This document shows, piece after piece, positions 1 through 62,818 of a DNA stretch of 62,818 nt. The position numbers and the translations under genes are program-made. The notes below the pieces were generated by a model, which saw only the letters and a program-made list of their open reading frames with translations, searched no databases and had not been told where the DNA came from. This DNA comes from an uncultured Bacteroidales bacterium (GTDB lineage: Bacteria > Bacteroidota > Bacteroidia > Bacteroidales > P3). How positions within the stretch are numbered: the first letter of the stretch is position 1; each line of letters opens with the position of its first letter. The stretch lies in contig ONBB01000010.1 of NCBI GenBank assembly GCA_900315935.1, forward strand, positions 1-62,818, read 5' to 3'.

Positions 1-39
1 CCGCCAGATGCGCGACCGCGTGGAGCGCATTATGAAGGA
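1..39 (+). repeat. 39-bp direct repeat, left copy (nifJ codons)
   Basis: Identical to 5438-5476. It starts at the window edge, so its true left limit is unknown. The two copies bound a 5437-bp unit holding the nifJ 3' part, the cassette and the nifJ fragment. Confidence 0.95.
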
Positions 40-868
40 AGGCCTCGCCTGCGACTGCTGCAGCGCCGAAATCAAGGCCCTCTTCACCGAGTGGATCGAA
101 AACCGCGAGAACACCCTCCGCACCAAGGAAATCGCCGACAAGCTCATCCCGCTGATGGAGAAGTGTGGCTGCGACATCTGCAAGCAGCTCCTCGAACTCC
201 GCCACAGCCTCGTCAAGAAGAGCCAGTGGATCTTCGGCGGTGACGGCTGGGGCTACGACATCGGATTCGGCGGCCTCGACCACGTCCTGGCCAGCGGCGA
301 GGACGTCAACGTCGTCGTCGTGGACACCGAGGTGTACTCCAACACCGGCGGACAGAGCTCGAAGGCCACCCCGGCTGGCGCTGTCGCCAAGTTCGCCACC
401 TCTGGTAAGAAGATCCGCAAGAAAGACCTCGGTATGATTGCCAAGAGCTACGGCTACGTCTATGTCGCCCAGGTCGCCATGGGCGCCAGCCAGGCCCAGT
501 ATTTCAACGTCATCAAGGAGGCCGAGGCATACCACGGCCCGTCGCTCATCATCTGCTACGCCCCCTGCATCAACCACGGTATCAAGATCGGCATGGGCCG
601 CACGCAGAACGAGGAGAAGAAAGCCGTCGAGTGCGGCTACTGGCACCTCTGGCACTTCAACCCCGCCGAAGAAGACGCCGGCAAGAACGGCTTCCACCTC
701 GACTCCAAGGAGCCCGACTGGAGCAAGTTCCGCGACTTCATTATGGGCGAGGTCCGCTACAACTCGCTGATGAAGACCTTCCCCCAAGAGGCCGAAGAAC
801 TCTTCGTCGCCACCGAGCGCAACGCCAAACTGCGCTACGAGGGTTACAAGAAACTGAGCGAGATGTAA
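1..868 (+). CDS. nifJ: Pyruvate:ferredoxin oxidoreductase, C-terminal part (5' end outside window)
   Basis: Cytoplasmic enzyme that oxidises pyruvate to acetyl-CoA and CO2 and passes electrons to ferredoxin. The reading frame is open from nt 2, so this is a partial gene of 288 residues. Counting from the Met at nt 8, the thiamine-diphosphate motif GDGWG is at 78-82 and NTGGQSS at 112-118. Cys187 in APCINHG fits the fourth ligand of the proximal iron-sulfur cluster. The part carrying the other three cluster cysteines must lie upstream; a copy of it appears at 5146-5476. A strong hairpin follows the stop codon. Codon use is GC-rich like the core genes and unlike the AT-rich genes that follow. 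Confidence 0.96.
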   Translation, partial: RQMRDRVERIMKEGLACDCCSAEIKALFTEWIENRENTLRTKEIADKLIPLMEKCGCDICKQLLELRHSLVKKSQWIFGGDGWGYDIGFGGLDHVLASGEDVNVVVVDTEVYSNTGGQSSKATPAGAVAKFATSGKKIRKKDLGMIAKSYGYVYVAQVAMGASQAQYFNVIKEAEAYHGPSLIICYAPCINHGIKIGMGRTQNEEKKAVECGYWHLWHFNPAEEDAGKNGFHLDSKEPDWSKFRDFIMGEVRYNSLMKTFPQEAEELFVATERNAKLRYEGYKKLSEM

Positions 869-881
869 TATTCTCCAAACC

Positions 882-913
882 AAGCTGGGCAGCCCGAGAG
901 GGCTACCCAGCTT
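882..913 (+). terminator. Hairpin after nifJ
   Basis: A 14-bp stem (AAGCTGGGCAGCCC with GGGCTACCCAGCTT, one mismatch) and a GAGA loop lie 14 nt after the nifJ stop. There is no clear T-run, so it may act as an mRNA 3'-end stabiliser or a weak terminator. Confidence 0.6.
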
Positions 914-928
914 CAAATTGAAAATAAT

Positions 929-1423
929 ATGAAATCCTTATCTAGTATATGGTCTAACGAAGAATCAAGATTACATATAATATATCTTGGAGCAGGTGTT
1001 GTCTTTCTAGCAATAGGATTAATTTGGTCTATTTTCATCTGCACACTTATTGGTTTTGTATTGATTTTATGCAACTTGATTTCAATTATCATCACTATTT
1101 TTAAGACCGACTTCAACTACGGTCCTTCTGGCATAGGAATTGTTGTTTTTCTTCTTTTTATGTCTCTCCTTTTCAACGGTACAAGGTATATAACTAAACA
1201 TGGACACAAAAGGCATATTTATGAAGATTGCCCAACAATTGTTTATAGCCCAAATGTTAAAAAGGCAAGCAAATTTGAATGTTTTTTTCACTTTATTTTT
1301 GATGACTGTAAGATATGCAAGGATAGAAAAGAAAGAGAAAGAGATATATTATCCGATGAAGAAACCGAAAATCTTGATGATGAAGAAATGGATGATATGT
1401 ATTTTGAATTCCGCAAGAACTAG
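929..1423 (+). CDS. Hypothetical membrane protein
   Basis: Unrecognised 164-residue protein. Two adjacent hydrophobic segments lie at about 17-37 and 38-60, with a third at about 70-86. A charged cytoplasmic tail follows; it has a Cys-rich patch (FDDCKICKDRKE) and an acidic end. It starts 60 nt after nifJ and is AT-rich, which marks the left edge of the acquired-looking cassette. No function can be given. It could be a membrane anchor for the cassette or an unrelated passenger. Confidence 0.6.
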   Translation: MKSLSSIWSNEESRLHIIYLGAGVVFLAIGLIWSIFICTLIGFVLILCNLISIIITIFKTDFNYGPSGIGIVVFLLFMSLLFNGTRYITKHGHKRHIYEDCPTIVYSPNVKKASKFECFFHFIFDDCKICKDRKERERDILSDEETENLDDEEMDDMYFEFRKN

Positions 1424-1517
1424 TATAAAACAAATAACAGCTTAAAAACAAGACACTACTTTATTACCAAAAAGAAACAATAATCGAAACAAAGAAGGAT
1501 TGATGCTCCTTTAATCA

Positions 1518-2282
1518 ATGAGCATGATAAAGAAACGCGGGGAAAATATAATTATTCGCAGGGGTGTCATAAAAGTATCGTTTTGTGACACATCCCTTTT
1601 TGACGACAAGATTTATGATGAAGATATAACCAGAATCATCATCAAATCCGACTTTGATTTTGATGATGATACTGGGCCTCATTTTGCAGAGTATCCCAAT
1701 CTAAAAGCATTTAAAATGGGAATCCGAAACACTTGCTATGAGGTACACGATGGGTTGTTGTATATGAGATTGAGTGAAGAGACATTCGGCAAAAAGAACT
1801 TTGGCTATAATTGTGGGTATTATGACTATAAAAATGGAATACATATTCAAATTAAGGAAGGTCTATTGTTAATTTGCTGCCCCCAATCTATCAACAAAAC
1901 CGACATCGTTCTTCACGAAGATTGCACCGCAATCTATGGTTCTGCCTTTGATGGATGCAATCTGGAATCAATTACGATTCCGCACGCTTTCAGATATGGA
2001 TGCCCAGGTGCATTTGCAAATCTAACCGTCAAGAAAATTTATGTACCGAACAAAAACGATGTTTGGCTTGAATCGAGCCATCCAATAAACAATAAAGACG
2101 TGATTGTAGAATGCAATGAAAGAGACATTGAAACAAGGGAGAGCATATGCAGGTGGTGGAAAAGTGTTCTGACAGGTAATTACTCAAGAGGAGATTACGA
2201 TGGCGCTTTGGAAATGGACCAACAGACACCAGGATTAGGGGATTCATTTTTATATAAAAGTGATGATAAGGAATTACTATAG
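1518..2282 (+). CDS. BspA/LRR_5-like hypothetical protein
   Basis: A 254-residue protein without a signal peptide. The middle (about residues 110-200) has the alternation of short beta strands seen in BspA-type leucine-rich repeats, for example AIYGSAFDGCNLESITIPHA followed by VKKIYVPNK. The N-terminal third is acidic and not recognised. In known families LRR_5 repeats mediate protein binding; the partner here is unknown. The gene is AT-rich, starts at an ATG at 1518 (a second ATG is at 1524), and its end overlaps the next gene by 23 nt, so the two are probably co-translated. Confidence 0.6.
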   Translation: MSMIKKRGENIIIRRGVIKVSFCDTSLFDDKIYDEDITRIIIKSDFDFDDDTGPHFAEYPNLKAFKMGIRNTCYEVHDGLLYMRLSEETFGKKNFGYNCGYYDYKNGIHIQIKEGLLLICCPQSINKTDIVLHEDCTAIYGSAFDGCNLESITIPHAFRYGCPGAFANLTVKKIYVPNKNDVWLESSHPINNKDVIVECNERDIETRESICRWWKSVLTGNYSRGDYDGALEMDQQTPGLGDSFLYKSDDKELL

Positions 2283-3312
2283 CTTATTAGAACCTATCGT
2301 GAAAGATAGTATACTAAAAGAAGTGGCTCTCTCATTGGCATCGGATCTAATGGGGGGATGTTTCGTGTCATTCCCCTCACTGTTGGATGAGAATGTTAAA
2401 TTGGTGATATTTGAAGAAAAATACTGCGACAAAACAAACGGAAAGAGTAAAGTAGTACAATTTTGGAATAATTGGATTGAAAAAGAGAATAATTTAAGAC
2501 ATTCCCATAAATATAAAGTTGCAAAAACTAACACATTCACAACAGAGGTATTGCAGATTGATTACTTTGACAAGGAGAAAAGGTACATCCGCTCAATGTT
2601 TATAGACTTTTCTTTTGACAAAGAAGGAAGAATAAATTATATCTTTTTCACTAATGAGAGCGCCTATTATGGTCACTTTGTTTCAGGAAATCATGGATTA
2701 ATACCCACGCTGGAGACGCTGTTTATAGAGATAATATCAGACCGAAATTATGAAGAGGAACATTTGTTATGTCCAAATTGTGGCACGAAAGACTCCAAAC
2801 TCATTTGGTATATGAATAATGGCGAAAAAGAATCTTTTTGCCCACATTGTCGTAAAATGGTTGAGAAGTGTAGCCTTTACTATAATCCTATTGATAGTCA
2901 GAGGTTGACACGCATTGTTGAAACAAATAGTAAACGGCTAAACGAAAAACTCTCATTGAGAAAAATGCCTAAGGTACCAACACTGCCCTTAACATCGGAA
3001 TTTCAAAGTAAAGATACACTAACTGAATATATTTCAATAATTGATAATTGCTACAAACAAATAAAGAGACTGGATATTGATAAACAAACGTTACAATTAG
3101 CATATTATAACTTAGGTTTAATATACTACAGAATAAGCAAATCCGATCACGATTTATTGATTGCATATGCGTATCTTAACAGGTGTCCAATTCAAAACGA
3201 AAATGTAATAAACCTAAAAGTATGTATCTACAAAAAATGGCTATCAAAGACAAAGTTTGATGATGTTTTTGGCATTCAGCTTATGGATGATTATGACAAT
3301 TTGCCTTTTTAA
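2260..3312 (+). CDS. Zinc-ribbon hypothetical protein
   Basis: A 350-residue cytoplasmic protein of unknown function. A four-cysteine zinc ribbon is visible (CPNC at 171-174 and CPHC at 194-197). The first 160 residues look like a mixed alpha/beta domain, and the last 110 look helical and TPR-like (LAYYNLGLIYYRI). It overlaps the LRR-like gene by 23 nt and is followed by a 76-nt gap before the ATPase. That gap contains a leader sequence that recurs near 5.8 kb. It is AT-rich like the rest of the cassette. A role with the neighbouring ATPase pair is possible but is inference from position only. Confidence 0.55.
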   Translation: MMIRNYYSLLEPIVKDSILKEVALSLASDLMGGCFVSFPSLLDENVKLVIFEEKYCDKTNGKSKVVQFWNNWIEKENNLRHSHKYKVAKTNTFTTEVLQIDYFDKEKRYIRSMFIDFSFDKEGRINYIFFTNESAYYGHFVSGNHGLIPTLETLFIEIISDRNYEEEHLLCPNCGTKDSKLIWYMNNGEKESFCPHCRKMVEKCSLYYNPIDSQRLTRIVETNSKRLNEKLSLRKMPKVPTLPLTSEFQSKDTLTEYISIIDNCYKQIKRLDIDKQTLQLAYYNLGLIYYRISKSDHDLLIAYAYLNRCPIQNENVINLKVCIYKKWLSKTKFDDVFGIQLMDDYDNLPF

Positions 3313-3322
3313 AAGGTTTTAT

Positions 3323-3372
3323 AACCACATACACACATACGAAAACCAGTATAACCACGTTATCTAATATAT
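3323..3372 (+). promoter_or_regulatory. Shared leader upstream of ATPase gene
   Basis: Contains CACATACGAAAACCAG followed by CGTTA and TCTAA. The same blocks in the same order occur at about 5782-5826, before another gene start. Likely a common promoter, operator or recombination end. Confidence 0.5.
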
Positions 3373-3388
3373 TAACACCTTGTTAATT

Positions 3389-4461
3389 ATGGGAGTAATA
3401 TTAAATAAAATCAAAATAAAAGGATACAAATCTATCAGAGAATTAGATCTGGACTTAAATCCCATCAATATCCTTATTGGATCAAATGGCGTTGGAAAGT
3501 CTAACTTTATCTCGTTCTTTGGCTTTATTAATGCCATTTATGAACAACGACTACAATCCTTTTCAAGACAAAGTGGGGTTGATAGACTGTTGTATTATGG
3601 AAGAAAACAGACATCCGAAATAGAAGGTTACCTTGGGTTCGGGAAGAATGCGTATTCTGTAATACTTCAACCCACAGATGACGACACTTTGTTTATTGCG
3701 ACAGAAGCGAGTCTATATTCTGGGCGAGATGATTGTTACCCCAAAAATAATTTATTAGAAAGCACTATCAAAGACTCTACATACCAGCGAAATCAGTACC
3801 TCAAGACATATATTCAGTGTTACAAAATCTATCACTTTCACGATACAGAAAAAGGTTCTCCGCTGCGTAGCAAAGCAAAAATGGATGACAATAGGGCACT
3901 CGCAATAGATGGTGGTAATTTGCCTGCCTTTTTATATGCTCTTCAACAAAAGCATCCAAAGACCTTGAAACGAATAGAAATGACTATTCGTTCAGTAATG
4001 CCCTACTTTGAAAGATTCGACTTACGGCCATCTGTTTTGGACGATACCCAAATTGCTCTTTCATGGACCGAGACGGATAACCACAACCGGTATTTTGACG
4101 CAAATGACCTATCGGATGGAAGCATAAGGTTCATTGCACTCGCTGCATTGCTTTTGCAGCCAGAACTTCCCAAGGTGATTATTATTGACGAACCCGAATT
4201 GGGTTTGCATCCTGTCGCCATAGCCAAGTTAGCGGGGATGATTAAATCTGCGGCCGATCGAGGTTGCCAAATCATAGTTTCTACCCAGTCAGTCAATCTC
4301 ATCAATTATTTCCAACCCGAAGATGTAATAACAGTTGACCGAAGCGACGGCCAATCTGTTTTTGAAAGACTGAACAGAGATCAACTAGAGCGTTGGCTCG
4401 AAGACTACTCTCTTGGCGAATTATGGGTAAAAAGTGTTATTAACGGACAACCGAAAGCATT

Positions 4462-4465
<4 letters not shown>
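3389..4465 (+). CDS. AAA (SMC/OLD-like AAA_21) ATPase of a predicted defence pair
   Basis: A 358-residue ABC-type ATPase of the AAA_21/OLD-like group. The N-terminus has the usual ILNKIKIKGYKSI strand. Walker A GSNGVGKS is at 31-38, the LSDGS signature at about 238, Walker B IIIDEP at 264-269, and STQS (H-loop position) at about 298. The ATG at 3389 is preferred over an upstream TTG at 3380 because family members start just before this strand. Its stop overlaps the start of the DUF4276 gene (ATGA), so the two products are made together. In other bacteria such ATPase plus TOPRIM-type pairs sit in phage-defence islands; that role here is inference. Confidence 0.85.
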
Positions 4466-5510
<1,045 letters not shown>

Positions 5511-5705
5511 TAATCTTAACCGTTATATTTTTTCCTGCCATTTTTACCATCAACGCTGCCACCATCAGGATGCTTTTCTTCATGTGCTGTGTGTTTTATG
5601 GCTAACTACGTAGCACAGACCATTTTATAGTGTGTCGAAAGACATTTTTTGCAAAAAAAACATCGCCGCAAACACCCCTCGCCGTGTATATTGTACCATA
5701 AGCGT

Positions 5706-5762
5706 CCATATCCTTCCAGAGCCTTTGTATTCCCCTACCGTTCCCCTACCATTCCCCTACCG
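5706..5762 (+). repeat. Repeat element A, copy 1 (half hairpin plus 11-bp array)
   Basis: CCATATCCTTCCAG, a TTTGTA spacer, then three 11-bp units of the type CCCCTACCGTT. The other arm of the hairpin present in copies 2 and 3 is missing. Confidence 0.85.
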
Positions 5763-5781
5763 TCTCCGTGCCCGCCTAATT

Positions 5782-5826
5782 TACAACCGCACATACGAAA
5801 ACCAGAACAATCGCGTTATTATCTAA
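5782..5826 (+). promoter_or_regulatory. Shared leader upstream of small protein gene
   Basis: Second copy of the leader at 3323-3372, with 16 identical bases (CACATACGAAAACCAG) and then a CGTTA..TCTAA tail. It ends 11 nt before the ATG at 5838. Confidence 0.5.
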
Positions 5827-5837
5827 AACCAAACAAA

Positions 5838-6104
5838 ATGTGCGACCTTAAACAACAGCCCAAGATAACCCAGGACAACGTGCATTTACTGCTGCCCAGC
5901 AAAGTAGCGCAACTGGCCAATCGGCTTTTGCAGAACGGCGAGGCTAAAGATATGGTGTCTGCCATCAATATGGTTTACACCTCATCTGTATACGCGAAGC
6001 TGGAACAAGAAAAGACCAAGTATTGGTGGCTGGGGGTGAACACGCTTTATCAAGAACTAAAAGAACCAATTAATTATCAACCATTTAACACCCATACTTT
6101 ATGA
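5838..6104 (+). CDS. Small hypothetical protein
   Basis: An 88-residue cytoplasmic protein. It is mostly helical, with a C-terminal stretch (TSSVYAKLEQEKTKYWWL) of the kind seen in small Bacteroidales proteins that sit next to toxin-antitoxin or effector genes; the resemblance is from memory and weak. The ATG at 5838 is chosen because the upstream frame runs through the repeat element. Its stop overlaps the start of the lipocalin gene (ATGA), so they are co-translated. Confidence 0.6.
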   Translation: MCDLKQQPKITQDNVHLLLPSKVAQLANRLLQNGEAKDMVSAINMVYTSSVYAKLEQEKTKYWWLGVNTLYQELKEPINYQPFNTHTL

Positions 6105-6607
6105 AGAAGACTATTTTTGCATCGATGATTGCCATCCTGCTTGCCGGATGCGGCAATGCGCAGAAGGTGGACAATACGCCTGTGGCGGCACTTGACCTTC
6201 AGCGCTACCTTGGCGACTGGTACGAGATTGCGCGCTTCGACCATAGCTTTGAGCGCGGGCTGGAATTTTGCAAAGCCAACTATGCACTGCGCGAGGACGG
6301 CAAGATTGCTGTTACGAACACCGGCATCAAGGAGGGCAAGCCGAAGACCTCGAACGGGAAGGCCAAGACCACCGACACCCCCGCCCTGCTGCGCGTGTCC
6401 TTCTTCGGCCCGTTCTACAGCGACTACCGCGTGATGCTGCTCGACACCGACTACCAATGGGCACTCATTGGCAGCGGCAGCGCCAAATACCTCTGGATTC
6501 TCTCTCGCACCCCCGAACTGCCCAAAGAGACCCTCGACGCCATCCTCGCCGAAGCCCGGCGCCGCGGCTACGACACATCCAAACTCATCTGGGTGAAGCA
6601 GAAATAA
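6101..6607 (+). CDS. blc: Outer-membrane lipocalin lipoprotein (Blc family)
   Basis: Bacterial lipocalin, a beta-barrel lipoprotein that binds fatty acids or lysophospholipids at the inner face of the outer membrane. A lipoprotein signal ends in LAGC (Cys17). The lipocalin motif GDWYEIAR is at 38-45, and the second conserved motif, YLWILSRTPEL, is near 126-136. Its length of 168 residues is typical. It is coupled by a 4-nt overlap to the small gene upstream and is followed 3 nt later by the nuclease-like gene. Confidence 0.93.
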   Translation: MKKTIFASMIAILLAGCGNAQKVDNTPVAALDLQRYLGDWYEIARFDHSFERGLEFCKANYALREDGKIAVTNTGIKEGKPKTSNGKAKTTDTPALLRVSFFGPFYSDYRVMLLDTDYQWALIGSGSAKYLWILSRTPELPKETLDAILAEARRRGYDTSKLIWVKQK

Positions 6608-6610
6608 CCT

Positions 6611-7768
6611 ATGCGCATTATTCAAACAAACGGAAACTATTCGTTGTGGGAACGGGAGAAGACGCTGTTTCTCTCTTCAAAGTTGGCACCCGTTGGGACG
6701 TGGGGCAAGGTGTTTGAGTGGGTCGATGGGCTCACTCCTGCCGATACGGTGGTGTGTTTCAACTCGTCGGAATTTGAGAACGAGGTGCTGAAAGCGCTGT
6801 TGGTGAACAGGATTCCCACTGTGCTGGTGGTGATGAACCGCTTCTGCGACACATACAACGTCCAAATAAAATACGCGCTGAAAGAAAACCGCCTGCTTAT
6901 AATTGAGTTGCAACGGGATGAGCCTCACGAAAAAGGCGCTACTCCGAGGCTGCGCAACCAATACGTCATTGGCCAAATGCAGCATATTATCTGCGGCTAT
7001 ATCAACCCTAACGGCAGCATCTTCGGGTTGCTGGCTGGACTCAACAACGTCACCCACCTGCTCAACAAGGAAGACATCCACAAGGCCGCCGAACAGGAAG
7101 CGAAGCCATGCCGCTGGACGGTGGCCGAGGACAAGCGTCTGCTGCGCATGTTCTATGAGGATATGGGCATCCACGCCATACACAAGGCCATCGAGCGCCC
7201 CTACAGCACCATCTACAACCGAGTCAAGGCGTTGACCATGAGCGACGAGCTGTTGAAGGGCCGTGAGTTTGAAGACTATGTGCTGGAACTTCTTGATATT
7301 GCCCACAACGACAGACTCACCCTCAAGGAATGGCGCGGCGACAAATCGCTGCCCGGAGTCTATCCCGAAAGCAACAGCGCCCCGGATTTCGTGTTCGAAT
7401 ACAATGGAATATTGTTTGCCGTGGAGTGCAAATGGCGCAGTCATCTTCCTAAAGACATAGAGAAAGAACTACTTCCTCCTGATAAAACGACATCTTTCCG
7501 ACAATTCTCTTCCAACCGACAAATACCTGTTTATTTGCTCCTTGGCATAGGAGGTCTTCCCAATGCTCCCGACAGCCTATACTTCACATGTCTGAACAAG
7601 AAATTCTCGCCAGAATTGCTGTTCAAAAGCGCTATTCCTCCAAATGAAAGCTTGCTGGAGAAGATTGAAATTCTATTCTCTACTGCAAAGCAAGCCAACC
7701 ACATGAAAAACAGAAAGCGTTGTTCCACAACGCATACAAACCATGGAGCAAAGATGATGATGACCTGA
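6611..7768 (+). CDS. Predicted SLOG-like sensor/HTH/PD-(D/E)XK nuclease
   Basis: A 385-residue multidomain protein. Residues 10-130 resemble the DprA/SLOG-type Rossmann domain found in Bacteroidota (TLFLSSK, DTVVCF). Residues 168-208 form a Myb/HTH-like segment (RWTVAEDKRLL). Residues 215-330 carry a PD-(D/E)XK nuclease core with PDF at 258-260 and ECK at 272-274. The frame breaks near nt 7706, and a second HTH domain of the same type continues in the -1 frame to nt 7878. The architecture suggests a nucleotide-sensing DNA nuclease, perhaps defensive; that is inference. It starts 3 nt after the lipocalin gene. Confidence 0.7.
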   Translation: MRIIQTNGNYSLWEREKTLFLSSKLAPVGTWGKVFEWVDGLTPADTVVCFNSSEFENEVLKALLVNRIPTVLVVMNRFCDTYNVQIKYALKENRLLIIELQRDEPHEKGATPRLRNQYVIGQMQHIICGYINPNGSIFGLLAGLNNVTHLLNKEDIHKAAEQEAKPCRWTVAEDKRLLRMFYEDMGIHAIHKAIERPYSTIYNRVKALTMSDELLKGREFEDYVLELLDIAHNDRLTLKEWRGDKSLPGVYPESNSAPDFVFEYNGILFAVECKWRSHLPKDIEKELLPPDKTTSFRQFSSNRQIPVYLLLGIGGLPNAPDSLYFTCLNKKFSPELLFKSAIPPNESLLEKIEILFSTAKQANHMKNRKRCSTTHTNHGAKMMMT

Positions 7769-7878
7769 TGTCGAATTTATATAAAGCAGGGACGACCGTA
7801 GAGGAATTGATGACATTATTCCAACGGAACCGCGGTGGAATTGAGTCAAGACTGCGCAAATTGGGATTGACCAGATAA
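7711..7878 (+). other. Out-of-frame C-terminal HTH domain of the nuclease protein
   Basis: Reading the -1 frame from nt 7711 gives about 55 residues with a Myb/HTH-like pattern (PWSKDDDDLM, then YKAGTTVEELM and SRLRKLGLTR) and a stop at 7876-7878. This looks like the natural C-terminus of the 6611 gene. The shift lies at G AAA AAC (7705-7711), either a programmed slip site or a 1-nt deletion. Confidence 0.75.
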
Positions 7879-7925
7879 AACCTCTTGGGAAAGCAGTCAT
7901 ACATCGACACACTAAAAACAAGAAT

Positions 7926-7958
7926 GCCGAGATTTACAATGGTCTCGGCTTTCTGTTT
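7926..7958 (+). terminator. Rho-independent terminator
   Basis: The stem GCCGAGA/TCTCGGC is followed by TTTCTGTTTT. It closes the plus-strand accessory run, just before the convergent PorT-like gene. Confidence 0.8.
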
Positions 7959-7973
7959 TATGCTAATAAGGTC

Positions 7974-8672
7974 TTAGGCTTCTATGTTGAGGCCGATGGT
8001 GAATGTGGGGGTACTATGGAAGTAGATGGTGTTGGGGAGGCCGGTGGAACCGTCATCGAACGGAAGGAGGCTGAAGGCAGCCTTCAGTTCCACACCTAGC
8101 TTCAAGTAGCGGGCGTACCAATCCAAACCCAAGCCACATGTATAGCTGAGGTCGTGGGCATTCACCCGCCGGACGCACCCGCCGTCGCTGCCGTTGCGCA
8201 GCGAGACAAAGTCGAAACTATATTTGAGTCCGGAGACAAGGTAGGGCTCAACATCGCCCCAGCTGAAGGGATGGAACTTGACCTCGATGGGCAACTCGCC
8301 GAGGACGCTTTCCACCTTGTAGTCAAAGGATTGCGGAATAACGGATACTCCATCTGGATCCCATTTAGCATTGAGGAGCGCTGTTCCCGGCATTGTGCGA
8401 AGGCTGAAAAAATGCCCCATTCTCAATTCATACATCACAGCGACATCGAATCCCGATGCACAGAACGAGCTGTTGCCCTGCTGCAAGGCATGCACAACGC
8501 CGTCGGCATCGCAGTAGCCGATTTTGACCCTGTTTTCAGTAAATCCCAAATGAAGACCGTAAAACACCTTGCGATTTCCCAATCCTCCGTGTTCTTGTGC
8601 GTGGATCGAGATTCCAAGAAGAGACAACTGCAAAATGCAAAGCATCATTACTTTTTTGATTTGTTTTACCAT
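7974..8672 (-). CDS. porT: PorT-like outer-membrane beta-barrel protein
   Basis: A 232-residue outer-membrane protein with a signal peptide (cleavage after HAQ, about residue 25). The central motifs match the PorT/SprT family of type IX secretion and gliding: YELRMGHFFSLRTMPG, then GELPIEVKFH and PYLVSGLKYSFD. PorT is needed for secretion of C-terminal-domain cargo in Porphyromonas. The gene stands alone on the minus strand and is divergent from yraN. It could instead be a paralogous barrel of the wider PorT family. Confidence 0.7.
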   Translation of the reverse strand: MVKQIKKVMMLCILQLSLLGISIHAQEHGGLGNRKVFYGLHLGFTENRVKIGYCDADGVVHALQQGNSSFCASGFDVAVMYELRMGHFFSLRTMPGTALLNAKWDPDGVSVIPQSFDYKVESVLGELPIEVKFHPFSWGDVEPYLVSGLKYSFDFVSLRNGSDGGCVRRVNAHDLSYTCGLGLDWYARYLKLGVELKAAFSLLPFDDGSTGLPNTIYFHSTPTFTIGLNIEA

Positions 8673-8831
8673 AGTGTAGTGGTTTTAAAGTTAAACATTT
8701 CTAAAGTATGCTTTGCATCATAGGCATCCTGTTTGGTTATACCATTCGTCTTTATCTCGTCCATATTAACGTCATACTGTGGTCATTATTGCGTCTATCC
8801 AAAATATTCCATTCGATTCAGATATTTCTTC

Positions 8832-8839
8832 GTATCTTT
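8832..8839 (+). promoter_or_regulatory. -7 promoter box for yraN
   Basis: TATCTTTG followed by CCGCC, 27 nt before the yraN ATG, fits the Bacteroidota -7 consensus TAnnTTTG. Confidence 0.65.
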
Positions 8840-8866
8840 GCCGCCGAAACAGCACAATATGATACT

Positions 8867-9286
8867 ATGGCATTATTGAAATTCAGGTTTGCCCCTCCGA
8901 AGAAGCGGAGCGTGGAAAGTCGGCAAAAGTCCAAGGAGTTAGGAATTACTGGCGAGCAAATGGCCGCACGCTACCTGGAAGACCAGGGGTATGTCATCCT
9001 GGACCGCAACTACCGCAAGGGGCACAAAGAGGTGGACATCATTGCACTGGACCATGGTACACTGGTCGTTATAGAGGTGAAGACCCGCTCAGATGAAAAA
9101 TTTTTGCCAGCCGAGCATGCTGTCAACCACCAAAAGCGACTGAACATCATCCGCGTCACCAACAACTATGTCCGCCGCTACCATCGTACCGAACCCATAC
9201 GTTTCGACATCATCGCCATCGTCGGCAATGGTATGGATGCTGAAATTCGCCATAGTAAGAACGCCTTCCATGTAATGTGCTTCTAA
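8867..9286 (+). CDS. yraN: YraN/UPF0102 family predicted endonuclease
   Basis: A 139-residue protein of the UPF0102 family with a Holliday-junction-resolvase-like PD-(D/E)XK fold. Visible motifs are LGITGEQMAARYLEDQG, EVDIIALD and VVIEVKTRSDE, which carry the Glu, Asp and Glu-x-Lys metal-site residues. The family role in DNA processing or uptake is not settled. The ATG at 8867 is chosen because it follows the -7 box and gives the usual family length; the frame is open further upstream. AroE follows 55 nt later on the same strand. Confidence 0.9.
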   Translation: MALLKFRFAPPKKRSVESRQKSKELGITGEQMAARYLEDQGYVILDRNYRKGHKEVDIIALDHGTLVVIEVKTRSDEKFLPAEHAVNHQKRLNIIRVTNNYVRRYHRTEPIRFDIIAIVGNGMDAEIRHSKNAFHVMCF

Positions 9287-9341
9287 CATCTTCATCCTTG
9301 AACAAAAAACCTGTTAGGGGAAAGGACTCCTCAATCCTGAA

Positions 9342-10064
9342 ATGAAAAACTACGCATTGATAGGCCAGCGGCTGGGACACTCGTGGTCGCAGCAATGGTT
9401 CGAGGCGCTCTTCCGCCGTCTAGGGCTGAAAGAGTATACCTACCAACTGAAGGAGATGGAAAGCCTCGACAAGTTGCGCGAGTGGGTCAAGGAAGAGCGA
9501 ATTGCGGGCTTCAACGTAACGGTCCCCTACAAGCAGGCAATATTGCCGCTACTAGATAGCCTCGACCCTGTGGCACGAGAGATTGGTGCTGTCAACTGTG
9601 TAACCGTGGAGGGAGACCGCCTTGTCGGCCACAACACCGACGCACCGGCATTCCTCTCCACCATTTCGGACCTACCACTCTCAACAACAGCCATCCTCGG
9701 CACCGGCGGCGCGGCACAGGCTGTGGCCTGGGCGCTGCGGCAGTTGGGCGTGGAACACATCTTCGTCAGCCGACAACCGCAGGGCCATAGCCAGATAGGA
9801 TACACCGATATCTTCCATTTTGACTTCTCCATCCTCATCAATGCCACGCCCGTCGGCATGTACCCCAACGTCGACGCCATCCCGCTTCCCGCGGATTTTC
9901 AATTCTCAATTTCCAATTTCCAATTCGTCTACGACCTCATCTACAACCCCTCCCCCACCCTGCTGCTCCGCCAGGCCGCCGCCTGCGGCATTCCCACCCG
10001 CGATGGCCTAGCGATGCTCCACCGCCAAGCCGAGCTCAGCTGGTGCCTCTGGCAGGAAAAATAA
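9342..10064 (+). CDS. aroE: Shikimate dehydrogenase
   Basis: NADP-dependent reduction of 3-dehydroshikimate to shikimate in aromatic amino acid and chorismate synthesis. The 240-residue protein has GHSWS near the start, the substrate loop GFNVTVPYK at about 55-63, NTDAPAF, and the nucleotide-binding GTGGAAQA at about 121-128, followed by NATPVGMYP. Near residue 186 a 7-bp tandem repeat adds the extra stretch QFSISNFQF before the conserved VYDLIYNP. A bidirectional terminator follows. Confidence 0.95.
   Translation: MKNYALIGQRLGHSWSQQWFEALFRRLGLKEYTYQLKEMESLDKLREWVKEERIAGFNVTVPYKQAILPLLDSLDPVAREIGAVNCVTVEGDRLVGHNTDAPAFLSTISDLPLSTTAILGTGGAAQAVAWALRQLGVEHIFVSRQPQGHSQIGYTDIFHFDFSILINATPVGMYPNVDAIPLPADFQFSISNFQFVYDLIYNPSPTLLLRQAAACGIPTRDGLAMLHRQAELSWCLWQEK
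9896..9923 (+). repeat. Heptamer tandem repeat inside aroE
   Basis: Four 7-bp units of the type TTTCCAA lie inside the coding frame, in a surface-loop region before the conserved VYDLIYNP motif. Confidence 0.85.
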
Positions 10065-10090
10065 AAAGGAAGACAATAGTCTTCCTTTTT
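10063..10090. terminator. Bidirectional terminator between aroE and tRNA-Leu
   Basis: The stem AAAAAGGAAGAC/GTCTTCCTTTTT with an AATA loop gives a T-run on both strands, so it can serve aroE (+) and the tRNA genes (-). Confidence 0.85.
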
Positions 10091-10091
10091 C

Positions 10092-10176
10092 TGGTGCCCG
10101 GAACAGGACTTGAACCTGCACATCTTTCGATACACGCACCTGAAACGTGCGCGTCTACCAATTCCGCCATCCGGGC
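10092..10176 (-). tRNA. tRNA-Leu (anticodon CAG)
   Basis: An 85-nt class II tRNA on the minus strand with acceptor stem GCCCGGA/TTCCGGGC, D-arm GGAATTGGTAGAC, anticodon loop TTCAGGT, a short variable arm, T-loop GGTTCAAGTCC and an encoded CCA. The long variable region and the anticodon give Leu. Confidence 0.93.
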
Positions 10177-10204
10177 ATCTGCTTTTGCAAGCTTTGTTTC
10201 AGGG

Positions 10205-10288
10205 TGCCCAGGACAAGACTTGAACTTGCACGCCTAAATCGGCACTACCCCCTCAAAGTAGCGTGTCTACCAATTCCACCACCTGGGC
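10205..10288 (-). tRNA. tRNA-Leu (anticodon GAG)
   Basis: An 84-nt class II tRNA on the minus strand with acceptor stem GCCCAGG/CCTGGGC, anticodon loop TTGAGGG, T-loop AGTTCAAGTCT, and a variable arm of the Leu type. CCA is not encoded (CCC follows the discriminator base). It lies 28 nt upstream of the first tRNA-Leu and is probably co-transcribed with it. Confidence 0.92.
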
Positions 10289-10332
10289 ATTTGAAGCTTC
10301 TGAAAGCAACCTTTATCTCTTAAAAGCGGGTG

Positions 10333-10363
10333 CAAAAGTACTACGTTTTTTCCAATTGGCAAA
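10333..10363 (-). promoter_or_regulatory. Promoter for the tRNA-Leu pair
   Basis: On the minus strand a -33 TTTG (10363-10360) and a -7 TACTTTTG (10340-10333) are separated by 19 nt, the Bacteroidota spacing, 45 nt ahead of the first tRNA. Confidence 0.75.
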
Positions 10364-10427
10364 ATTTTTTTTTGAAAAAGGCATATTTTTCTGTTTACTA
10401 CACTGATTTTCAGTGGTGATTATTTTT

Positions 10428-10467
10428 GCAAAAAAGAAGCCGGCAACCTTGTAAAATGGCTGCCGGC
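10428..10467 (-). terminator. Terminator of the giant exported protein gene
   Basis: On the minus strand a GCCGGCAGCC/GGTTGCCGGC stem is followed by TTCTTTTTT, 21 nt after the stop codon. Confidence 0.85.
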
Positions 10468-10487
10468 GAAGGTGGAAATCCGAAAAA

Positions 10488-13400
10488 TCACTCCTCGTCC
10501 CCGTTGTTGTATATGACGCGACTGAAGAGGTCGAGCCATCCATTGACACGGCCAGAATCGGATCCAACACGGTACTGGAAAGTGCTGAGGCCCTCTTTCT
10601 CAACCTTGCGTTGCTCAAGCGGTATGGCCTTGATGGCGTCTTCCCAGGTGCCATCGGAACTCTTGAGCACGAGCTGCGACGAACCGAGGTCGTAGTCAAA
10701 GAAGTACCAGTGATCCCTGGCGGCCTGGACGTAGATGACGATGTTCTGGCCAGAACGGGTCTGTTTGATTTGGGCTTTGACGTTCACCTGCACACCGAGT
10801 GCCTTGTCGCCCACGGCCACAAGCCCCACCTTGCCGTCGTAGTAGAAGCCGAAACCGGGCTGGTAGCGCCACTTGATGTTGTCGAACAGCATGGTGGAAA
10901 TCATATCGGCAGGCATCCGGTCAAGATTGCCCGTAGCGCTGTAGGAGGCGTAGGCGGCGGCACCCTTGTCGGCCCCAAGGTGGTGCATCAGGGCGTGGCG
11001 CATCTCAGCGTTGGTGGTACTGCCAAGGGGCGTGAGGCGGAGGTCCTCCTTGAGGTTGTTGTGAAGGGTAGAGACGATGCTGCCAGCCAGCGGGAAAGAA
11101 AATCCAAAGACGGTGGTGAGGTAGTCGTCGTCCGACTGCTGGAGCCCCACCTGGGCGGTGCCGTAGGCGTAGAACGATGCCTGGGTGCGGCGCAAGGTAA
11201 AGTCGACCAGGCCCTCACCTTCGACGATGCAGTCATCGGTGGAGAGCGAGAGGTAGGGTGCCACCACGGCATCGGGGTCGCTGACCTTCTCCTCGGAGGC
11301 AATCATGTACTGCTTGCTGCCGCCCAGGTAGGTGAGCACGCCGTGGGCCGAGAGGAGCTCATTGTCGGCAACCTTCTCGTTGGTGAGGAAGGCGGCGTGG
11401 GGCTTGAGGTCGTTCTTGTCCATGACGATGGAAGCGGTGATGCGGTGGCCTTTCCAGTCGGTGGGCAGCTCGGGCACCACGACGTGGATGTGCTCGGGGT
11501 CGGTGTAGTCAGCATAGGCCAGCAAGCCCAGCTGCTCGGCCGGGATGCAGGGCTGTATGAGGCGCACACCGCCCTCGAAGTGGAGCCACTTGCGGTTGCC
11601 CTCGGCACGCACCTTGCCGGCAAAGCCGAAGGCCGAGCTGAGGGTGAAGTTGGCGCTGTCGCTGATGGTGCCACGCGCCATGGTAACGCCGTTCTGCACA
11701 CTGATGTCGGAGAGGAAGAGGCGCTGTGTCTTCTTGAGGTCGTCGACATAGTCGAGATAGCCCTTGCCGGTGTAGGACGTGGAGCCACTGACCAACAAGT
11801 CGGCGTTGAAGATATGGTGGTAGGCGCTGTCGCGGTTGGCCACAAGCTGGGCACCGTTGAGCACGCGCATGGCGCCGCCCTTGGCCACAAAGACGGTGTC
11901 GGCGGCCGGGGCGATGGCAGCATCGGCCACGTTGATAAGGAATACACCCTGGCTGCTGAGGTCGCCTATGTCATATTTATATATGGAGCGGAGCGAGTGG
12001 TAGGCCAGCTGCTGCTGGGCAGGGTCGGTGCTGACGAAGCGCACGCCCGGCATGTCGCCACCCTTCTTGAGGCGCATGCGGATGTCCATGCCGTCGAGCC
12101 CCTCGGAGGTCTGGCGGGTGGAGTTGAGCAGATCGAGTTCCTTGCGGTCCATCTCCCATGAGAAGCGGTCGGCCCAGGCTTCGTATTTGACCAACTGCAG
12201 CTGTGTGCGCACGGGGCCGGAGGCGGACTGGAGGTCGGCGCGGCGGGTGTCGTAGTTGACGTTGGATGCGATATCGGTGGCGGTGAAAGCCACGGTGTTG
12301 AACTTCTGGCTGCGGAGGGTGAATGTGGATACCTTGGCGCTCATCTCACGCGAGGCGAGGGCGAAGTGGCGCGACTCGAAGGTGCCCTCCTTCACCTGTG
12401 CCGTACCGGCAGCCGAGGCTCCCTGCGGCATCAGCGCCACGCGTCCGCGCAGCGAGGCATCGCCACGATACATGCTGAAGGGACGCCCTTTGTCGAGCGT
12501 GGCCACCGCCATCGAGTCCTGATAAGGCAGCCAGTGCATCGAGGCGCGGCCATTGCGGATGTCGGGGAAACCCTGCTCCTCGCGCACGCTGAAGGTGTCG
12601 GTTACGGCCAGCATCGAGTCGGGCAGGAAGAGGTACTCCTTGGAAGAGGAGGTGGAGGCCAGGTAGGCCAGGTCGCCGTTGCCACGCAGACCGTGGTGGT
12701 CGAGGCTGATCTGCTTGCTGTAGGTGCCCTTGCCGCCATAGGTGGGATAGCCGCCGTCGGGGGTCTTGGTGCGGAAGCCGAGATAGTAGTCGCGCTGCAC
12801 GCGGAGGGGCTCCTGTATGTCGGGGAAGATGCCGGCCGAGGTGAGCACGCCGTTGAAGGCGAGGCTGTCGGTAACGAAGTCAATCATACTGTTGATGGTG
12901 AACGGATGGAGGGTGTAGTAGAAGCGGTCGCGCGTGTACTGCCGCTGCTGTATCTCGGGACGGTCATAGTAGACAAAACTGTTTTGCGTGCTGTTGAAGA
13001 TGGGATATTCCTTGTTTTTGACCAAGCCGCAATGGTTGTCGGGCATGTCGACGGCCAGGGTGCCGACGAGGTTGTGGAGCGGTGTGCGCACCAGCTGCTC
13101 GAACTTCTCGTCCTTGAAGTCGGGCACATAGAACTCGAAGCGCTCGATATTGGGGAGGTTGAAGTTGAACTCCTCGTAGGAGAAGTCGGCATCCTTGACC
13201 GAGAGGATGAAGCGGCCCACGGTGATGCGGCCGGAGAAATGGAGCGAACGGTTCTTGCCGACGGTAACAAGGCGGCCGGTGAGCGAGTCGGGATAGACCA
13301 CCACGGCCTGACTGTCGGAGACGACGAACTGGTTGATGCCGCGGATGTGGAGCTTGCTGTCGGCCAGGTTGAGGCGGGCATTGGTGCCAGTGGTGGCACT

Positions 13401-15008
13401 CTCGAGCGAGAGGGCGTCGTAGTCGAAGCCCTTGCTCTTGGTGAATGCCTTCTGGTAGTCGACCAGTTTGTCCTTGACCTGCACGCGGCCCGAGTTCTCA
13501 TCGAACGAGACCAGACCGTGGCGCGCCAGGTTATGTATCATCAGCAGCGTCTGGCTCATGTCGAGGCCGATATGGTTGGAGAAGTTCTGGATGCTGAAAT
13601 TGAAGCCGCGCGAGGTGGCGTACTCGTACACGCGCACCACGGGGCTGGTGGACTCGATGCCCTGTATCTGGCGGTATTTGGCGAAGGAGTAGTAGTTCGA
13701 CGACTCGAAGCTGTTGGTGGTCATGGTGCCGGAGGAGGCCAGGTTGGAGAAGAGCACCTCACCGCTCTCCACCTTCCACACGAGCGACTCGCTGTAGATG
13801 TCCATCTGGTGGTAGGTGTCGACGTAAGGGCTGTAGAAGTTGCGCTTGGAGTCGTTGACCAGCACCACCTGCTTGTCGGCCGGCACATAGCGCACGGTGA
13901 TGCCGGTATTGGTGATGGAGTCTTCCTCGCCCACATAGAGTGCCACCGTGGCATTCTCGGCCAGCATGCGCTGCTGGGTGATGGTGAACTTGAGCGAGGT
14001 AACGGCCAGCTGCGGACGTCCACCGTGGTTGAAGATGAGGCGGGCCGGCACCTTGCTGGTGGCGGTGATGAATTTCGAGCCGTTCATCATGAAGGTGCCG
14101 CTGTAGTCGACCCCGGGCATGATGTCCTTGATGACGAAGTCGCGCTGGTGGGAGCGGAAGCGCGGGTAGGCGTACTTCTCAGGCTCCATGGCGTTGGAGA
14201 GCTGGTCCTCGATGCGGCCGGGGATGGGGGCGTCGAAGTAGCGCGTGTTGACGAACTGCACCGAGTCAGCTTTGAACTTGGGGAACTTGGTTTCGGCCTG
14301 GTAGGCGGAGAGGTCGGCATAGCAGTCGGCTGCCGGCAGGCCGGTGCGCGCCCAGTCGATGCGGCCGCCCTGGCCGCGCCAGAGGTTCTCCTTGTAGTCG
14401 TATACGCCCGTGGTGGCGCGGATGACACCGTGGTCCTTGTTGGAGAAGTAATTGAGGTCCGAAGGGGTGTCGAAGCGGGCCAGCAGGGTACCGTTCTTGA
14501 GTTCGAGGGTGAAGGGTGCCTTGCCGTCGAAGCGCCACTCGGCGGAGTTCGACTTGTAGAGCGTGCGGTCAGCCAGCAACCCTTGGCAGAAGGCGGCATA
14601 TTCCACCACGGCCTTGCCCTTGGCGTTGCGCTTTTTAAAGCCCTCGAGGCCCTGGACGAAGACCTCGAAGTTGGCACCGCCGCCGGGAGCCGAGGCATAG
14701 GCGGCCAGGGCCTCGGTGAGGCCGCTCAGCTCGGGGTTGCCCTTGAGCTTGGCCTTGACGGCATAGGCGTAGACATCCACCAGGCGCTGCTGCATGGGTG
14801 CGTCAAGAGCCGTGTAGACGGGCTTGAAGGCTTTCAGTATCTTCGTGTTCTCCTTCTGGCGGTCGCTGTCGGAGGTGGACTTGTTCATGTATTCCAGCAG
14901 CTCGTCGGGCAGGCCGGCAGGGGTGAACTCGACGGTCTTGTTCTTCTGGGCCACAGCACTGAAGGTCAGCACCATGGAGAGCATCAACAGGAGGTGTTTG
15001 GGTCGCAT
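10488..15008 (-). CDS. Giant exported protein of unknown function (about 1506 residues)
   Basis: Not recognised beyond resembling other very large exported Bacteroidales proteins. The chosen start at 15008 begins a clear signal peptide (MRPKHLLLMLSMVLTF, cleaved after AVAQ near residue 21); the frame is open further upstream but only through the repeat cluster. The body is rich in beta-strand patterns with many Tyr, Phe, Ser and Thr residues and few Cys, and has no lipobox or C-terminal sorting signal that I can see. It is probably a periplasmic or outer-membrane structural or assembly protein. It is monocistronic, with its own terminator and a -7 box (15049-15042). Confidence 0.8.
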   Translation of the reverse strand: MRPKHLLLMLSMVLTFSAVAQKNKTVEFTPAGLPDELLEYMNKSTSDSDRQKENTKILKAFKPVYTALDAPMQQRLVDVYAYAVKAKLKGNPELSGLTEALAAYASAPGGGANFEVFVQGLEGFKKRNAKGKAVVEYAAFCQGLLADRTLYKSNSAEWRFDGKAPFTLELKNGTLLARFDTPSDLNYFSNKDHGVIRATTGVYDYKENLWRGQGGRIDWARTGLPAADCYADLSAYQAETKFPKFKADSVQFVNTRYFDAPIPGRIEDQLSNAMEPEKYAYPRFRSHQRDFVIKDIMPGVDYSGTFMMNGSKFITATSKVPARLIFNHGGRPQLAVTSLKFTITQQRMLAENATVALYVGEEDSITNTGITVRYVPADKQVVLVNDSKRNFYSPYVDTYHQMDIYSESLVWKVESGEVLFSNLASSGTMTTNSFESSNYYSFAKYRQIQGIESTSPVVRVYEYATSRGFNFSIQNFSNHIGLDMSQTLLMIHNLARHGLVSFDENSGRVQVKDKLVDYQKAFTKSKGFDYDALSLESATTGTNARLNLADSKLHIRGINQFVVSDSQAVVVYPDSLTGRLVTVGKNRSLHFSGRITVGRFILSVKDADFSYEEFNFNLPNIERFEFYVPDFKDEKFEQLVRTPLHNLVGTLAVDMPDNHCGLVKNKEYPIFNSTQNSFVYYDRPEIQQRQYTRDRFYYTLHPFTINSMIDFVTDSLAFNGVLTSAGIFPDIQEPLRVQRDYYLGFRTKTPDGGYPTYGGKGTYSKQISLDHHGLRGNGDLAYLASTSSSKEYLFLPDSMLAVTDTFSVREEQGFPDIRNGRASMHWLPYQDSMAVATLDKGRPFSMYRGDASLRGRVALMPQGASAAGTAQVKEGTFESRHFALASREMSAKVSTFTLRSQKFNTVAFTATDIASNVNYDTRRADLQSASGPVRTQLQLVKYEAWADRFSWEMDRKELDLLNSTRQTSEGLDGMDIRMRLKKGGDMPGVRFVSTDPAQQQLAYHSLRSIYKYDIGDLSSQGVFLINVADAAIAPAADTVFVAKGGAMRVLNGAQLVANRDSAYHHIFNADLLVSGSTSYTGKGYLDYVDDLKKTQRLFLSDISVQNGVTMARGTISDSANFTLSSAFGFAGKVRAEGNRKWLHFEGGVRLIQPCIPAEQLGLLAYADYTDPEHIHVVVPELPTDWKGHRITASIVMDKNDLKPHAAFLTNEKVADNELLSAHGVLTYLGGSKQYMIASEEKVSDPDAVVAPYLSLSTDDCIVEGEGLVDFTLRRTQASFYAYGTAQVGLQQSDDDYLTTVFGFSFPLAGSIVSTLHNNLKEDLRLTPLGSTTNAEMRHALMHHLGADKGAAAYASYSATGNLDRMPADMISTMLFDNIKWRYQPGFGFYYDGKVGLVAVGDKALGVQVNVKAQIKQTRSGQNIVIYVQAARDHWYFFDYDLGSSQLVLKSSDGTWEDAIKAIPLEQRKVEKEGLSTFQYRVGSDSGRVNGWLDLFSRVIYNNGDEE

Positions 15009-15041
15009 GCGGATATGTTTTATAGCGTTAGTATCAAAGTG

Positions 15042-15049
15042 CAAAGGTA
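15042..15049 (-). promoter_or_regulatory. -7 box for giant protein gene
   Basis: TACCTTTG on the minus strand, followed by CAC, 34 nt ahead of the start codon at 15008. Confidence 0.55.
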
Positions 15050-15131
15050 CGCCTTTTTTGCGACATGGCACCCGCCGGTGCCGACAAGTTATCAAACGCC
15101 CGTTGTTGATTGCCCGGAGGGGTGGGGTTCT

Positions 15132-15250
15132 GTAGGGGAATGGTAGGGGAACGGTAGGGGAATACAAAGGCTCTGGAAGGATATGGAACGATATGGTTCC
15201 ATATCCTTCCAGAGTTGTGGATAATGGTAGGGGCGAATCATTATTCGCCC
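15132..15250 (-). repeat. Repeat element A, copy 2, full composite
   Basis: Read on the minus strand: a GCGAAT palindrome (15250-15231), a short TATCCACAA spacer, then a hairpin with a perfect 19-bp stem (15171-15189 with 15196-15214, loop GATATG), a TTTGTA spacer, and three 11-bp CCCCTACC units. The same order is seen in copy 3 at 22811-22931. Confidence 0.9.
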
Positions 15251-15278
15251 GGGAAAAAGCAGGCTTTGCAGGTGGGTT

Positions 15279-15300
15279 GGGCGAATGATGATTCGCCCCT
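15279..15300. repeat. GCGAAT palindrome
   Basis: GGGCGAATGATGATTCGCCC, a near-perfect palindrome. Related copies lie at 15231-15250, 15652-15679, 15711-15738, 22766-22782 and 22811-22832. Confidence 0.9.
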
Positions 15301-15312
15301 AGGCGGAATGCC

Positions 15313-15369
15313 GAGGACACACGCCCCCGTCCGCCTGCGGCGGCCACCCCCTCTAGCTTAGAGGGGGAG
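15313..15369 (+). repeat. Repeat C, copy 1
   Basis: The block begins GACACACGCCCCCGTCCGCC and ends in a hairpin of CCCCCTCTA and TAGAGGGGG around GCT. It recurs almost unchanged at 15750-15803, and in part, inverted, at about 22740-22760. Confidence 0.85.
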
Positions 15370-15402
15370 CTGGAGAGTCCCCATCGGGGACGACGGATAA
15401 TA

Positions 15403-15526
15403 GCCGTGGGCGTGAGCCCACGGTGCAGTGGTAGCACACGCGGAGCCCCGTAGGGGCGGCAGAATTTAGCCGTGGGCGTGAGCCCACGGTGCAGTGGTAG
15501 CACACGCGGAGCCCCGTAGGGGCGGC
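15403..15526 (+). repeat. 66-bp tandem duplication (repeat D)
   Basis: Two copies (15403-15460 and 15469-15526) of a block that begins with the hairpin GCCGTGGGCGTGAGCCCACGG and continues to GGGGCGGC. A degenerate third, inverted piece lies near 15583-15605. Confidence 0.88.
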
Positions 15527-15651
15527 ACGATGCGGTCGTTGGTGTCGCCCCTGCGGGGCTCGGGTTTGTGTGGGTCGCATTCCATGGGCTTGCGCCCACG
15601 GCTACTGTCCGCCGCCTCTACGGGGCTGCGATATGCCCGACCAAAACGCGG

Positions 15652-15738
15652 GTAGGGGCGAATCATTATTCGCCCCTACAATCCCGATGGGGAGGGGAAT
15701 CGTATACTCTGTAGGGGCGAGTGATGATTCGCCCCTAC
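15652..15738. repeat. Pair of 28-bp GTAGGGGCGAAT palindromes
   Basis: Two palindromes at 15652-15679 and 15711-15738, each with arms GTAGGGGCGA and TTCGCCCCTAC. They are the longest versions of the GCGAAT family in the window. Confidence 0.9.
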
Positions 15739-15749
15739 GCGGAATTCCT

Positions 15750-15803
15750 GGACACACGCCCCCGTCCGCCTGCGGCGGCCACCCCCTCTAGCTTAAAGGG
15801 GGA
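15750..15803 (+). repeat. Repeat C, copy 2
   Basis: Second copy of the 15313-15369 block. It ends 25 nt from the stop codon of the next minus-strand gene. Confidence 0.85.
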
Positions 15804-15827
15804 GTGAACAGAATACAATTTGCTGAT

Positions 15828-16322
15828 TTAACGACTGTTGCGCATAAGTTTTTTTACCAGCAGCGAGACGATGGCATCGTACTGCTCCTCGGTGTCGGCG
15901 CAGAAGACGTAGACGGCGCGGCTGAGGTAGGAGACACCGATGTAGCAGCTGCCGGCGGCATCGATTTGCTCGTCCACCACGGGGGCGGCGTCGCGCGGAT
16001 TGGCGCGGCTGCGGCGGGCGAAGGTAACCACATCGGCCCCCACCCGGAGGTCGTCGGCGCGCTCGGCGGGCAGGCTTCCTATGTAGAATTCCTGCATCAT
16101 CCATTCCCACCCGATGTCATCCTCGGCTTCGATGACGGTTACGTCGACCACCGAGTTATTGCCCAGCGCGAAATTGGATACCGAGGCCACCCGGACGTGC
16201 TTCACATCGGCGTAGCGGCGGTAGAGGTCGGTCTGGGCCGAAGCTGCGAGCGAAGCGAGCAGCAGGGCAAGCAGGACCGCAGCCCGCTTGAACCTTATAC
16301 CATTAACCTTAAACGTTCTCAT
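15828..16322 (-). CDS. Exported protein of an ECF sigma operon (DUF4252-like)
   Basis: A 164-residue secreted or periplasmic protein. The ATG at 16322 gives a clean signal peptide ending ASAQ near residue 26. The mature N-terminus TDLYRRYADVKHVRVASV aligns with SDVYKRYAKMDGVDATFI of the protein at 37419-37901, and both end with an EEQYDAI or EKQYDAI motif, so the two are paralogues. The arrangement behind sigma and anti-sigma genes recalls DUF4252 proteins. The stop of the anti-sigma gene overlaps this start (ATGA). Last gene of a minus-strand operon. Function unknown. Confidence 0.7.
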   Translation of the reverse strand: MRTFKVNGIRFKRAAVLLALLLASLAASAQTDLYRRYADVKHVRVASVSNFALGNNSVVDVTVIEAEDDIGWEWMMQEFYIGSLPAERADDLRVGADVVTFARRSRANPRDAAPVVDEQIDAAGSCYIGVSYLSRAVYVFCADTEEQYDAIVSLLVKKLMRNSR

Positions 16323-16843
16323 GCGGAGAGGAATTTCCAGATGTTGCTGATGACCGAGTCGGCCTCGCACTGCGTGTTGCAGACCACCACATTCTGCTGC
16401 TCCGAGGCGGGGGTAGGTGGCGTGGTTTTGACGGTGGCATCGGGCTGTGCAACGGCCTTGACAGGCTCCGGCATGGAGGAGGCCGCCAGCTGCACCGGCT
16501 CGTCGGCCACCGCTGTTTTTACGGCCGCCGTGGTCGCCAGCGTCTCGGTCTGCGGGATTTCAATGGCGGCCGGCTCTTCCACCACCGCCTCGGCCACCAA
16601 CGGCGCCTCGCCCGCCCCATGCGGGGTGAGCATCCATACACCGGCACCCAGCAGCACCAGCCCGCCCAGGGCCAGCGAAAGATTGCGTATGCGGCGGCGG
16701 AAGACAATGCCGTCGGCCCGGTGGAAAGCCTCGGCAAGCACCTCGTCCTTGTGGGTGAGGCGGTCGAGCTCGGCATGCTCCTCGGGGGTGAGGGTGCCCT
16801 CTTGATACTTCTGCAGCAATCGCTGTATGTCGTTCATTTTCAT
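16319..16843 (-). CDS. Putative anti-sigma factor, single-pass membrane protein
   Basis: A 174-residue protein. The N-terminal 45 residues are helical (DIQRLLQKYQEGTLTPEEHA) like the sigma-binding segment of Bacteroidota anti-sigma factors. One membrane segment lies at about 54-72, followed by a long Ala/Pro/Thr-rich periplasmic tail with two cysteines. It starts 3 nt after the sigma gene and overlaps the exported-protein gene by 4 nt. It presumably holds the sigma factor at the membrane until an envelope signal arrives. Confidence 0.7.
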   Translation of the reverse strand: MKMNDIQRLLQKYQEGTLTPEEHAELDRLTHKDEVLAEAFHRADGIVFRRRIRNLSLALGGLVLLGAGVWMLTPHGAGEAPLVAEAVVEEPAAIEIPQTETLATTAAVKTAVADEPVQLAASSMPEPVKAVAQPDATVKTTPPTPASEQQNVVVCNTQCEADSVISNIWKFLSA

Positions 16844-16846
16844 CTT

Positions 16847-17299
16847 CTATATTTCCAGTTTTGTTTTCAGTTCGGTTTTTATTTCGACCAGCATGCGCTT
16901 GACCTTCGACACACTGACGCCCAATTTCGCAGCCACCTCGGGGATGGAACGGTTGTCCTCGTAGTGGAGCTCGATGACGCGCCTGGCCAGGAGCGGCAAT
17001 TCGGCCCGCTTCTCCGCCACCAGCCGCAAAAGCTCTTCGCGCTCGGGGTCAACGACGGCCATATTGTCGTCCAGCTGGCGCAACAGCCCGCGGTGGCGCA
17101 GGATGTCGATGCTGCGGTGGCGCACTGCCTGCAGGCAATAGCCGTAAGGATCCCTGAGCCCGGTCTTCACCAACGTGCTCACCAGCGCATCCTGTACGGC
17201 ATCCTTGGCGTCCTCGTCGTTCTTGAGTATGGCCAAGGCAGCAGTGTACAGGTCGAGGTATCGGTCGACCAACACTTGCTTTTTTTCTGCCCTTTTCAT
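16847..17299 (-). CDS. ECF-type RNA polymerase sigma factor
   Basis: A 150-residue sigma-70 family protein. Region 2 is short (about 10-70, DAKDAVQDALVSTL). Region 4 is at about 95-147, with the HTH SIPEVAAKLGVSVSKVKRML. It heads the sigma/anti-sigma/exported-protein trio and lies 31 nt behind the HsdR-N-like gene, so it may be read through from the TonB-receptor transcript. Confidence 0.88.
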   Translation of the reverse strand: MKRAEKKQVLVDRYLDLYTAALAILKNDEDAKDAVQDALVSTLVKTGLRDPYGYCLQAVRHRSIDILRHRGLLRQLDDNMAVVDPEREELLRLVAEKRAELPLLARRVIELHYEDNRSIPEVAAKLGVSVSKVKRMLVEIKTELKTKLEI

Positions 17300-17330
17300 A
17301 CTATATAGACGAGAAAATGGCCTTTTCGGC

Positions 17331-17789
17331 TCAAACTTTAACTTTTTTTAAGAAAATAGGGATGGAAGGGAGTTGGCGCAGGGCGTTGGCAGCGAAGTCT
17401 ACTTCGAGCACAACCTGCTGGTTTCCATTGGTCAGCAAGAGCAGCGGCACCTGCAGCACCGTGTTGTAGCGGCAGGCTTGGTCGCAGACCTTCTGGGTGA
17501 GGGGCACGTCGGGGCGTTTGCACTCCACGATCATCCTCGGGCGTCCGTCGGCGGAGTGGACCACGATGTCGCAGCGGCGGGTCATGCCGTTGACGGTGAT
17601 GGCGCCCTCCACCTGCATCAGCTCCAATGGATAGCCATAGTGCCGGTGCAGCATGAGGATGGTGTGCTGGCGCACTCCCTCCTCGGGCGTGAGCGCCACC
17701 CATCGGCGCCGCGTGGGGTCGAACACCTCGCGGCGGCCATCGGGCTGCTCACGGATGGAGAGGTCAGTATATGGTGCTTTCGTCGCCAC
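17331..17789 (-). CDS. Type I restriction HsdR-N-terminal-like nuclease domain protein
   Basis: A 152-residue stand-alone protein matching the HsdR N-terminal family of Bacteroidota: VALTPEEGVRQHTI, then RRCDIVV and MIVECKRP, which give the PD-(D/E)XK metal site. No motor or specificity subunit is nearby, so it is not a working type I restriction system by itself; such orphans are common in this phylum and their job is unknown. Its start overlaps the end of the TonB-receptor gene by 26 nt. Confidence 0.85.
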   Translation of the reverse strand: MATKAPYTDLSIREQPDGRREVFDPTRRRWVALTPEEGVRQHTILMLHRHYGYPLELMQVEGAITVNGMTRRCDIVVHSADGRPRMIVECKRPDVPLTQKVCDQACRYNTVLQVPLLLLTNGNQQVVLEVDFAANALRQLPSIPIFLKKVKV

Positions 17790-20307
17790 CTTCGTCGCTG
17801 TCCATCTGCTGCGGACGCTGCTTGAGGCCGTTGTTGATTTTCCACGAGAAGCCCACCGTTACCGAGGGCGAGAGGCGGCGATTCTTGACCACGCGGTTCA
17901 GCTGCTCGGTGTGGGTGGTGTGGCCCCAGCCGCCGGTGCGGAACACGTCGGAGACGCGCAGGTTGACGGTGCCGCGGCGCTGGAAGACATCCTTCTTCAC
18001 CGCCAGGTCGACCCAGTAGCCGGCGTCCATGTCAGTTTGAAGGTCGAGCCACGGCGCCCAGTACTGGCCGCTCAGCTGGAGGGTCCAGTCCTTGGGCAGG
18101 GTCATGAAGGTGGAGAACTTGCCGCTGGCCTGGAACGAGGACTTGTCCTTGTTGTCCAGCAGGGCGGTGCCCTCGATGTGGTTCTGGTAGAGGTTGACGC
18201 TGACGTTGACCTTCCACCAGGGGAAAATCTGGTAGTCGACGATGAACTCGAGGCCGTAGTTGTAGCCACGGTTGAGGTTCTGGCCGGTCGAGGCCCAGTA
18301 GCCGTCATACTCGCTGTTGTAGGGTTCCCACCAGGCGTAGCGGGCGGCCGATTCTTCGCTCCACACGAAGCCGTAGCGAGTCATCATGTTGTTGGTCTGG
18401 CGGAAGTAGGCCGAGGTGAAGAGGTTCACCTTGTTGAACCCGAGGTTGTAGCTGAGTTCGAAGGCATTGGTGTACTCGGGGTCGAGGTTGGGGTTGCCGA
18501 AGGAGAGCTGCTCGCCCTCGCGCACCTCCATGTAGGGGTTGAGGTCCCACATGTGGGGGCGGCGCACGCGGCGGCTGTAGCTGACCTGCATGCTTTGCAG
18601 GTCGGTGATTTTATAGGAGAGGTGCACCGTGGGATAGAGCTGCCAGTAGGATTTGTCCACCGCCGGGGTGGCGGGGTGGTTGAGGTCCTCGCCGAAGGTG
18701 TAGGCGTACTCGCCTCGCAGGCCGGCCTGGGCCGAGAGGTGTTCGGTGAACTTGCCGCCATAGGTGGCGTAGACCGCATGCACCTGCTGGTTGTAGCGGA
18801 AGTGGGTCGAGGAGAGCGTGTCGTGGTAGCGATAGAGGGTGTGGGCGGCGTTGTACTCGGTGCGGTAGTAGACGGCGTTCTGGTCGGGCCAGTCCATGCG
18901 GCCCTCGTAGCCAGTCTCCAGGCGCCAGCCATTGTCCATGGGGCGCACGTAGTTGAGCTTGGCGTTGAGCGCCTGATGGCGGTTGTGGGTCTCGCTTTCG
19001 CGCTTGTAGTAGTTCTCCCAGAGGGCATTGCCGAAATAGCGCTGCTCCTGGATGCCGCTGCCCTCCACCTTGCGGGCGCTGAAGGTGAAGTCGGCGGTGA
19101 ACTCCTCGTCCTGCCGGTCGAACTTGTGGGTGTAGAGCAGGTTGACCGAGTGGTTGAGGTTGGGCCGTTCGCTGGAAGAGGGCTGCTCGTAGCGCAACGA
19201 GTCGTTGAAGAGCACGTCGTGGGCAGATATCTCACCCTTGCGGCGGCGGTTGCCGGCACGCAGTTGGTAGGAGAGGAGGAGGCTGTTGTGCTTGTCGAAG
19301 TAATATTCGCCGCCCACCTTGACGCTGCCCATGCGGCCGGGGCCCACGCTGTACTGGTCGATGAGGTAGTGCGAGCGCGGAGTGCCGTCGGCGTCGAGGT
19401 ACTCGATGTCGGAGGTGCCGTAGTTGCCGCGGGCACGCTGGCCGCCGTCGGCATTGAAGAAGAGGTTGTACTTCTCGGTGGTGTAGTTGAGGCTGACGTT
19501 GCCCATGAGGGTGGCGTAGTCGGCGAAGCCGAAATGCTCCTGCATGTCGGAGGGAACGAATACCGGCGACCCCATATTGAGGCTGGCCACGCCGTTGAGC
19601 CCCAGGGCGCCGGCGGTGCGGTCCTTGAGCTTGATGTTGATGATGCCGCTCATGCCTTCGGGGTCGTACTTGGCCGAGGGGTTGGTGATGACTTCCACGT
19701 TCTCCACCGTCGAGGCGGGTATCTGCTCCAGCAGGGTGCTCAGGTCGGAGGCCAGCAGCTCGCTGGGGCGGCCGTTGACGAGCACCTTGACATTGGTGGA
19801 GCCGCGGAGCGTTACGTTGCCGTCGTTGTCGATGGCCACGCTGGGCACCTGCTCCAGCACGTCGGTGGCGGTGCCGCCACCGGCCACGATGTTCTTGTCC
19901 ACGTTCACCACTCGCTTGTCCAGCTGGTATTCCACCATCGAGCGCTCGGCCGTTACCTCCACAGCTTCCATCATCGTGCCGCTCATCCTGAGCTGCAGCT
20001 TACCGAGGTTCACCTCCTTGCGGCTCTCGCCGAGGACGACAGGCTGGGCGTGGAAATAGGCATCGTAGCCGATGAAGGTAACACGCACCAGGTAGCGCCC
20101 GTAGGGGGCGGTGAGGCGGAACGAGCCGTTGCTCTCGCTGACGGTGCCGTTCACCAACGAGGAGTCCGCAGCCTTGAGCAGCGCGATGTTGGCGTACTCG
20201 ATGTTCTCGCCGCTGCGCGCATCCACCACACGGCCGCGAAGCGACCCCTGCTGCGCCTGCACGCCCAATGTAACTGCCAAGAAAACAAGTAGGGTAAAAC
20301 GTTTCAT
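17764..20307 (-). CDS. TonB-dependent outer-membrane receptor
   Basis: An 847-residue outer-membrane protein. The signal peptide ends GVQAQ. It is followed by a carboxypeptidase-regulatory-like domain (about 22-105, GSLRGRVVDARSGENIEYAN), a plug domain (about 120-230, VLEQVPSVAIDNDGNVTLRG) and a 22-strand-type barrel. The start at 20307 is chosen over an upstream ATG because it begins the signal peptide. It is of the family without a SusD partner, so substrate is unclear (iron chelate or peptide are possible). It appears to be the first gene of a run with HsdR-N, sigma, anti-sigma and an exported protein. Confidence 0.9.
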   Translation of the reverse strand: MKRFTLLVFLAVTLGVQAQQGSLRGRVVDARSGENIEYANIALLKAADSSLVNGTVSESNGSFRLTAPYGRYLVRVTFIGYDAYFHAQPVVLGESRKEVNLGKLQLRMSGTMMEAVEVTAERSMVEYQLDKRVVNVDKNIVAGGGTATDVLEQVPSVAIDNDGNVTLRGSTNVKVLVNGRPSELLASDLSTLLEQIPASTVENVEVITNPSAKYDPEGMSGIINIKLKDRTAGALGLNGVASLNMGSPVFVPSDMQEHFGFADYATLMGNVSLNYTTEKYNLFFNADGGQRARGNYGTSDIEYLDADGTPRSHYLIDQYSVGPGRMGSVKVGGEYYFDKHNSLLLSYQLRAGNRRRKGEISAHDVLFNDSLRYEQPSSSERPNLNHSVNLLYTHKFDRQDEEFTADFTFSARKVEGSGIQEQRYFGNALWENYYKRESETHNRHQALNAKLNYVRPMDNGWRLETGYEGRMDWPDQNAVYYRTEYNAAHTLYRYHDTLSSTHFRYNQQVHAVYATYGGKFTEHLSAQAGLRGEYAYTFGEDLNHPATPAVDKSYWQLYPTVHLSYKITDLQSMQVSYSRRVRRPHMWDLNPYMEVREGEQLSFGNPNLDPEYTNAFELSYNLGFNKVNLFTSAYFRQTNNMMTRYGFVWSEESAARYAWWEPYNSEYDGYWASTGQNLNRGYNYGLEFIVDYQIFPWWKVNVSVNLYQNHIEGTALLDNKDKSSFQASGKFSTFMTLPKDWTLQLSGQYWAPWLDLQTDMDAGYWVDLAVKKDVFQRRGTVNLRVSDVFRTGGWGHTTHTEQLNRVVKNRRLSPSVTVGFSWKINNGLKQRPQQMDSDEGGDESTIY

Positions 20308-20320
20308 GTCAAAAATCAGG

Positions 20321-20689
20321 TTATTGTTTTTCAGGTTTCGGCTGACGCACAAAATGCGGCATATCGAAGGGGATTTCGATGGAGTACTCGATGAGGCCGC
20401 CGAAGGTGCCGTCCTCTTTCTGCCAGGGGGTCTGGTAGATGAGTTTCTTCACCTTGCTGCCGTCGGCGAGGGTCTTCTCGATGGTGTAGGCGTTGAGTTC
20501 CTGGTGCTCAAGCAGGTGCTTGAGCTTGGTCTTGGCCGGCTCGGGGTGGCAGTCCATGAGATTGTAGCCGAGGATTTTCTTGCCGTGGCTGTTCACGTCG
20601 GCCGAGTGCTGGTTCATGTCAAGGACGTTGCCCTCGGCATCACACACCGTGATGGCGATATTATTGAGACCTTCAAAGTATTGGTCCAT
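20321..20689 (-). CDS. Small PAS-domain protein
   Basis: A 122-residue cytoplasmic protein made of a single PAS fold: NNIAITVCDAEGNVLDMNQH, then ILGYNLMDCHPEPA and GGLIEYSIEIP. PAS domains bind haem, flavin or small ligands. This one has no output domain, so it is either a stand-alone sensor or a partner for another protein. It lies 14 nt upstream of the TonB-receptor gene and is followed in the promoter direction by a hairpin of 7-bp repeats separating it from ptb. Confidence 0.8.
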   Translation of the reverse strand: MDQYFEGLNNIAITVCDAEGNVLDMNQHSADVNSHGKKILGYNLMDCHPEPAKTKLKHLLEHQELNAYTIEKTLADGSKVKKLIYQTPWQKEDGTFGGLIEYSIEIPFDMPHFVRQPKPEKQ

Positions 20690-20695
20690 AAGTTA

Positions 20696-20791
20696 AGGTT
20701 TAGGGTTTAAAGTTTAAAGTTTAGGGTTTAAGGTTTATGGGGGTGGGACACTGTGAATGCGTCAGCACCCATAAACCTTAAACCCTAAACC
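20696..20791. repeat. TTTAGGG heptamer array forming a large inverted repeat
   Basis: Six 7-bp units of GGGTTTA or AAGTTTA type (20696-20737) face an inverted set (about 20767-20791) across a loop of about 27 nt. The arms of about 23 bp can form a long hairpin between ptb and the PAS gene. Confidence 0.85.
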
Positions 20792-20810
20792 GTAGACCAG
20801 TTCAACTGAT

Positions 20811-21722
20811 TTATTTGCACTGCAGGGCGGCGAGGGCGATGCTGTAGAGCTTGGTCTTGGCACTGTCGCCGCGGCTGGTGAGGACGCAGGGCACGCGGGC
20901 ACCCATCACCATGCAGGCCAGTTCGGCGCCGGCCAGCTTGGTGCAAGCCTTGTAGAAGACGTTGCCGCTCTCGATGTTGGGGAAGAGCAGGCAGTCGGCG
21001 TCGCCGGCCACCTCGGAGGTGAGCTTCTTGGTCTGGGCGCTCTCGGCGTCGATGGCGCAGTCGAGGCTCAGCGGGCCGTCCACGATGGCACCGGGAATCT
21101 GGCCGCGCTGGCTCATCATGCCCAGCCATGCAGCCTCGGCGCAGGCGGTCATGCCGACGGAGACCTGCTCGGTGGCGGCGATGATGGCCACCTTGGGTTT
21201 GGGGTTCTCCAGGCTCTTGGCCACGCTGATCTGGAAGTTCATGATGGCCTGCTTCTGCTTGAAGTCGGGGGCGGGGATGATGGCCATGTCGCTGCAGACG
21301 AGCAGTTTGTGGTAGGCGGGCACCTCCATGACGGCCATGTGGGTCAGGATGGGGTTCTTGGCGCCGGCGGGCATCAGGCCCTTCTCCTTGTTGAGGATGG
21401 CGCGCATGTACTTGTCGGTGCTGAGCAGGCCCTTCATCAGGAAGTCGCCCTTGCCCTCGTTGATCAGGGCCACGGCCAAGGCACCGGCCTTGGTGTCGTT
21501 TGCCTCCTGCACGAGCTCGAATTTGCTCACGTCGATGCCTTCCTCTGCGCAGACCTTCTTGATGGTCTCGATGTCGCCCACGAGGGTGGCGTCCACGATA
21601 CCGCGGTCGATGGCAGCGCTGACGGCGCCGATGGTGTGGCTGTCGTTGGCATAGGCAGCGACAAGACGTTTCTTACCTTTCGATTTGACCAGCTCAAGCA
21701 GGTCGTCAAGTTTTGTAACCAT
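20811..21722 (-). CDS. ptb: Phosphate butyryltransferase family protein
   Basis: A 303-residue cytoplasmic enzyme of the phosphate acetyl/butyryltransferase family, which converts acyl-CoA and phosphate to acyl phosphate and CoA. Motifs include FLMKGLLSTDKYMRAILN at about 93-110 and a conserved C-terminal GDADCLLFPNIESGNVFYK. It is usually paired with butyrate kinase for ATP-yielding butyrate formation, but no kinase gene is next to it here. A minus-strand -7 TACTTTTG lies 47 nt upstream. Confidence 0.88.
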   Translation of the reverse strand: MVTKLDDLLELVKSKGKKRLVAAYANDSHTIGAVSAAIDRGIVDATLVGDIETIKKVCAEEGIDVSKFELVQEANDTKAGALAVALINEGKGDFLMKGLLSTDKYMRAILNKEKGLMPAGAKNPILTHMAVMEVPAYHKLLVCSDMAIIPAPDFKQKQAIMNFQISVAKSLENPKPKVAIIAATEQVSVGMTACAEAAWLGMMSQRGQIPGAIVDGPLSLDCAIDAESAQTKKLTSEVAGDADCLLFPNIESGNVFYKACTKLAGAELACMVMGARVPCVLTSRGDSAKTKLYSIALAALQCK

Positions 21723-21769
21723 GTTATTATTAATTAATTGCTGTTAATTATGGATTGTATTGTAAAATG

Positions 21770-21800
21770 CAAAAGTACAACTTTTTTTTCAATTTCCAAC
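21770..21800 (-). promoter_or_regulatory. Promoter for ptb
   Basis: Minus-strand -7 TACTTTTG (21777-21770) with a GTTG at the -33 position, 19-nt spacing. Confidence 0.6.
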
Positions 21801-21913
21801 ATTAATCTTTCGCATCCTGTTTTTCCCTCCCGCCCCCACCTTGTTCTGTCGCTGTGCAATATATGGCGCCACTAGTGCGTTATGCTGTAAAAAACAAATT
21901 AGCCGACCGTATC

Positions 21914-22738
21914 ATGGAACAGAAAATCATCCTCATCACAGGTGCCAGCAGCGGCATCGGCCGCGATGCCGCCCTCGCCCTGGCCGCGCACGGCCACAAG
22001 GTATACGCCGCCGCACGGCGCACCGACCTGATGGAGCCGCTGCGCGCCCACGGCATCGAGGTGCTGCGCATGGACGTAACCGACGGGCAGTCGATGGCCG
22101 ACGGCGTGGAGACCATCCTCAAGGCCGAAGGGCGCATCGATGTCCTGGTCAACAACGCCGGCTACGGCTATTTCGGAGCCGTCGAGACCGTCAGTATGGA
22201 GGAGGCGCGGCGGCAACTGGAAGTCAACGTCTTCGGCCTGGCACGCCTCTGCCAGCTGGTGCTGCCCGCTATGCGACAGCAACGAAGCGGGCGCATCGTC
22301 AACATCTCGTCGGTGGCCGGACGGTCGGTGTTCTACTTCGGCGGCTGGTACCACGTGTCGAAATACTCGGTCGAGGCACTCAGCGACGCCCTCCGCATGG
22401 AGGCCAAGCCGTTCGGCATCGATGTGGCCATGATTGAACCCGGGGCCATCAAGACCGACTGGGGCATCATCGCCGCCGACCACCTGCGCGACTCCGCCGC
22501 CGGCACTGCCTACGAAACCGATGCCACCCGCTGGGCCGCCATACTCCGCAGCATGTACCAAAGTAACCACCTCTCCAGCCCCAGCACGGTTACGCGGGCC
22601 ATCCTACGGGCCGTCGAGAGCCGCCGGCCGAGGGCCCGCTACCGCACCGGACGCCTCTCGGGCACCATCGTATTCTTCCACTGGCTGCTCCCTGCCCGCT
22701 GGTGGGACGCACTTATGCGCCTCGGCGCCAGGGTGTAA
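21914..22738 (+). CDS. Short-chain dehydrogenase/reductase
   Basis: A 274-residue SDR-family oxidoreductase. The nucleotide-binding TGASSGIG is at 9-16, NNAGYGYFG at about 82-90, catalytic Ser in NISSVAGR, and YHVSK (Tyr and Lys of the catalytic set) at about 153-157. The ATG at 21914 is chosen because it puts the Rossmann strand at the usual distance; an upstream ATG at 21854 would add 20 unrelated residues. The substrate cannot be told from sequence. A repeat-rich stretch follows. Confidence 0.9.
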   Translation: MEQKIILITGASSGIGRDAALALAAHGHKVYAAARRTDLMEPLRAHGIEVLRMDVTDGQSMADGVETILKAEGRIDVLVNNAGYGYFGAVETVSMEEARRQLEVNVFGLARLCQLVLPAMRQQRSGRIVNISSVAGRSVFYFGGWYHVSKYSVEALSDALRMEAKPFGIDVAMIEPGAIKTDWGIIAADHLRDSAAGTAYETDATRWAAILRSMYQSNHLSSPSTVTRAILRAVESRRPRARYRTGRLSGTIVFFHWLLPARWWDALMRLGARV

Positions 22739-22810
22739 GACGTGTGTCCCGGCATTCCGCGCAGGAGCGAATCATCATTCGCTACACACACGGAGGGTGC
22801 TCATCACATC

Positions 22811-22931
22811 GGGCGAATAATGATTCGCCCCTACCATTATCCACAACTCTGGAAGGATATGGTCCCATATGGTTCCATATCCTTCCAGTGCCTTTGTATT
22901 CCCCTACCGTTCCCCTACCATTCCCCTACCG
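22811..22931 (+). repeat. Repeat element A, copy 3, full composite
   Basis: GCGAAT palindrome (22811-22832), TATCCACAA spacer, hairpin with 14-bp arms (22849-22862 with 22875-22888), TTTGTA spacer, then three 11-bp CCCCTACC units ending at 22931. Same order as copy 2. A weaker GCGAAT palindrome lies just before it (22766-22782). Confidence 0.9.
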
Positions 22932-22957
22932 TGTGCCAGTGAATTTTCTTTTCACGA

Positions 22958-22980
22958 TTTGATTTTTTTTCGTATATTTG
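22958..22980 (+). promoter_or_regulatory. Promoter region of enolase
   Basis: TATATTTG (22973-22980) fits the -7 box, 38 nt ahead of the eno ATG. A TTTG lies upstream, but with shorter spacing than usual. Confidence 0.6.
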
Positions 22981-23012
22981 CACGTTCATTCAATACTAAC
23001 AAACAAACATAA

Positions 23013-24311
<1,299 letters not shown>

Positions 24312-24330
24312 CAATCCGCGCCAAACGACA

Positions 24331-24360
24331 GAAGGCCCGGGCTCACGCCCGGGCCTTCTC
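24331..24360 (+). terminator. Terminator of enolase
   Basis: A perfect 12-bp stem (GAAGGCCCGGGC with GCCCGGGCCTTC) and a TCAC loop, followed by TCTATTTC. Confidence 0.85.
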
Positions 24361-24371
24361 TATTTCTATTA

Positions 24372-25289
24372 TTATGCCGTCGCCCCCACAATGATGTCGG
24401 CCTTGTCGGCCACGGGCAACAGTCCGTCTATCCAGCATATCTCCACCCCGTTGCGCTCCATGCGGCGGAACCACGTCATCTGCCGCTTGGCGAAACGGCG
24501 TATGTCGGTGAAGAGGTCGCGGAAAAGCTCCTCCTGCGTGCACTGGCCCAGCAGGTGGCGCGTTACGTGGCGGTACTCGAGGCCGTAGCGCATCAGGCGC
24601 TCGGGGCTGATGCCCTCGTCCAGCAGGCGCTGCACCTCCAGGGTCATCCCCTCCTCCATTCGCATACGGAGGCGGCGCTCGATGCGGTCGATTACCTCCT
24701 GCCTCGGCAGCAAAAGGCCGAAGACGCGGTGGCGCATGGCGGGCAGATGGGTGTAGGCTTCGGGATGCCGGCAGGCAAACTCCTGTATCTCGAGGGCGCG
24801 CACCAGGCGGTCGCGGGTCTCGGTATCGGTATGGTTGTGCAGTTTCACCATCGAGGCCAGGCGCGCGGTAAGCTCCTCGTCGCTGTAGGGTTCCAGCGAG
24901 CGACGGTAGTCGGGGTTGACGGGTGCGTCGGAGAGCTGGTATTCACGCAGCACGGCATCGATGTAAAGCCCCGTGCCGCCGCAAAGGATGGGCTGGCGGC
25001 CACGCTCCACAATGCCATTGAAGGCAGGTATAAAATCGTTGAGGAAACGGTAGGCGTTGTACTCCTCGCCAGGCTGACAGATATCGATGAGGTGGTAAGG
25101 TATGTCTACACCGTGGAGGTGGTAATCGGCGAGGTCCTTGCCTGTGCCGATGTCCATCCCACGGAACACCTGACGGGAGTCGGCGCTAATCACCTCCCCA
25201 CCGAGCCGATAGGCCACCTCGGCCGCCAGGGCGGTCTTGCCGGTGGCGGTGGGACCGAGGATGGTGATGAGCAGGGGCTGGCTATTCAT
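24372..25289 (-). CDS. miaA: tRNA dimethylallyltransferase
   Basis: Adds a dimethylallyl group to A37 of tRNAs that read UNN codons. The 305-residue protein has the P-loop GPTATGKTALA at about 12-22, SADSRQVFRGMDIGTGK at about 35-51, and the C-terminal tRNA-binding section with KRQMTWFRR. Its start overlaps the end of the OmpA-like gene by 8 nt, so the two genes are likely on one transcript. Confidence 0.97.
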   Translation of the reverse strand: MNSQPLLITILGPTATGKTALAAEVAYRLGGEVISADSRQVFRGMDIGTGKDLADYHLHGVDIPYHLIDICQPGEEYNAYRFLNDFIPAFNGIVERGRQPILCGGTGLYIDAVLREYQLSDAPVNPDYRRSLEPYSDEELTARLASMVKLHNHTDTETRDRLVRALEIQEFACRHPEAYTHLPAMRHRVFGLLLPRQEVIDRIERRLRMRMEEGMTLEVQRLLDEGISPERLMRYGLEYRHVTRHLLGQCTQEELFRDLFTDIRRFAKRQMTWFRRMERNGVEICWIDGLLPVADKADIIVGATA

Positions 25290-28041
25290 CGAGGAAGATG
25301 AGGCGCGAGCGCTGCTTGTCGAACTCGTAGTTGCCGAACTGCTGGAGGCCGGTGCGGTTGATAATGAACTTGTAGTCGATACCCTTCACCACGACCACCT
25401 CGACATTGGTGCGGCGCTGCTCGCCGATTTTCATATCCTTGAAGACGATGGTGGCGCGGTCGAGGATATTGCCTTCGGGGTCGAAGGAGAGGTCGCGCAG
25501 GGGGAAGTCCTCCTTGGAGATGCGCTGCTGGTAGAGCAGACTCATGGCCTCCTCCCACGAAATGGCGATGGGTTCGGCGTAGCGTTCGTCGATAAGCATG
25601 GGAATCTGGAAGCCGTTGGCGATGCAGGTCATCTCGCCACGGGTGGCGTTGATCATGGTGACGTGGATGGTACTCTCGTCGTGGACAATGGTGGGCATTA
25701 TATCCTCCTGATCCTCGTTGGCGTCACGGTTGACGAGGTTGATGACACGGCCGGCGCTGTCAAGCTTGACAGTGGGGTCGGTAGAGGTCATATTATCAAC
25801 CAAACTGCGCGGCACATAGTCCTCGCGCAGCACGAGGAACTCGATGCGACGGTTGAGCGAGTGGGCTGCCTGCTGGTGGTCTCCCTTGAGGGTGGCGATG
25901 TAGTCGCACTCCATCACCGAGCCGGCGGTGAAGACATAACGCTTGCCGTTGTAGTTGACCACGGCGTCCTCGTCGAGGGTGCGCGGCACACGCTCGGCAT
26001 AGCCTTTGGCCACCAGCCGCTGGCGCTCGATACCACGGGAGACGAGGTAGTCGACCACGCTCTGGGCGCGGCGCTGCGAGAGGGTGTCGTTGGTGAGGCC
26101 GACATAGGGCTGGCAGTCGGTATGGGCACGAATCTCAACCACGAGGTTGGGGTTGTTCTCCATGATGATGTAGAGGTCCATGAGCGAATCCATGAACTCG
26201 CTGAGGAGGTCGGTCTTGCCAAGGTCGAAGCGAATCTCGGGCAGCACGATGGGGCGTCGGGGGACGGGCTCCATGCGGAAGTCGCGCACGAGGGTCTTAT
26301 TGGTATTGTAGCCGCGGGTGCTCTCGCTGCCCTCGAGGCTGTAGTAGCTCTGTTTGGAGAGGTATAGCTTGTATACCACGTCGCGACGGATAAGGGTGGA
26401 GTCGAACTTGTAGAAGCCCTTCTTGTCGGTAGTGGTCTCGGCGGTGGTGCCGTCGGAGCCGACAAGGCGGATGCGTACATCCTTCATGAGCTGCATCGAC
26501 TTCTCGTCGCGGACGGTGCCCTGGATGGCGTAGTTGAGGCCGGCGAGCTCGAAGTAGAAGATATCGTCGTTGATGGGGGCGGAGTTGATGGTGGAGCGGT
26601 TCTCGTTGCGCACGGCGCGGTTGTGGGGATCGACGTAGGGGCGGTTGGAGGAGAAGTAGCCGCGCTCGAGGATGTTCCGCTTGGCGCCGTCGGGGTAGAA
26701 GACGATGGAGAGTTCGTCATAGGAGGAGTTGATGGGGATGCCGAGGTTCTGCGGGGTGGACCACTTGCCGTTGGGGTTGAGGGTGGCGTGGAAGAGGTCC
26801 TGTCCGCCGACGCCGGGATGGCCGTCGGAGGAGAAGTAGAGGAGCGAGTCGGTGCGCAGCAGGGGGAAGATTTCCTTACCGGGGGTGTTGATGATGGAGG
26901 AGAGGTTCTGCGGACGGCCGAAGTCGTCGGCAGTGGACTTGCGGGTGGCGCGCCAGAGGTCGTAGCCGCCGAAGCCGCCGGGGAGGTCGGAGGAGAAGTA
27001 GAGCGTCAGGCCGTCGCTGCTGATGGCGGGGTAGAGGTAGCTGTAGGCGGTGTCGCCGAGGTGGATATAGGTGGCTTCGGACCATTCGCCGGGGGCAGGG
27101 GCCTCGGGCGTAACCTCGGGCTCCTCGTCAGCGGCCTCCTGGCCTTTTTTCTTGGTATTCTTCTTTTTGGCAGGGGTTTTCTTCTTGGCGGTGGCCTTCT
27201 TTTTCTTCTTGTCGAGAGTCTCGGGGGTGCGGCTCGAGGTGTAGATGCGGCAGTGTACGGTCTCGTTGGCGCGGATGTCGCAGCGGGTGAAGTAGACGGT
27301 GTTGCCGTCGGGCGAGAAGGAGGGCTCACCCTCGTTGACGGCGGTATTTATCTTGCCGCTTTTGTCCCAGGGTTCGGGTGCCGACGACCACTGGCCGTTG
27401 CGGTCCTGGTAGACAAAGTATATTTCGGAGAAAGCCTGGTCGGTCCAGGGGTCTTTGTCATTGCCCTCGCCCTCGGCGAAGCGGGCCGAGGTGAAGAGCA
27501 CCTTGTTGGTGTCGGAGCCGAGGAAGCGGGGAGCGAAATCGTTGTAGTCGGAGCACCAGCCGTCCATGCGCGAGATGGTATGGCGTGTGCGGTTGTTGTA
27601 GAGCTGGTTGGCGAAGATGAGCGACTGCTTACGCTTGCGGGCGTAGGAGTCGGAGGGGTCGAGTTCGAGGTACTTGTCGTAGTACTGGTCGGCCTCGTCG
27701 AACTGTTCCTCGAAGCGCAGCATCTCGGCCAGGTTGAAGTAGAGCTTGCGTTCCTGCTTGTAGTATTCCTCGTCGGCCAGGCGCTTGTAGATGCGGATGG
27801 CGCGGCCGTAGTTGTAGGTGAGGCGGTAGCACTCGCCCATCTGGAAGTAGATGCGGTTCTTCTCGGCCTTGTTGCCCTTGATACGCTCGTAGGCCGACTC
27901 GTACTCCCTGACGGCTTCGATGAAGCGGTTCTGGTCGAAGAGGTCATCGGCTTTGGCGGCGAGACTCTTTTGAGCCTGCGCCCCGGTGGCGACAAACAGC
28001 GCTGCCACAAGCAGCAGAAAGCCTTTTTTGAGTGTTTTCAT
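25282..28041 (-). CDS. PorE-like OmpA/PD40/TPR outer-membrane protein
   Basis: A 919-residue envelope protein. It has a signal peptide to about residue 24 (no lipobox), TPR helices (26-150), a PD40 beta-propeller (165-490), a carboxypeptidase-regulatory-like domain (about 520-600) and an OmpA peptidoglycan-binding domain (about 625-775, with VVEIRAHTDCQPYVG). This matches the order in PorE of the type IX secretion system. A Lys-rich insert (278-300) interrupts the propeller. The last 139 residues are extra and look like a retropepsin-type aspartic protease fold in which the DTG motif is replaced by IDE (817-819). Confidence 0.8.
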   Translation of the reverse strand: MKTLKKGFLLLVAALFVATGAQAQKSLAAKADDLFDQNRFIEAVREYESAYERIKGNKAEKNRIYFQMGECYRLTYNYGRAIRIYKRLADEEYYKQERKLYFNLAEMLRFEEQFDEADQYYDKYLELDPSDSYARKRKQSLIFANQLYNNRTRHTISRMDGWCSDYNDFAPRFLGSDTNKVLFTSARFAEGEGNDKDPWTDQAFSEIYFVYQDRNGQWSSAPEPWDKSGKINTAVNEGEPSFSPDGNTVYFTRCDIRANETVHCRIYTSSRTPETLDKKKKKATAKKKTPAKKKNTKKKGQEAADEEPEVTPEAPAPGEWSEATYIHLGDTAYSYLYPAISSDGLTLYFSSDLPGGFGGYDLWRATRKSTADDFGRPQNLSSIINTPGKEIFPLLRTDSLLYFSSDGHPGVGGQDLFHATLNPNGKWSTPQNLGIPINSSYDELSIVFYPDGAKRNILERGYFSSNRPYVDPHNRAVRNENRSTINSAPINDDIFYFELAGLNYAIQGTVRDEKSMQLMKDVRIRLVGSDGTTAETTTDKKGFYKFDSTLIRRDVVYKLYLSKQSYYSLEGSESTRGYNTNKTLVRDFRMEPVPRRPIVLPEIRFDLGKTDLLSEFMDSLMDLYIIMENNPNLVVEIRAHTDCQPYVGLTNDTLSQRRAQSVVDYLVSRGIERQRLVAKGYAERVPRTLDEDAVVNYNGKRYVFTAGSVMECDYIATLKGDHQQAAHSLNRRIEFLVLREDYVPRSLVDNMTSTDPTVKLDSAGRVINLVNRDANEDQEDIMPTIVHDESTIHVTMINATRGEMTCIANGFQIPMLIDERYAEPIAISWEEAMSLLYQQRISKEDFPLRDLSFDPEGNILDRATIVFKDMKIGEQRRTNVEVVVVKGIDYKFIINRTGLQQFGNYEFDKQRSRLIFLDE

Positions 28042-28195
28042 ATATATAGTCCTATTTCTTCAAGTTAATATATCTATATGTTTATCAGCACGTTGCACAG
28101 CCTGTAGAGGGCTGTTGGACGTGATGGTTCAAAATGCTAAATTACAACTTTTTCCGAAACTGGCAAAATTTTTCTTCCACCCCCCTGCCCTTTCA

Positions 28196-28279
28196 TAGGG
28201 AACGGTAGGGGAATGGTAGGGGAACGGTAGGGGAATACAAAGGCACTGGAAGGATATGGAAGCTTATGGTACCATATCG
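28196..28279 (-). repeat. Repeat element A, copy 4
   Basis: Four 11-bp CCCCTACC units (minus strand), a TTTGTA spacer, and a decayed hairpin in which only about 7 bp still pair (GATATGG with CCATATC). The intergenic stretch 28042-28331 holds nothing else that I can identify. Confidence 0.85.
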
Positions 28280-28331
28280 TTCGCGGCCTACCCCCAGACA
28301 GCTATTCCACACTCATATATTAACCTGAAAA

Positions 28332-29750
28332 TCAACGCGATTTACCAAAAATGCGCTGAAAAAACTTGCGCCACGACGAGGAGTCGAACAGGGAGGAGTC
28401 GGTGGTGGCCTGGAGGGTGAGGATGATGCCGATGGGGAGCATGACGAGGGAGGAGATCCACATGCCCTCGGGGCCGATGGCGGACTCGCGGACAGCCTTC
28501 TCGCTGATCATGCCTACGACGTAGTAGAGGACGAAGAAACCGACCGAGGCGACGAGCGGCAGGCCGAGGCCGCCCTTGCGGACGATGGAGCCGAAGGGTG
28601 CGCCGACCAGGAAGAGCAGCAGGCAGGCCACCGAGAGGGTGAATTTGCGGTGCCACTCGATGTGGTGGCGGTTGATGTATTCGCGGTCGGACTCCACCAT
28701 GCCGGCGTACATCTCGGCCTGGCTGCCGGCCGACTGGGCCGCGTTGCGGGCATAGGAGGCGACGCGTTTGCGCACATTGGCGGGAAGGCTATCGAGCAGC
28801 GTGGGCAGCGTGGCGGTGACGGCAACTGCGGCGCTGTCGCCCGCCTCGCGACAGCGGGGCCATGCGTGCAGGGCGGAGTACAGGTCGGTGCCGCACTGGC
28901 TGTACCGCCGCGCGAGCGACGAGTCGAGTTTGGCGATGGCGGTGTCCAGCTGGTGGATGTTCATCATCTGGTAGCTGCCCTTGAAGATGTCCTCGGTGGT
29001 CTTGTTGTAGGCGAAGGAGGAGATGTCGAAGGTGATGGTCTGCTGGCGGAAGCCGATGGAGGAGAAGGGGCGGCGTTCGTAGTTGTCGCCGAGGGTGGAC
29101 TCGGTGTAGGAGTAGCCGTCGTTGAGCGCGAAAATGAGGAAGCGGTTGTCGGGAGTGGCCTGCATGGTGCCGCTCTGGGCAACGATGACGTTCATCTCGC
29201 CCATGCCGCGCGTGTGGTCATAGATGATGACATCCTGCAGGGTGCGCCCGTCCTTGCCCTTGCTGCCGACGCGGATGACGTAGCCGTCGAGTTCCTTGTA
29301 GTATTCGCCCGGGCGAATGTTGACGGCGGGCTTCTTGCGCGTGATGTCGTAGAGGGTCATGCGGTACTTGAGCATGGCGGTGGGCATGACGTTGTTGGCG
29401 AAATAGAAGGCCATGCCGGTGAGCAGCAGGGCCACCAGCGCCATCGGCATCATCACGCGGCGCACGCTGACGCCGCCGGCCTTCATGGCCACCAGCTCGT
29501 ATTTCTCGCCGAAGTTGCCCATCGTCATGATGGAGGCGAAGAGCACGGCGATGGGGAGCGCCATCGGCACAAAGGTGGCCGAGGCATACATCAGCAGCTC
29601 GGCTATCACGGTGAACTCGAGCCCCTTGCCAACCAGGTCGTCCACATACTTCCACACGAACTGCATCAGCAGCACCAGCACCGAGAGGGTGAAGGTGAGC
29701 GCCAGCGGCCCGATGAAGGAGCGGAGTATGAGGCGGTCGAGTTTCTTCAT
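28332..29750 (-). CDS. LptF/LptG-family (YjgP/YjgQ) permease
   Basis: A 472-residue inner-membrane protein of the lipopolysaccharide-transport permease family. Three membrane segments at the N-terminus (about 15-35, 55-80, 100-120) and three at the C-terminus flank a periplasmic jellyroll-type domain. The N-terminal MKKLDRLILRSFIGP and the KYELVAMKAGGVS coupling segment are typical. The start at 29750 is chosen over an upstream in-frame codon because it matches this motif and leaves a 7-nt gap after rseP. A partner permease and the LptB ATPase are not in the window. Confidence 0.88.
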   Translation of the reverse strand: MKKLDRLILRSFIGPLALTFTLSVLVLLMQFVWKYVDDLVGKGLEFTVIAELLMYASATFVPMALPIAVLFASIMTMGNFGEKYELVAMKAGGVSVRRVMMPMALVALLLTGMAFYFANNVMPTAMLKYRMTLYDITRKKPAVNIRPGEYYKELDGYVIRVGSKGKDGRTLQDVIIYDHTRGMGEMNVIVAQSGTMQATPDNRFLIFALNDGYSYTESTLGDNYERRPFSSIGFRQQTITFDISSFAYNKTTEDIFKGSYQMMNIHQLDTAIAKLDSSLARRYSQCGTDLYSALHAWPRCREAGDSAAVAVTATLPTLLDSLPANVRKRVASYARNAAQSAGSQAEMYAGMVESDREYINRHHIEWHRKFTLSVACLLLFLVGAPFGSIVRKGGLGLPLVASVGFFVLYYVVGMISEKAVRESAIGPEGMWISSLVMLPIGIILTLQATTDSSLFDSSSWRKFFQRIFGKSR

Positions 29751-29757
29751 GCCAGGG

Positions 29758-31161
29758 TCAGAATTTGGACGAGAGCCAGCGCCAGAGGTCGTTGCCGTTG
29801 GCAAATATCATCAGTGCCAGCAGGAGGAACATGCCGACGCTCTGGGCGTAGCCGAGGAACTTGTCGGAGGGTTTGCGGCGGGTGATTATCTCCCAGAGGG
29901 TGAATACGATATGGCCGCCGTCGAGGCCCGGGATGGGGATGATGTTCATGAAGGCCAGGATGAGGGCCAGCAGTGCGGTGAGGTTCCAGAAAGCCTGCCA
30001 GTCCCAGTGGTCGGGGAAGAGGCTGGCCATGGCGCCGAAACCGCCGAGGTTCTGCGCGCCGCCGGGGGCGAAGAGCATCTTCAGTCCCGACACGTAGGTC
30101 ATCAGCGTCTCCCAGCCGTGGCTTATGCCGGCCGGGATGGCCTGGAACAGTGTGTAGTCGATGTGGCGCACATCGGGGAAGAGGCGCGCGATGTCGGTCT
30201 CGCACTGCACGCCCAGCTTGCCGGCACCGTTCACCTCCACCTCCAACGAGGCGGGGATGCGGTCGCGGTAGAAGCCCACGACAATCGTCTCGCCCTTGTG
30301 CCCGGCCAGCGCGGCGGTAATCTCGTCGAAGGCCGCCATGTGGACTCCGTTGATGGACACCAGGCTGTCGCCCGGCAGCATGCCAGCCTTCTCGGCGGTG
30401 GAACCTGCCACGAACGACTTGACCACGAAGGGGATGCGGGGCGACATAAGCTGTTTGACGCGCTCATTGTTGACGCGCTCCACCAGGCGGCCGCTCATGG
30501 CCACATCGACCAGCGAGTCGCCGCGGCGCACGCTGACCTGCCTGGCGTTGCCGAGCAGGAGCATCTTGTTGGCCTCCATGTAGTCGTCCACCTCCTGCCC
30601 GTCGATGGCGCAGATGAGGTCGCCGTTCTGGAAGCCCTCGTCGAGCATCACCTGATGGTACTGGAAGCCGAGGGTGGCGCTGTGCATGGGCAGCTCGTCC
30701 TTGCCCCAGTGGGCGAAGATGGCGCCATAGAGCAGCAGGGCGGTGATGAAGTTGACCAGCACGCCGCCGCTGATGATGCAGAGGCGCTGCCAGGCGGGTT
30801 TGGTACGGTACTCCCAAGGCTGGGGCTCCTCCTCGAGGTCGCTCTCGTCCTTGGTCTCGTCAATCATGCCGGCGATGTCGCAGTAGCCGCCCAGCGGTAT
30901 CCAGCCCAGGCCCCAGAGGGTGTTGTCCTGGTCCTCGGGAGCCAGGTTCTTTTCGTCCCAGCTGTCGGGGGTCTTGGCGTTGAACCAAAGGAAGTGCCAC
31001 TTGCCGCCGAACTTCTTGGCCTTCAGGATGGAGAACTGCCAATTGAAGAATATATAGTACCGACGCACGCGCGTGTGGAACAGTTTGGCAAAAAGGAGGT
31101 GGCCCAACTCGTGGGTGGCCACCAGGATGGTGAGACTGAGGATAAGGGCTAGCCAGTTCAT
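29758..31161 (-). CDS. rseP: Site-2 intramembrane zinc metalloprotease
   Basis: A 467-residue inner-membrane protease of the RseP family, which in other bacteria cleaves anti-sigma factors inside the membrane. The zinc motif HELGH is at 17-21 and the third ligand in NIIPIPGLDGGH near the C-terminus, with two PDZ-like domains between. Its start overlaps the dxr stop (ATGA). With at least two anti-sigma proteins encoded in the same window it is a plausible final protease of those pathways; that link is inference. Confidence 0.95.
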   Translation of the reverse strand: MNWLALILSLTILVATHELGHLLFAKLFHTRVRRYYIFFNWQFSILKAKKFGGKWHFLWFNAKTPDSWDEKNLAPEDQDNTLWGLGWIPLGGYCDIAGMIDETKDESDLEEEPQPWEYRTKPAWQRLCIISGGVLVNFITALLLYGAIFAHWGKDELPMHSATLGFQYHQVMLDEGFQNGDLICAIDGQEVDDYMEANKMLLLGNARQVSVRRGDSLVDVAMSGRLVERVNNERVKQLMSPRIPFVVKSFVAGSTAEKAGMLPGDSLVSINGVHMAAFDEITAALAGHKGETIVVGFYRDRIPASLEVEVNGAGKLGVQCETDIARLFPDVRHIDYTLFQAIPAGISHGWETLMTYVSGLKMLFAPGGAQNLGGFGAMASLFPDHWDWQAFWNLTALLALILAFMNIIPIPGLDGGHIVFTLWEIITRRKPSDKFLGYAQSVGMFLLLALMIFANGNDLWRWLSSKF

Positions 31162-32282
31162 AGGGTTCTGATGTTTTTATCGGTTTCAAACAAGTCTTCC
31201 AACGTGGGGTTGGGAATGAAGTGCGCCTTCTGCATGGCGGCCTCCACAAAGTCGGCGATGCCGAGGAAGGGGAGCGTGCCGTCGATGAAACGCTGCACGG
31301 CCACCTCGTTGGCGGCGTTGAGCACGCAGGGCATGTTTCCGCCACGCTCGATGGCACGGTAGGCCAGGTCGAGGCAGCGGAAGGTCTCGCGGTCGGGACG
31401 CTCGAAGGTGAGCGTGGGGTGCTGCATGAAGTCGAAACGCGGCAGATGGCTCTCGATGCGGTGCGGGAACGAGAAGGCATACTGGATGGGGGTCTCCATG
31501 GTGGGGGTGCCCATCTGGGCCTTGATGCTGCCGTCGCAGAACTGCACCATCGAGTGCACCACCGACTGCGGGTGCACCAGCACCTCGATGTCCGTGGCGT
31601 CGACGTTAAAGAGCCACTTGGCCTCGATGACCTCCAGCCCCTTGTTCATGAGCGAGGCGCTGTCGATGGTAACCTTGCGCCCCATGCTCCAGTTGGGGTG
31701 TTTCAGCGCCTGCTCGAGGGTTACCTGCGCCAACTCGGCGCGCGACATGCCGCGGAAGGGGCCGCCGCTGGCGGTGAGGAGTATCTTGTCCACCTGCCCC
31801 TCGCCGATGAGGCACTGGAAGATGGCCGAGTGCTCGCTGTCGACCGGCAGGAGGGCCACGCGGTGGCGCTCGGCGGCGGCGGTAACCAGGCTGCCGGCCA
31901 CCACAAGGGTCTCCTTGTTGGCCAAGGCGATATGCTTGCCGTATTCGATGGCACGCAGGGTGGGACGCAGGCCGGCGAAGCCCACGATGGCCGCCAGCAC
32001 CATGTCGATGGAGCCCATCTCCATCACCTCCACCATGGCATCGGGGCCGGCAAAGACCTTGATGTCGTGCGGATCGAGGGCGTCGCGCACCTGCTGGTAC
32101 TTGCTGTCGTCGGCGATGACCACGGCGTTGGGGTTGAATTCCACGGCCTGGGCTATCAGCAGGTCGGCATTGGAGCCGGCGCAGAGCACCTCGACCGCGA
32201 AGAGGTCGCGGTGGCGGCGGATGACGTTCAGCGCCTGGGTGCCGATGGAGCCGGTGGAACCTAGTATGGCAATCTTTTTCGT
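31158..32282 (-). CDS. dxr: 1-deoxy-D-xylulose 5-phosphate reductoisomerase with unusual start codon
   Basis: Second step of the MEP isoprenoid pathway, NADPH-dependent. Motifs include GSTGSIGTQAL (NADPH binding), ALANKETLVVAG, LPVDSEHSAIFQ, TASGGPFRG and HPNWSMGRKVTIDSA. The reading frame covers the whole conserved N-terminus, but no ATG, GTG or TTG lies between the upstream stop (32297-32295) and the motif. The codon at the expected Met position is ACG (32282-32280), followed by KKIAILG. The first conventional start is GTG at 32189, which would remove the nucleotide-binding loop. It lies 12 nt behind the M23 gene and overlaps rseP. Confidence 0.93.
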   Translation of the reverse strand, partial: TKKIAILGSTGSIGTQALNVIRRHRDLFAVEVLCAGSNADLLIAQAVEFNPNAVVIADDSKYQQVRDALDPHDIKVFAGPDAMVEVMEMGSIDMVLAAIVGFAGLRPTLRAIEYGKHIALANKETLVVAGSLVTAAAERHRVALLPVDSEHSAIFQCLIGEGQVDKILLTASGGPFRGMSRAELAQVTLEQALKHPNWSMGRKVTIDSASLMNKGLEVIEAKWLFNVDATDIEVLVHPQSVVHSMVQFCDGSIKAQMGTPTMETPIQYAFSFPHRIESHLPRFDFMQHPTLTFERPDRETFRCLDLAYRAIERGGNMPCVLNAANEVAVQRFIDGTLPFLGIADFVEAAMQKAHFIPNPTLEDLFETDKNIRTL

Positions 32283-32294
32283 AACGGTCGGTTT

Positions 32295-33194
32295 TTAAAA
32301 TGATATATACTCTATCGGATTGACGGGCGAGCCGTTGACCCACAGCTCGAAGTGGAGGTAGGGACCCTGCTCGCGGAAGTCGGCGTTGCCGACATAGCCG
32401 AGGGGCTCGGCGGCACGTACCGCGTCGCCCTGCCGCTTGAGCAGCGTGCCCAGGTTGCGGTAGACGGTGATGACGTTGCCCGGGTGCTGCAGCGAGACCA
32501 CATAGCCGGCGTCGGCCGTGAAGTTGGCCGAGACCACGGTGCCGCTGTAGGCGGCGCTGACCGGCTGGCTGACGGCACCCGCGATGTCAACCCCATAGTG
32601 CTTCTCTCCGGGACCGTAGGGGTTGAGCACCTTGCCCTTGAGCGGAGCGAAGAAGAGGTGCATGATGGCGGGCGAGGCTTCGGCCGCAGGGGCGGAGGGG
32701 GTCTTCAGCTGGTAGCGGCTGTCCTCACGCTCCACCTCGAGGCGCAGCAGGCTGTCCTCCTTTGAGCGGCGGTAGGCTTTGGCCACGGCGGGCAGCGTGG
32801 ACATGGTGTCGCGGCGCACCGAGTCGGCCTCGCGGCCCAGGTCTTCGCCCGAGAGGACGGCGCGCATGGTGCGCAGCATCCACTCCTGCTGCTCGACACG
32901 CGCCGACAGCGAGTCCACACGGCGGGCGTTGTCGTAGGTCTGCTGCACGGTGCGGGCATCGGTATAGCCCGGGATGAACTCGCGCAACGGGGTGAAGGCG
33001 ATAAGCACGGTGGTGAGCGCCACGAGGACAATCATGGCGATGCCGACCGCGACGAAGAGCTGGGTGCCCGAGAGCTGGAAGGAGAACTTCTCCTTGAAGG
33101 TAGCGGTATCCATCACCACAAACGTGTGTTTGTGGCGCATCACCTCCCGCATGGGACGGCTACGCAGTTGGGACCACCAGTGTTTCCAGTTCAT
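32295..33194 (-). CDS. M23/LytM-family peptidase, membrane anchored
   Basis: A 299-residue cell-wall hydrolase or hydrolase regulator. One membrane segment lies at about 43-67, then a coiled-coil region (about 80-130), then a LytM domain (about 180-297) with the zinc motifs HYGVDIAG and HFELW. It matches the house-keeping M23 protein that Bacteroidota carry upstream of dxr and rseP. It ends 12 nt before dxr, so dxr is probably translated by reinitiation. Confidence 0.92.
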   Translation of the reverse strand: MNWKHWWSQLRSRPMREVMRHKHTFVVMDTATFKEKFSFQLSGTQLFVAVGIAMIVLVALTTVLIAFTPLREFIPGYTDARTVQQTYDNARRVDSLSARVEQQEWMLRTMRAVLSGEDLGREADSVRRDTMSTLPAVAKAYRRSKEDSLLRLEVEREDSRYQLKTPSAPAAEASPAIMHLFFAPLKGKVLNPYGPGEKHYGVDIAGAVSQPVSAAYSGTVVSANFTADAGYVVSLQHPGNVITVYRNLGTLLKRQGDAVRAAEPLGYVGNADFREQGPYLHFELWVNGSPVNPIEYISF

Positions 33195-33277
33195 CGGCTT
33201 TCAATACTGAAGGTGGAAAGTGGAACTACCTGTTGGGCTCCGCTTCCCACCTTCATAGCGTTCGTTGAGTGTTCCGT

Positions 33278-35392
33278 TTAGAAGAACTTGTTGCGCTGGT
33301 CGGTGATGTTGGCGCTCATACGGAGAGCCTGGGTGAGGAAGCGGCCCTTGTTGCGGAAGCCCTGCTCCAGCTGGGCCTTGACGGCGTCGGCATTGGCGTT
33401 GGGGTTCTGGGCCTTGCCGTCGACCTGCACCATGTAGACACCGCTCGAGCCCTTGACGGGACCCACGAGGCCACCCTTGGCCACGGCCACAGCGGCCTGC
33501 ACCTTGGGTTCCATGCCGTAGCGGCCGAGGTAGTAGTCGGAGAACGAGATGCTGTCGAGCGTGTCGACGGCCACATTCAGCTTGGCGGCGATGCTGTTGA
33601 TATCCTTGCCGGCCTTGGCGGCCTCCTCGGCGCGAGCCATGAGGATTTCGGCCTTCTTCTGGTTGCGCACCTGCTGTTCAATCATGGGTTTCACCTGCTC
33701 GAGGGTGGCGAAGCCCTTCTTGTACACGTCCTTGAGGGCGGCGACGACGAACTGGCCGTCGCACTCGTAGACCTGGTCGGCCACGGTGCCCACCTTGGTC
33801 TCCTCGCCGAAGGCCCACTGGATGACCTGGCGGGCGTTGGAGACACCGGCGAGGCTTTCGGTCATAAGGTTGACGCGGGCGTTGCGCACCTGAAGGTTCT
33901 CCTGCTGGGCCGAGGCGGTGAAGGAGGCCAGGCTGCGGTTGGCGGCGGCGAACTTGTGCGCGTTGGCGAAGACGGCGTCGTTGGTGGCCTTCGAGGGTTC
34001 AATCTCGCGGGTGATGAGGGCCACGCGGTATTTCTTGGTGGCGACGGTCTTGTCGGTAACCTTCACCACAAAGTAGCCCACGCCCTGGGGGTGCTCAGCC
34101 ACGAAGTGGCCACCCACGGGGGTGTTGATAATCTGCTCGTTGAGGAAGCCGTAGCCACCGTCGAGCTGCCACTGCATGTCGCCCTTGGTCTCGCCCTTCT
34201 GGGGGTCGTCGCTGAACTGCTCGAGGGCCTCCTCGAAGGAGACCTTCTTGCTGTTGAGCAGACCCAGCACGCTGTCGGCCAACACCTTGGCCTGCTCGTT
34301 AGAGCGGGTGGTGATGCCGGAGCCGGCATTGCTGTTGAGGACGTAGATGACGCTGGCGCGAATCGAGTCGGGGCGCACGGCGGTCTTGAGCACCTTGGCC
34401 ATCATCCACTCGTTGCCGACGATGGCGGGCTCAATCTTGGTGCCGGCCTCGGCGGCGGCAATCTGGTCGCTCAGCGGGGCGCGGAAGCTGGAAGCCTTCA
34501 CGTAGGAGGAGTCGTAGCTGCGGTGGCTCTCGCCGTTGACGAAGAAGGGGATTTCGGTATCGGGCAGGGTGTCGAACTCGGCCCACACCTTGCGCACTTC
34601 GGCCTCGATGGCGGCCAGGTCCTGCGGCGTGGGGTTGACGGGGAAGGTGATGAAGTCCAGCTCGCGCATCTCCTCCATCACGCGGAACTCGGCGCGGTGC
34701 TCGTCGTAGTAAGCCTTGTAGTCGGCGTCGGTGAGCGTTACCTCGTCGTCGCTGACACTGTGGAACGGCAGGGCGGCGACGCGCACGTTGCTCAGCTCGG
34801 CATTCATCTCGCTTACCTTGGCGGCCACGGCCTTGGGCATGTAGAAGCCCGAGGTAACCATGCCGGCATACTTCTGCTGCTGGCGGTCTTTCTTGACGGT
34901 TTTCTCCAGTTCGACCCACTGCAGGCGGGCGGCGGTGTCGAGCTGGTCGAAGTTCTCGATGATGCGGTTCACATAGGCGTAGTCGTACTGGCCCGTCTGC
35001 GGGTTGGTGAAGTTCTGGCGCATGTAGGGGTGGATGAACTGGCCGGTGTACATGTCGCTCACCTCGGCCGGCGTAACCTGGATGCCCAGCTTGGAGGTCT
35101 GCTCCTCGAGCAGGGTCTCGTCAACGAAGTTCTGCCACACCTGCTCGCGGATTTGGTTCTGCACCTCGGCGGGCACCTGGGTGGTCTGCTGCTGCATCTT
35201 GTAGTTGTTCTCCATCTGGGCGGTCAGGTCGTCGAAGCGCTGGCGCGTCATGACGGTGCTGCCCACCTTGCCCATGTCGGGGATGGAACTGTTGTTTTTG
35301 GTCAGGTCGCCGAGGATGAAGGCGATGATGGCAATACCCACGATAGCCACGGCTACCCACGAATGCTTTCTAATGCTTCCGATAATTCCCAT
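33278..35392 (-). CDS. ppiD: Peptidyl-prolyl isomerase/chaperone
   Basis: A 704-residue periplasmic folding factor anchored in the inner membrane. It has an N-terminal membrane segment (about 11-28), a SurA_N-like helical domain, and parvulin-type PPIase domains (VIYVLNSNAG near 350 and, further on, SFEEALEQFSDDPQKGETKGD). Such proteins hold outer-membrane proteins during export. It has a -7 box TACCTTTG (35458-35451) and is separated from the M23 gene by 83 nt. Confidence 0.92.
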   Translation of the reverse strand: MGIIGSIRKHSWVAVAIVGIAIIAFILGDLTKNNSSIPDMGKVGSTVMTRQRFDDLTAQMENNYKMQQQTTQVPAEVQNQIREQVWQNFVDETLLEEQTSKLGIQVTPAEVSDMYTGQFIHPYMRQNFTNPQTGQYDYAYVNRIIENFDQLDTAARLQWVELEKTVKKDRQQQKYAGMVTSGFYMPKAVAAKVSEMNAELSNVRVAALPFHSVSDDEVTLTDADYKAYYDEHRAEFRVMEEMRELDFITFPVNPTPQDLAAIEAEVRKVWAEFDTLPDTEIPFFVNGESHRSYDSSYVKASSFRAPLSDQIAAAEAGTKIEPAIVGNEWMMAKVLKTAVRPDSIRASVIYVLNSNAGSGITTRSNEQAKVLADSVLGLLNSKKVSFEEALEQFSDDPQKGETKGDMQWQLDGGYGFLNEQIINTPVGGHFVAEHPQGVGYFVVKVTDKTVATKKYRVALITREIEPSKATNDAVFANAHKFAAANRSLASFTASAQQENLQVRNARVNLMTESLAGVSNARQVIQWAFGEETKVGTVADQVYECDGQFVVAALKDVYKKGFATLEQVKPMIEQQVRNQKKAEILMARAEEAAKAGKDINSIAAKLNVAVDTLDSISFSDYYLGRYGMEPKVQAAVAVAKGGLVGPVKGSSGVYMVQVDGKAQNPNANADAVKAQLEQGFRNKGRFLTQALRMSANITDQRNKFF

Positions 35393-35450
35393 TGTTTGTT
35401 AGTGGTTTTTGTTATTATTATTTTAATTTTATTTCGCGTATTTTAGCGTG

Positions 35451-35458
35451 CAAAGGTA
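35451..35458 (-). promoter_or_regulatory. -7 box for ppiD
   Basis: TACCTTTG on the minus strand, 59 nt ahead of the ppiD start codon. Confidence 0.55.
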
Positions 35459-35778
35459 CGAAGAAATTCCGGCGTGGAGAAATTTTTTTTGCTCCCTGCC
35501 GCGGAATCGGAGCGCAACACTCTGTATATCACGCATGTTGCACCCTAACATTTCTTGCACAGCCCCCGGCCTCCACGTGCGGATGAGGGGTGCCGCCGCG
35601 CCCCTCCGAAGCCAAAAATGACCCCATCCGTCCCAGGGCCGCCCGCCACGCGGCGCAACTCACTGTCTACAAGCACCTTACACCGCCAGAGAAAAAGCAG
35701 GCAAAAACACGGGAATTTTCCCGAAAAAGGCCGAAAATCGTCCAGCTGCAACTAGGTGAAAAACAGCGTTTTGTAAGC

Positions 35779-35808
35779 ACCCTCTTCTTCCTCTCTTCTT
35801 CCTCTCTT
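35779..35808 (+). repeat. CTCTTCTTC tandem repeat
   Basis: Three 10-bp units (CTTCTTCCTC type) in the intergenic region upstream of the second sigma operon. Matches 60209-60246. Confidence 0.8.
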
Positions 35809-36087
35809 CGGCCTCCCCTGGGGGAGGGTGGCGGAAGGGGCGGGAAACGGACGGCGCACGGTATGGATTTTTTTTCGTATCTTTGCACCCGAAACCACGG
35901 CGTCAAAAAAAAAACTTAAGTTCAACCTATACATCCTACCTCTATTGAACCTAATTTCTCCCAACCCAAGGTTATCCCCAGCAAGAAACTTTTGTCTTGC
36001 AAAAATATTTCCATTGCATTCATATGAAAATCAATGATATATGTATATATTAAAAAAAAAATCCCATTTTCAGTGTTACTTTTTTCC

Positions 36088-36095
36088 TATTTTTG
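36088..36095 (+). promoter_or_regulatory. -7 box for second sigma operon
   Basis: TATTTTTG followed by CAACT, 81 nt before the ATG at 36177. Confidence 0.55.
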
Positions 36096-36176
36096 CAACT
36101 AATTATATAGAGGCCCCTCAAAACGGGCGGGCAACAAACATAAGATGAAAGGACAAAGAATGGGTTGATGACCTGA

Positions 36177-36683
36177 ATGAAAGTAGACGCGCGCCAACAT
36201 ACTGAATTCCTGAAGATGCTCCGCGAGTGCGAGGGCACCCTGATGAAGGTATGCCTCTACTTCACCGACCGCCGCCGCGACGACTTCCGCGACCTCTACC
36301 AGGAAATCGCATGCACCCTTTGGGAGGCGTGGCCCACCTTCCGAGACGAAAGCGACCTCAACACATGGGTTACGCGCATCGCCCTCAATGTCGCCGGACA
36401 GGAAATCCGCAAGCGGAAACGGCTGCCCCAGTTCGTGCAACTCGACGAGTCCTTCTACGACACCCTTGCCGACGAAGCCACCGACCTACGCTACCATCGC
36501 CTCTACGACCTCATCGACCGCCTCGATGATGACGACGAACGAAAACTGCTCTTCCTCTACCTCGACTGCAAACGCCTCCGAGAAATCGCCGAGCTAACAG
36601 GCACCACCGAAACCGCCGTGAAACAGAAACTCTACCGCATAAAACAAAAGTTAAACGACCTCAAAACAGCAGAAAATGAATAA
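36177..36683 (+). CDS. ECF-type RNA polymerase sigma factor
   Basis: A 168-residue sigma-70 family protein. Region 2 is at about 20-85 (DFRDLYQEIACTLWEAW, NTWVTRIALNVA) and region 4 at about 105-160 (LREIAELTGTTETAVKQKLY). It heads a trio with a membrane protein and an exported protein, all overlapping, in the same order as the minus-strand trio at 15.8-17.3 kb. Confidence 0.9.
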   Translation: MKVDARQHTEFLKMLRECEGTLMKVCLYFTDRRRDDFRDLYQEIACTLWEAWPTFRDESDLNTWVTRIALNVAGQEIRKRKRLPQFVQLDESFYDTLADEATDLRYHRLYDLIDRLDDDDERKLLFLYLDCKRLREIAELTGTTETAVKQKLYRIKQKLNDLKTAENE

Positions 36684-37422
36684 TAATACCGATACCCCCA
36701 CTTACGCATTGACACATTCACACATTGACGCATTCGAAGAAGAGGACATCTTCTCCGAACTCGAGTCCCTCTGGAACGAGCAGAGCCGCCGCATCGATCA
36801 GCTCCTCGCCGAGCACCCCGCCTCGCAGCCCCGCGCCCTCAACTTCCGCCGTTACAAGCCCTGGCGGCGCCGTATCATGGCCGAATGTCTTGCCCTCGCC
36901 ATCCTCAATATCGCCGTCGGTCTCTACACCCTTTCCTCTTTCCTTCCTGACCCCTACATCCTTATCCGCGTTACCGGTTATGTCCTCGCTTCCACCAACG
37001 CCCTCATGGCGTTCCACAGCCTCTACATCTTCCTCTCCCTCCGTCGCCACCATCCCGCCCGTGTCGCCACCTCCCGCATGTCGCGATTCATCCGCCGCAT
37101 GCACATGGAACCCCACTATGCGCCGCGTCCCGACAGGCGCAAGTCGCGTGTCATCCACGTTGATTTTACTCCGTCTGCACAGCTCCATCTCGGCAAAGCG
37201 AGCAAGTTTGTTTTGCACTCGACTTACGCTGCTACCCGCAATGCCGTCGCCACGGCTTTCTCCTCCGCCAGACAGATCGCCGCCGTCAGCGCCGCCGCCA
37301 TGGTCGTCTTTGTCTTTGTCGCCTGCACTCCCGTAGGCGACGGATACGTCATGTCGAAGCCCGGCCGTGCCGACCGTGCCGCCGCTATCGTGAATGTTGA
37401 CGAAATGGTTGCTCGGATATGA
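36676..37422 (+). CDS. Membrane protein in anti-sigma position
   Basis: A 248-residue protein overlapping the sigma gene by 8 nt. The N-terminal 60 residues are acidic and helical (IFSELESLWNEQSRRIDQLL). Two membrane segments lie at about 70-92 and 100-122, a basic region follows, then a third segment (about 203-222) that ends in FVACTP. Position and overlap argue for an anti-sigma role; no known anti-sigma domain is obvious. It overlaps the next gene by 4 nt (ATGA). Confidence 0.65.
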   Translation: MNNNTDTPTYALTHSHIDAFEEEDIFSELESLWNEQSRRIDQLLAEHPASQPRALNFRRYKPWRRRIMAECLALAILNIAVGLYTLSSFLPDPYILIRVTGYVLASTNALMAFHSLYIFLSLRRHHPARVATSRMSRFIRRMHMEPHYAPRPDRRKSRVIHVDFTPSAQLHLGKASKFVLHSTYAATRNAVATAFSSARQIAAVSAAAMVVFVFVACTPVGDGYVMSKPGRADRAAAIVNVDEMVARI

Positions 37423-37901
37423 AACGCTCTTGGCTCATCACTATCCTTTTCTGCCTGCTCCTTCTGGGGGGGGGGGGAGTTGTCTTGCTCCTGCCCCAGG
37501 TCGTCCCCTTCTCCCAGTGCAGCGACGTGTACAAGCGTTACGCAAAAATGGATGGTGTTGATGCCACGTTTATAAAAGATTATAAGGTCAATGATACAGT
37601 TTTCGTTGATGCAACACTCCTTGAATCTACGGACTCAAATGTATGGGAGGTCTTATGCAAGGATTTCGATATTGTATCATTCAAACTATATCCTGAAGAA
37701 TACAGAAAAAAAATGACATCCTCAAATTCATATAGTGTTCGTGTAATTAGGGATACAATAAAGGATGGCAAAGATATCTATTACATGAGAGATGTTATTA
37801 TCTATTCTCATCCAAATAGAACAATGTGTATATTCAAGGGCATGAACGAAAAACAATATGATGCCATAATTGAAAACAAAACCAGAGAAATAACATATTA
37901 A
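37419..37901 (+). CDS. Exported protein of ECF sigma operon, with G12 tract
   Basis: A 160-residue protein with an N-terminal signal or anchor segment (about 5-28). It is a paralogue of the 15828-16322 protein: SDVYKRYAKMDGV near the start of the mature part and EKQYDAI near the end. A run of 12 G (37466-37477) codes for the glycines in the hydrophobic segment. Slippage by one base would move the frame and stop the protein. Base use changes from GC-rich to AT-rich after about 37540. Function unknown. Confidence 0.75.
   Translation: MKRSWLITILFCLLLLGGGGVVLLLPQVVPFSQCSDVYKRYAKMDGVDATFIKDYKVNDTVFVDATLLESTDSNVWEVLCKDFDIVSFKLYPEEYRKKMTSSNSYSVRVIRDTIKDGKDIYYMRDVIIYSHPNRTMCIFKGMNEKQYDAIIENKTREITY
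37466..37477 (+). repeat. Poly-G tract of 12
   Basis: A homopolymer inside the signal-segment codons of the 37419 gene. Such tracts are typical sites of slipped-strand phase variation. Confidence 0.9.
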
Positions 37902-37919
37902 CCTTAAAATTAAACTTTT

Positions 37920-38786
37920 ATGAAGAAAAATCTAATTTCAGTCGCACTCTTTGCAGTGCTCGCAACTCTGGCTGTCAGTTGCCAGAAAGACCCACCGACT
38001 ACGGGAGGCACTCCAGGTTCATCCACGACAGAAATGTGGCCTACAAAGAAGATTAGCCACATTGTCCACAGCGTGGGCACATTTGACTATCTGACTTACG
38101 ACTTCACCTGGGAAGAGGACTTGCTAAAAGAAATCAGTTGCACGATGTATGACGGAACGTCACTTGGCCGCACCGTTCTTGAATATGACGACAGGCGCCT
38201 GACGCGAACCTATCCATACGATGGCGCAGGCACTGTTTACACCGAAGGCGCAATGCACTATCACTATGGCGCGGATGGGAAACTAAAGCGCCAGACATTC
38301 ATGCTACCGATGAGGGCAACGGAGAACCTATGCCAACAAACCTTTGACGAGGTTGTGCCGTGTGAATTGGTCTATTCTTACTCCGACGACGGCCATGTGT
38401 CAACTGTGCAGGCCAACAAAATCAAGGATTACGGAAGCGTGGAGACCAACACCTACCTTTTCGAATGGAAGGGTGGCAACGTCGTCTCCGTCACTTGCGA
38501 CGGCCAGCCCCTTCACAGCAATATGCAGTACGACGACAAACCAAATCCGATGCGCTTCCCGATGGGTATGGAGACCATGAGCATAACAAATATGATTTTC
38601 GAGGGAGTGCTTGGCTACAGCGTCCTGTTTCTCGGTTATGCTTTCTGTTGGTGCGAGAATAACGCAACCACCCTCATTCAAGGCAATGGACAATGCTCAT
38701 ATACTTATGATGCCGATGGATTCCCGACATCAAAAACAATCACCACGGGTGGAGAAAGTGCCACATATCGGTTCAATTATAAATAA
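37920..38786 (+). CDS. Lipoprotein of unknown function
   Basis: A 288-residue lipoprotein: the signal ends TLAVSC with Cys21. The mature part has YD-like repeating strands (LTYDFTWEEDLLKEI, VLEYDDRRLTRTYPYDG, YTYDADGFPTSKTI) like Bacteroidales surface lipoproteins of the DUF4595 type. It begins 18 nt after the sigma-operon exported protein and may belong to the same regulon. Function unknown. Confidence 0.75.
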   Translation: MKKNLISVALFAVLATLAVSCQKDPPTTGGTPGSSTTEMWPTKKISHIVHSVGTFDYLTYDFTWEEDLLKEISCTMYDGTSLGRTVLEYDDRRLTRTYPYDGAGTVYTEGAMHYHYGADGKLKRQTFMLPMRATENLCQQTFDEVVPCELVYSYSDDGHVSTVQANKIKDYGSVETNTYLFEWKGGNVVSVTCDGQPLHSNMQYDDKPNPMRFPMGMETMSITNMIFEGVLGYSVLFLGYAFCWCENNATTLIQGNGQCSYTYDADGFPTSKTITTGGESATYRFNYK

Positions 38787-38932
38787 GAACGAAAAACATA
38801 ATAAAAAGACAACGCAGCGAGACCGACTTTATTGTGCGGAGGGAAGTGTCCGCCCGACAAAGACATCCCCCGCATAGCATCGAGGGCAGACACAAAAACA
38901 AACATTATAAACAATCAAAAACAACAAACACA

Positions 38933-39367
38933 ATGAAGAAAATCAGAAAAATCACGACCATGCTGCTAATGGCGGCGACGTTGGTTCTGACGGCATTCGA
39001 ATGCGGGCCGGATGAGGAACCCATCATTTCACTCACTGTGGACGGCACCTCATGGGTCAACAAGCAACATGACAGCTATGAGGACGAGTACGGGCAGATA
39101 CAGGAGTCGGTGGAAACAACCATCCTTTATTTCCGTGGAAACAACCAAGGGAGATTGACCGTGAAATACGAAAGCGCCCAAGGGATCGATGAGGAGTCGA
39201 TGGATTTCCGATACACCCACAACACCAGCAGTTTTACTGGAACCATCACCATCTCTGAAGGCGGTGTGACGGAGAAATACAATTTTTCGTACAACTTGGA
39301 CAACAACACGCTGACTCTCTACGGCACAGGAGGCTTCTACCTGCTGTTCGACAAGATCTCCTCGTGA
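38933..39367 (+). CDS. Small lipoprotein of unknown function
   Basis: A 144-residue exported protein. The ATG at 38933 gives the signal MKKIRKITTMLLMAATL followed by a weak lipobox (TAFEC). The mature part is beta-rich (TVDGTSWVNKQHD, TTILYFRGNNQGRLTVKY), resembling small Bacteroides lipocalin-like or DUF-type lipoproteins. The ORF could start further upstream at 38834, but that would hide the signal. A GC-rich hairpin (39377-39385 with 39404-39412) follows. Confidence 0.7.
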   Translation: MKKIRKITTMLLMAATLVLTAFECGPDEEPIISLTVDGTSWVNKQHDSYEDEYGQIQESVETTILYFRGNNQGRLTVKYESAQGIDEESMDFRYTHNTSSFTGTITISEGGVTEKYNFSYNLDNNTLTLYGTGGFYLLFDKISS

Positions 39368-39490
39368 TGGACAACAGAAGGGGAGCAAGGCCACCGGCAC
39401 CTTCTCCCCTTCATTACCGCCTCGCCCCTACGGAGGGTGAAGGATGGAGGTGCTAACGCCACCCCACATTTTTCAACAATTAACATTTTT

Positions 39491-39523
39491 TTTGTTGCAT
39501 ATTAAAAAAAATGTGTATCTTTG
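39491..39523 (+). promoter_or_regulatory. Promoter of third sigma gene
   Basis: -33 TTTG (39491-39494) and -7 TATCTTTG (39516-39523) with 21-nt spacing, 77 nt ahead of the ATG at 39600. Confidence 0.8.
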
Positions 39524-39599
39524 CAGCCGAAATAAGTGGAACCAACAGCAACTGAATGAAGCAAGGATATCAGTTTAACCCCCTAAAAACTAGAGGAAT

Positions 39600-40196
39600 A
39601 TGACGGACGTAAAGACCCGACAGTTGTCAGACAACGAACTGATTGTGCGCTACCAAGATGGCGACGCATCCTGCTTTGAGGCACTCCTGGAGCGCTACCA
39701 AGCCAAGGTGTACGGATATATTTTCTCCGTGGTGAAAGACAAGGAGACGGCTGACGACATTTTCCAGGACACGTTCTACAAGGTGATTGTAACCATCAAC
39801 TCCGGCCAGTACAAGGACGAGAACAAGTTCGTGCACTGGGTGATGCGCATCGCGCACAACCTGATAGTGGACCACTTCCGCCGCAACAACAAGATGCCGA
39901 TGGTGCCCAACAAGGCCGACGGCACCGACATCGTCGACAACCTCAAAGGCCAGGACGACAATGCGGAGCACATCATCATGAAGAAGCAGACCAGCCAGAA
40001 CATACGCCGGCTGGTGAAGATGCTGCCGCCGGAGCAGCGCCGCGTGGTCATCCTGCGGCACTACGGCAAGTGCGACTTCAAGGACATCGCCGCCCGCACG
40101 GGCGTGAGCATCAACACCGCCCTGGGCCGCATGCGCTACGCCATCATCAACCTCCGCCGCCTGGCACAGGAGCATAATATGTACATAGAGCTTTGA
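39600..40196 (+). CDS. ECF-type RNA polymerase sigma factor
   Basis: A 198-residue sigma-70 family protein of the common Bacteroidota type. Region 2 is at about 25-95 (ETADDIFQDTFYKVI, NKFVHWVMRIAHN) and region 4 at about 133-190 (LPPEQRRVVILRHYGKCDFKDIA split over the HTH). No anti-sigma gene follows; instead the stop codon overlaps the TTG start of an RNA methyltransferase gene. It may be a house-keeping ECF factor without a cognate anti-sigma nearby. Confidence 0.92.
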   Translation: MTDVKTRQLSDNELIVRYQDGDASCFEALLERYQAKVYGYIFSVVKDKETADDIFQDTFYKVIVTINSGQYKDENKFVHWVMRIAHNLIVDHFRRNNKMPMVPNKADGTDIVDNLKGQDDNAEHIIMKKQTSQNIRRLVKMLPPEQRRVVILRHYGKCDFKDIAARTGVSINTALGRMRYAIINLRRLAQEHNMYIEL

Positions 40197-40924
40197 TTTC
40201 GAAGAATAAACTGAAGGAATTGGCCGCCTACCGGATGCAGAAGCGCTGCGACGAGGAGGCGGTTTTTGTTGTCGAAGGCCCCAAGATGGCTGCCGAGGCA
40301 CTGGCGTCGGGCTTCGCCATCCGCACGGTGTGCGCCACTGCAGAGTGGAAGGCGGCAAGCGGGAAGTGGGAGGAGTACTACGAGGTGTCGCAGGCCGAGC
40401 TGGAGCGGCTGTCCAACTTCAAGAGCCCCAACCAGGTATGGATGCTGGTGGAGAGAGGCGCAAGTGGAAAGTGGAAAGTGGAGAGTGGAGATTTCGTGCT
40501 GGCGCTGGACCGCGTGCAGGACCCCGGGAATGTGGGCACCATGCTGCGGACGGCCGACTGGTTCGGCATCCGCCACGTGGTGTGCAGCCGCGACACGGCG
40601 AGTTGCTACAACCCCAAGGTGGTGCAGGCGTCGATGGGCGCCGTGTTCCGCACACGGATGGAGTATGTAGACCTCGCGGAGTGGCTTTCGACCTGCGGGT
40701 TGCCCGTCTACGGGGCCTCGCTGCAGGGGCGCCCCTTTACCGAGCTGGAGAAGCCCGAACGGGGCGTGCTGGTCATCGGCAACGAGTCGGCCGGCATCAG
40801 CGAGGAGGTGATGCGCCAGGTTACGCATCCGGTGCTTATCCCCAACATCGGCGGCACCGCCGAGAGCCTCAACGCCAGCGTGGCGGCGGGGATACTTATG
40901 TGTGAGTTAGGAGTTAGGAGTTAG
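40193..40924 (+). CDS. SpoU/TrmH-family RNA 2'-O-methyltransferase
   Basis: A 243-residue SPOUT methyltransferase that methylates ribose in rRNA or tRNA with S-adenosylmethionine. Motifs are DRVQDPGNVGTMLRTADWFG at about 104-123, IGNESAGIS and NIGGTAESLNASVAAGIL, the trefoil-knot signatures. It starts at TTG overlapping the sigma stop (TTGA). Two oddities: a 7-bp repeat (GTGGAAA units, 40464-40490) inserts GKWKVESG before the catalytic domain, and the gene's last codons and stop lie inside a GAGTTAG heptamer array. Confidence 0.93.
   Translation: MISKNKLKELAAYRMQKRCDEEAVFVVEGPKMAAEALASGFAIRTVCATAEWKAASGKWEEYYEVSQAELERLSNFKSPNQVWMLVERGASGKWKVESGDFVLALDRVQDPGNVGTMLRTADWFGIRHVVCSRDTASCYNPKVVQASMGAVFRTRMEYVDLAEWLSTCGLPVYGASLQGRPFTELEKPERGVLVIGNESAGISEEVMRQVTHPVLIPNIGGTAESLNASVAAGILMCELGVRS
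40464..40490 (+). repeat. GTGGAAA heptamer repeat inside methyltransferase gene
   Basis: About four in-frame 7-bp units (GTGGAAA, GTGGAGA) at the junction of the N-terminal and SPOUT domains. Confidence 0.85.
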
Positions 40925-40966
40925 GAGTTATGAGTTATGAGTTATGAGTTATGAATTAAGAATTTT
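40904..40966 (+). repeat. GAGTTAG/GAGTTAT heptamer array
   Basis: Nine consecutive 7-bp units. The first three form the C-terminus and stop codon of the methyltransferase gene; the rest fill the gap before thiL. Confidence 0.92.
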
Positions 40967-40975
40967 ATTATAACT

Positions 40976-42007
40976 GTGGAACAACTGCAATATCAAGAAG
41001 GAAGAACCGAAATCAGCCAGCTGGGCAAGGTGGCGCTTATCAGCCGCCTGACCGACGGCACCGCCTGCCAGGGCGACGACTGCGCCGTGCTGGGCGACGG
41101 GAAGAAGAAAACCCTCGTCAGCGTGCAGACGCTGGTGGAGGGCGTGGACTTCGACATGATGTACACCCCCCTGCGGCACCTGGGCTACAAGGCTATCGCC
41201 ATAGCCATCAGCAACATAGCCGCCATGAACGGCACCCCGCGACAGGTGCTGGTGAGCCTGGCCGTGAGCAACCGCTACTCGGTGGAGGCGCTGGACGAGC
41301 TCTACGCCGGCATGCACCTCTGCTGCCGCCGCTACGACGTGGAGCTGGTGGGCGGCGACACCTCGAGCACGCGCGCCGGCATGGTGCTCTCCGTTACCGC
41401 CATCGGCGAGGCCGACGAGGAGAAAATCGCCTGCCGCAAGGGTGCGCAGCACAACGACCTCATCTGCTGCAGCGGCGACCTGGGCAGCGCCTACGCTGGG
41501 TTGCTGGTGCTTGAGAGAGAGAAGGTTACCTACCAGGCCAACCCCGACTTCCAGCCCGACCTGGACGGCTTCGACTATGTGCTGGAGCGTTTCCTGAAGC
41601 CCGAGCCGAGGACCGACATCGTGGCCATGCTGGCCGAGCGGGGCGTGGTGCCCACGGCGATGACCGACGTGAGCGAAGGGCTGGCGGACAGCCTGTTGCA
41701 CCTCTGCCGCGCCTCGGGCGTGGGCTGCGAGGTGTACGAGGAGCGGCTGCCCATCGACTACCAGACCTCGCGCGTGTGCTCCGAGATGAGCAACAACATG
41801 CTGCCCGTCAGCTGCGCGCTGAACGGCGGCAAGGACTACGAGCTGCTCTTCACCGTCAGCCAGCAGGACTACGAGAAAATCAAGGAGATGGAGGGCGTGC
41901 ACATCATCGGCTACGTTACCGAGAGCGGCATGCCGGCGGTGATGGTTACGCCGCAGAACACCACCATCGAGTTACGGGCACAGGGATTTCAAGGAACGGA
42001 AGAGTGA
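40976..42007 (+). CDS. thiL: Thiamine-monophosphate kinase
   Basis: Phosphorylates thiamine monophosphate to thiamine diphosphate, the cofactor of enzymes such as the NifJ product in this window. A 343-residue protein with a GTG start. Motifs include QGDDCAVLG near 32-40, the ATP/Mg loop VEGVDFD at about 54-60, ELVGGDTSST at about 122-131 and TDVSEGLADSL at about 228-238. Its stop overlaps the pcm start (GTGA). The preceding gap is filled by the heptamer array. Confidence 0.95.
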   Translation: MEQLQYQEGRTEISQLGKVALISRLTDGTACQGDDCAVLGDGKKKTLVSVQTLVEGVDFDMMYTPLRHLGYKAIAIAISNIAAMNGTPRQVLVSLAVSNRYSVEALDELYAGMHLCCRRYDVELVGGDTSSTRAGMVLSVTAIGEADEEKIACRKGAQHNDLICCSGDLGSAYAGLLVLEREKVTYQANPDFQPDLDGFDYVLERFLKPEPRTDIVAMLAERGVVPTAMTDVSEGLADSLLHLCRASGVGCEVYEERLPIDYQTSRVCSEMSNNMLPVSCALNGGKDYELLFTVSQQDYEKIKEMEGVHIIGYVTESGMPAVMVTPQNTTIELRAQGFQGTEE

Positions 42008-42663
42008 AACGGGTAGACACATTCAAGCATCAGGGGCAGCGCCGCCAGATGGTGGAACAGCTGCAGAAGCAGGGCATCAGCGACGACAACGTGCTCAAGG
42101 CCATGGGTGAGGTGAAACGCCACTGGTTCCTCGACAGCGCCCTGGATGCGCTGGCCTATGAGGACCGTGCGCTCAAGATAGGCGCCGAGCAGACCATCTC
42201 GCGCCCCTCGACGGTGGCCATGCAGAGCCAGCTGCTGCAGGTGCAGTCCGGCATGAAGGTGCTGGAGATAGGCACCGGCAGCGGCTACCAGGCGGCCGTG
42301 CTTTGCAAGATGGGGGCCAAGGTGTTCAGCATCGAGCGCCAGAAGAGCCTCTTCGACCACACCAAGCCGCTGCTGGCCGAACTGGGCTACCGCGTGCGCT
42401 GTTTCCTGGGCGACGGCTACCAGGGACTGACCGAGGCCGACTACGGCCCCTACGACCGCATCATCGTTACCTGCGGAGCGCCCGGAATACCCGACGGACT
42501 GATGGCGCAGCTCAAGGTGGGCGGCATCATGGTGATACCCGTCGGAGGCGAAGACACGCAAGAGATGCTGCGCATCACCAAAACGGGAGAAAACGAGCGT
42601 AAGGAAGAAACCTTCGGCGACTACAGCTTCGTGCCGATGCTCGGCGGCCGCCAGATGCGCTAG
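42004..42663 (+). CDS. pcm: Protein-L-isoaspartate O-methyltransferase
   Basis: Repairs isoaspartyl residues in aged proteins using S-adenosylmethionine. A 219-residue protein. Motifs are QTISRPSTVAMQSQLL at about 60-75, the SAM loop VLEIGTGSGYQAAVL at about 85-99 and IIVTCGAPGIPDGL. The GTG start at 42004 overlaps the thiL stop. Its stop codon meets the stop of the minus-strand gene that follows (tail-to-tail overlap at CTAG). Confidence 0.95.
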   Translation: MKRVDTFKHQGQRRQMVEQLQKQGISDDNVLKAMGEVKRHWFLDSALDALAYEDRALKIGAEQTISRPSTVAMQSQLLQVQSGMKVLEIGTGSGYQAAVLCKMGAKVFSIERQKSLFDHTKPLLAELGYRVRCFLGDGYQGLTEADYGPYDRIIVTCGAPGIPDGLMAQLKVGGIMVIPVGGEDTQEMLRITKTGENERKEETFGDYSFVPMLGGRQMR

Positions 42664-43028
42664 CGCAACAGGAAGTGCTGCTTGGTGAGGCGGGGACTGG
42701 CGACGGCGATGCCGACGGAGAAAAGGTCGATAGTAACCTGATAGTGAGGACTGTCCACGATAACCTGCCAACGGCCCTCCTCGCGATGGGGATGGTCGAC
42801 CACCAGAAAGTCGCCGTCGGGAGTGGAGAGGGTGGCGTTGCCGCCGAAGCGCATGGCCGTGGTGCCATAGTAGTGCTCGAGTCGCCAAAGAACGGCCTTG
42901 TAGTCGCGCCCCTGCGGGGCTCCGTCGGGGCACCGCGAGAAAAGCACCTCGGTGTAGAGCTTGTACACAAAAGGCGAGTGCAGACTGTACTGTGTCTTGG
43001 CCAATAAAAAGTGTCGAAGGCGATTCAT
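42660..43028 (-). CDS. Methyltransferase-like protein lacking the SAM-binding core
   Basis: A 122-residue protein. The N-terminus carries SLHSPFVYKLYTEVL (about 15-29) and the C-terminus VTIDLFSVGIA...KQHFLLR (98-122). From memory these are the two ends of a Bacteroidota class I SAM-methyltransferase family of about 250 residues. The Rossmann core that should lie between them, with its glycine-rich loop, is absent. The frame is intact and a -7 box TATCTTTG (43041-43034) precedes it, so it looks expressed. It may be a non-catalytic derivative or a decaying gene. Confidence 0.7.
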   Translation of the reverse strand: MNRLRHFLLAKTQYSLHSPFVYKLYTEVLFSRCPDGAPQGRDYKAVLWRLEHYYGTTAMRFGGNATLSTPDGDFLVVDHPHREEGRWQVIVDSPHYQVTIDLFSVGIAVASPRLTKQHFLLR

Positions 43029-43033
43029 GGGTG

Positions 43034-43041
43034 CAAAGATA
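43034..43041 (-). promoter_or_regulatory. -7 box for methyltransferase-like gene
   Basis: TATCTTTG on the minus strand, 5 nt from the start codon, so the transcript may be nearly leaderless. Confidence 0.55.
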
Positions 43042-43050
43042 CGAAAAAAA

Positions 43051-43078
43051 TTGAAAATTGAAAATTGAAAACTGAAAA
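43051..43078 (+). repeat. TTGAAAA heptamer array
   Basis: Four 7-bp units (three TTGAAAA and one CTGAAAA) fill the gap directly before the gldD start codon. Confidence 0.88.
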
Positions 43079-43081
43079 TAT

Positions 43082-43735
43082 ATGAAAATCAGAAATATAT
43101 TGCTCGCCACGATAGCCTTTCTCGCCCTGGTCGGATGCGGAGGCGGCGACTATTCGCCCAAGCCCAAGGCATATCTGCGCATCGACCTGCCGGAGCACGA
43201 ATATTTCCTCTTGGACACCATGCACATTCCGCGCGGTGACACAGCGATACACAATGGCGATACGCTGGTATCCACCCACGACTTCGACAAGACGTTCCCT
43301 TTCGTCTTCGAGGCCAACACCTGTATCGAATGGGGGGAGAAGGACGCTCCGAAAGGCGAGCGTTGGATCGACCTGATATACCCGCAATGGAACGGCGTGG
43401 TCTTCCTGACCTACAAGCGCCTGGGCGGCAAAGACGACTTGCGCGGCCAAATCGACACCTCGTCGCGACTGCTGGAGAAGCACTACCAGTTTGCCTCCGG
43501 CATTGACGAGCGGGGATACGAAGACGCCGAGCACAAGGTGTACGGCACCGTGTGGCACTTGCGTGGGAGCAAGGTGGCCTCCACCTACCAGTTCTTCGCC
43601 ACCGACTCCGTGCGCCACTTCCTGCGCGGCGCCCTCTACGTCAACAGCGTGCCCAACAACGACTCACTGGCTCCCGTGCTGGAGTACATGCAGCGCGACA
43701 TCGACCACCTCGTGGAAACCCTCCGCTGGCGTTGA
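43082..43735 (+). CDS. gldD: Gliding-motility lipoprotein GldD
   Basis: A 217-residue outer-membrane lipoprotein (lipobox LVGC, Cys19) required for gliding and type IX secretion in Flavobacterium; its exact task is unknown. Family motifs are YSPKPKAYLRIDLPEHEY at about 24-41, WIDLIYPQWNGVVFLTYK at about 95-112, and the C-terminal FFATDSVRHFLRGALYVN and NDSLAPVLEY. Together with the PorT-like and PorE-like proteins it shows that the organism has a type IX system. Confidence 0.93.
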   Translation: MKIRNILLATIAFLALVGCGGGDYSPKPKAYLRIDLPEHEYFLLDTMHIPRGDTAIHNGDTLVSTHDFDKTFPFVFEANTCIEWGEKDAPKGERWIDLIYPQWNGVVFLTYKRLGGKDDLRGQIDTSSRLLEKHYQFASGIDERGYEDAEHKVYGTVWHLRGSKVASTYQFFATDSVRHFLRGALYVNSVPNNDSLAPVLEYMQRDIDHLVETLRWR

Positions 43736-43816
43736 TTTGGAGGGCGGCGTTCACTGCGTAATCCCCAAGTATTGTGCTAGTGGAGTGCTCGTGATACCCT
43801 GGTATTAAGCTACCAT

Positions 43817-43871
43817 CCCTATATTTACCCTAGAATTACCCTATAGTTACCCTAGAATATCCCTATCTTTT
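43817..43871 (+). repeat. Five-unit 11-bp CCCTA array
   Basis: CCCTATATTTA, CCCTAGAATTA, CCCTATAGTTA, CCCTAGAATAT, CCCTATCTTTT: five contiguous units with exact 11-bp spacing between gldD and mrdA. Confidence 0.9.
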
Positions 43872-43896
43872 CCGCGCTGTCGCGGGTTGCGCGGAG

Positions 43897-43920
43897 GTAT
43901 TATATCTTAAGATATAATAC
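43897..43920. promoter_or_regulatory. 24-bp perfect palindrome
   Basis: GTATTATATCTT followed by its exact complement AAGATATAATAC, 79 nt upstream of mrdA. Just before it, TCCGCGC and GCGCGGA form another inverted pair. Possible operator or cruciform site; no T-run, so a terminator is less likely. Confidence 0.6.
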
Positions 43921-43999
43921 AGCGGCGGCGTCCGGCGGACGTAAAATTATTATGCGCGAAATACAATAAAGCCCCCACCCTATCGTTACAAGGAGCATC

Positions 44000-45862
44000 A
44001 TGTCGAACAAGTATGCCGAACGCAGCCATGTGGTGAGGATTATCTTCCTCGTCTTTTTCGTCCTTTTTGTGGGGCGGCTGGCGGTGTTGCAGCTGTTCAA
44101 CCCCAAATACAAAGAGCTGGCCAAGATGCAGTCGCTGCGCGATGTAACGCAGTATCCGGCCCGCGGCTTCATCTACGACCGCAACGGCGAGTTGCTGGTG
44201 CACAACGAAGCCGTCTATGACCTGATGGTCATACCCCGCATGGTAAAAAACCTCGACACCAACTATTTCTGCCACACCCTCGGGCTCTCTCGCGAGGAAT
44301 TCGACGAGCGCATGAAGAAAGCGCGCAAACACTCGCCCTACTCGCCCTCGCCGTTCATGAAGCAGATTTCGAAAGAAGAGTATGCGCGGTTCGAGAACAA
44401 GATGTTCAAATTCAAGGGCTTCTACATCTCGCAACGTACCCTTCGCATCTACGATCGCCCCATTGCGGCGCAGGTGCTGGGCTATGTGGGCGAGGTGGAC
44501 CAGGCCGACCTGGACCGCGACCCCTACTACAAGCGCGGCGACTACATCGGGAAGACCGGCCTCGAAAAGAGCTACGAAGAGGTCATCCGCGGCATCAAAG
44601 GCAAGAAGGTCATGCATGTGGATGCCTACAGCCGTGAGATAGGCCCCTACCAGGGCGGCGCCTTTGACACCCTGCCTATCGAGGGGGCCAACCTATACAC
44701 CACCCTCGACGCCGACCTGCAGCAATACGCCGAGGAGCTGATGGCCAACAAACGCGGCTGCGTGGTGGCGATTGAACCCTCCACGGGCGAGGTGCTGGCC
44801 ATGGTGTCGGCTCCCACCTACGACCCCAACCTGCTCGTAGGTCGCATCCGTGGCAAGAACTACACCGAGCTCAACAAAGACCTCTCCAAGCCCATGCTCA
44901 ACCGCGCCCTGATGGGGCAATATCCTCCCGGGTCGATATTCAAGGTAGCGCAGTCGGTGGTGGCCCTTGACCTGGGTGTCATCAACGCCAACACCGGCTT
45001 TGCCTGCGACAAGAGCCTTGTGGGTTGCCACGGCCACCCGGCAGCCACCTCGGTGCGCGAAGCCATCAAGATGAGCTGCAACCCCTACTACTACCATGTC
45101 TACCGCCGTGTCATCCAGCAGGGCAAGTACCGCAGCCCGCAGAAAGACTCGCAATACGGCCTCACCGTGTGGCGTGAATACATGCTGCGCATGGGCTTCG
45201 GTCAGAAGCTGCCCATCGACCTGCCGCGTGCAGGCATGTCGAAAGGAAACATCCCCGACACGGCATTCTACAACAAATGGTACGGCAAGGAGCGCTGGTC
45301 GTTCTCCACCATCTACTCCAACTCCATCGGACAGGGCGAGGTAACGGTGGTACCCCTCCAGATGGCCAACCTGGCTGCCACGGTGGCCAACCGCGGCTAC
45401 TACATCACCCCCCACATGGTGCGCTTCTACGGTCCCGACTCGACCCGCAACGAGGAATACTACACCCGCCACGAAACCGGCATCGACAGCCGCTACTTCG
45501 ACATTGCCGCCGACGGCATGTACGACGTGGTGCACGTGGCAGGCGGCACCGGCCGCCGCGCCAAAGTGGACGGCCTGGACGTATGCGGCAAGACAGGCAC
45601 GGCCGAGAACTACGGCAACGACCACTCGGTCTTCATCGCCTTCGCGCCCAAGAACAACCCCAAGATAGCGTTGGCCGTATATGTGGAGAACGCGCAGGGC
45701 GGCGGCGGCACATGGGCTGCCCCCATCGCCGGCCTCATCATTGAGAAGTATATCAACGGCGAGGTGGCGCGCAAAGACGTTGAAAAACAATACCGTGAAG
45801 TAAATCCCTGCCAGAAGTTGCCGCTGACCCGCAGGGTAAAGAAAGTGAAAAAGAGAGGCTAG
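44000..45862 (+). CDS. mrdA: Penicillin-binding protein 2 (transpeptidase of elongation)
   Basis: A 620-residue inner-membrane peptidoglycan transpeptidase. One membrane segment lies at about 11-31, a dimerisation/pedestal domain at about 45-220, and the transpeptidase domain carries SIFK at 312-315 (nucleophile Ser), SCN at 359-361 and KTGTAEN at about 533. It is followed 14 nt later by rodA, the glycosyltransferase partner, as in the rod-shape elongasome of many bacteria. Confidence 0.96.
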   Translation: MSNKYAERSHVVRIIFLVFFVLFVGRLAVLQLFNPKYKELAKMQSLRDVTQYPARGFIYDRNGELLVHNEAVYDLMVIPRMVKNLDTNYFCHTLGLSREEFDERMKKARKHSPYSPSPFMKQISKEEYARFENKMFKFKGFYISQRTLRIYDRPIAAQVLGYVGEVDQADLDRDPYYKRGDYIGKTGLEKSYEEVIRGIKGKKVMHVDAYSREIGPYQGGAFDTLPIEGANLYTTLDADLQQYAEELMANKRGCVVAIEPSTGEVLAMVSAPTYDPNLLVGRIRGKNYTELNKDLSKPMLNRALMGQYPPGSIFKVAQSVVALDLGVINANTGFACDKSLVGCHGHPAATSVREAIKMSCNPYYYHVYRRVIQQGKYRSPQKDSQYGLTVWREYMLRMGFGQKLPIDLPRAGMSKGNIPDTAFYNKWYGKERWSFSTIYSNSIGQGEVTVVPLQMANLAATVANRGYYITPHMVRFYGPDSTRNEEYYTRHETGIDSRYFDIAADGMYDVVHVAGGTGRRAKVDGLDVCGKTGTAENYGNDHSVFIAFAPKNNPKIALAVYVENAQGGGGTWAAPIAGLIIEKYINGEVARKDVEKQYREVNPCQKLPLTRRVKKVKKRG

Positions 45863-45876
45863 AAACCAAGGTAGTT

Positions 45877-47133
45877 ATGTATCAAGAACGGCTTAAAATA
45901 GACTGGTGGACGGTGGTGTTATGGTTCGGCATCATGATCTTCGGATGGATGAACATCTACTCGGCGTGCTATGTCGAGAACCAGTCTTCGGTATTCGACT
46001 TCAGCCAGTTCCCCGGCAAACAGCTTATCTGGATGGGCGGAGCGATGCTTGTGGCCGCATTCATCCTGCTCACCGAGCCGCGCTTCTTCTCCAATACCGC
46101 CTATGCCATCTATGGCGGCTCGCTGGTGCTGCTGCTGCTGGTGTTTGTCTTTGCCGTTACGGTCAACGGAGGCAAGTCGTGGATACCCATCGGAAGCTTC
46201 CACCTCCAGCCGTCGGAGTTTGCCAAGTTCGCCACCGCCCTGGCAGTGGCCAAGTATCTATCTGCCATCGACATAGACCTGCGCAACACCCACACCAAAC
46301 TGGTCTGCCTGGCGCTCATTGCCGTGCCGGCCATTCTGGTATTCCTCCAACACGATACCGGCACCGCACTGGTGTTCCTCAGTTTTATTTTCCCACTCTA
46401 TCGGGAAGGGCTGACGGGCGCCGTCCTGGTCATTGGCGGCGCATCCATCATCCTTTTTGTGCTGGCCCTGCTGGTCAACAAATACATCCTTCTCGGCGCA
46501 CTCCTGTTGCTGGCCCTGTTCTATCTTTTTGTTTGGCTCAACAAGCGCTCCTCGCGCGACTACTGGCGCGCCGCCACCGTGCTGGCCGTATGCACAGCCT
46601 TTGTCTTTTCCGTCGACTTTGTATTCAACAATGTGCTGGAGACCCACCAGCGCGAGCGCATCGAAGTGCTGCTTGGCCAAAGCGACGACCTGCAAGGTTC
46701 GGGCTACAACGTGCACCAGTCAAAGATTGCCATCGGCAGTGGCGGCCTCGTCGGGAGACAGTACCTGCGCGGCACCGTTACCAAGGCCGACTTTGTGCCC
46801 GAGAAACACACCGACTTCATTTTCTGCACCGTGGGCGAGGAGTGGGGCTTTGTGGGCTGCACCCTCCTGCTGGTGCTCTACAACTTGCTGCTGCAACGCC
46901 TCATCACCATGGCCGAGCGCCAGCGGTCGCCCTTCGCACGCGTGTATGGCTACTGCGTGGCCAGCATCCTTTTCATGCACCTTTTTGTCAACATCGGTAT
47001 GGTCATTGGCCTGGTGCCCGTCATCGGCATCCCGCTGCCGTTCTTCTCCTACGGCGGCTCATCGCTCCTGGCCTTCACCATACTCCTATTCATTTTCATC
47101 AGGCAAGACGCCTCCAAAAACCAATTGTTATAA
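45877..47133 (+). CDS. rodA: Rod-shape-determining SEDS glycosyltransferase
   Basis: A 418-residue polytopic inner-membrane protein that polymerises lipid II with its partner PBP2. About ten membrane segments are visible. Signature stretches are [20 protein letters not shown] at about 105-124, the loop after [12 protein letters not shown], and the C-terminal [18 protein letters not shown]. It shares its stop codon with the clpX start (TAATG). Confidence 0.96.
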
Positions 47134-48359
47134 TGCCCAAGAAACCCACCCACGAAGAACACTGCTCCTTTTGCGGCCGCCCTGCCTCGCAGGCGGGTAT
47201 GCTGCTGGCCGGACTCAACGGATTCATCTGCCACGACTGCAACGACCAGGCTGTAAAAATCTTCCGTGAACAAACGGCAGTCAACCAAAAGGAAAACTTC
47301 AAAATCCAGGATTCCGACATCCCGCGGCCACAGGAGATAAAGACTTTCCTCGACCAATACGTCATCGGTCAGGACGATGCCAAGCGGGTGCTCTCGGTGG
47401 CCGTGTACAACCACTACAAGCGCCTGAAATACAATGCCGAGCATGGCGACAAGAACGACGTGGAGATTGAGAAGTCCAATATCATCCTGGTGGGCGAGAC
47501 CGGCACCGGCAAGACCCTCCTGGCCCGCACCATCGCACGTCTGCTCAAGGTGCCATTCTGCATTGCCGACGCCACCACGCTGACCGAGGCCGGCTATGTG
47601 GGCGACGATGTCGAGAACGTCCTCGTGCGCCTGCTCCAGGCGGCCGACTACGATGTGGCTGCCGCACAGCGCGGCATCGTCTTCATCGACGAGATAGACA
47701 AGATAGCCCGCAAGAGCGAGAACACCTCCATCACGCGCGACGTCAGCGGCGAAGGTGTGCAGCAGGCCCTGCTCAAACTGCTCGAAGGCGCACAGGTATC
47801 GGTGCCACCCGAAGGCGGACGCAAGCACCCCGAGCAGAAGCTCATCACCATCGACACCCGCAACATACTCTTCATCTGCGGCGGTGCCTTCGACGGTGTC
47901 GAACGCTCCATCGCCGCACGTGTGGGCACCAGCCAGATAGGCTTCAAGGACGACGACACGCGCCGCCAGATCGACCGCAAGAACCTTCTGCAATATATCC
48001 AGCCGATGGACCTCAAGAAGTTCGGCCTTATCCCCGAGCTGGTGGGCCGCTTCCCGGTGCTAACCTACCTCCAGCCGCTCGACCGCGATGCCCTGCGCCG
48101 CATCCTCACCGAGCCCAGGAACGCCCTTGTCAAGCAGTACCAGGAGCTGTTCCGCATGGACAGCGTCGAGCTGCAAATCCCAACCGAGACCCTCGACCTC
48201 GTCGTCGATCGCGCCGTCGAGTACAAACTCGGCGCCCGCGGCCTGCGCTCCATTATGGAGGGCATCATGACCGACATCATGTTCGACCTGCCGCAGCAGC
48301 CCAAAGGCTCCACCTTCACCCTCACGCCCGACATGGCAGAAAAGAAATTCCGCCTATAG
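47133..48359 (+). CDS. clpX: ClpX, ATP-dependent unfoldase of ClpXP
   Basis: A 408-residue AAA+ protein that unfolds substrates for ClpP. The zinc finger has Cys11, Cys14, Cys33 and Cys36. Walker A GETGTGKT is at 121-128, Walker [11 protein letters not shown] is at about 180-189, and the pore and RKH-loop region ([11 protein letters not shown]) follows. The start is fixed by the zinc finger and by the 1-nt overlap with rodA. ClpP is not in the window. Confidence 0.97.
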
Positions 48360-48403
48360 CACCCCACTATAAGCGGAACCATTTGTTCGGTAGCGAGTAA
48401 CCC

Positions 48404-49459
48404 CTATTCCGGCAGGGTGATTTCTTTGAAGCGGCGCTGGCGTTGCTGCCAGCGTTCACGGGCGTACTGCTGCATGTCGGCCACCTGGTCGCTCTCGTCG
48501 ATAATCTCGAGGCCGAAGATGGTCTCGATGATGTCCTCCAGTGTGATGATGCCCTGGAAAGCACCGAACTCGTCGATGATGCCGGCGATTTGTTCCTTGT
48601 GGCGCAGCAGATTGTCCCAGATGTCGGCCACCGACATCTCGTCGTTGAACAGCGGTATAGTGCGTTTAATCTGCCCCAAGGTGGTGGCGAAGTGGTCCTC
48701 GGCCAGCTGCTCGAGGGCCTCGCTGCGCAGCACATAGCCAGTGATGAAGTCCTCTTCCTCGGCATAGACGGGGATGCGCGAGAAGTGGGAGTACTCCGGC
48801 TGGCGGTAGAAGTCGCGCAGGGTCATGCCCTCCGGGGCCGTGGCGGCGACGACACGGGGGGTCATCACGTCGTAAGCCTTGACGGTGGAGAGCTTGATGA
48901 CGTTCTGTATAATCTTGTTTTCGTCGCGGTCGATGACGCCTTCGTCCTCGCCCATATCGGCCATGGCGGCCACCTCTTCGCGGCTGACCACTGCCTCCTC
49001 CTCGTCGCGCGGCGCGATAAGGCGGGTGAGCCACTGGATGAGGATGACTATCGGGTAGAGGATGGTGATGAGGGTGCGAATGGTGTAGGCCGTGAACGAC
49101 ATCAGACGACGCCACTGTGTGGTGCCGATGGTCTTGGGGATAATCTCGGAGAAGACCAGGATGAGGATGGTGGTGATGGCCGAGACGAGGCCGAACCAGT
49201 GGCTACCGAATACCTCGGTGGCCTGCTTGCCCACGCCGGCAGCGCCGACGGTGTTGGCTATCGTGTTGAGTGCCAGGATGGCGGCGATGGCTTGGGCATT
49301 GTCCTGTTTGTAGCGTTTGAAGAGCGGTGCCGACCGATCGCCCTCGTCTTCGCGCATGCTGATATAGGACAGCGGGGTGGACATCAATACCGACTCCAAT
49401 ATGGAACAGAGGAACGATATCAGCATCGCACCGAGCAGAAATACAAGCAGTAGTGTCAT
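48404..49459 (-). CDS. CNNM/HlyC-CorC-type membrane protein with CBS domains
   Basis: A 351-residue protein. The DUF21 membrane domain (about 1-150, four hydrophobic segments, with EIIPKTIG near 105-112) is followed by a CBS pair (about 200-320, DVMTPRVVAATAPEGM and IIDEFGAFQGIITLEDIIE). It lacks the C-terminal CorC_HlyC domain seen in many relatives. Family members are linked to magnesium or other divalent cation efflux. It has its own canonical promoter. Confidence 0.9.
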   Translation of the reverse strand: MTLLLVFLLGAMLISFLCSILESVLMSTPLSYISMREDEGDRSAPLFKRYKQDNAQAIAAILALNTIANTVGAAGVGKQATEVFGSHWFGLVSAITTILILVFSEIIPKTIGTTQWRRLMSFTAYTIRTLITILYPIVILIQWLTRLIAPRDEEEAVVSREEVAAMADMGEDEGVIDRDENKIIQNVIKLSTVKAYDVMTPRVVAATAPEGMTLRDFYRQPEYSHFSRIPVYAEEEDFITGYVLRSEALEQLAEDHFATTLGQIKRTIPLFNDEMSVADIWDNLLRHKEQIAGIIDEFGAFQGIITLEDIIETIFGLEIIDESDQVADMQQYARERWQQRQRRFKEITLPE

Positions 49460-49482
49460 TTCGTCATTGATAATTCAGGGTG

Positions 49483-49513
49483 CAAAGATACGAAGGATTT
49501 GCGAGGTGGCAAA
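49483..49513 (-). promoter_or_regulatory. Promoter for CNNM gene
   Basis: Minus-strand -33 TTTG (49513-49510) and -7 TATCTTTG (49490-49483) with 19-nt spacing. Confidence 0.8.
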
Positions 49514-49545
49514 ATTTTTGTTAAACGAGGGCCGAATCATGGCGG

Positions 49546-49608
49546 TTATCTAGGGGATCTCTAGGGGAAAACATAGGCCCTTTCCCATTATTTCCCATCG
49601 ATGGGAAA
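49546..49608. repeat. 11-bp CCCTA pair and TTTCCCATCGATGGGAAA palindrome
   Basis: Two CTAGGGGA units 11 bp apart (49551 and 49562) are followed by an 18-bp perfect palindrome (49591-49608). It lies just beyond the stop of the GH2-like gene. Confidence 0.7.
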
Positions 49609-49636
49609 ATTTGGATACTTTTTGCTTGTTCCGCCC

Positions 49637-51157
49637 CTATGGGGACAGGTCTCCCCGGCTGCCTGCGGCATTGAAGACGGGGACAATTTCATCGAGCGGG
49701 AAACCCGAGAGGAAGGCTCCCTGGAGGCGGGGCTCGCTGCGCACGAGCGCCCAGAAGTCAGCCAGGGTGCCAGCGGTGGGCGTAACCATGGCGGGGATGC
49801 AGGGTATGTGCGGGGGTATGTTCTTGAGGTAGCGGCGCAGGAGCGAAGGCGAGGGGTTGGGGGGCGAGGCGAGGTCGGTGGCGCGCGGTGCCCAGTGCGA
49901 GGGGAGGACGATGGGGCGCGAGTTGTCCTTGGTGCGCAGGAAGCGATACGCCTCGTCGAGGCAGCGGCCGGCCAAGCCATCGGAGGCGAGGCACCAAGCC
50001 ACCACGGAGGGGTGGTTGCGGTAGCGACGGTAGAGGTTGAAGGTGCGGTCAAGCACGGGGTTGAGCCATCGCCCGTCGTCCAGCACCGCAGGATCAGAGG
50101 GGCAGATGTTGGCCTGCGGCCAGAGGAAGATGCCGAGCGAGTCGCAGAGGTGCACCCAGTAGTCGTCGGGCGGATGGTTCAGCGTGCGGACAGCGTTGAA
50201 CCCCAGTTGTTTCAGCATGACGGCGGTGCGACGCATCTCGCTGCGCGGGACGTGCTGGCCGCCGAGGGGCGACTGCTCCAGGCGGTTCAGTCCGCGCAGC
50301 TCGACAGGGCGCCCGTTGAGCAGCAACTGGCCGCGGCGGATGTCGAGGCGGCGGAAGCCGATGTGCTTCACCAGGCGGTGCGTCTCACGGCCGGTGGCAT
50401 CGAGGAGGCGTATGGTGAGCGGGTAGAGTGCGGGGGTGCTGTCGCTCCAGGGCTCGACAAGACCCACCTGCGGCTCGAGGCTGACGAACCAGTCGCCCGA
50501 CCGCAGCGCTTTGCGCACGGTGCGGCCTAGGATTTCCACCTCGACGGTGCCGCCCGACACCTCGCGGCTGAGGTCCACCATGACGTCGAGGCGGCCCGTG
50601 CGGTAGTCGGCCGTGTCGAGGGTGGCGTCGATGCGGATGTCGGAGATATAAGTGGTGGGAAGCGAATAGAGCGTGATGTCGCGTGTGATGCCAGCAGCGG
50701 GGTAGGCATCCTCCAGGTGACGGCCGGTAGGCCGGCGCAGCAGGCGCACCTCCATGCGGTTGGTGCCACCGTTGAGGTAGCGCGTGATATCCCATTCGGC
50801 AGGCGTCTTCGAGTCCTCGCTGTAGCCCACCTGGCGCCTGTTGACGTAGAGGTAGAGCGCGGGGCCGGCGGCGGCGAAGCTGACCACGGTGCGGCGCCCC
50901 TGCCAGTGGGGCGGCAGGGTGAAATGGCGCTGGAGGACAAGCACCGAGTCAGTGAGCGGGCGGTTCATGGGCAGGCAGACCGAGTCGGCGCCACGCACGG
51001 CCCAAAGGCCGCCGAGCGGCCGCTGCCAGTCGCCCTCGGGGATGATGCAGTCGTGCGGCTGCAGTTTGTTGAGACGGTAGGCGGCGGTGTCGCGCCAGTG
51101 CTGGGCGCGGGCTCCGACGGCGACCAGAAGCAGTATGAGCAGCAGCGTCTTTTTCAT
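49637..51157 (-). CDS. Glycoside hydrolase family 2-like protein, probably inactive
   Basis: A 506-residue exported protein (signal peptide to GARAQ, residue 19). It has the GH2 order: sugar-binding jellyroll (about 40-165), immunoglobulin-like domain (about 168-270), and a truncated TIM-barrel start. Against LacZ-type enzymes the active-site motifs are altered: RLEQSP at 292-297 where RHEHHP is usual, QANIC for EANIE at 348-352, and CLASDG at 389-394 where the acid/base Glu of GNESG should be. The protein ends early, and no nucleophile segment is seen. Likely a binding or structural protein. Confidence 0.85.
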   Translation of the reverse strand: MKKTLLLILLLVAVGARAQHWRDTAAYRLNKLQPHDCIIPEGDWQRPLGGLWAVRGADSVCLPMNRPLTDSVLVLQRHFTLPPHWQGRRTVVSFAAAGPALYLYVNRRQVGYSEDSKTPAEWDITRYLNGGTNRMEVRLLRRPTGRHLEDAYPAAGITRDITLYSLPTTYISDIRIDATLDTADYRTGRLDVMVDLSREVSGGTVEVEILGRTVRKALRSGDWFVSLEPQVGLVEPWSDSTPALYPLTIRLLDATGRETHRLVKHIGFRRLDIRRGQLLLNGRPVELRGLNRLEQSPLGGQHVPRSEMRRTAVMLKQLGFNAVRTLNHPPDDYWVHLCDSLGIFLWPQANICPSDPAVLDDGRWLNPVLDRTFNLYRRYRNHPSVVAWCLASDGLAGRCLDEAYRFLRTKDNSRPIVLPSHWAPRATDLASPPNPSPSLLRRYLKNIPPHIPCIPAMVTPTAGTLADFWALVRSEPRLQGAFLSGFPLDEIVPVFNAAGSRGDLSP

Positions 51158-51168
51158 AAATCGAGGTG

Positions 51169-51176
51169 CAAAGATA
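51169..51176 (-). promoter_or_regulatory. -7 box for GH2-like gene
   Basis: TATCTTTG on the minus strand, 12 nt before the start codon, divergent from rsgA. Confidence 0.6.
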
Positions 51177-51208
51177 CAACTTTTTCCTCACACGTGGGAA
51201 ATATTTCG

Positions 51209-51216
51209 TAATTTTG
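51209..51216 (+). promoter_or_regulatory. -7 box for rsgA
   Basis: TAATTTTG followed by CAGCC, 13 nt before the rsgA ATG. Confidence 0.6.
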
Positions 51217-51228
51217 CAGCCTCAAACG

Positions 51229-52164
51229 ATGAAAGAAGGACTTGTCATACGCACCACCGGCAGCTGGTATCGGGTGCTGGAAACCGACGGCGTGCAGCAC
51301 GACTGCCGCCTGCGCGGCAACTACCGCCTGCGCGGCAACAAGCAGACCAACCCGGTGGCCGTGGGCGACCGTGTGCACTACGAGCTGCAGGACGATGGCA
51401 CCGGCGTCATCCACGAGGTGGAGGACCGCCGCAACTATATCGTGCGCAAGTCGACCAAACTCAGCAAGCAGACCCACGTCATCGCCTCGAACATCGACCT
51501 GCTGTGCGTGGTGGCCACCATGGGGCTTCCGCGCACCTCTACCGGCTTCATCGACCGCCTGCTGGTTACGGCCGAGGCGTACCACATACCGGCATGCCTC
51601 GTCTTCAACAAGGTGGACCTCTACGACGAGGAGCTGTGGGCGGTGCAGCACGAGTTGAGCGACCTCTACCGCACGGCAGGCTACCCCGTGCTGGAAACCT
51701 CGACCCTCACCGGGCTGGGCATCGGGGCGCTGCGCGAGGCCATCGCAGGCAAGACCGTTCTCTTCAGCGGCCACAGCGGCGTGGGCAAGAGCGCCTTGCT
51801 CAACGCCCTCAGCCCAGGGCTGAACCTACGCGTGGGCGATCTGTCGGACTGGAGCCTCAAAGGCAAGCATACCACCACCTTCGCCGAAATCCACCCCATC
51901 CCACTCACCACTCACCACTCACCACTCACCACCTACCTGATCGACACCCCCGGCATCAAGGAGTTCGGCATGGTGGACTTCAACGAGCAGGAGCTCTCGC
52001 ACTTTTTCCCCGAGATGCGGGCCGTGTTGCCGGAGTGCTATTTCTCCAACTGCACCCACCGCCACGAGCCGCGCTGCGCCGTGAAGGCCGCCGTCGAAGA
52101 GGGCCGCATCAGCGCCGAGCGTTACCAGAACTACCTCAATATACTTCTCGGCATCGAAGAGTAG
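51229..52164 (+). CDS. rsgA: Ribosome small-subunit-dependent GTPase A
   Basis: A circularly permuted GTPase that checks 30S maturation. The 311-residue protein has an OB fold (about 1-70), NKVD (G4) at 127-130, the P-loop SGHSGVGKSALLNAL at 180-194, DTPG (G3) at 239-242 and a zinc-binding C-terminus (CYFSNCTHRHEPRC). A CACTCAC heptamer array (51902-51929) codes for the extra stretch LTTHHSPLTT at about 226-235, between switch I and the G3 strand. The ATG at 51229 fits the promoter and the OB-fold start. Confidence 0.96.
   Translation: MKEGLVIRTTGSWYRVLETDGVQHDCRLRGNYRLRGNKQTNPVAVGDRVHYELQDDGTGVIHEVEDRRNYIVRKSTKLSKQTHVIASNIDLLCVVATMGLPRTSTGFIDRLLVTAEAYHIPACLVFNKVDLYDEELWAVQHELSDLYRTAGYPVLETSTLTGLGIGALREAIAGKTVLFSGHSGVGKSALLNALSPGLNLRVGDLSDWSLKGKHTTTFAEIHPIPLTTHHSPLTTYLIDTPGIKEFGMVDFNEQELSHFFPEMRAVLPECYFSNCTHRHEPRCAVKAAVEEGRISAERYQNYLNILLGIEE
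51902..51929 (+). repeat. CACTCAC heptamer array inside rsgA
   Basis: Four exact 7-bp units inside the GTPase domain coding sequence. Confidence 0.92.
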
Positions 52165-52219
52165 CGAGCCCTGCATGTTGCTGCGCTATACATATTATAT
52201 AATAAATACAATCATCAAA

Positions 52220-53032
<813 letters not shown>

Positions 53033-53051
53033 GCTCCCGGCGGAGGGGTGT

Positions 53052-54524
53052 CTACTTGCCCTGCTTGATGCGGCCGAGCAGTTCGAGCGCCTCCTTGACC
53101 AGGGCGGGTTTGGTGGCCTGCAGCGACTGCTGGCGGAACTCTATCTTTTGCAGCCAGTACAGCGCCTCGTCGGGATCCTTGTCTACGCTGCTGCCGTAGT
53201 AATAGATGCGCCCCAGCTCCAGCATGGCCTCCGGACTCCCTTGGTTGGCGGCCCGGGTGTACCAATGGATGGCTTTTTTCGTGTCTTTCCGCTTCCCGGC
53301 CGTGCCGTGGTGGTAGCGCGTGGCCAGCTCGTACTGGTCGGCGGCCGTGGATGGGTCGTCCGATATGGCGCGTGGTTTGGCCTGTGTGTTGCCGCCAGTC
53401 TGATTTTTGTTCGTGCTGGAGGACTGCTGCCGGGATGCCGACTGCTGTTTTTTGCGTGCCGGGAGGTCGGTTTTTATCAGCTGCTCCACGTCACCCTTCA
53501 GCACATCGTGCATCTTGCTGCGCTGTGCCCATGCCTTCTTGGCCCACATCTCCGCCTTGGACAGGTCGGCCTGCACTCCGTTGCCGTGGAAATATGCCAG
53601 CGCCACCTCCCCCTGCGCGTTGGCATTGCCCCCGGAGGCCGCCTTGCTGTACCACTCGAAGGCCTTCCTTAGGTCCTTCTTCGCGCCTATGCCATCCTTG
53701 TAGCATTCGGCCAGCATAAGCTGTGCGGTAGTGTATCCTTTCTCGGCCGACTGTGTCCACAGCTCTACCGCCTTTTCGGGACTGTGCTCCACACCGTCCC
53801 CGTTGAAGTATGCCTCGCCCCGGCTGTACAGCTCCGCTGCCGAAACCTGCTTCGGCTGCGGCGTGCTGCTGCCTGTCGTGCCGGTGCTGGATGTGGTCGA
53901 AGTCGATTGTGGCGTGGCGGCCGGTGCCTGCGTCTTCGCGCACTCTTCGGCGAGTTTCAGGTAAGAAGCCAAAAAAGTCTGTTGCATGCTGTCCAGTTCG
54001 TTCTCCTGCGCTTTGGCTTTCTTGAACCAGTTCAGCGCCTGGCGGCAGTCCTTTGCCACGCCCTCGCCGTAATAGTAGCAGAGGCCGAGGTTGTACTGCG
54101 CCGCGGCATCCCCCTGGTTGGCCGCCTTGGTGTACCAGTAGACGGCCTGCTTGTAGTCCTTTGCCACGCCCTCGCCGTTATAGTAGCTGTTGCCGAGGTT
54201 GTTCTGCGCCGCGGCAAACCCCTGGTTGGCGGCCTTGGTGTACCAGTAGACGGCCTGCTTCTTGTCCTGCGCCACGCCCTCGCCGTTATCGTAGCAGACG
54301 CCGAGGTTGAACTGCGCCTCGGCATGCCCCTGGTTGGCGGCCTTGGTGTACCAGTAGACGGCCTGCTTGTAGTCATACGCCACATAGTAGCAGATGCCGA
54401 GGTTGTACTGCGCCACCTTGTCGCCTCGCTCGGCGGCAGCCCGGTAGTCGGAAGCCTTCTGCCCCCACAGCGGGGCGGCCAGCAGGGCCAGGAAGAAAAG
54501 GATAAGTGTCTTCTTCATCGTCAT
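53052..54524 (-). CDS. Sel1-repeat (TPR-like) exported protein
   Basis: A 490-residue periplasmic protein with a signal peptide ending PLWGQ. Sel1-like repeats of 36 residues fill about 30-170 (QAVYWYTKAANQG recurring), with further repeats at about 228-340 and 395-470. These are separated by Ser/Thr/Gln-rich linkers. At the DNA level three consecutive 108-bp units near 54.03-54.39 kb are nearly identical. Sel1 proteins act as scaffolds; the partner is unknown. A structured leader or RNA lies upstream. Confidence 0.9.
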   Translation of the reverse strand: MTMKKTLILFFLALLAAPLWGQKASDYRAAAERGDKVAQYNLGICYYVAYDYKQAVYWYTKAANQGHAEAQFNLGVCYDNGEGVAQDKKQAVYWYTKAANQGFAAAQNNLGNSYYNGEGVAKDYKQAVYWYTKAANQGDAAAQYNLGLCYYYGEGVAKDCRQALNWFKKAKAQENELDSMQQTFLASYLKLAEECAKTQAPAATPQSTSTTSSTGTTGSSTPQPKQVSAAELYSRGEAYFNGDGVEHSPEKAVELWTQSAEKGYTTAQLMLAECYKDGIGAKKDLRKAFEWYSKAASGGNANAQGEVALAYFHGNGVQADLSKAEMWAKKAWAQRSKMHDVLKGDVEQLIKTDLPARKKQQSASRQQSSSTNKNQTGGNTQAKPRAISDDPSTAADQYELATRYHHGTAGKRKDTKKAIHWYTRAANQGSPEAMLELGRIYYYGSSVDKDPDEALYWLQKIEFRQQSLQATKPALVKEALELLGRIKQGK

Positions 54525-54584
54525 TCTTTTTTTTCTGTTTCCGCCCGCCGCCCCTCGCGCGCATATTCATATATTATATAATAA

Positions 54585-54796
54585 AGAAGCGTGGGCTGAT
54601 ATACCACGTCTCCCGTAAGAGGTTGTGAGAGGGACCTTGACATGTAGAAGTAGCAAACAGCCCACGTCATAAACGACGCGAACCGTCACACTATCCTTGC
54701 ATGTCATTGAAACTCTCACATTTCTTACGGCAAGAACGAGCATAACGCTTCGTTGTTTAATTCACTGTCGGCCCCGGCCGCCGTCGCAGCCGAAAC
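54585..54796 (-). ncRNA. Candidate structured RNA, pseudoknotted long hairpin (6S-like or 5' leader)
   Basis: Nested minus-strand stems: 54613-54620 with 54723-54730 (8 bp), 54624-54631 with 54713-54720 (8 bp), 54638-54644 with 54700-54706 (7 bp). A small inner hairpin pairs 54675-54678 with 54684-54687. A loop segment (54658-54666) can pair over 9 bp with 54590-54598 outside the stem, a pseudoknot or a switch. It has a canonical promoter. It could be a 6S-type RNA or a regulatory leader of the Sel1 gene 66 nt further on. Identity is not established. Confidence 0.5.
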
Positions 54797-54802
54797 CGAG
54801 TG

Positions 54803-54834
54803 CAAAAATACAAACTTTTTCCCACATAGCCAAA
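54803..54834 (-). promoter_or_regulatory. Promoter of candidate RNA/Sel1 gene
   Basis: Minus-strand -33 TTTG (54834-54831) and -7 TATTTTTG (54810-54803) with 20-nt spacing. Confidence 0.75.
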
Positions 54835-55241
54835 TTTATTTTTTCCGTCGCAGGGAAAACCTCTCCCCGCCTAACCCCTCATCAATGCCCTTGGAGAGGA
54901 AGAAGAGGGGAAGAAGGTGATACCTTTAGCACCCTGTAAATCAACCTATTGCAAGTCTGCCAAAATGGTGCAAAAACGGTATGGTGTGCGAAAAATTGCC
55001 TTAACATTGTATCTCTCTGTCAGTGAACAATATAGAATGTTTTTTGGGGCATTTTTCACGGATTAGGATGATTTGGGGGTCAAATTACGCTGGTGGATCC
55101 CTCGGGTGGCCGTTTTTTGCCCCGTAGGAAACGCGGTGAGTACATTTTTTATTCCTCACTACATTCCTTTATTTCAATATTTTACATATTTTAACATAAT
55201 TGTGAAATGTTAAAAAATGTTTACATATTGGAAATATTTCG
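54835..55241. other. Intergenic stretch ahead of acpP
   Basis: No gene is supported in these 407 bp. The right part is very AT-rich and probably holds upstream promoter elements of acpP. The middle (about 54950-55130) has short GC-rich blocks that I cannot assign. Confidence 0.5.
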
Positions 55242-55249
55242 TTACTTTG
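55242..55249 (+). promoter_or_regulatory. -7 box for acpP operon
   Basis: TTACTTTG followed by CACCC, 31 nt before the acpP ATG, a close match to the -7 consensus. Confidence 0.65.
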
Positions 55250-55280
55250 CACCCAGTTTTATCATAAAAATCAAAGAAAA

Positions 55281-55517
55281 ATGTCAGAAATTGCAACTAA
55301 AGTAACCAGCATCATCACCGAGAAACTCGGTGTGGAAGAAAGCCAGGTGGTCCCCGAAGCCAGCTTCACCAATGACCTTGGCGCCGACTCCCTCGACACC
55401 GTCGAGCTGATTATGGAGCTTGAGAAAGAATTCGACCTTTCGATTCCCGATGAGGAAGCCGAGAAGATCGTTACCGTTGGCGACGCCATCGCTTTCATCG
55501 AAAACGCAAAGAAGTAA
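55281..55517 (+). CDS. acpP: Acyl carrier protein
   Basis: A 78-residue acidic four-helix carrier for fatty acid synthesis. The phosphopantetheine attachment motif [12 protein letters not shown] is at about 35-46 (Ser38). First gene of an acpP-fabF-rnc operon, the usual Bacteroidota order. It is followed 31 nt later by fabF. Confidence 0.98.
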
Positions 55518-55548
55518 CTCCTAGCGAGTTCAGCGCTCTTTCCGCTCT

Positions 55549-56796
55549 ATGAAGTTGAAAAGAGTAGTTGTTACCGGTCTCGGCGCGCTCACCCCTATTG
55601 GCAACAATGTCCCCGAGTTGTGGGATGCCTTGGTCAAAGGTGTGAGCGGTGCCGGACCAATAACACGTTTCGATGCCTCCAAGTTCAAAAGCCAGATTGC
55701 TTGCGAGCTCAAAGGCTTCAATCCTCTCGACTACTTCGATCGGAAGGAGCTCCGCCTCCTCGACAACTACAGTGTCTATGGCCTGATTACTGTTGACGAG
55801 GCACTCCGCGATGCAGGTCTGCTCGACTCTCCAGTCGACAAGACCCGTTTCGGTGTTGTGTGGGGTTCCGGCATGGGCGGTGTGAAAAGTCTTCAGGACG
55901 AGTTGATTGAGTTCGGCCGATCGGAAGACGGACAGCCCCGTTTCAGCCCCTACTGGATACCTAAAGTCATCGTCGACATCTGTGCCGGCCAGATTGCCAT
56001 CCGCCACGGCTTGCAGGGTCCCAACTACTGCACCACTGCGGCCTGCGCCACATCGGCGGTGGCCATTGGCGACGCCTTCGACCTTATCCGCCTCGGCAAG
56101 GCCGACCTTATGGTGGCCGGTGGGTCGGAATGCGCCGTCATCGAGGCAGGCATCGGAGGCTTTGGCAACATGCGAGCCCTCTCCACCCGCAACGACGACC
56201 CCAAGACCGCCTCGCGCCCCTTCGACAAAGACCGCGACGGATTTGTCCTCGGCGAGGGCTCTGCTGCCCTCATCCTCGAGGAATTGGAGCATGCCCAGGC
56301 GCGCGGTGCCAAGATATATGCCGAAATTACCGGCACGGGGCTTTCGGCCGACGCATTCCACATCACCGCTTCGCACCCCGATGGAGCAGGCGTTATCCTC
56401 GCCATGCGCCAGGCGGTGGAAGAGTCGGGCATGGCCATCACCGATGTGGACCACATCAACACCCACGGCACCTCCACCCCCATCGGCGACATCTCCGAAC
56501 CCAAGGCCATCATCGGCCTCTTCGGCGACCACGCCTACCGCATGGCCATCAACTCCACCAAGTCGATGACCGGCCACCTATTGGGAGCCGCCGGCGCAGT
56601 GGAGGCCATCGCCACCATCCTCACCATCAAGCACGGTGTGGTGCCTCCCACCATCAACCACTTCACCGACGACCCCGAAATCGTTCCCCTCGACTTTACT
56701 TTCAACCAGGCAAAGACCCGTAACGTCGACTTCGCCATCAGCAACGCTTTCGGCTTCGGAGGCCACAACGTCTGTCTGGCCTTCAGAAAGTACTAG
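55549..56796 (+). CDS. fabF: 3-oxoacyl-ACP synthase II
   Basis: Condenses acyl-ACP with malonyl-ACP in fatty acid elongation. The 415-residue thiolase-fold enzyme has the active-site Cys in TTAACATSAVAIGDA at about 161-175, the two His in NTHGTSTPIGD and NSTKSMTGHLLGAAG, and a C-terminal NAFGFGGHN. It is directly followed by rnc, with a 4-nt gap. Confidence 0.98.
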   Translation: MKLKRVVVTGLGALTPIGNNVPELWDALVKGVSGAGPITRFDASKFKSQIACELKGFNPLDYFDRKELRLLDNYSVYGLITVDEALRDAGLLDSPVDKTRFGVVWGSGMGGVKSLQDELIEFGRSEDGQPRFSPYWIPKVIVDICAGQIAIRHGLQGPNYCTTAACATSAVAIGDAFDLIRLGKADLMVAGGSECAVIEAGIGGFGNMRALSTRNDDPKTASRPFDKDRDGFVLGEGSAALILEELEHAQARGAKIYAEITGTGLSADAFHITASHPDGAGVILAMRQAVEESGMAITDVDHINTHGTSTPIGDISEPKAIIGLFGDHAYRMAINSTKSMTGHLLGAAGAVEAIATILTIKHGVVPPTINHFTDDPEIVPLDFTFNQAKTRNVDFAISNAFGFGGHNVCLAFRKY

Positions 56797-56800
56797 CGCA

Positions 56801-57532
56801 ATGTTCCTCTTCCATAGGAAAACCGAGAGCAAAGCCTTCTACGCTTTCTTCAAAAACATATTTGGATTCACCCCACGCCGCACCGAGCTCTATCGTATTG
56901 CGCTCACCCATCGTTCCATATCGGCCAACCACAAAGGGCACCGTATCAACAACGAGCGCCTGGAGTATCTGGGCGATGCGGTGCTGGGTGCCGCGGTGGC
57001 CGACTTCCTATATAAGAAGTACCCCTACGAGGGCGAAGGGTTCCTCACCGAACTGCGCTCCAAGATAGTCAGCCGTCGCAGCCTCAACGCTTTGGCCAAG
57101 CAAATCGGCCTGCTGGAACTGATTGAGTACCAGCGTCAGCAGTCCGGTGCCTTCAAGTCCATCGGCGGCGACGCCTTCGAGGCCACCGTGGGTGCCATCT
57201 ACCTGGAAAAGGGGTATAAGTTCACCCAACGCGTATTGATTGAGCGCATATTGCGAGTCCATGTCGACGTGGAAGAATTGGCCAAAGCCGACTGGAACTT
57301 CAAGAGCAAGATTATCGACTGGGGTCAAAGGACCCACCGCAAGGTAACGTTCGAGATCGTGCGTACCTTCACACAGGGGCGCGACCACCGCCGGCAGTAC
57401 GAGAGTCGGGTGCTCATCAACGGCAAGGCCCAACAGTCAGCCATCGAGTACTCCATCAAAGCCTCCGAGCAGCTGGCGGCCGAGAAGACCTATCGCGACC
57501 TGCAATCCCGAGGAATTATCAAGGCCAAGTGA
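56801..57532 (+). CDS. rnc: Ribonuclease III
   Basis: Cleaves double-stranded RNA in rRNA and mRNA processing. A 243-residue protein. The signature NNERLEYLGDAVLGAAV is at about 47-63 (with the catalytic acidic residues), GDAFEATVGAIYLEKG at about 124-139, and a C-terminal double-stranded-RNA-binding domain (about 165-240). The start at 56801 is chosen because it follows fabF by 4 nt and gives the usual length. Its stop overlaps the GTG start of the next gene. Confidence 0.96.
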   Translation: MFLFHRKTESKAFYAFFKNIFGFTPRRTELYRIALTHRSISANHKGHRINNERLEYLGDAVLGAAVADFLYKKYPYEGEGFLTELRSKIVSRRSLNALAKQIGLLELIEYQRQQSGAFKSIGGDAFEATVGAIYLEKGYKFTQRVLIERILRVHVDVEELAKADWNFKSKIIDWGQRTHRKVTFEIVRTFTQGRDHRRQYESRVLINGKAQQSAIEYSIKASEQLAAEKTYRDLQSRGIIKAK

Positions 57533-58278
57533 AGCCACTTGTCGCCATATTGCTGCTGCAGTTGGTGGGAATTGCCCACGTATCGGGGCAGTTTGCCAAC
57601 GTGCCTGCCGATGCCCGCAACGGTGCGCTGGGCGGGATGCATGCACCCGACACGGCGATACGCAGGGTAGGCATCGGCTACCGACAGGGTTATGGCATGG
57701 CCGACATGGCCACCCGCATGGTGGCAGCGACATGGAATCTGGGCAGCAGGGGCAGGATGGCAGCAGAATACATCCACTTCGGCGACCGCATCTACCACGA
57801 GCAGCAGGCGGCAGCGGGCTACAGCATGCGACTGACCGACTGGCTCACGGCAGGCATCCGCGGGCGATACCTGCGCATGGCCACCGACGACGCCCACTAC
57901 GAGGCGCGCCAATGGCTGGCGGCCGAGGCGGCGGTGCACGCCAGGCTGGGCGAGCGCCTGACGCTATATGCCGAGGGCGGAAGCCGACCGTGGGACGAAA
58001 CGAGACCCTGGCAAGGGCGCATCGGTCTGGCATACAGGGCGGTGGAGGGGCTGACCACACTGGTGGAACTGGACAGCGAGGTGCGTACACGACTGCGGAT
58101 GGGGGCTGAATACTGCTACCGCCGCCACTACTTCATCCGCGCCGGCCTGGCCACCCACCCCACCCTGCTCACCTTTGGCCTCGGTGCCCGTCTGGGCATC
58201 TATGGCATCGACTTCGCCGTCGAGAGCCACGAGTACCTTGGCCTCACGCCTCAAATCACCCTTTCCGTATGTCCATAG
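57529..58278 (+). CDS. Outer-membrane beta-barrel-like protein
   Basis: A 249-residue exported protein (GTG start, signal to about HVSGQ). The sequence alternates in short amphipathic strands, with DARNGALGGMHAPDTA after the signal and a C-terminal strand ending TLSVCP, suggesting a small outer-membrane barrel of the PorV/UPF0164-like type. It is coupled to rnc by a GTGA overlap and overlaps the next gene by 10 nt. Function unknown. Confidence 0.7.
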   Translation: MKPLVAILLLQLVGIAHVSGQFANVPADARNGALGGMHAPDTAIRRVGIGYRQGYGMADMATRMVAATWNLGSRGRMAAEYIHFGDRIYHEQQAAAGYSMRLTDWLTAGIRGRYLRMATDDAHYEARQWLAAEAAVHARLGERLTLYAEGGSRPWDETRPWQGRIGLAYRAVEGLTTLVELDSEVRTRLRMGAEYCYRRHYFIRAGLATHPTLLTFGLGARLGIYGIDFAVESHEYLGLTPQITLSVCP

Positions 58279-60131
58279 CACGACGCATACTGCTGATAAT
58301 CATACTAATGATACCACTGTCGGCCGTAGCGCAGATGGAGGATGCCATCGAGCAGTGGCTGGGCGAAGAGGTCAGCGAGGCAGAGGCGGCCGAGTTGAAC
58401 GACCTGTTGCTGCAACTGCGCGAGGAACCCGTCAACGTGAACGACACCGCCTCGCTGGCCACGCTGCCGTTTTTCTCACCGTTTCAAATCAAAGCCCTGC
58501 GCAACTACATGTTGCTTTACGGCCAGCTGCTGAGCGTGCAGGAGCTGCATGCCGTGCCAGGCTTCGACAGTGCGGCGGTGGCACGGCTGGCACCCTACCT
58601 CACAGCCAGACCCTACGCCGAATATGAGGGCATGCAATGGTGGCGCGGCACCCACACACTGGTGAGCGGCATCGGCGGCACCATGGAGGAGGCCGAGGGT
58701 TACCGCAACGGCAGCTATGAGGGCGACCGACTGCATGCACTGCTCTGTTACACATATAGATACCGCAACAACATCACCCTGCGCATCAGCGCCGACAAGG
58801 ACCCGACCGAGCCGTGGGGGCGCGACAACTACTACAACTACAGCCTCCTGCTGCGCGACCTGGGGCGGGTGAAAGCCCTTGCCGTAGGACGCTACCACCT
58901 GCAATTCGGCCAAGGGCTGACGCTGTGGACGGGGCTCGAGCCGTTCAACCTGACAGGCTCCTCGCCGGTACGCTACGCATCGGGGGTGCGCCAGGCCGGG
59001 GCCTTCAACGAGCAGGACTGGCAGCAGGGCGCGGCGGCCACCATTGCCGTGGGGCACGGGGTGGAGGTGTCGGCCTTCGGGTCGAGGAAGGCGGGCGAGT
59101 GGCTGGGCGGCGGGCACGTGGGCTACCGCCACGGCAACCTCATTGCAGGGCTGACCGCCGTGGGGACGTGGCTCGACGACAGCCTACAAATGCGCGACTA
59201 CGCCTACAACCAGACCTATTTCCGTGGCGACCGCACGCTGAACCTGGGCGTGGATGCCATGTACCAGCACGGCCCACTGCTGCTATTCGGCGAGGCGGCT
59301 GTGGGCGACAACGGACGTATGGCGGGTATCGGCGGCCTGCGCGTCAGCACGGGCGGAGGCAACAGCCTCGGCATGACAGCGCGCCACTACGACCCCATGT
59401 ACCACAACCTCCATGCACAAGCCTACGCCATCTCCACCACACGCAACGAGCAGGGGCTGACATTCGACGCACAACTGCAACTGCCACTGAAGGTTAGCAC
59501 ATTGGTCAGCGTCGACCTGCACCGCTTTCCTGCACCGCGCTACGGAGCCTACAGCCCCACCACCGGAGCCTGGCTGCGGGCCAACTTCAGCCGGCCGCTA
59601 GGGCGACACACCGAGGCCGAAGTGCGATATGCCTGGCGGCGCAAGCAGCGCAACGTGCCCAACCTGGACAGCACCCTGTACCTCGGCGAACAGACCCTGC
59701 GGCAGCAGCTGCAGTTCCACCTGCGCTACCGGCGCGGCCCCTGGCGGCTCACCACGCGAGCCGTGGCGGCATGGTTCGACCCCGAGCAGTCGGAGCGGCA
59801 GCAAGGGTGGCTCCTGGCACAGGAGGCACGCTACAGCGCACGGCGGTGGCAACTGGCGGCACAGGCGGCATGGTTCGACATCGGGGGGTACTATGCCCGC
59901 ATCTACCTCAGCGAGAGCAACCTGCAGTACCAGTTTGCCATCCCCATGCTCAACGGACGCGGGGCACGTGTGGCGGCGGTGCTGCGGTGGCAAATCACCG
60001 AGGCCCTGACCCTCGGCATGAAGTACACCCTCACCGCCTACCCCGACCAGGAGCACATCGGCACCGGCGACACCCAAACCGAGGGTAACACACGCCAAAC
60101 GTGGCACTTACAGCTGCGGTGGAAATTCTGA
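58269..60131 (+). CDS. Helix-hairpin-helix plus beta-barrel outer-membrane protein
   Basis: A 620-residue exported protein. A signal peptide ends at about residue 22 (SAVAQ). An unusual ComEA-like helix-hairpin-helix segment follows at about 55-120 (NVNDTASLATLPFFSPFQI, SVQELHAVPGFDSAAVARL). The rest is a large beta-barrel ending in QLRWKF. This domain pairing is found in many Bacteroidota; the role is not established. It is coupled to the preceding barrel gene by a 10-nt overlap, so the two may work together. Confidence 0.8.
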   Translation: MSIARRILLIIILMIPLSAVAQMEDAIEQWLGEEVSEAEAAELNDLLLQLREEPVNVNDTASLATLPFFSPFQIKALRNYMLLYGQLLSVQELHAVPGFDSAAVARLAPYLTARPYAEYEGMQWWRGTHTLVSGIGGTMEEAEGYRNGSYEGDRLHALLCYTYRYRNNITLRISADKDPTEPWGRDNYYNYSLLLRDLGRVKALAVGRYHLQFGQGLTLWTGLEPFNLTGSSPVRYASGVRQAGAFNEQDWQQGAAATIAVGHGVEVSAFGSRKAGEWLGGGHVGYRHGNLIAGLTAVGTWLDDSLQMRDYAYNQTYFRGDRTLNLGVDAMYQHGPLLLFGEAAVGDNGRMAGIGGLRVSTGGGNSLGMTARHYDPMYHNLHAQAYAISTTRNEQGLTFDAQLQLPLKVSTLVSVDLHRFPAPRYGAYSPTTGAWLRANFSRPLGRHTEAEVRYAWRRKQRNVPNLDSTLYLGEQTLRQQLQFHLRYRRGPWRLTTRAVAAWFDPEQSERQQGWLLAQEARYSARRWQLAAQAAWFDIGGYYARIYLSESNLQYQFAIPMLNGRGARVAAVLRWQITEALTLGMKYTLTAYPDQEHIGTGDTQTEGNTRQTWHLQLRWKF

Positions 60132-60208
60132 AAATTTTTCGCTCAAAACCCTGGAAAACGCCCAAAATGGCAGGTTTTCAATATGCTGATTTTCAGTACT
60201 CAAGAACC

Positions 60209-60246
60209 ACCCTCTTCTTCCTCTCTTCTTCCTCTCTTCTTCCTCT
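60209..60246 (+). repeat. CTCTTCTTC tandem repeat
   Basis: About three and a half units of a 10-bp CTTCTTCCTC repeat. It is near-identical to the block at 35779-35808. Confidence 0.8.
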
Positions 60247-60337
60247 CTAGGGACATGTTCCGCCCATGCCCGGGGAACTGCCCAAAAGAGCCTCGGAAGG
60301 ACAGGGTAAAATGCAACGCGGAGAATCTTTGAAAAAA

Positions 60338-60369
60338 TTTGGCGAAGTCGCACAAAAGATGTATCTTTG
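60338..60369 (+). promoter_or_regulatory. Promoter of hisS
   Basis: -33 TTTG (60338-60341) and -7 TATCTTTG (60362-60369) with 20-nt spacing, 20 nt before the hisS ATG. Confidence 0.85.
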
Positions 60370-60389
60370 CATTTTACAATTGTACAATA

Positions 60390-61742
60390 ATGGCCAACGT
60401 AAAGTGCTCAATACCAAAAGGTACACGCGATTTCCTGCCTGTGGAGATGGCGCGCCGCAACTATATTTTCGACACCATACGCTCGGTTTTCCGCGCCTTT
60501 GCCTTCGAACCCATCGAGACGCCGGCGCTGGAGAACCTCTCCACCCTGATGGGCAAATACGGCGAGGAGGGCGACAAGCTGCTCTTCAAGGTGCTGAACT
60601 CGGGCGACTTTATGGAAGGCGTTGACTTCCAGGAGAGTCCGAACAAGGTGGCGGCCCGCATCTGCGACCGCGGCCTGCGCTACGACCTCACGGTGCCCTT
60701 CGCCCGCTTCGTGGTGCAGCACCGCGACCAGCTGGCCTTCCCCTTCCGCCGCTATCAGCTGCAGCCCGTCTGGCGCGCCGACCGACCCCAAAAGGGCAGA
60801 TACAGAGAGTTTTACCAGTGCGACGCCGACATGATTGGCAGCACCTCGCTGCTGAACGAGCTGGAGCTGGTGCAGATGATTGACATGGTGTTCAGCAAGC
60901 TGAATATCAACGTGGTGGTGAAAATCAACAACCGCAAGGTGCTGGCCGGCATCGCCGAGATGATCGGGGCGCCGGAGCGGCTGGTGGACATCACGGTGGC
61001 CATCGACAAGCTGGACAAAATCGGCCTTGACAACGTGCGCAACGAGCTGAAAGAGCGCGGCCTGAGCGACAGCCAGGTGGCGGCGCTCGACCCCGTCTTC
61101 GCCCTCTCGGGCGATGCGGCGCAGAAACTGGCCTCGCTGGAGCAGATGTTTGGGAACGTGGAAGTTGGCAAGCAGGGCGTGGCCGAATTGAAGGAACTTT
61201 TCGGATACATCGCCGCCGCCGACATACGGTGCGAGGTGGAACTCGACCTCACGCTGGCGCGCGGCCTGAACTACTACACCGGCGCCATCTTCGAGGTGAA
61301 AGCCAAGGATGTGAGCATCGGAAGCATCTGTGGCGGAGGACGTTACGACAACCTGACCGGCATTTTCGGCATGGCCGACGTGAGTGGCGTGGGCATCTCG
61401 TTCGGCGCCGACCGCATCTACGACGTGCTGACCGAGCTCGAGGGATTCCCGCAGGACCTCTCGCAGGCGGCACGGGTGATGTTCATCAACTTTGGCCCTG
61501 CGGAACAGGCTGTGTGCGTGGCCATTGCCTCACAGCTGCGCCGCGCCGGGGTGGCCACCCTTATCTACCCCGAGGCGGCCAAGATGAAGAAGCAGATGGA
61601 GTACGCCAATCGCCGCGGCGTGCCCTTCGTGGCCTTCGTGGGCGAAAGCGAAATGCGCGACAACACCGTAACCCTCAAGAACATGACCGACGGCACACAG
61701 GAGACCCTGGCGGTGGCCGACATGATAGAGAAACTGAAGTGA
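60390..61742 (+). CDS. hisS: Histidyl-tRNA synthetase
   Basis: Charges tRNA-His. A 450-residue class II synthetase. Motif 1 is in the first 60 residues (KGTRDFLP and onward), motif 2 has [21 protein letters not shown] at about 125-145, the His-specific loops are [14 protein letters not shown] and [13 protein letters not shown], and the anticodon-binding domain fills about 350-450. The ATG at 60390 is chosen over 60339 because it follows the promoter and matches the family start. Its stop overlaps the GTG of the next gene. Confidence 0.97.
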
Positions 61743-62686
61743 AGCGACTGACATTCATACTATTGCTGCTCCTTCCGCTGGCCACCCTGGCGCAGGACAC
61801 GCTCTTTGTGCGCGTTACCGATACCGTAACCGTGCTGCGTACCGACACGGTAACCGTGCTGCGCGTGGACTCGGTCTACATCCTGCGCACCGACACCGTC
61901 ATCCGCCGCGAGGCCGACACCGCCGCCCTGAGCGCCATGAAGGAAAAAGAGAAATTCTACCGCGAAATCCTCTCGGCCAACGGTGTGGACAAAGAGAAGC
62001 TGGAAGCCGAGCGCAACCACTATATCCGCATGGTGGACTCGCTGCGCTCCCTGGTGCGCATCGCCGAGCTGGAGAACGTGCGCAAGGACGAGGCCAACAA
62101 GTACCTCGAGGAGCGCGTCCGCATCGCCGAAGAGCGCACCGCCCAGGCCACCAACCGCAAGAAGAAGGTGCGCCCGATACAAGGCGTGGCCATGCGCTTC
62201 TTCCGCACGCCGGAGTGGGAATTCATCCTGCGCAGCGGCGAGCAGCAGGGCACCTACGAGAAACTCCTCAGCAACCGCAACGCCGGCAGCGTGGAGTTCG
62301 ACTACGTAACCGGTGCCTCGGTGATGCTGTGGGATCTTACCAAATACTTCAACCGCGACCCCATGTTGGGTGCCGACAGCGTGCGCCGCACCATACGCCG
62401 CTTCGACCAGGACTTCGCATACGACCTGGGACTCTATATCGGATTCGGCGGCAGCAACCTGTTCAAGAACTTCTACGTCGGCGGCAGCTTCCGCTTCGTC
62501 GACTTCTTCTACCTCACCGCCGGCGTCAACATAGCCGAATACACGGTGCTCAAAGAGGGCTACGAGGACAACAGCCGCGTGGGCGACAACCTGAGCCTCA
62601 AGGACGTAACTGCCAGCGCATGGCTCATCAAGCCCTTCATCTCTCTCTCCATCGACCTGGACTTTTTATCGTACATCAAAAAATAG
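61739..62686 (+). CDS. Coiled-coil envelope protein
   Basis: A 315-residue exported protein (GTG start, signal to LATLAQ). After it come repeats of the type [21 protein letters not shown] (about 27-60), a charged coiled coil (about 65-135), and a beta-rich C-terminal half (about 165-315) that looks like an outer-membrane barrel or lipoprotein-like domain ending [10 protein letters not shown]. Coupled to hisS by a GTGA overlap. Function unknown. Confidence 0.7.
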
Positions 62687-62689
62687 CCT

Positions 62690-62818
62690 ATGATATTCAA
62701 TTCTATCCAATTCGCCCTATTCCTGCCGATAGTGTTCCTGCTCTATTGGTTTGTGTTCGACAAGTGGATCTCCAAGTCGCCGCACCAGCTCAAGCTGCAG
62801 AACGCCTTCGTGCTGGTG
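62690..62818 (+). CDS. MBOAT-family O-acyltransferase, N-terminal part (3' end outside window)
   Basis: 43 residues are visible. The opening FNSIQFALFLPIVFLLYWFV and, further on, KLQNAFVLV match the N-terminus of membrane-bound O-acyltransferases of the AlgI/PatA type that acetylate exported polysaccharide. It starts 3 nt after the preceding stop. The catalytic His region is outside the window. Confidence 0.8.
   Translation, partial: MIFNSIQFALFLPIVFLLYWFVFDKWISKSPHQLKLQNAFVLV

Follow-up and report, generated by a model that had tools for sequence, protein, structure and literature searches.

What is the composite repeat that recurs four times in this stretch of DNA, and does a protein read it? 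The window, that is the whole stretch of 62,818 nucleotides analyzed here, is one contig (C6) of a 2.29-Mb genome (G000) from an uncultured member of the Bacteroidetes, available as 31 unordered contigs. A sequence-only reading had placed copies of the repeat at 5706, 15132, 22849 and 28196 (copies 1 to 4 in Table 1), with units exactly 11 bp apart, and the unit starts bear this out. CCCCTACC begins at 5732/5743/5754 on the plus strand, at 15142/15153 on the minus strand, at 22901/22912/22923 on the plus strand and at 28204/28215/28226 on the minus strand, always in exact 11-bp steps; copies 2 and 4 each carry one extra, degenerate unit.

Table 1. Repeat elements and neighboring features in the window.
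Feature	Position	Strand	Description
Element copy 1	5693..5763	+	Left module (GTACCATAAGCGTCCATATCCTTCCAG), linker, 3 CCCCTACC units at 11 bp; without hairpin
Element copy 2	15130..15214	-	Hairpin-form left module, linker, 2 CCCCTACC units and a third, degenerate unit (CCCCTACAG)
GGTAGGGGCGAATCATTATTCGCCC palindrome	15226..15250	.	Adjoins copy 2; separate repeat, outside the general element
GGGCGAATAATGATTCGCCC palindrome	22811..22830	.	Adjoins copy 3; same separate repeat as the palindrome at copy 2
Element copy 3	22849..22932	+	Hairpin-form left module, linker, 3 CCCCTACC units
Enolase gene	23019..24311	+	Downstream of copy 3
Element copy 4	28196..28272	-	Left module, linker, 3 CCCCTACC units and 1 partial unit
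Second 11-bp array, different unit (CCTATATTTACCCTAGAATTACCCTATAGTTACCCTAGAATATCCCTA)	43818..43865	+	Precedes a gene encoding penicillin-binding-protein domains

The four copies had also been credited with a common order of hairpin, spacer and units. A left module, the TTTGTATT spacer and the units are indeed present in 4/4 window copies, but the hairpin is not a shared part. Copy 2 (arms at 15171-15192 and 15193-15214) forms the claimed 19-bp perfect stem (-35 kcal/mol, z -10.9) and copy 3 folds strongly (z -5.0), but copy 4 has a weak hairpin (z -1.5) and copy 1 none (folding z +0.6). The GCGAAT palindrome, which adjoins the element and does look GTAG-tagged, also occurs elsewhere in the window, at 15274, 15651 and 15710. 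Copy 1 lies within a predicted 65-aa frame (5632-5826) that scores at the gene caller's threshold and is probably a false gene call. The enolase start codon (23019) stands 86 bp past the end of copy 3; the enolase orthologue of a close relative (G001) has an element upstream too, but with another left module. The stretch that holds copy 3 (22800-22935) matched nothing among plasmid or phage records, and Rfam at its gathering threshold returned nothing at the elements. We rejected a viral origin: two viral contigs match a 20-mer exactly, in apparent coding sequence, and we judged these matches by eye to be due to chance.

The element is not limited to this contig. Searching the whole genome with the pattern ATATCCTTCCAGNGCCTTTGTATTCCCC (up to 3 mismatches) yielded 90 places (48+42), 58 of them exact over the 28-nt pattern, against 0 for the same pattern read backwards. 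This count is a floor, as a few further arrays differ in left module or linker (L003, L139, L140). Likewise, TCCCCTACCRTTCCCCTACC has 74+56 exact matches in the genome and its backwards pattern 0+0. The common plan comprises a left module of ~27 bp, a GCC..GTATT linker and usually three to four CCCCTACCRTT units at 11 bp (consensus of the 90 copies aligned in register: GTACCATAAGCTTCC ATATCCTTCCAG TGCCTTTGTATT CCCCTACCGTT CCCCTACCATT CCCCTACCG). Arrays hold 3 units in 51 copies and 4 in 36, with 2, 5 and 6 units in one copy each. By eye, the left module itself consists of 10-bp units (CCATAAGCTT, CCATATCCTT, CCATAGCGGT), so that roughly one-turn spacing extends across most of the ~70 bp. Over the 90 copies, the element strand has 41% C and 10% G, and the consensus RNA is unstructured (-1.0 kcal/mol, z 0.22). 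A motif like CTGAAAACAAG appears near -54 in some copies, with a score of at least 10 of 12 there in 7/90.

Several features that are conspicuous in the window recede in this genome-wide alignment. The hairpin arm (14 nt, up to 2 mismatches) recurs in 4/90 copies, and the GCGAAT palindrome and the TATCCACAA linker (up to 1 mismatch), both found beside two window copies as the sequence-only reading had it, recur in only 4/90 and 3/90. The long hairpin, the palindrome and this linker are thus incidental, minority features. Inspection of the 90 aligned copies by eye revealed no terminal inverted repeats, the inverted left arm being present in only 4/90. The suggestion of a replication-related site is not supported either: the TTATCCACA-like linker, which resembles a DnaA box, is found in 3/90 copies.

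Gene context, taken from a simple codon-bias gene caller with small end overlaps tolerated, places 86/90 elements outside predicted genes. The copies are therefore mostly intergenic as proposed, with 4/90 exceptions that include copy 1. By their neighbors, 46 are tandem sense, 11 tandem antisense, 19 divergent and 12 convergent, and 2 are without a called downstream gene. The sense excess in tandem contexts (46:11) is significant (p 3e-6). A general promoter role is excluded by the 23/90 copies whose downstream gene lies on the other strand (11 antisense tandem, 12 convergent). Between the array and the downstream sense gene, a TAnnTTTG motif, the Bacteroidetes -7 promoter box, occurs in 44/65 cases against 4.0 expected by base shuffling, at an array-to-box distance of 33-83 bp in 32/44. 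On the other side of the element, a -7 box directed toward an antisense upstream gene occurs on the other strand in 19/32, so the boxes may simply reflect promoters in gaps. A crude test predicts an intrinsic terminator between the upstream gene and the element in 14/58 cases (0.8 expected), and in 4/48 in G001. Tight co-directional gaps (<60 bp on each side) hold 8/90 elements. Many copies, though not all, thus stand at borders of transcription units. Along the contigs, orientation bias is weak (p 0.025; 31 unordered contigs), and 40/66 adjacent element pairs share a direction.

The phasing at one helical turn, also part of the sequence-only reading, holds in this genome and, with other units, in other species of the genus, which makes a reader of one DNA face a natural suggestion. 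We searched 120 genomes of the genus for CCTA-N6/7-CCTA-N6/7-CCTA, each match being one of possibly overlapping triplets; the CCTA core is a search choice, and units without it are missed. A match occurs in 89/120 genomes, many at control level. By a hand count, 34/120 are clearly enriched (10 or more matches and no less than 5x the reversed control), a figure that leaves out G010, G092, G071, G024 and G095 for their high control despite many matches, and in which a few long arrays can inflate the triplet count (as in G030). With the gaps widened to N{2,12}, giving 121 combinations, 811/955 matches in four genomes fell into the 4 combinations at 10/11 bp (G022 226/252, G070 208/239, G009 209/240 and G004 168/224; reversing the wide pattern gave 41, 37, 33 and 25 control matches in these genomes, in that order). 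The units differ between species (CCCCTACCRTT, CCTAGGCAAT, CCTAAGCATAT, CCTACCAACTC, CCTAGGTGAAA) while the phase is constant. Some genomes (G070, G022, G117) carry two-armed dyad arrays around CCATGG and similar sequences. The 12 dyad arrays that we read (in G070, G022, G009 and G004) lie in 5 convergent, 4 divergent and 3 tandem gaps. Dyad arrays with a G-rich arm, and CCTAGG units, both in other species, are not C-rich and G-poor.

Across the order, 189/247 genomes are without a match, among them two from another genus in the family. Matches exceed the control in G364 (37 vs 2), G324 (32 vs 5), G209 (76 vs 6), G288 (19 vs 0) and G248 (28 vs 2), the matches listed for G248 belonging to one locus; G056 is not above control in this CCTA search (88 vs 105). 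Among 29 upstream regions chosen from loci without a matched G001 element, 5/29 hold an array in four species, against 1/29 for a control pattern; one further start was not found. The upstream regions of glyA and lepA hold no array in G001, G004, G002 or G036.

G001 has its own version of the element (consensus AAAGTATCCATATTTACCCATCGATGGGTAATAATGGGAAAAGGCCTAACTATTCCCCTAGAGAACCCCTACCGTTCCCCTACCG) at 80 places found with GGGTAATAATGGGAAANGGCC at up to 3 mismatches; 79 of the 80 were recovered in the fetched stretches, one of them a palindrome counted again from its other strand. Their context resembles that in G000, with 36 sense, 10 antisense, 12 divergent and 12 convergent copies and 9 with a missing neighbor (tandem orientation 36:10, p 1.6e-4; both figures count one palindrome twice). 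The G000 left module occurs at 5 places in G001 and at none in G002, G004, G010 or G036. At least one flank matches a fetched G001 stretch for 52/90 G000 elements (both flanks for 28), and 38/90 have no match in these stretches. The 52 syntenic gaps of G001 comprise 34 with a full element of the G001 type pointing the same way, an upper bound since most stretches were fetched for holding an element, 1 with an array only, 6 with a G000-type element, 2 with the opposite orientation and 9 with none. One locus counted among the last nine (L118) shows a G000-type element in the alignment. Among the six, L057 may be a non-orthologous case, as the G001 locus that it matches is also that of L038.

In the 23 of the 28 two-flank loci that we aligned (5 were omitted for length), kept flanks of mostly 76-93% identity enclose unrelated left modules. 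The flanks of the G000-type copies in G001 are at least 95% identical in 4/6 cases, which suggests a recent transfer of these four; the other two are at 93.6% and 84.2%. L122 and L138 are counter-cases to a clean transfer rule, with flanks of 97-98% and yet the G001 type. Where relatives are element-less, the loci are too diverged between genes to show a junction.

Pairwise comparisons give a lead, if only a lead, on which version is older. In the window segments compared, G001 is closer than G004 to G000 in 7/7, and the left module of G004 is G001-like, so the G000 version would be the derived one. By contrast, four gene starts, which we read as aspS, serC, ansA and purA, are closer to G000 in G004. 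A decayed G001-like left module upstream of the new one occurs in 3/90 copies at p<=0.005 (reversed control 0/90), and in 10 against 8 in the control at p<=0.05. Two such modules, at L060 and L093, are convincing and likewise point to the G000 version as derived.

The central fact is that the phase is kept while the unit sequence changes. We propose that the element is an operator array, a reading to which we assign a probability of roughly 0.4. The 10-11-bp units would each place a site on a single, shared face of the DNA, and along these sites a putative DNA-binding protein would line up head-to-tail, one protomer per turn, over the approximately seven turns of the full element and, in some other species, over two arms around a dyad. 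The array may mark intergenic gaps, often 33-83 bp upstream of a -7 box. Protein and sites would co-evolve, giving each species its own unit, and the likeness of copies within a genome could be kept by selection together with copying between loci. Such an assembly calls for direct repeats spaced by about one turn of the helix, which the element has. A protein that reads one face fits because the phase survives the change of sequence, and BldC and CarH are precedents for this mode of binding, not for the protein family. The near-identity of the copies (58/90 exact) exceeds what a protein site usually needs, which suggests that copying contributes, although a single genome for each species does not allow us to tell it from selection. 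Against the operator array we count the convergent dyad arrays (5/12) and the copies in tight co-directional gaps (8/90), as well as the low share of upstream regions with an array beyond G001 (5/29 vs 1/29), too few to show that places are conserved there. More tentatively still, there may be a genus-wide system, in which an abundant, fast-evolving protein would polymerize on phased arrays at ~100 intergenic gaps, with a recognition code of its own in each species; from one close relative to another, this code would have changed in place at dozens of loci.

The main rival, a possibility that we hold to be real though doubtful, is a mobile repeat of a non-autonomous kind, resembling a MITE or REPIN and to be compared with BrickBuilt, that spreads by copying and needs no host function. 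New versions would land on old copies or convert them, so that close relatives share places and not sequence. This would account for multiple dispersed non-coding copies (90 places, 86 outside predicted genes, as in a MITE), 58/90 of them exact over the 28-nt pattern, for a left boundary that is sharp by eye, for 3-4 units in 87/90, and for the likeness of the whole element, unit order included, within each species. The remnants of a G001-like left module upstream of the new one (3/90 vs 0/90 at p<=0.005) and the array-free glyA and lepA upstream regions in G001, G004, G002 and G036 also speak for it, as do Y1 transposases in G000 (4 hits, 3 above the cut-off), one of which (L077, contig C8) lies ~2.2 kb from the nearest element. 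However, terminal inverted repeats were not seen, nor were target duplications or clean empty sites among loci too diverged to show a junction; the persistence of the phase through different unit sequences and the orientation bias relative to genes also count against it. Mobilization by Y1/RAYT was rejected. None of the four Y1 hits, which are what the check for a link to insertion-sequence ends covered, has a full element in its surrounding locus of ~3 kb; the one trace, at L077, is a single CCATATCCTTCC within the Y1 match itself. At L077 and L078, the repeats that border the Y1 gene are other ones. Of the readings made from sequence alone, either a miniature element or a chromosome-organizing site may hold.

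Other explanations account for narrower parts of the data. An RNA signal for Rho, in which a transcribed, unstructured C-rich strand presents YC dinucleotides every 10-11 nt, fits the composition (41% C, 10% G), the sense orientation (46:11) and the unstructured consensus RNA (z 0.22) in G000, and descriptors of rut sites include the number of YC dimers at a spacing of 9-13 nt (PMC9160355). We nevertheless consider it improbable, as it does not fit the relatives' dyad arrays with their G-rich arm or the CCTAGG units; in addition, 44/65 copies with a downstream sense gene stand upstream of a promoter box, and a predicted intrinsic terminator already precedes 14/58 (only 4/48 in G001). We give similarly little credence to a bending or wrapping site, such as a strong DNA gyrase site, for which phase would matter and sequence would not. 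The 10-11-bp phase, the intergenic place and the dyad forms recall the E. coli gyrase motif with its flanks periodic at 10.75 bp and the BIME-2 elements that attract gyrase (PMC6379681). By a wedge model of curvature, 6/11 units rank at the 0.92 percentile or higher among permutations of themselves, but the other 5/11, both left-module units included, lie at 0.09 to 0.79. GC clustering in 25 hand-picked units is not above that of permuted units (mean percentile 0.47, p 0.54), so that bending alone fits less well than a protein reading one face, despite the high curvature of the six. Least likely of all are ordinary, functionless minisatellites kept by replication slippage: the arrays are tandem and their unit number varies from 2 to 6, but slippage leaves unexplained the ~90 dispersed like copies, the 10/11-bp periods and the shared places in G001.

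Should the arrays be protein sites, they would be a bacterial example of a DNA code co-evolving with its reader, very fast and across the genome, and, in a genus of at least 120 sampled species, a handle on the organization of intergenic gaps. If they are mobile, the repeat would be overwriting its earlier copies where they stand, an unusual mode of concerted evolution. On either reading, pairs of close relatives are natural experiments.

The open-access literature that we searched gave no account of such arrays, and several known systems share some of their traits. CarH operators (PMC9304148) are direct repeats of 11 bp in tandem, bound on one face of the DNA, but three to four repeats with a TnnACA core serve carotenoid promoters, unlike the ~90 sites with another core here. 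BldC arrays (PMC5859096) likewise have a variable number of short direct repeats with protected tracts one turn apart; BldC repeats, however, are 9 bp long, AT-rich and located at regulated promoters, whereas ours are GC-rich and known from sequence alone. The gyrase motif and BIME-2 (PMC6379681) combine about one-turn periodicity with intergenic repeat sites, but that periodicity is one of GC content, of which we found none in the units. Rho utilization sites (PMC9160355) are C-rich and G-poor with YC spacing of 9-13 nt, in contrast to near-identical dispersed elements of which many stand upstream of promoter boxes. REP, BIME and REPIN sequences with RAYT transposases (PMC3733652) resemble the element as ~90 short, species-specific intergenic copies with some palindromic forms; by contrast, its core has no GTAG-tagged short hairpin (arm in 4/90), and we found no association with Y1 genes. 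Dispersed intergenic repeats are thus a known kind, and the nearest published case in the literature searched is BrickBuilt of Porphyromonas gingivalis, described (PMC4596501) as a minisatellite-MITE with a 23-nt unit, 19 copies and small inverted-repeat ends. Both are dispersed intergenic tandem repeats (BrickBuilt always intergenic) of the same phylum with a flanking leader and tail and no transposase inside. Unlike BrickBuilt, the element described here has 10/11-bp units, ~90 copies, no inverted ends that we could see and a different version at places common to a close relative. What sets it apart from the known kind is its helical phasing, the change of unit across the genus and the different version at shared places.

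The second array with different units in the window means that the genome therefore holds more than one type of 11-bp array. A gene with penicillin-binding-protein domains lies downstream of this CCTAGAATTAC-type array, and a further array is found at G000:C4:14542 in the source genome. Near the centre of L354, one of the loci compared, lies a long array of ~11-bp units of the GGGAGTCAAAA and GGAGAGCGAAG types, most of which lack the CCTA core. At a fixed distance, ~54 bp to the left of some copies of the ~70-bp element, stands a CTGAAAACAAG-like motif (score of at least 10/12 in 7 of the 90 copies in the source genome), perhaps an older module.

Repeat, RNA-family and transposase-domain features in the window and in L079
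Feature	Sequence	Positions	Strand	Source
GGGGCGAAT..ATTCGCCC palindrome	window	15226-15250
GGGGCGAAT..ATTCGCCC palindrome	window	15274-15298
Acido-Lenti-1 (RF01687) match	window	15376-15423	(-)	Rfam search
Acido-Lenti-1 (RF01687) match	window	15444-15489	(-)	Rfam search
GGGGCGAAT..ATTCGCCC palindrome	window	15651-15675
GGGGCGAAT..ATTCGCCC palindrome	window	15710-15734
GGGGCGAAT..ATTCGCCC palindrome	window	22811-22830
Second 11-bp array, units differing from the element's (CCTAGAATTAC type)	window	43818-43865
Reading frame containing a Y1 domain	L079	751-2082

Two loci, L077 and L078, each carry one Y1 (RAYT-like) transposase gene flanked on either side by inverted repeats, and each gene has its own set (GCAGGGAAT..ATTCCCTG and GCCCCGAAGGGGC). 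The reading frame in L079 we take to encode a SpoU-like RNA methyltransferase; GTQASRLH peptide stretches recur in it, and it looks like a gene into which a REP-type element has inserted without breaking the frame.

Both Acido-Lenti-1 matches fall within a tandem repeat of GCCGTGGGCGTGAGCCCACGG. Some of the window palindromes are preceded by GTAG, and the palindromes look like GTAG-tagged REPs. As far as the part of PMC3733652 available to us goes, only CGTC repeats are given for the Bacteroidetes, and GTAG repeats for other phyla.
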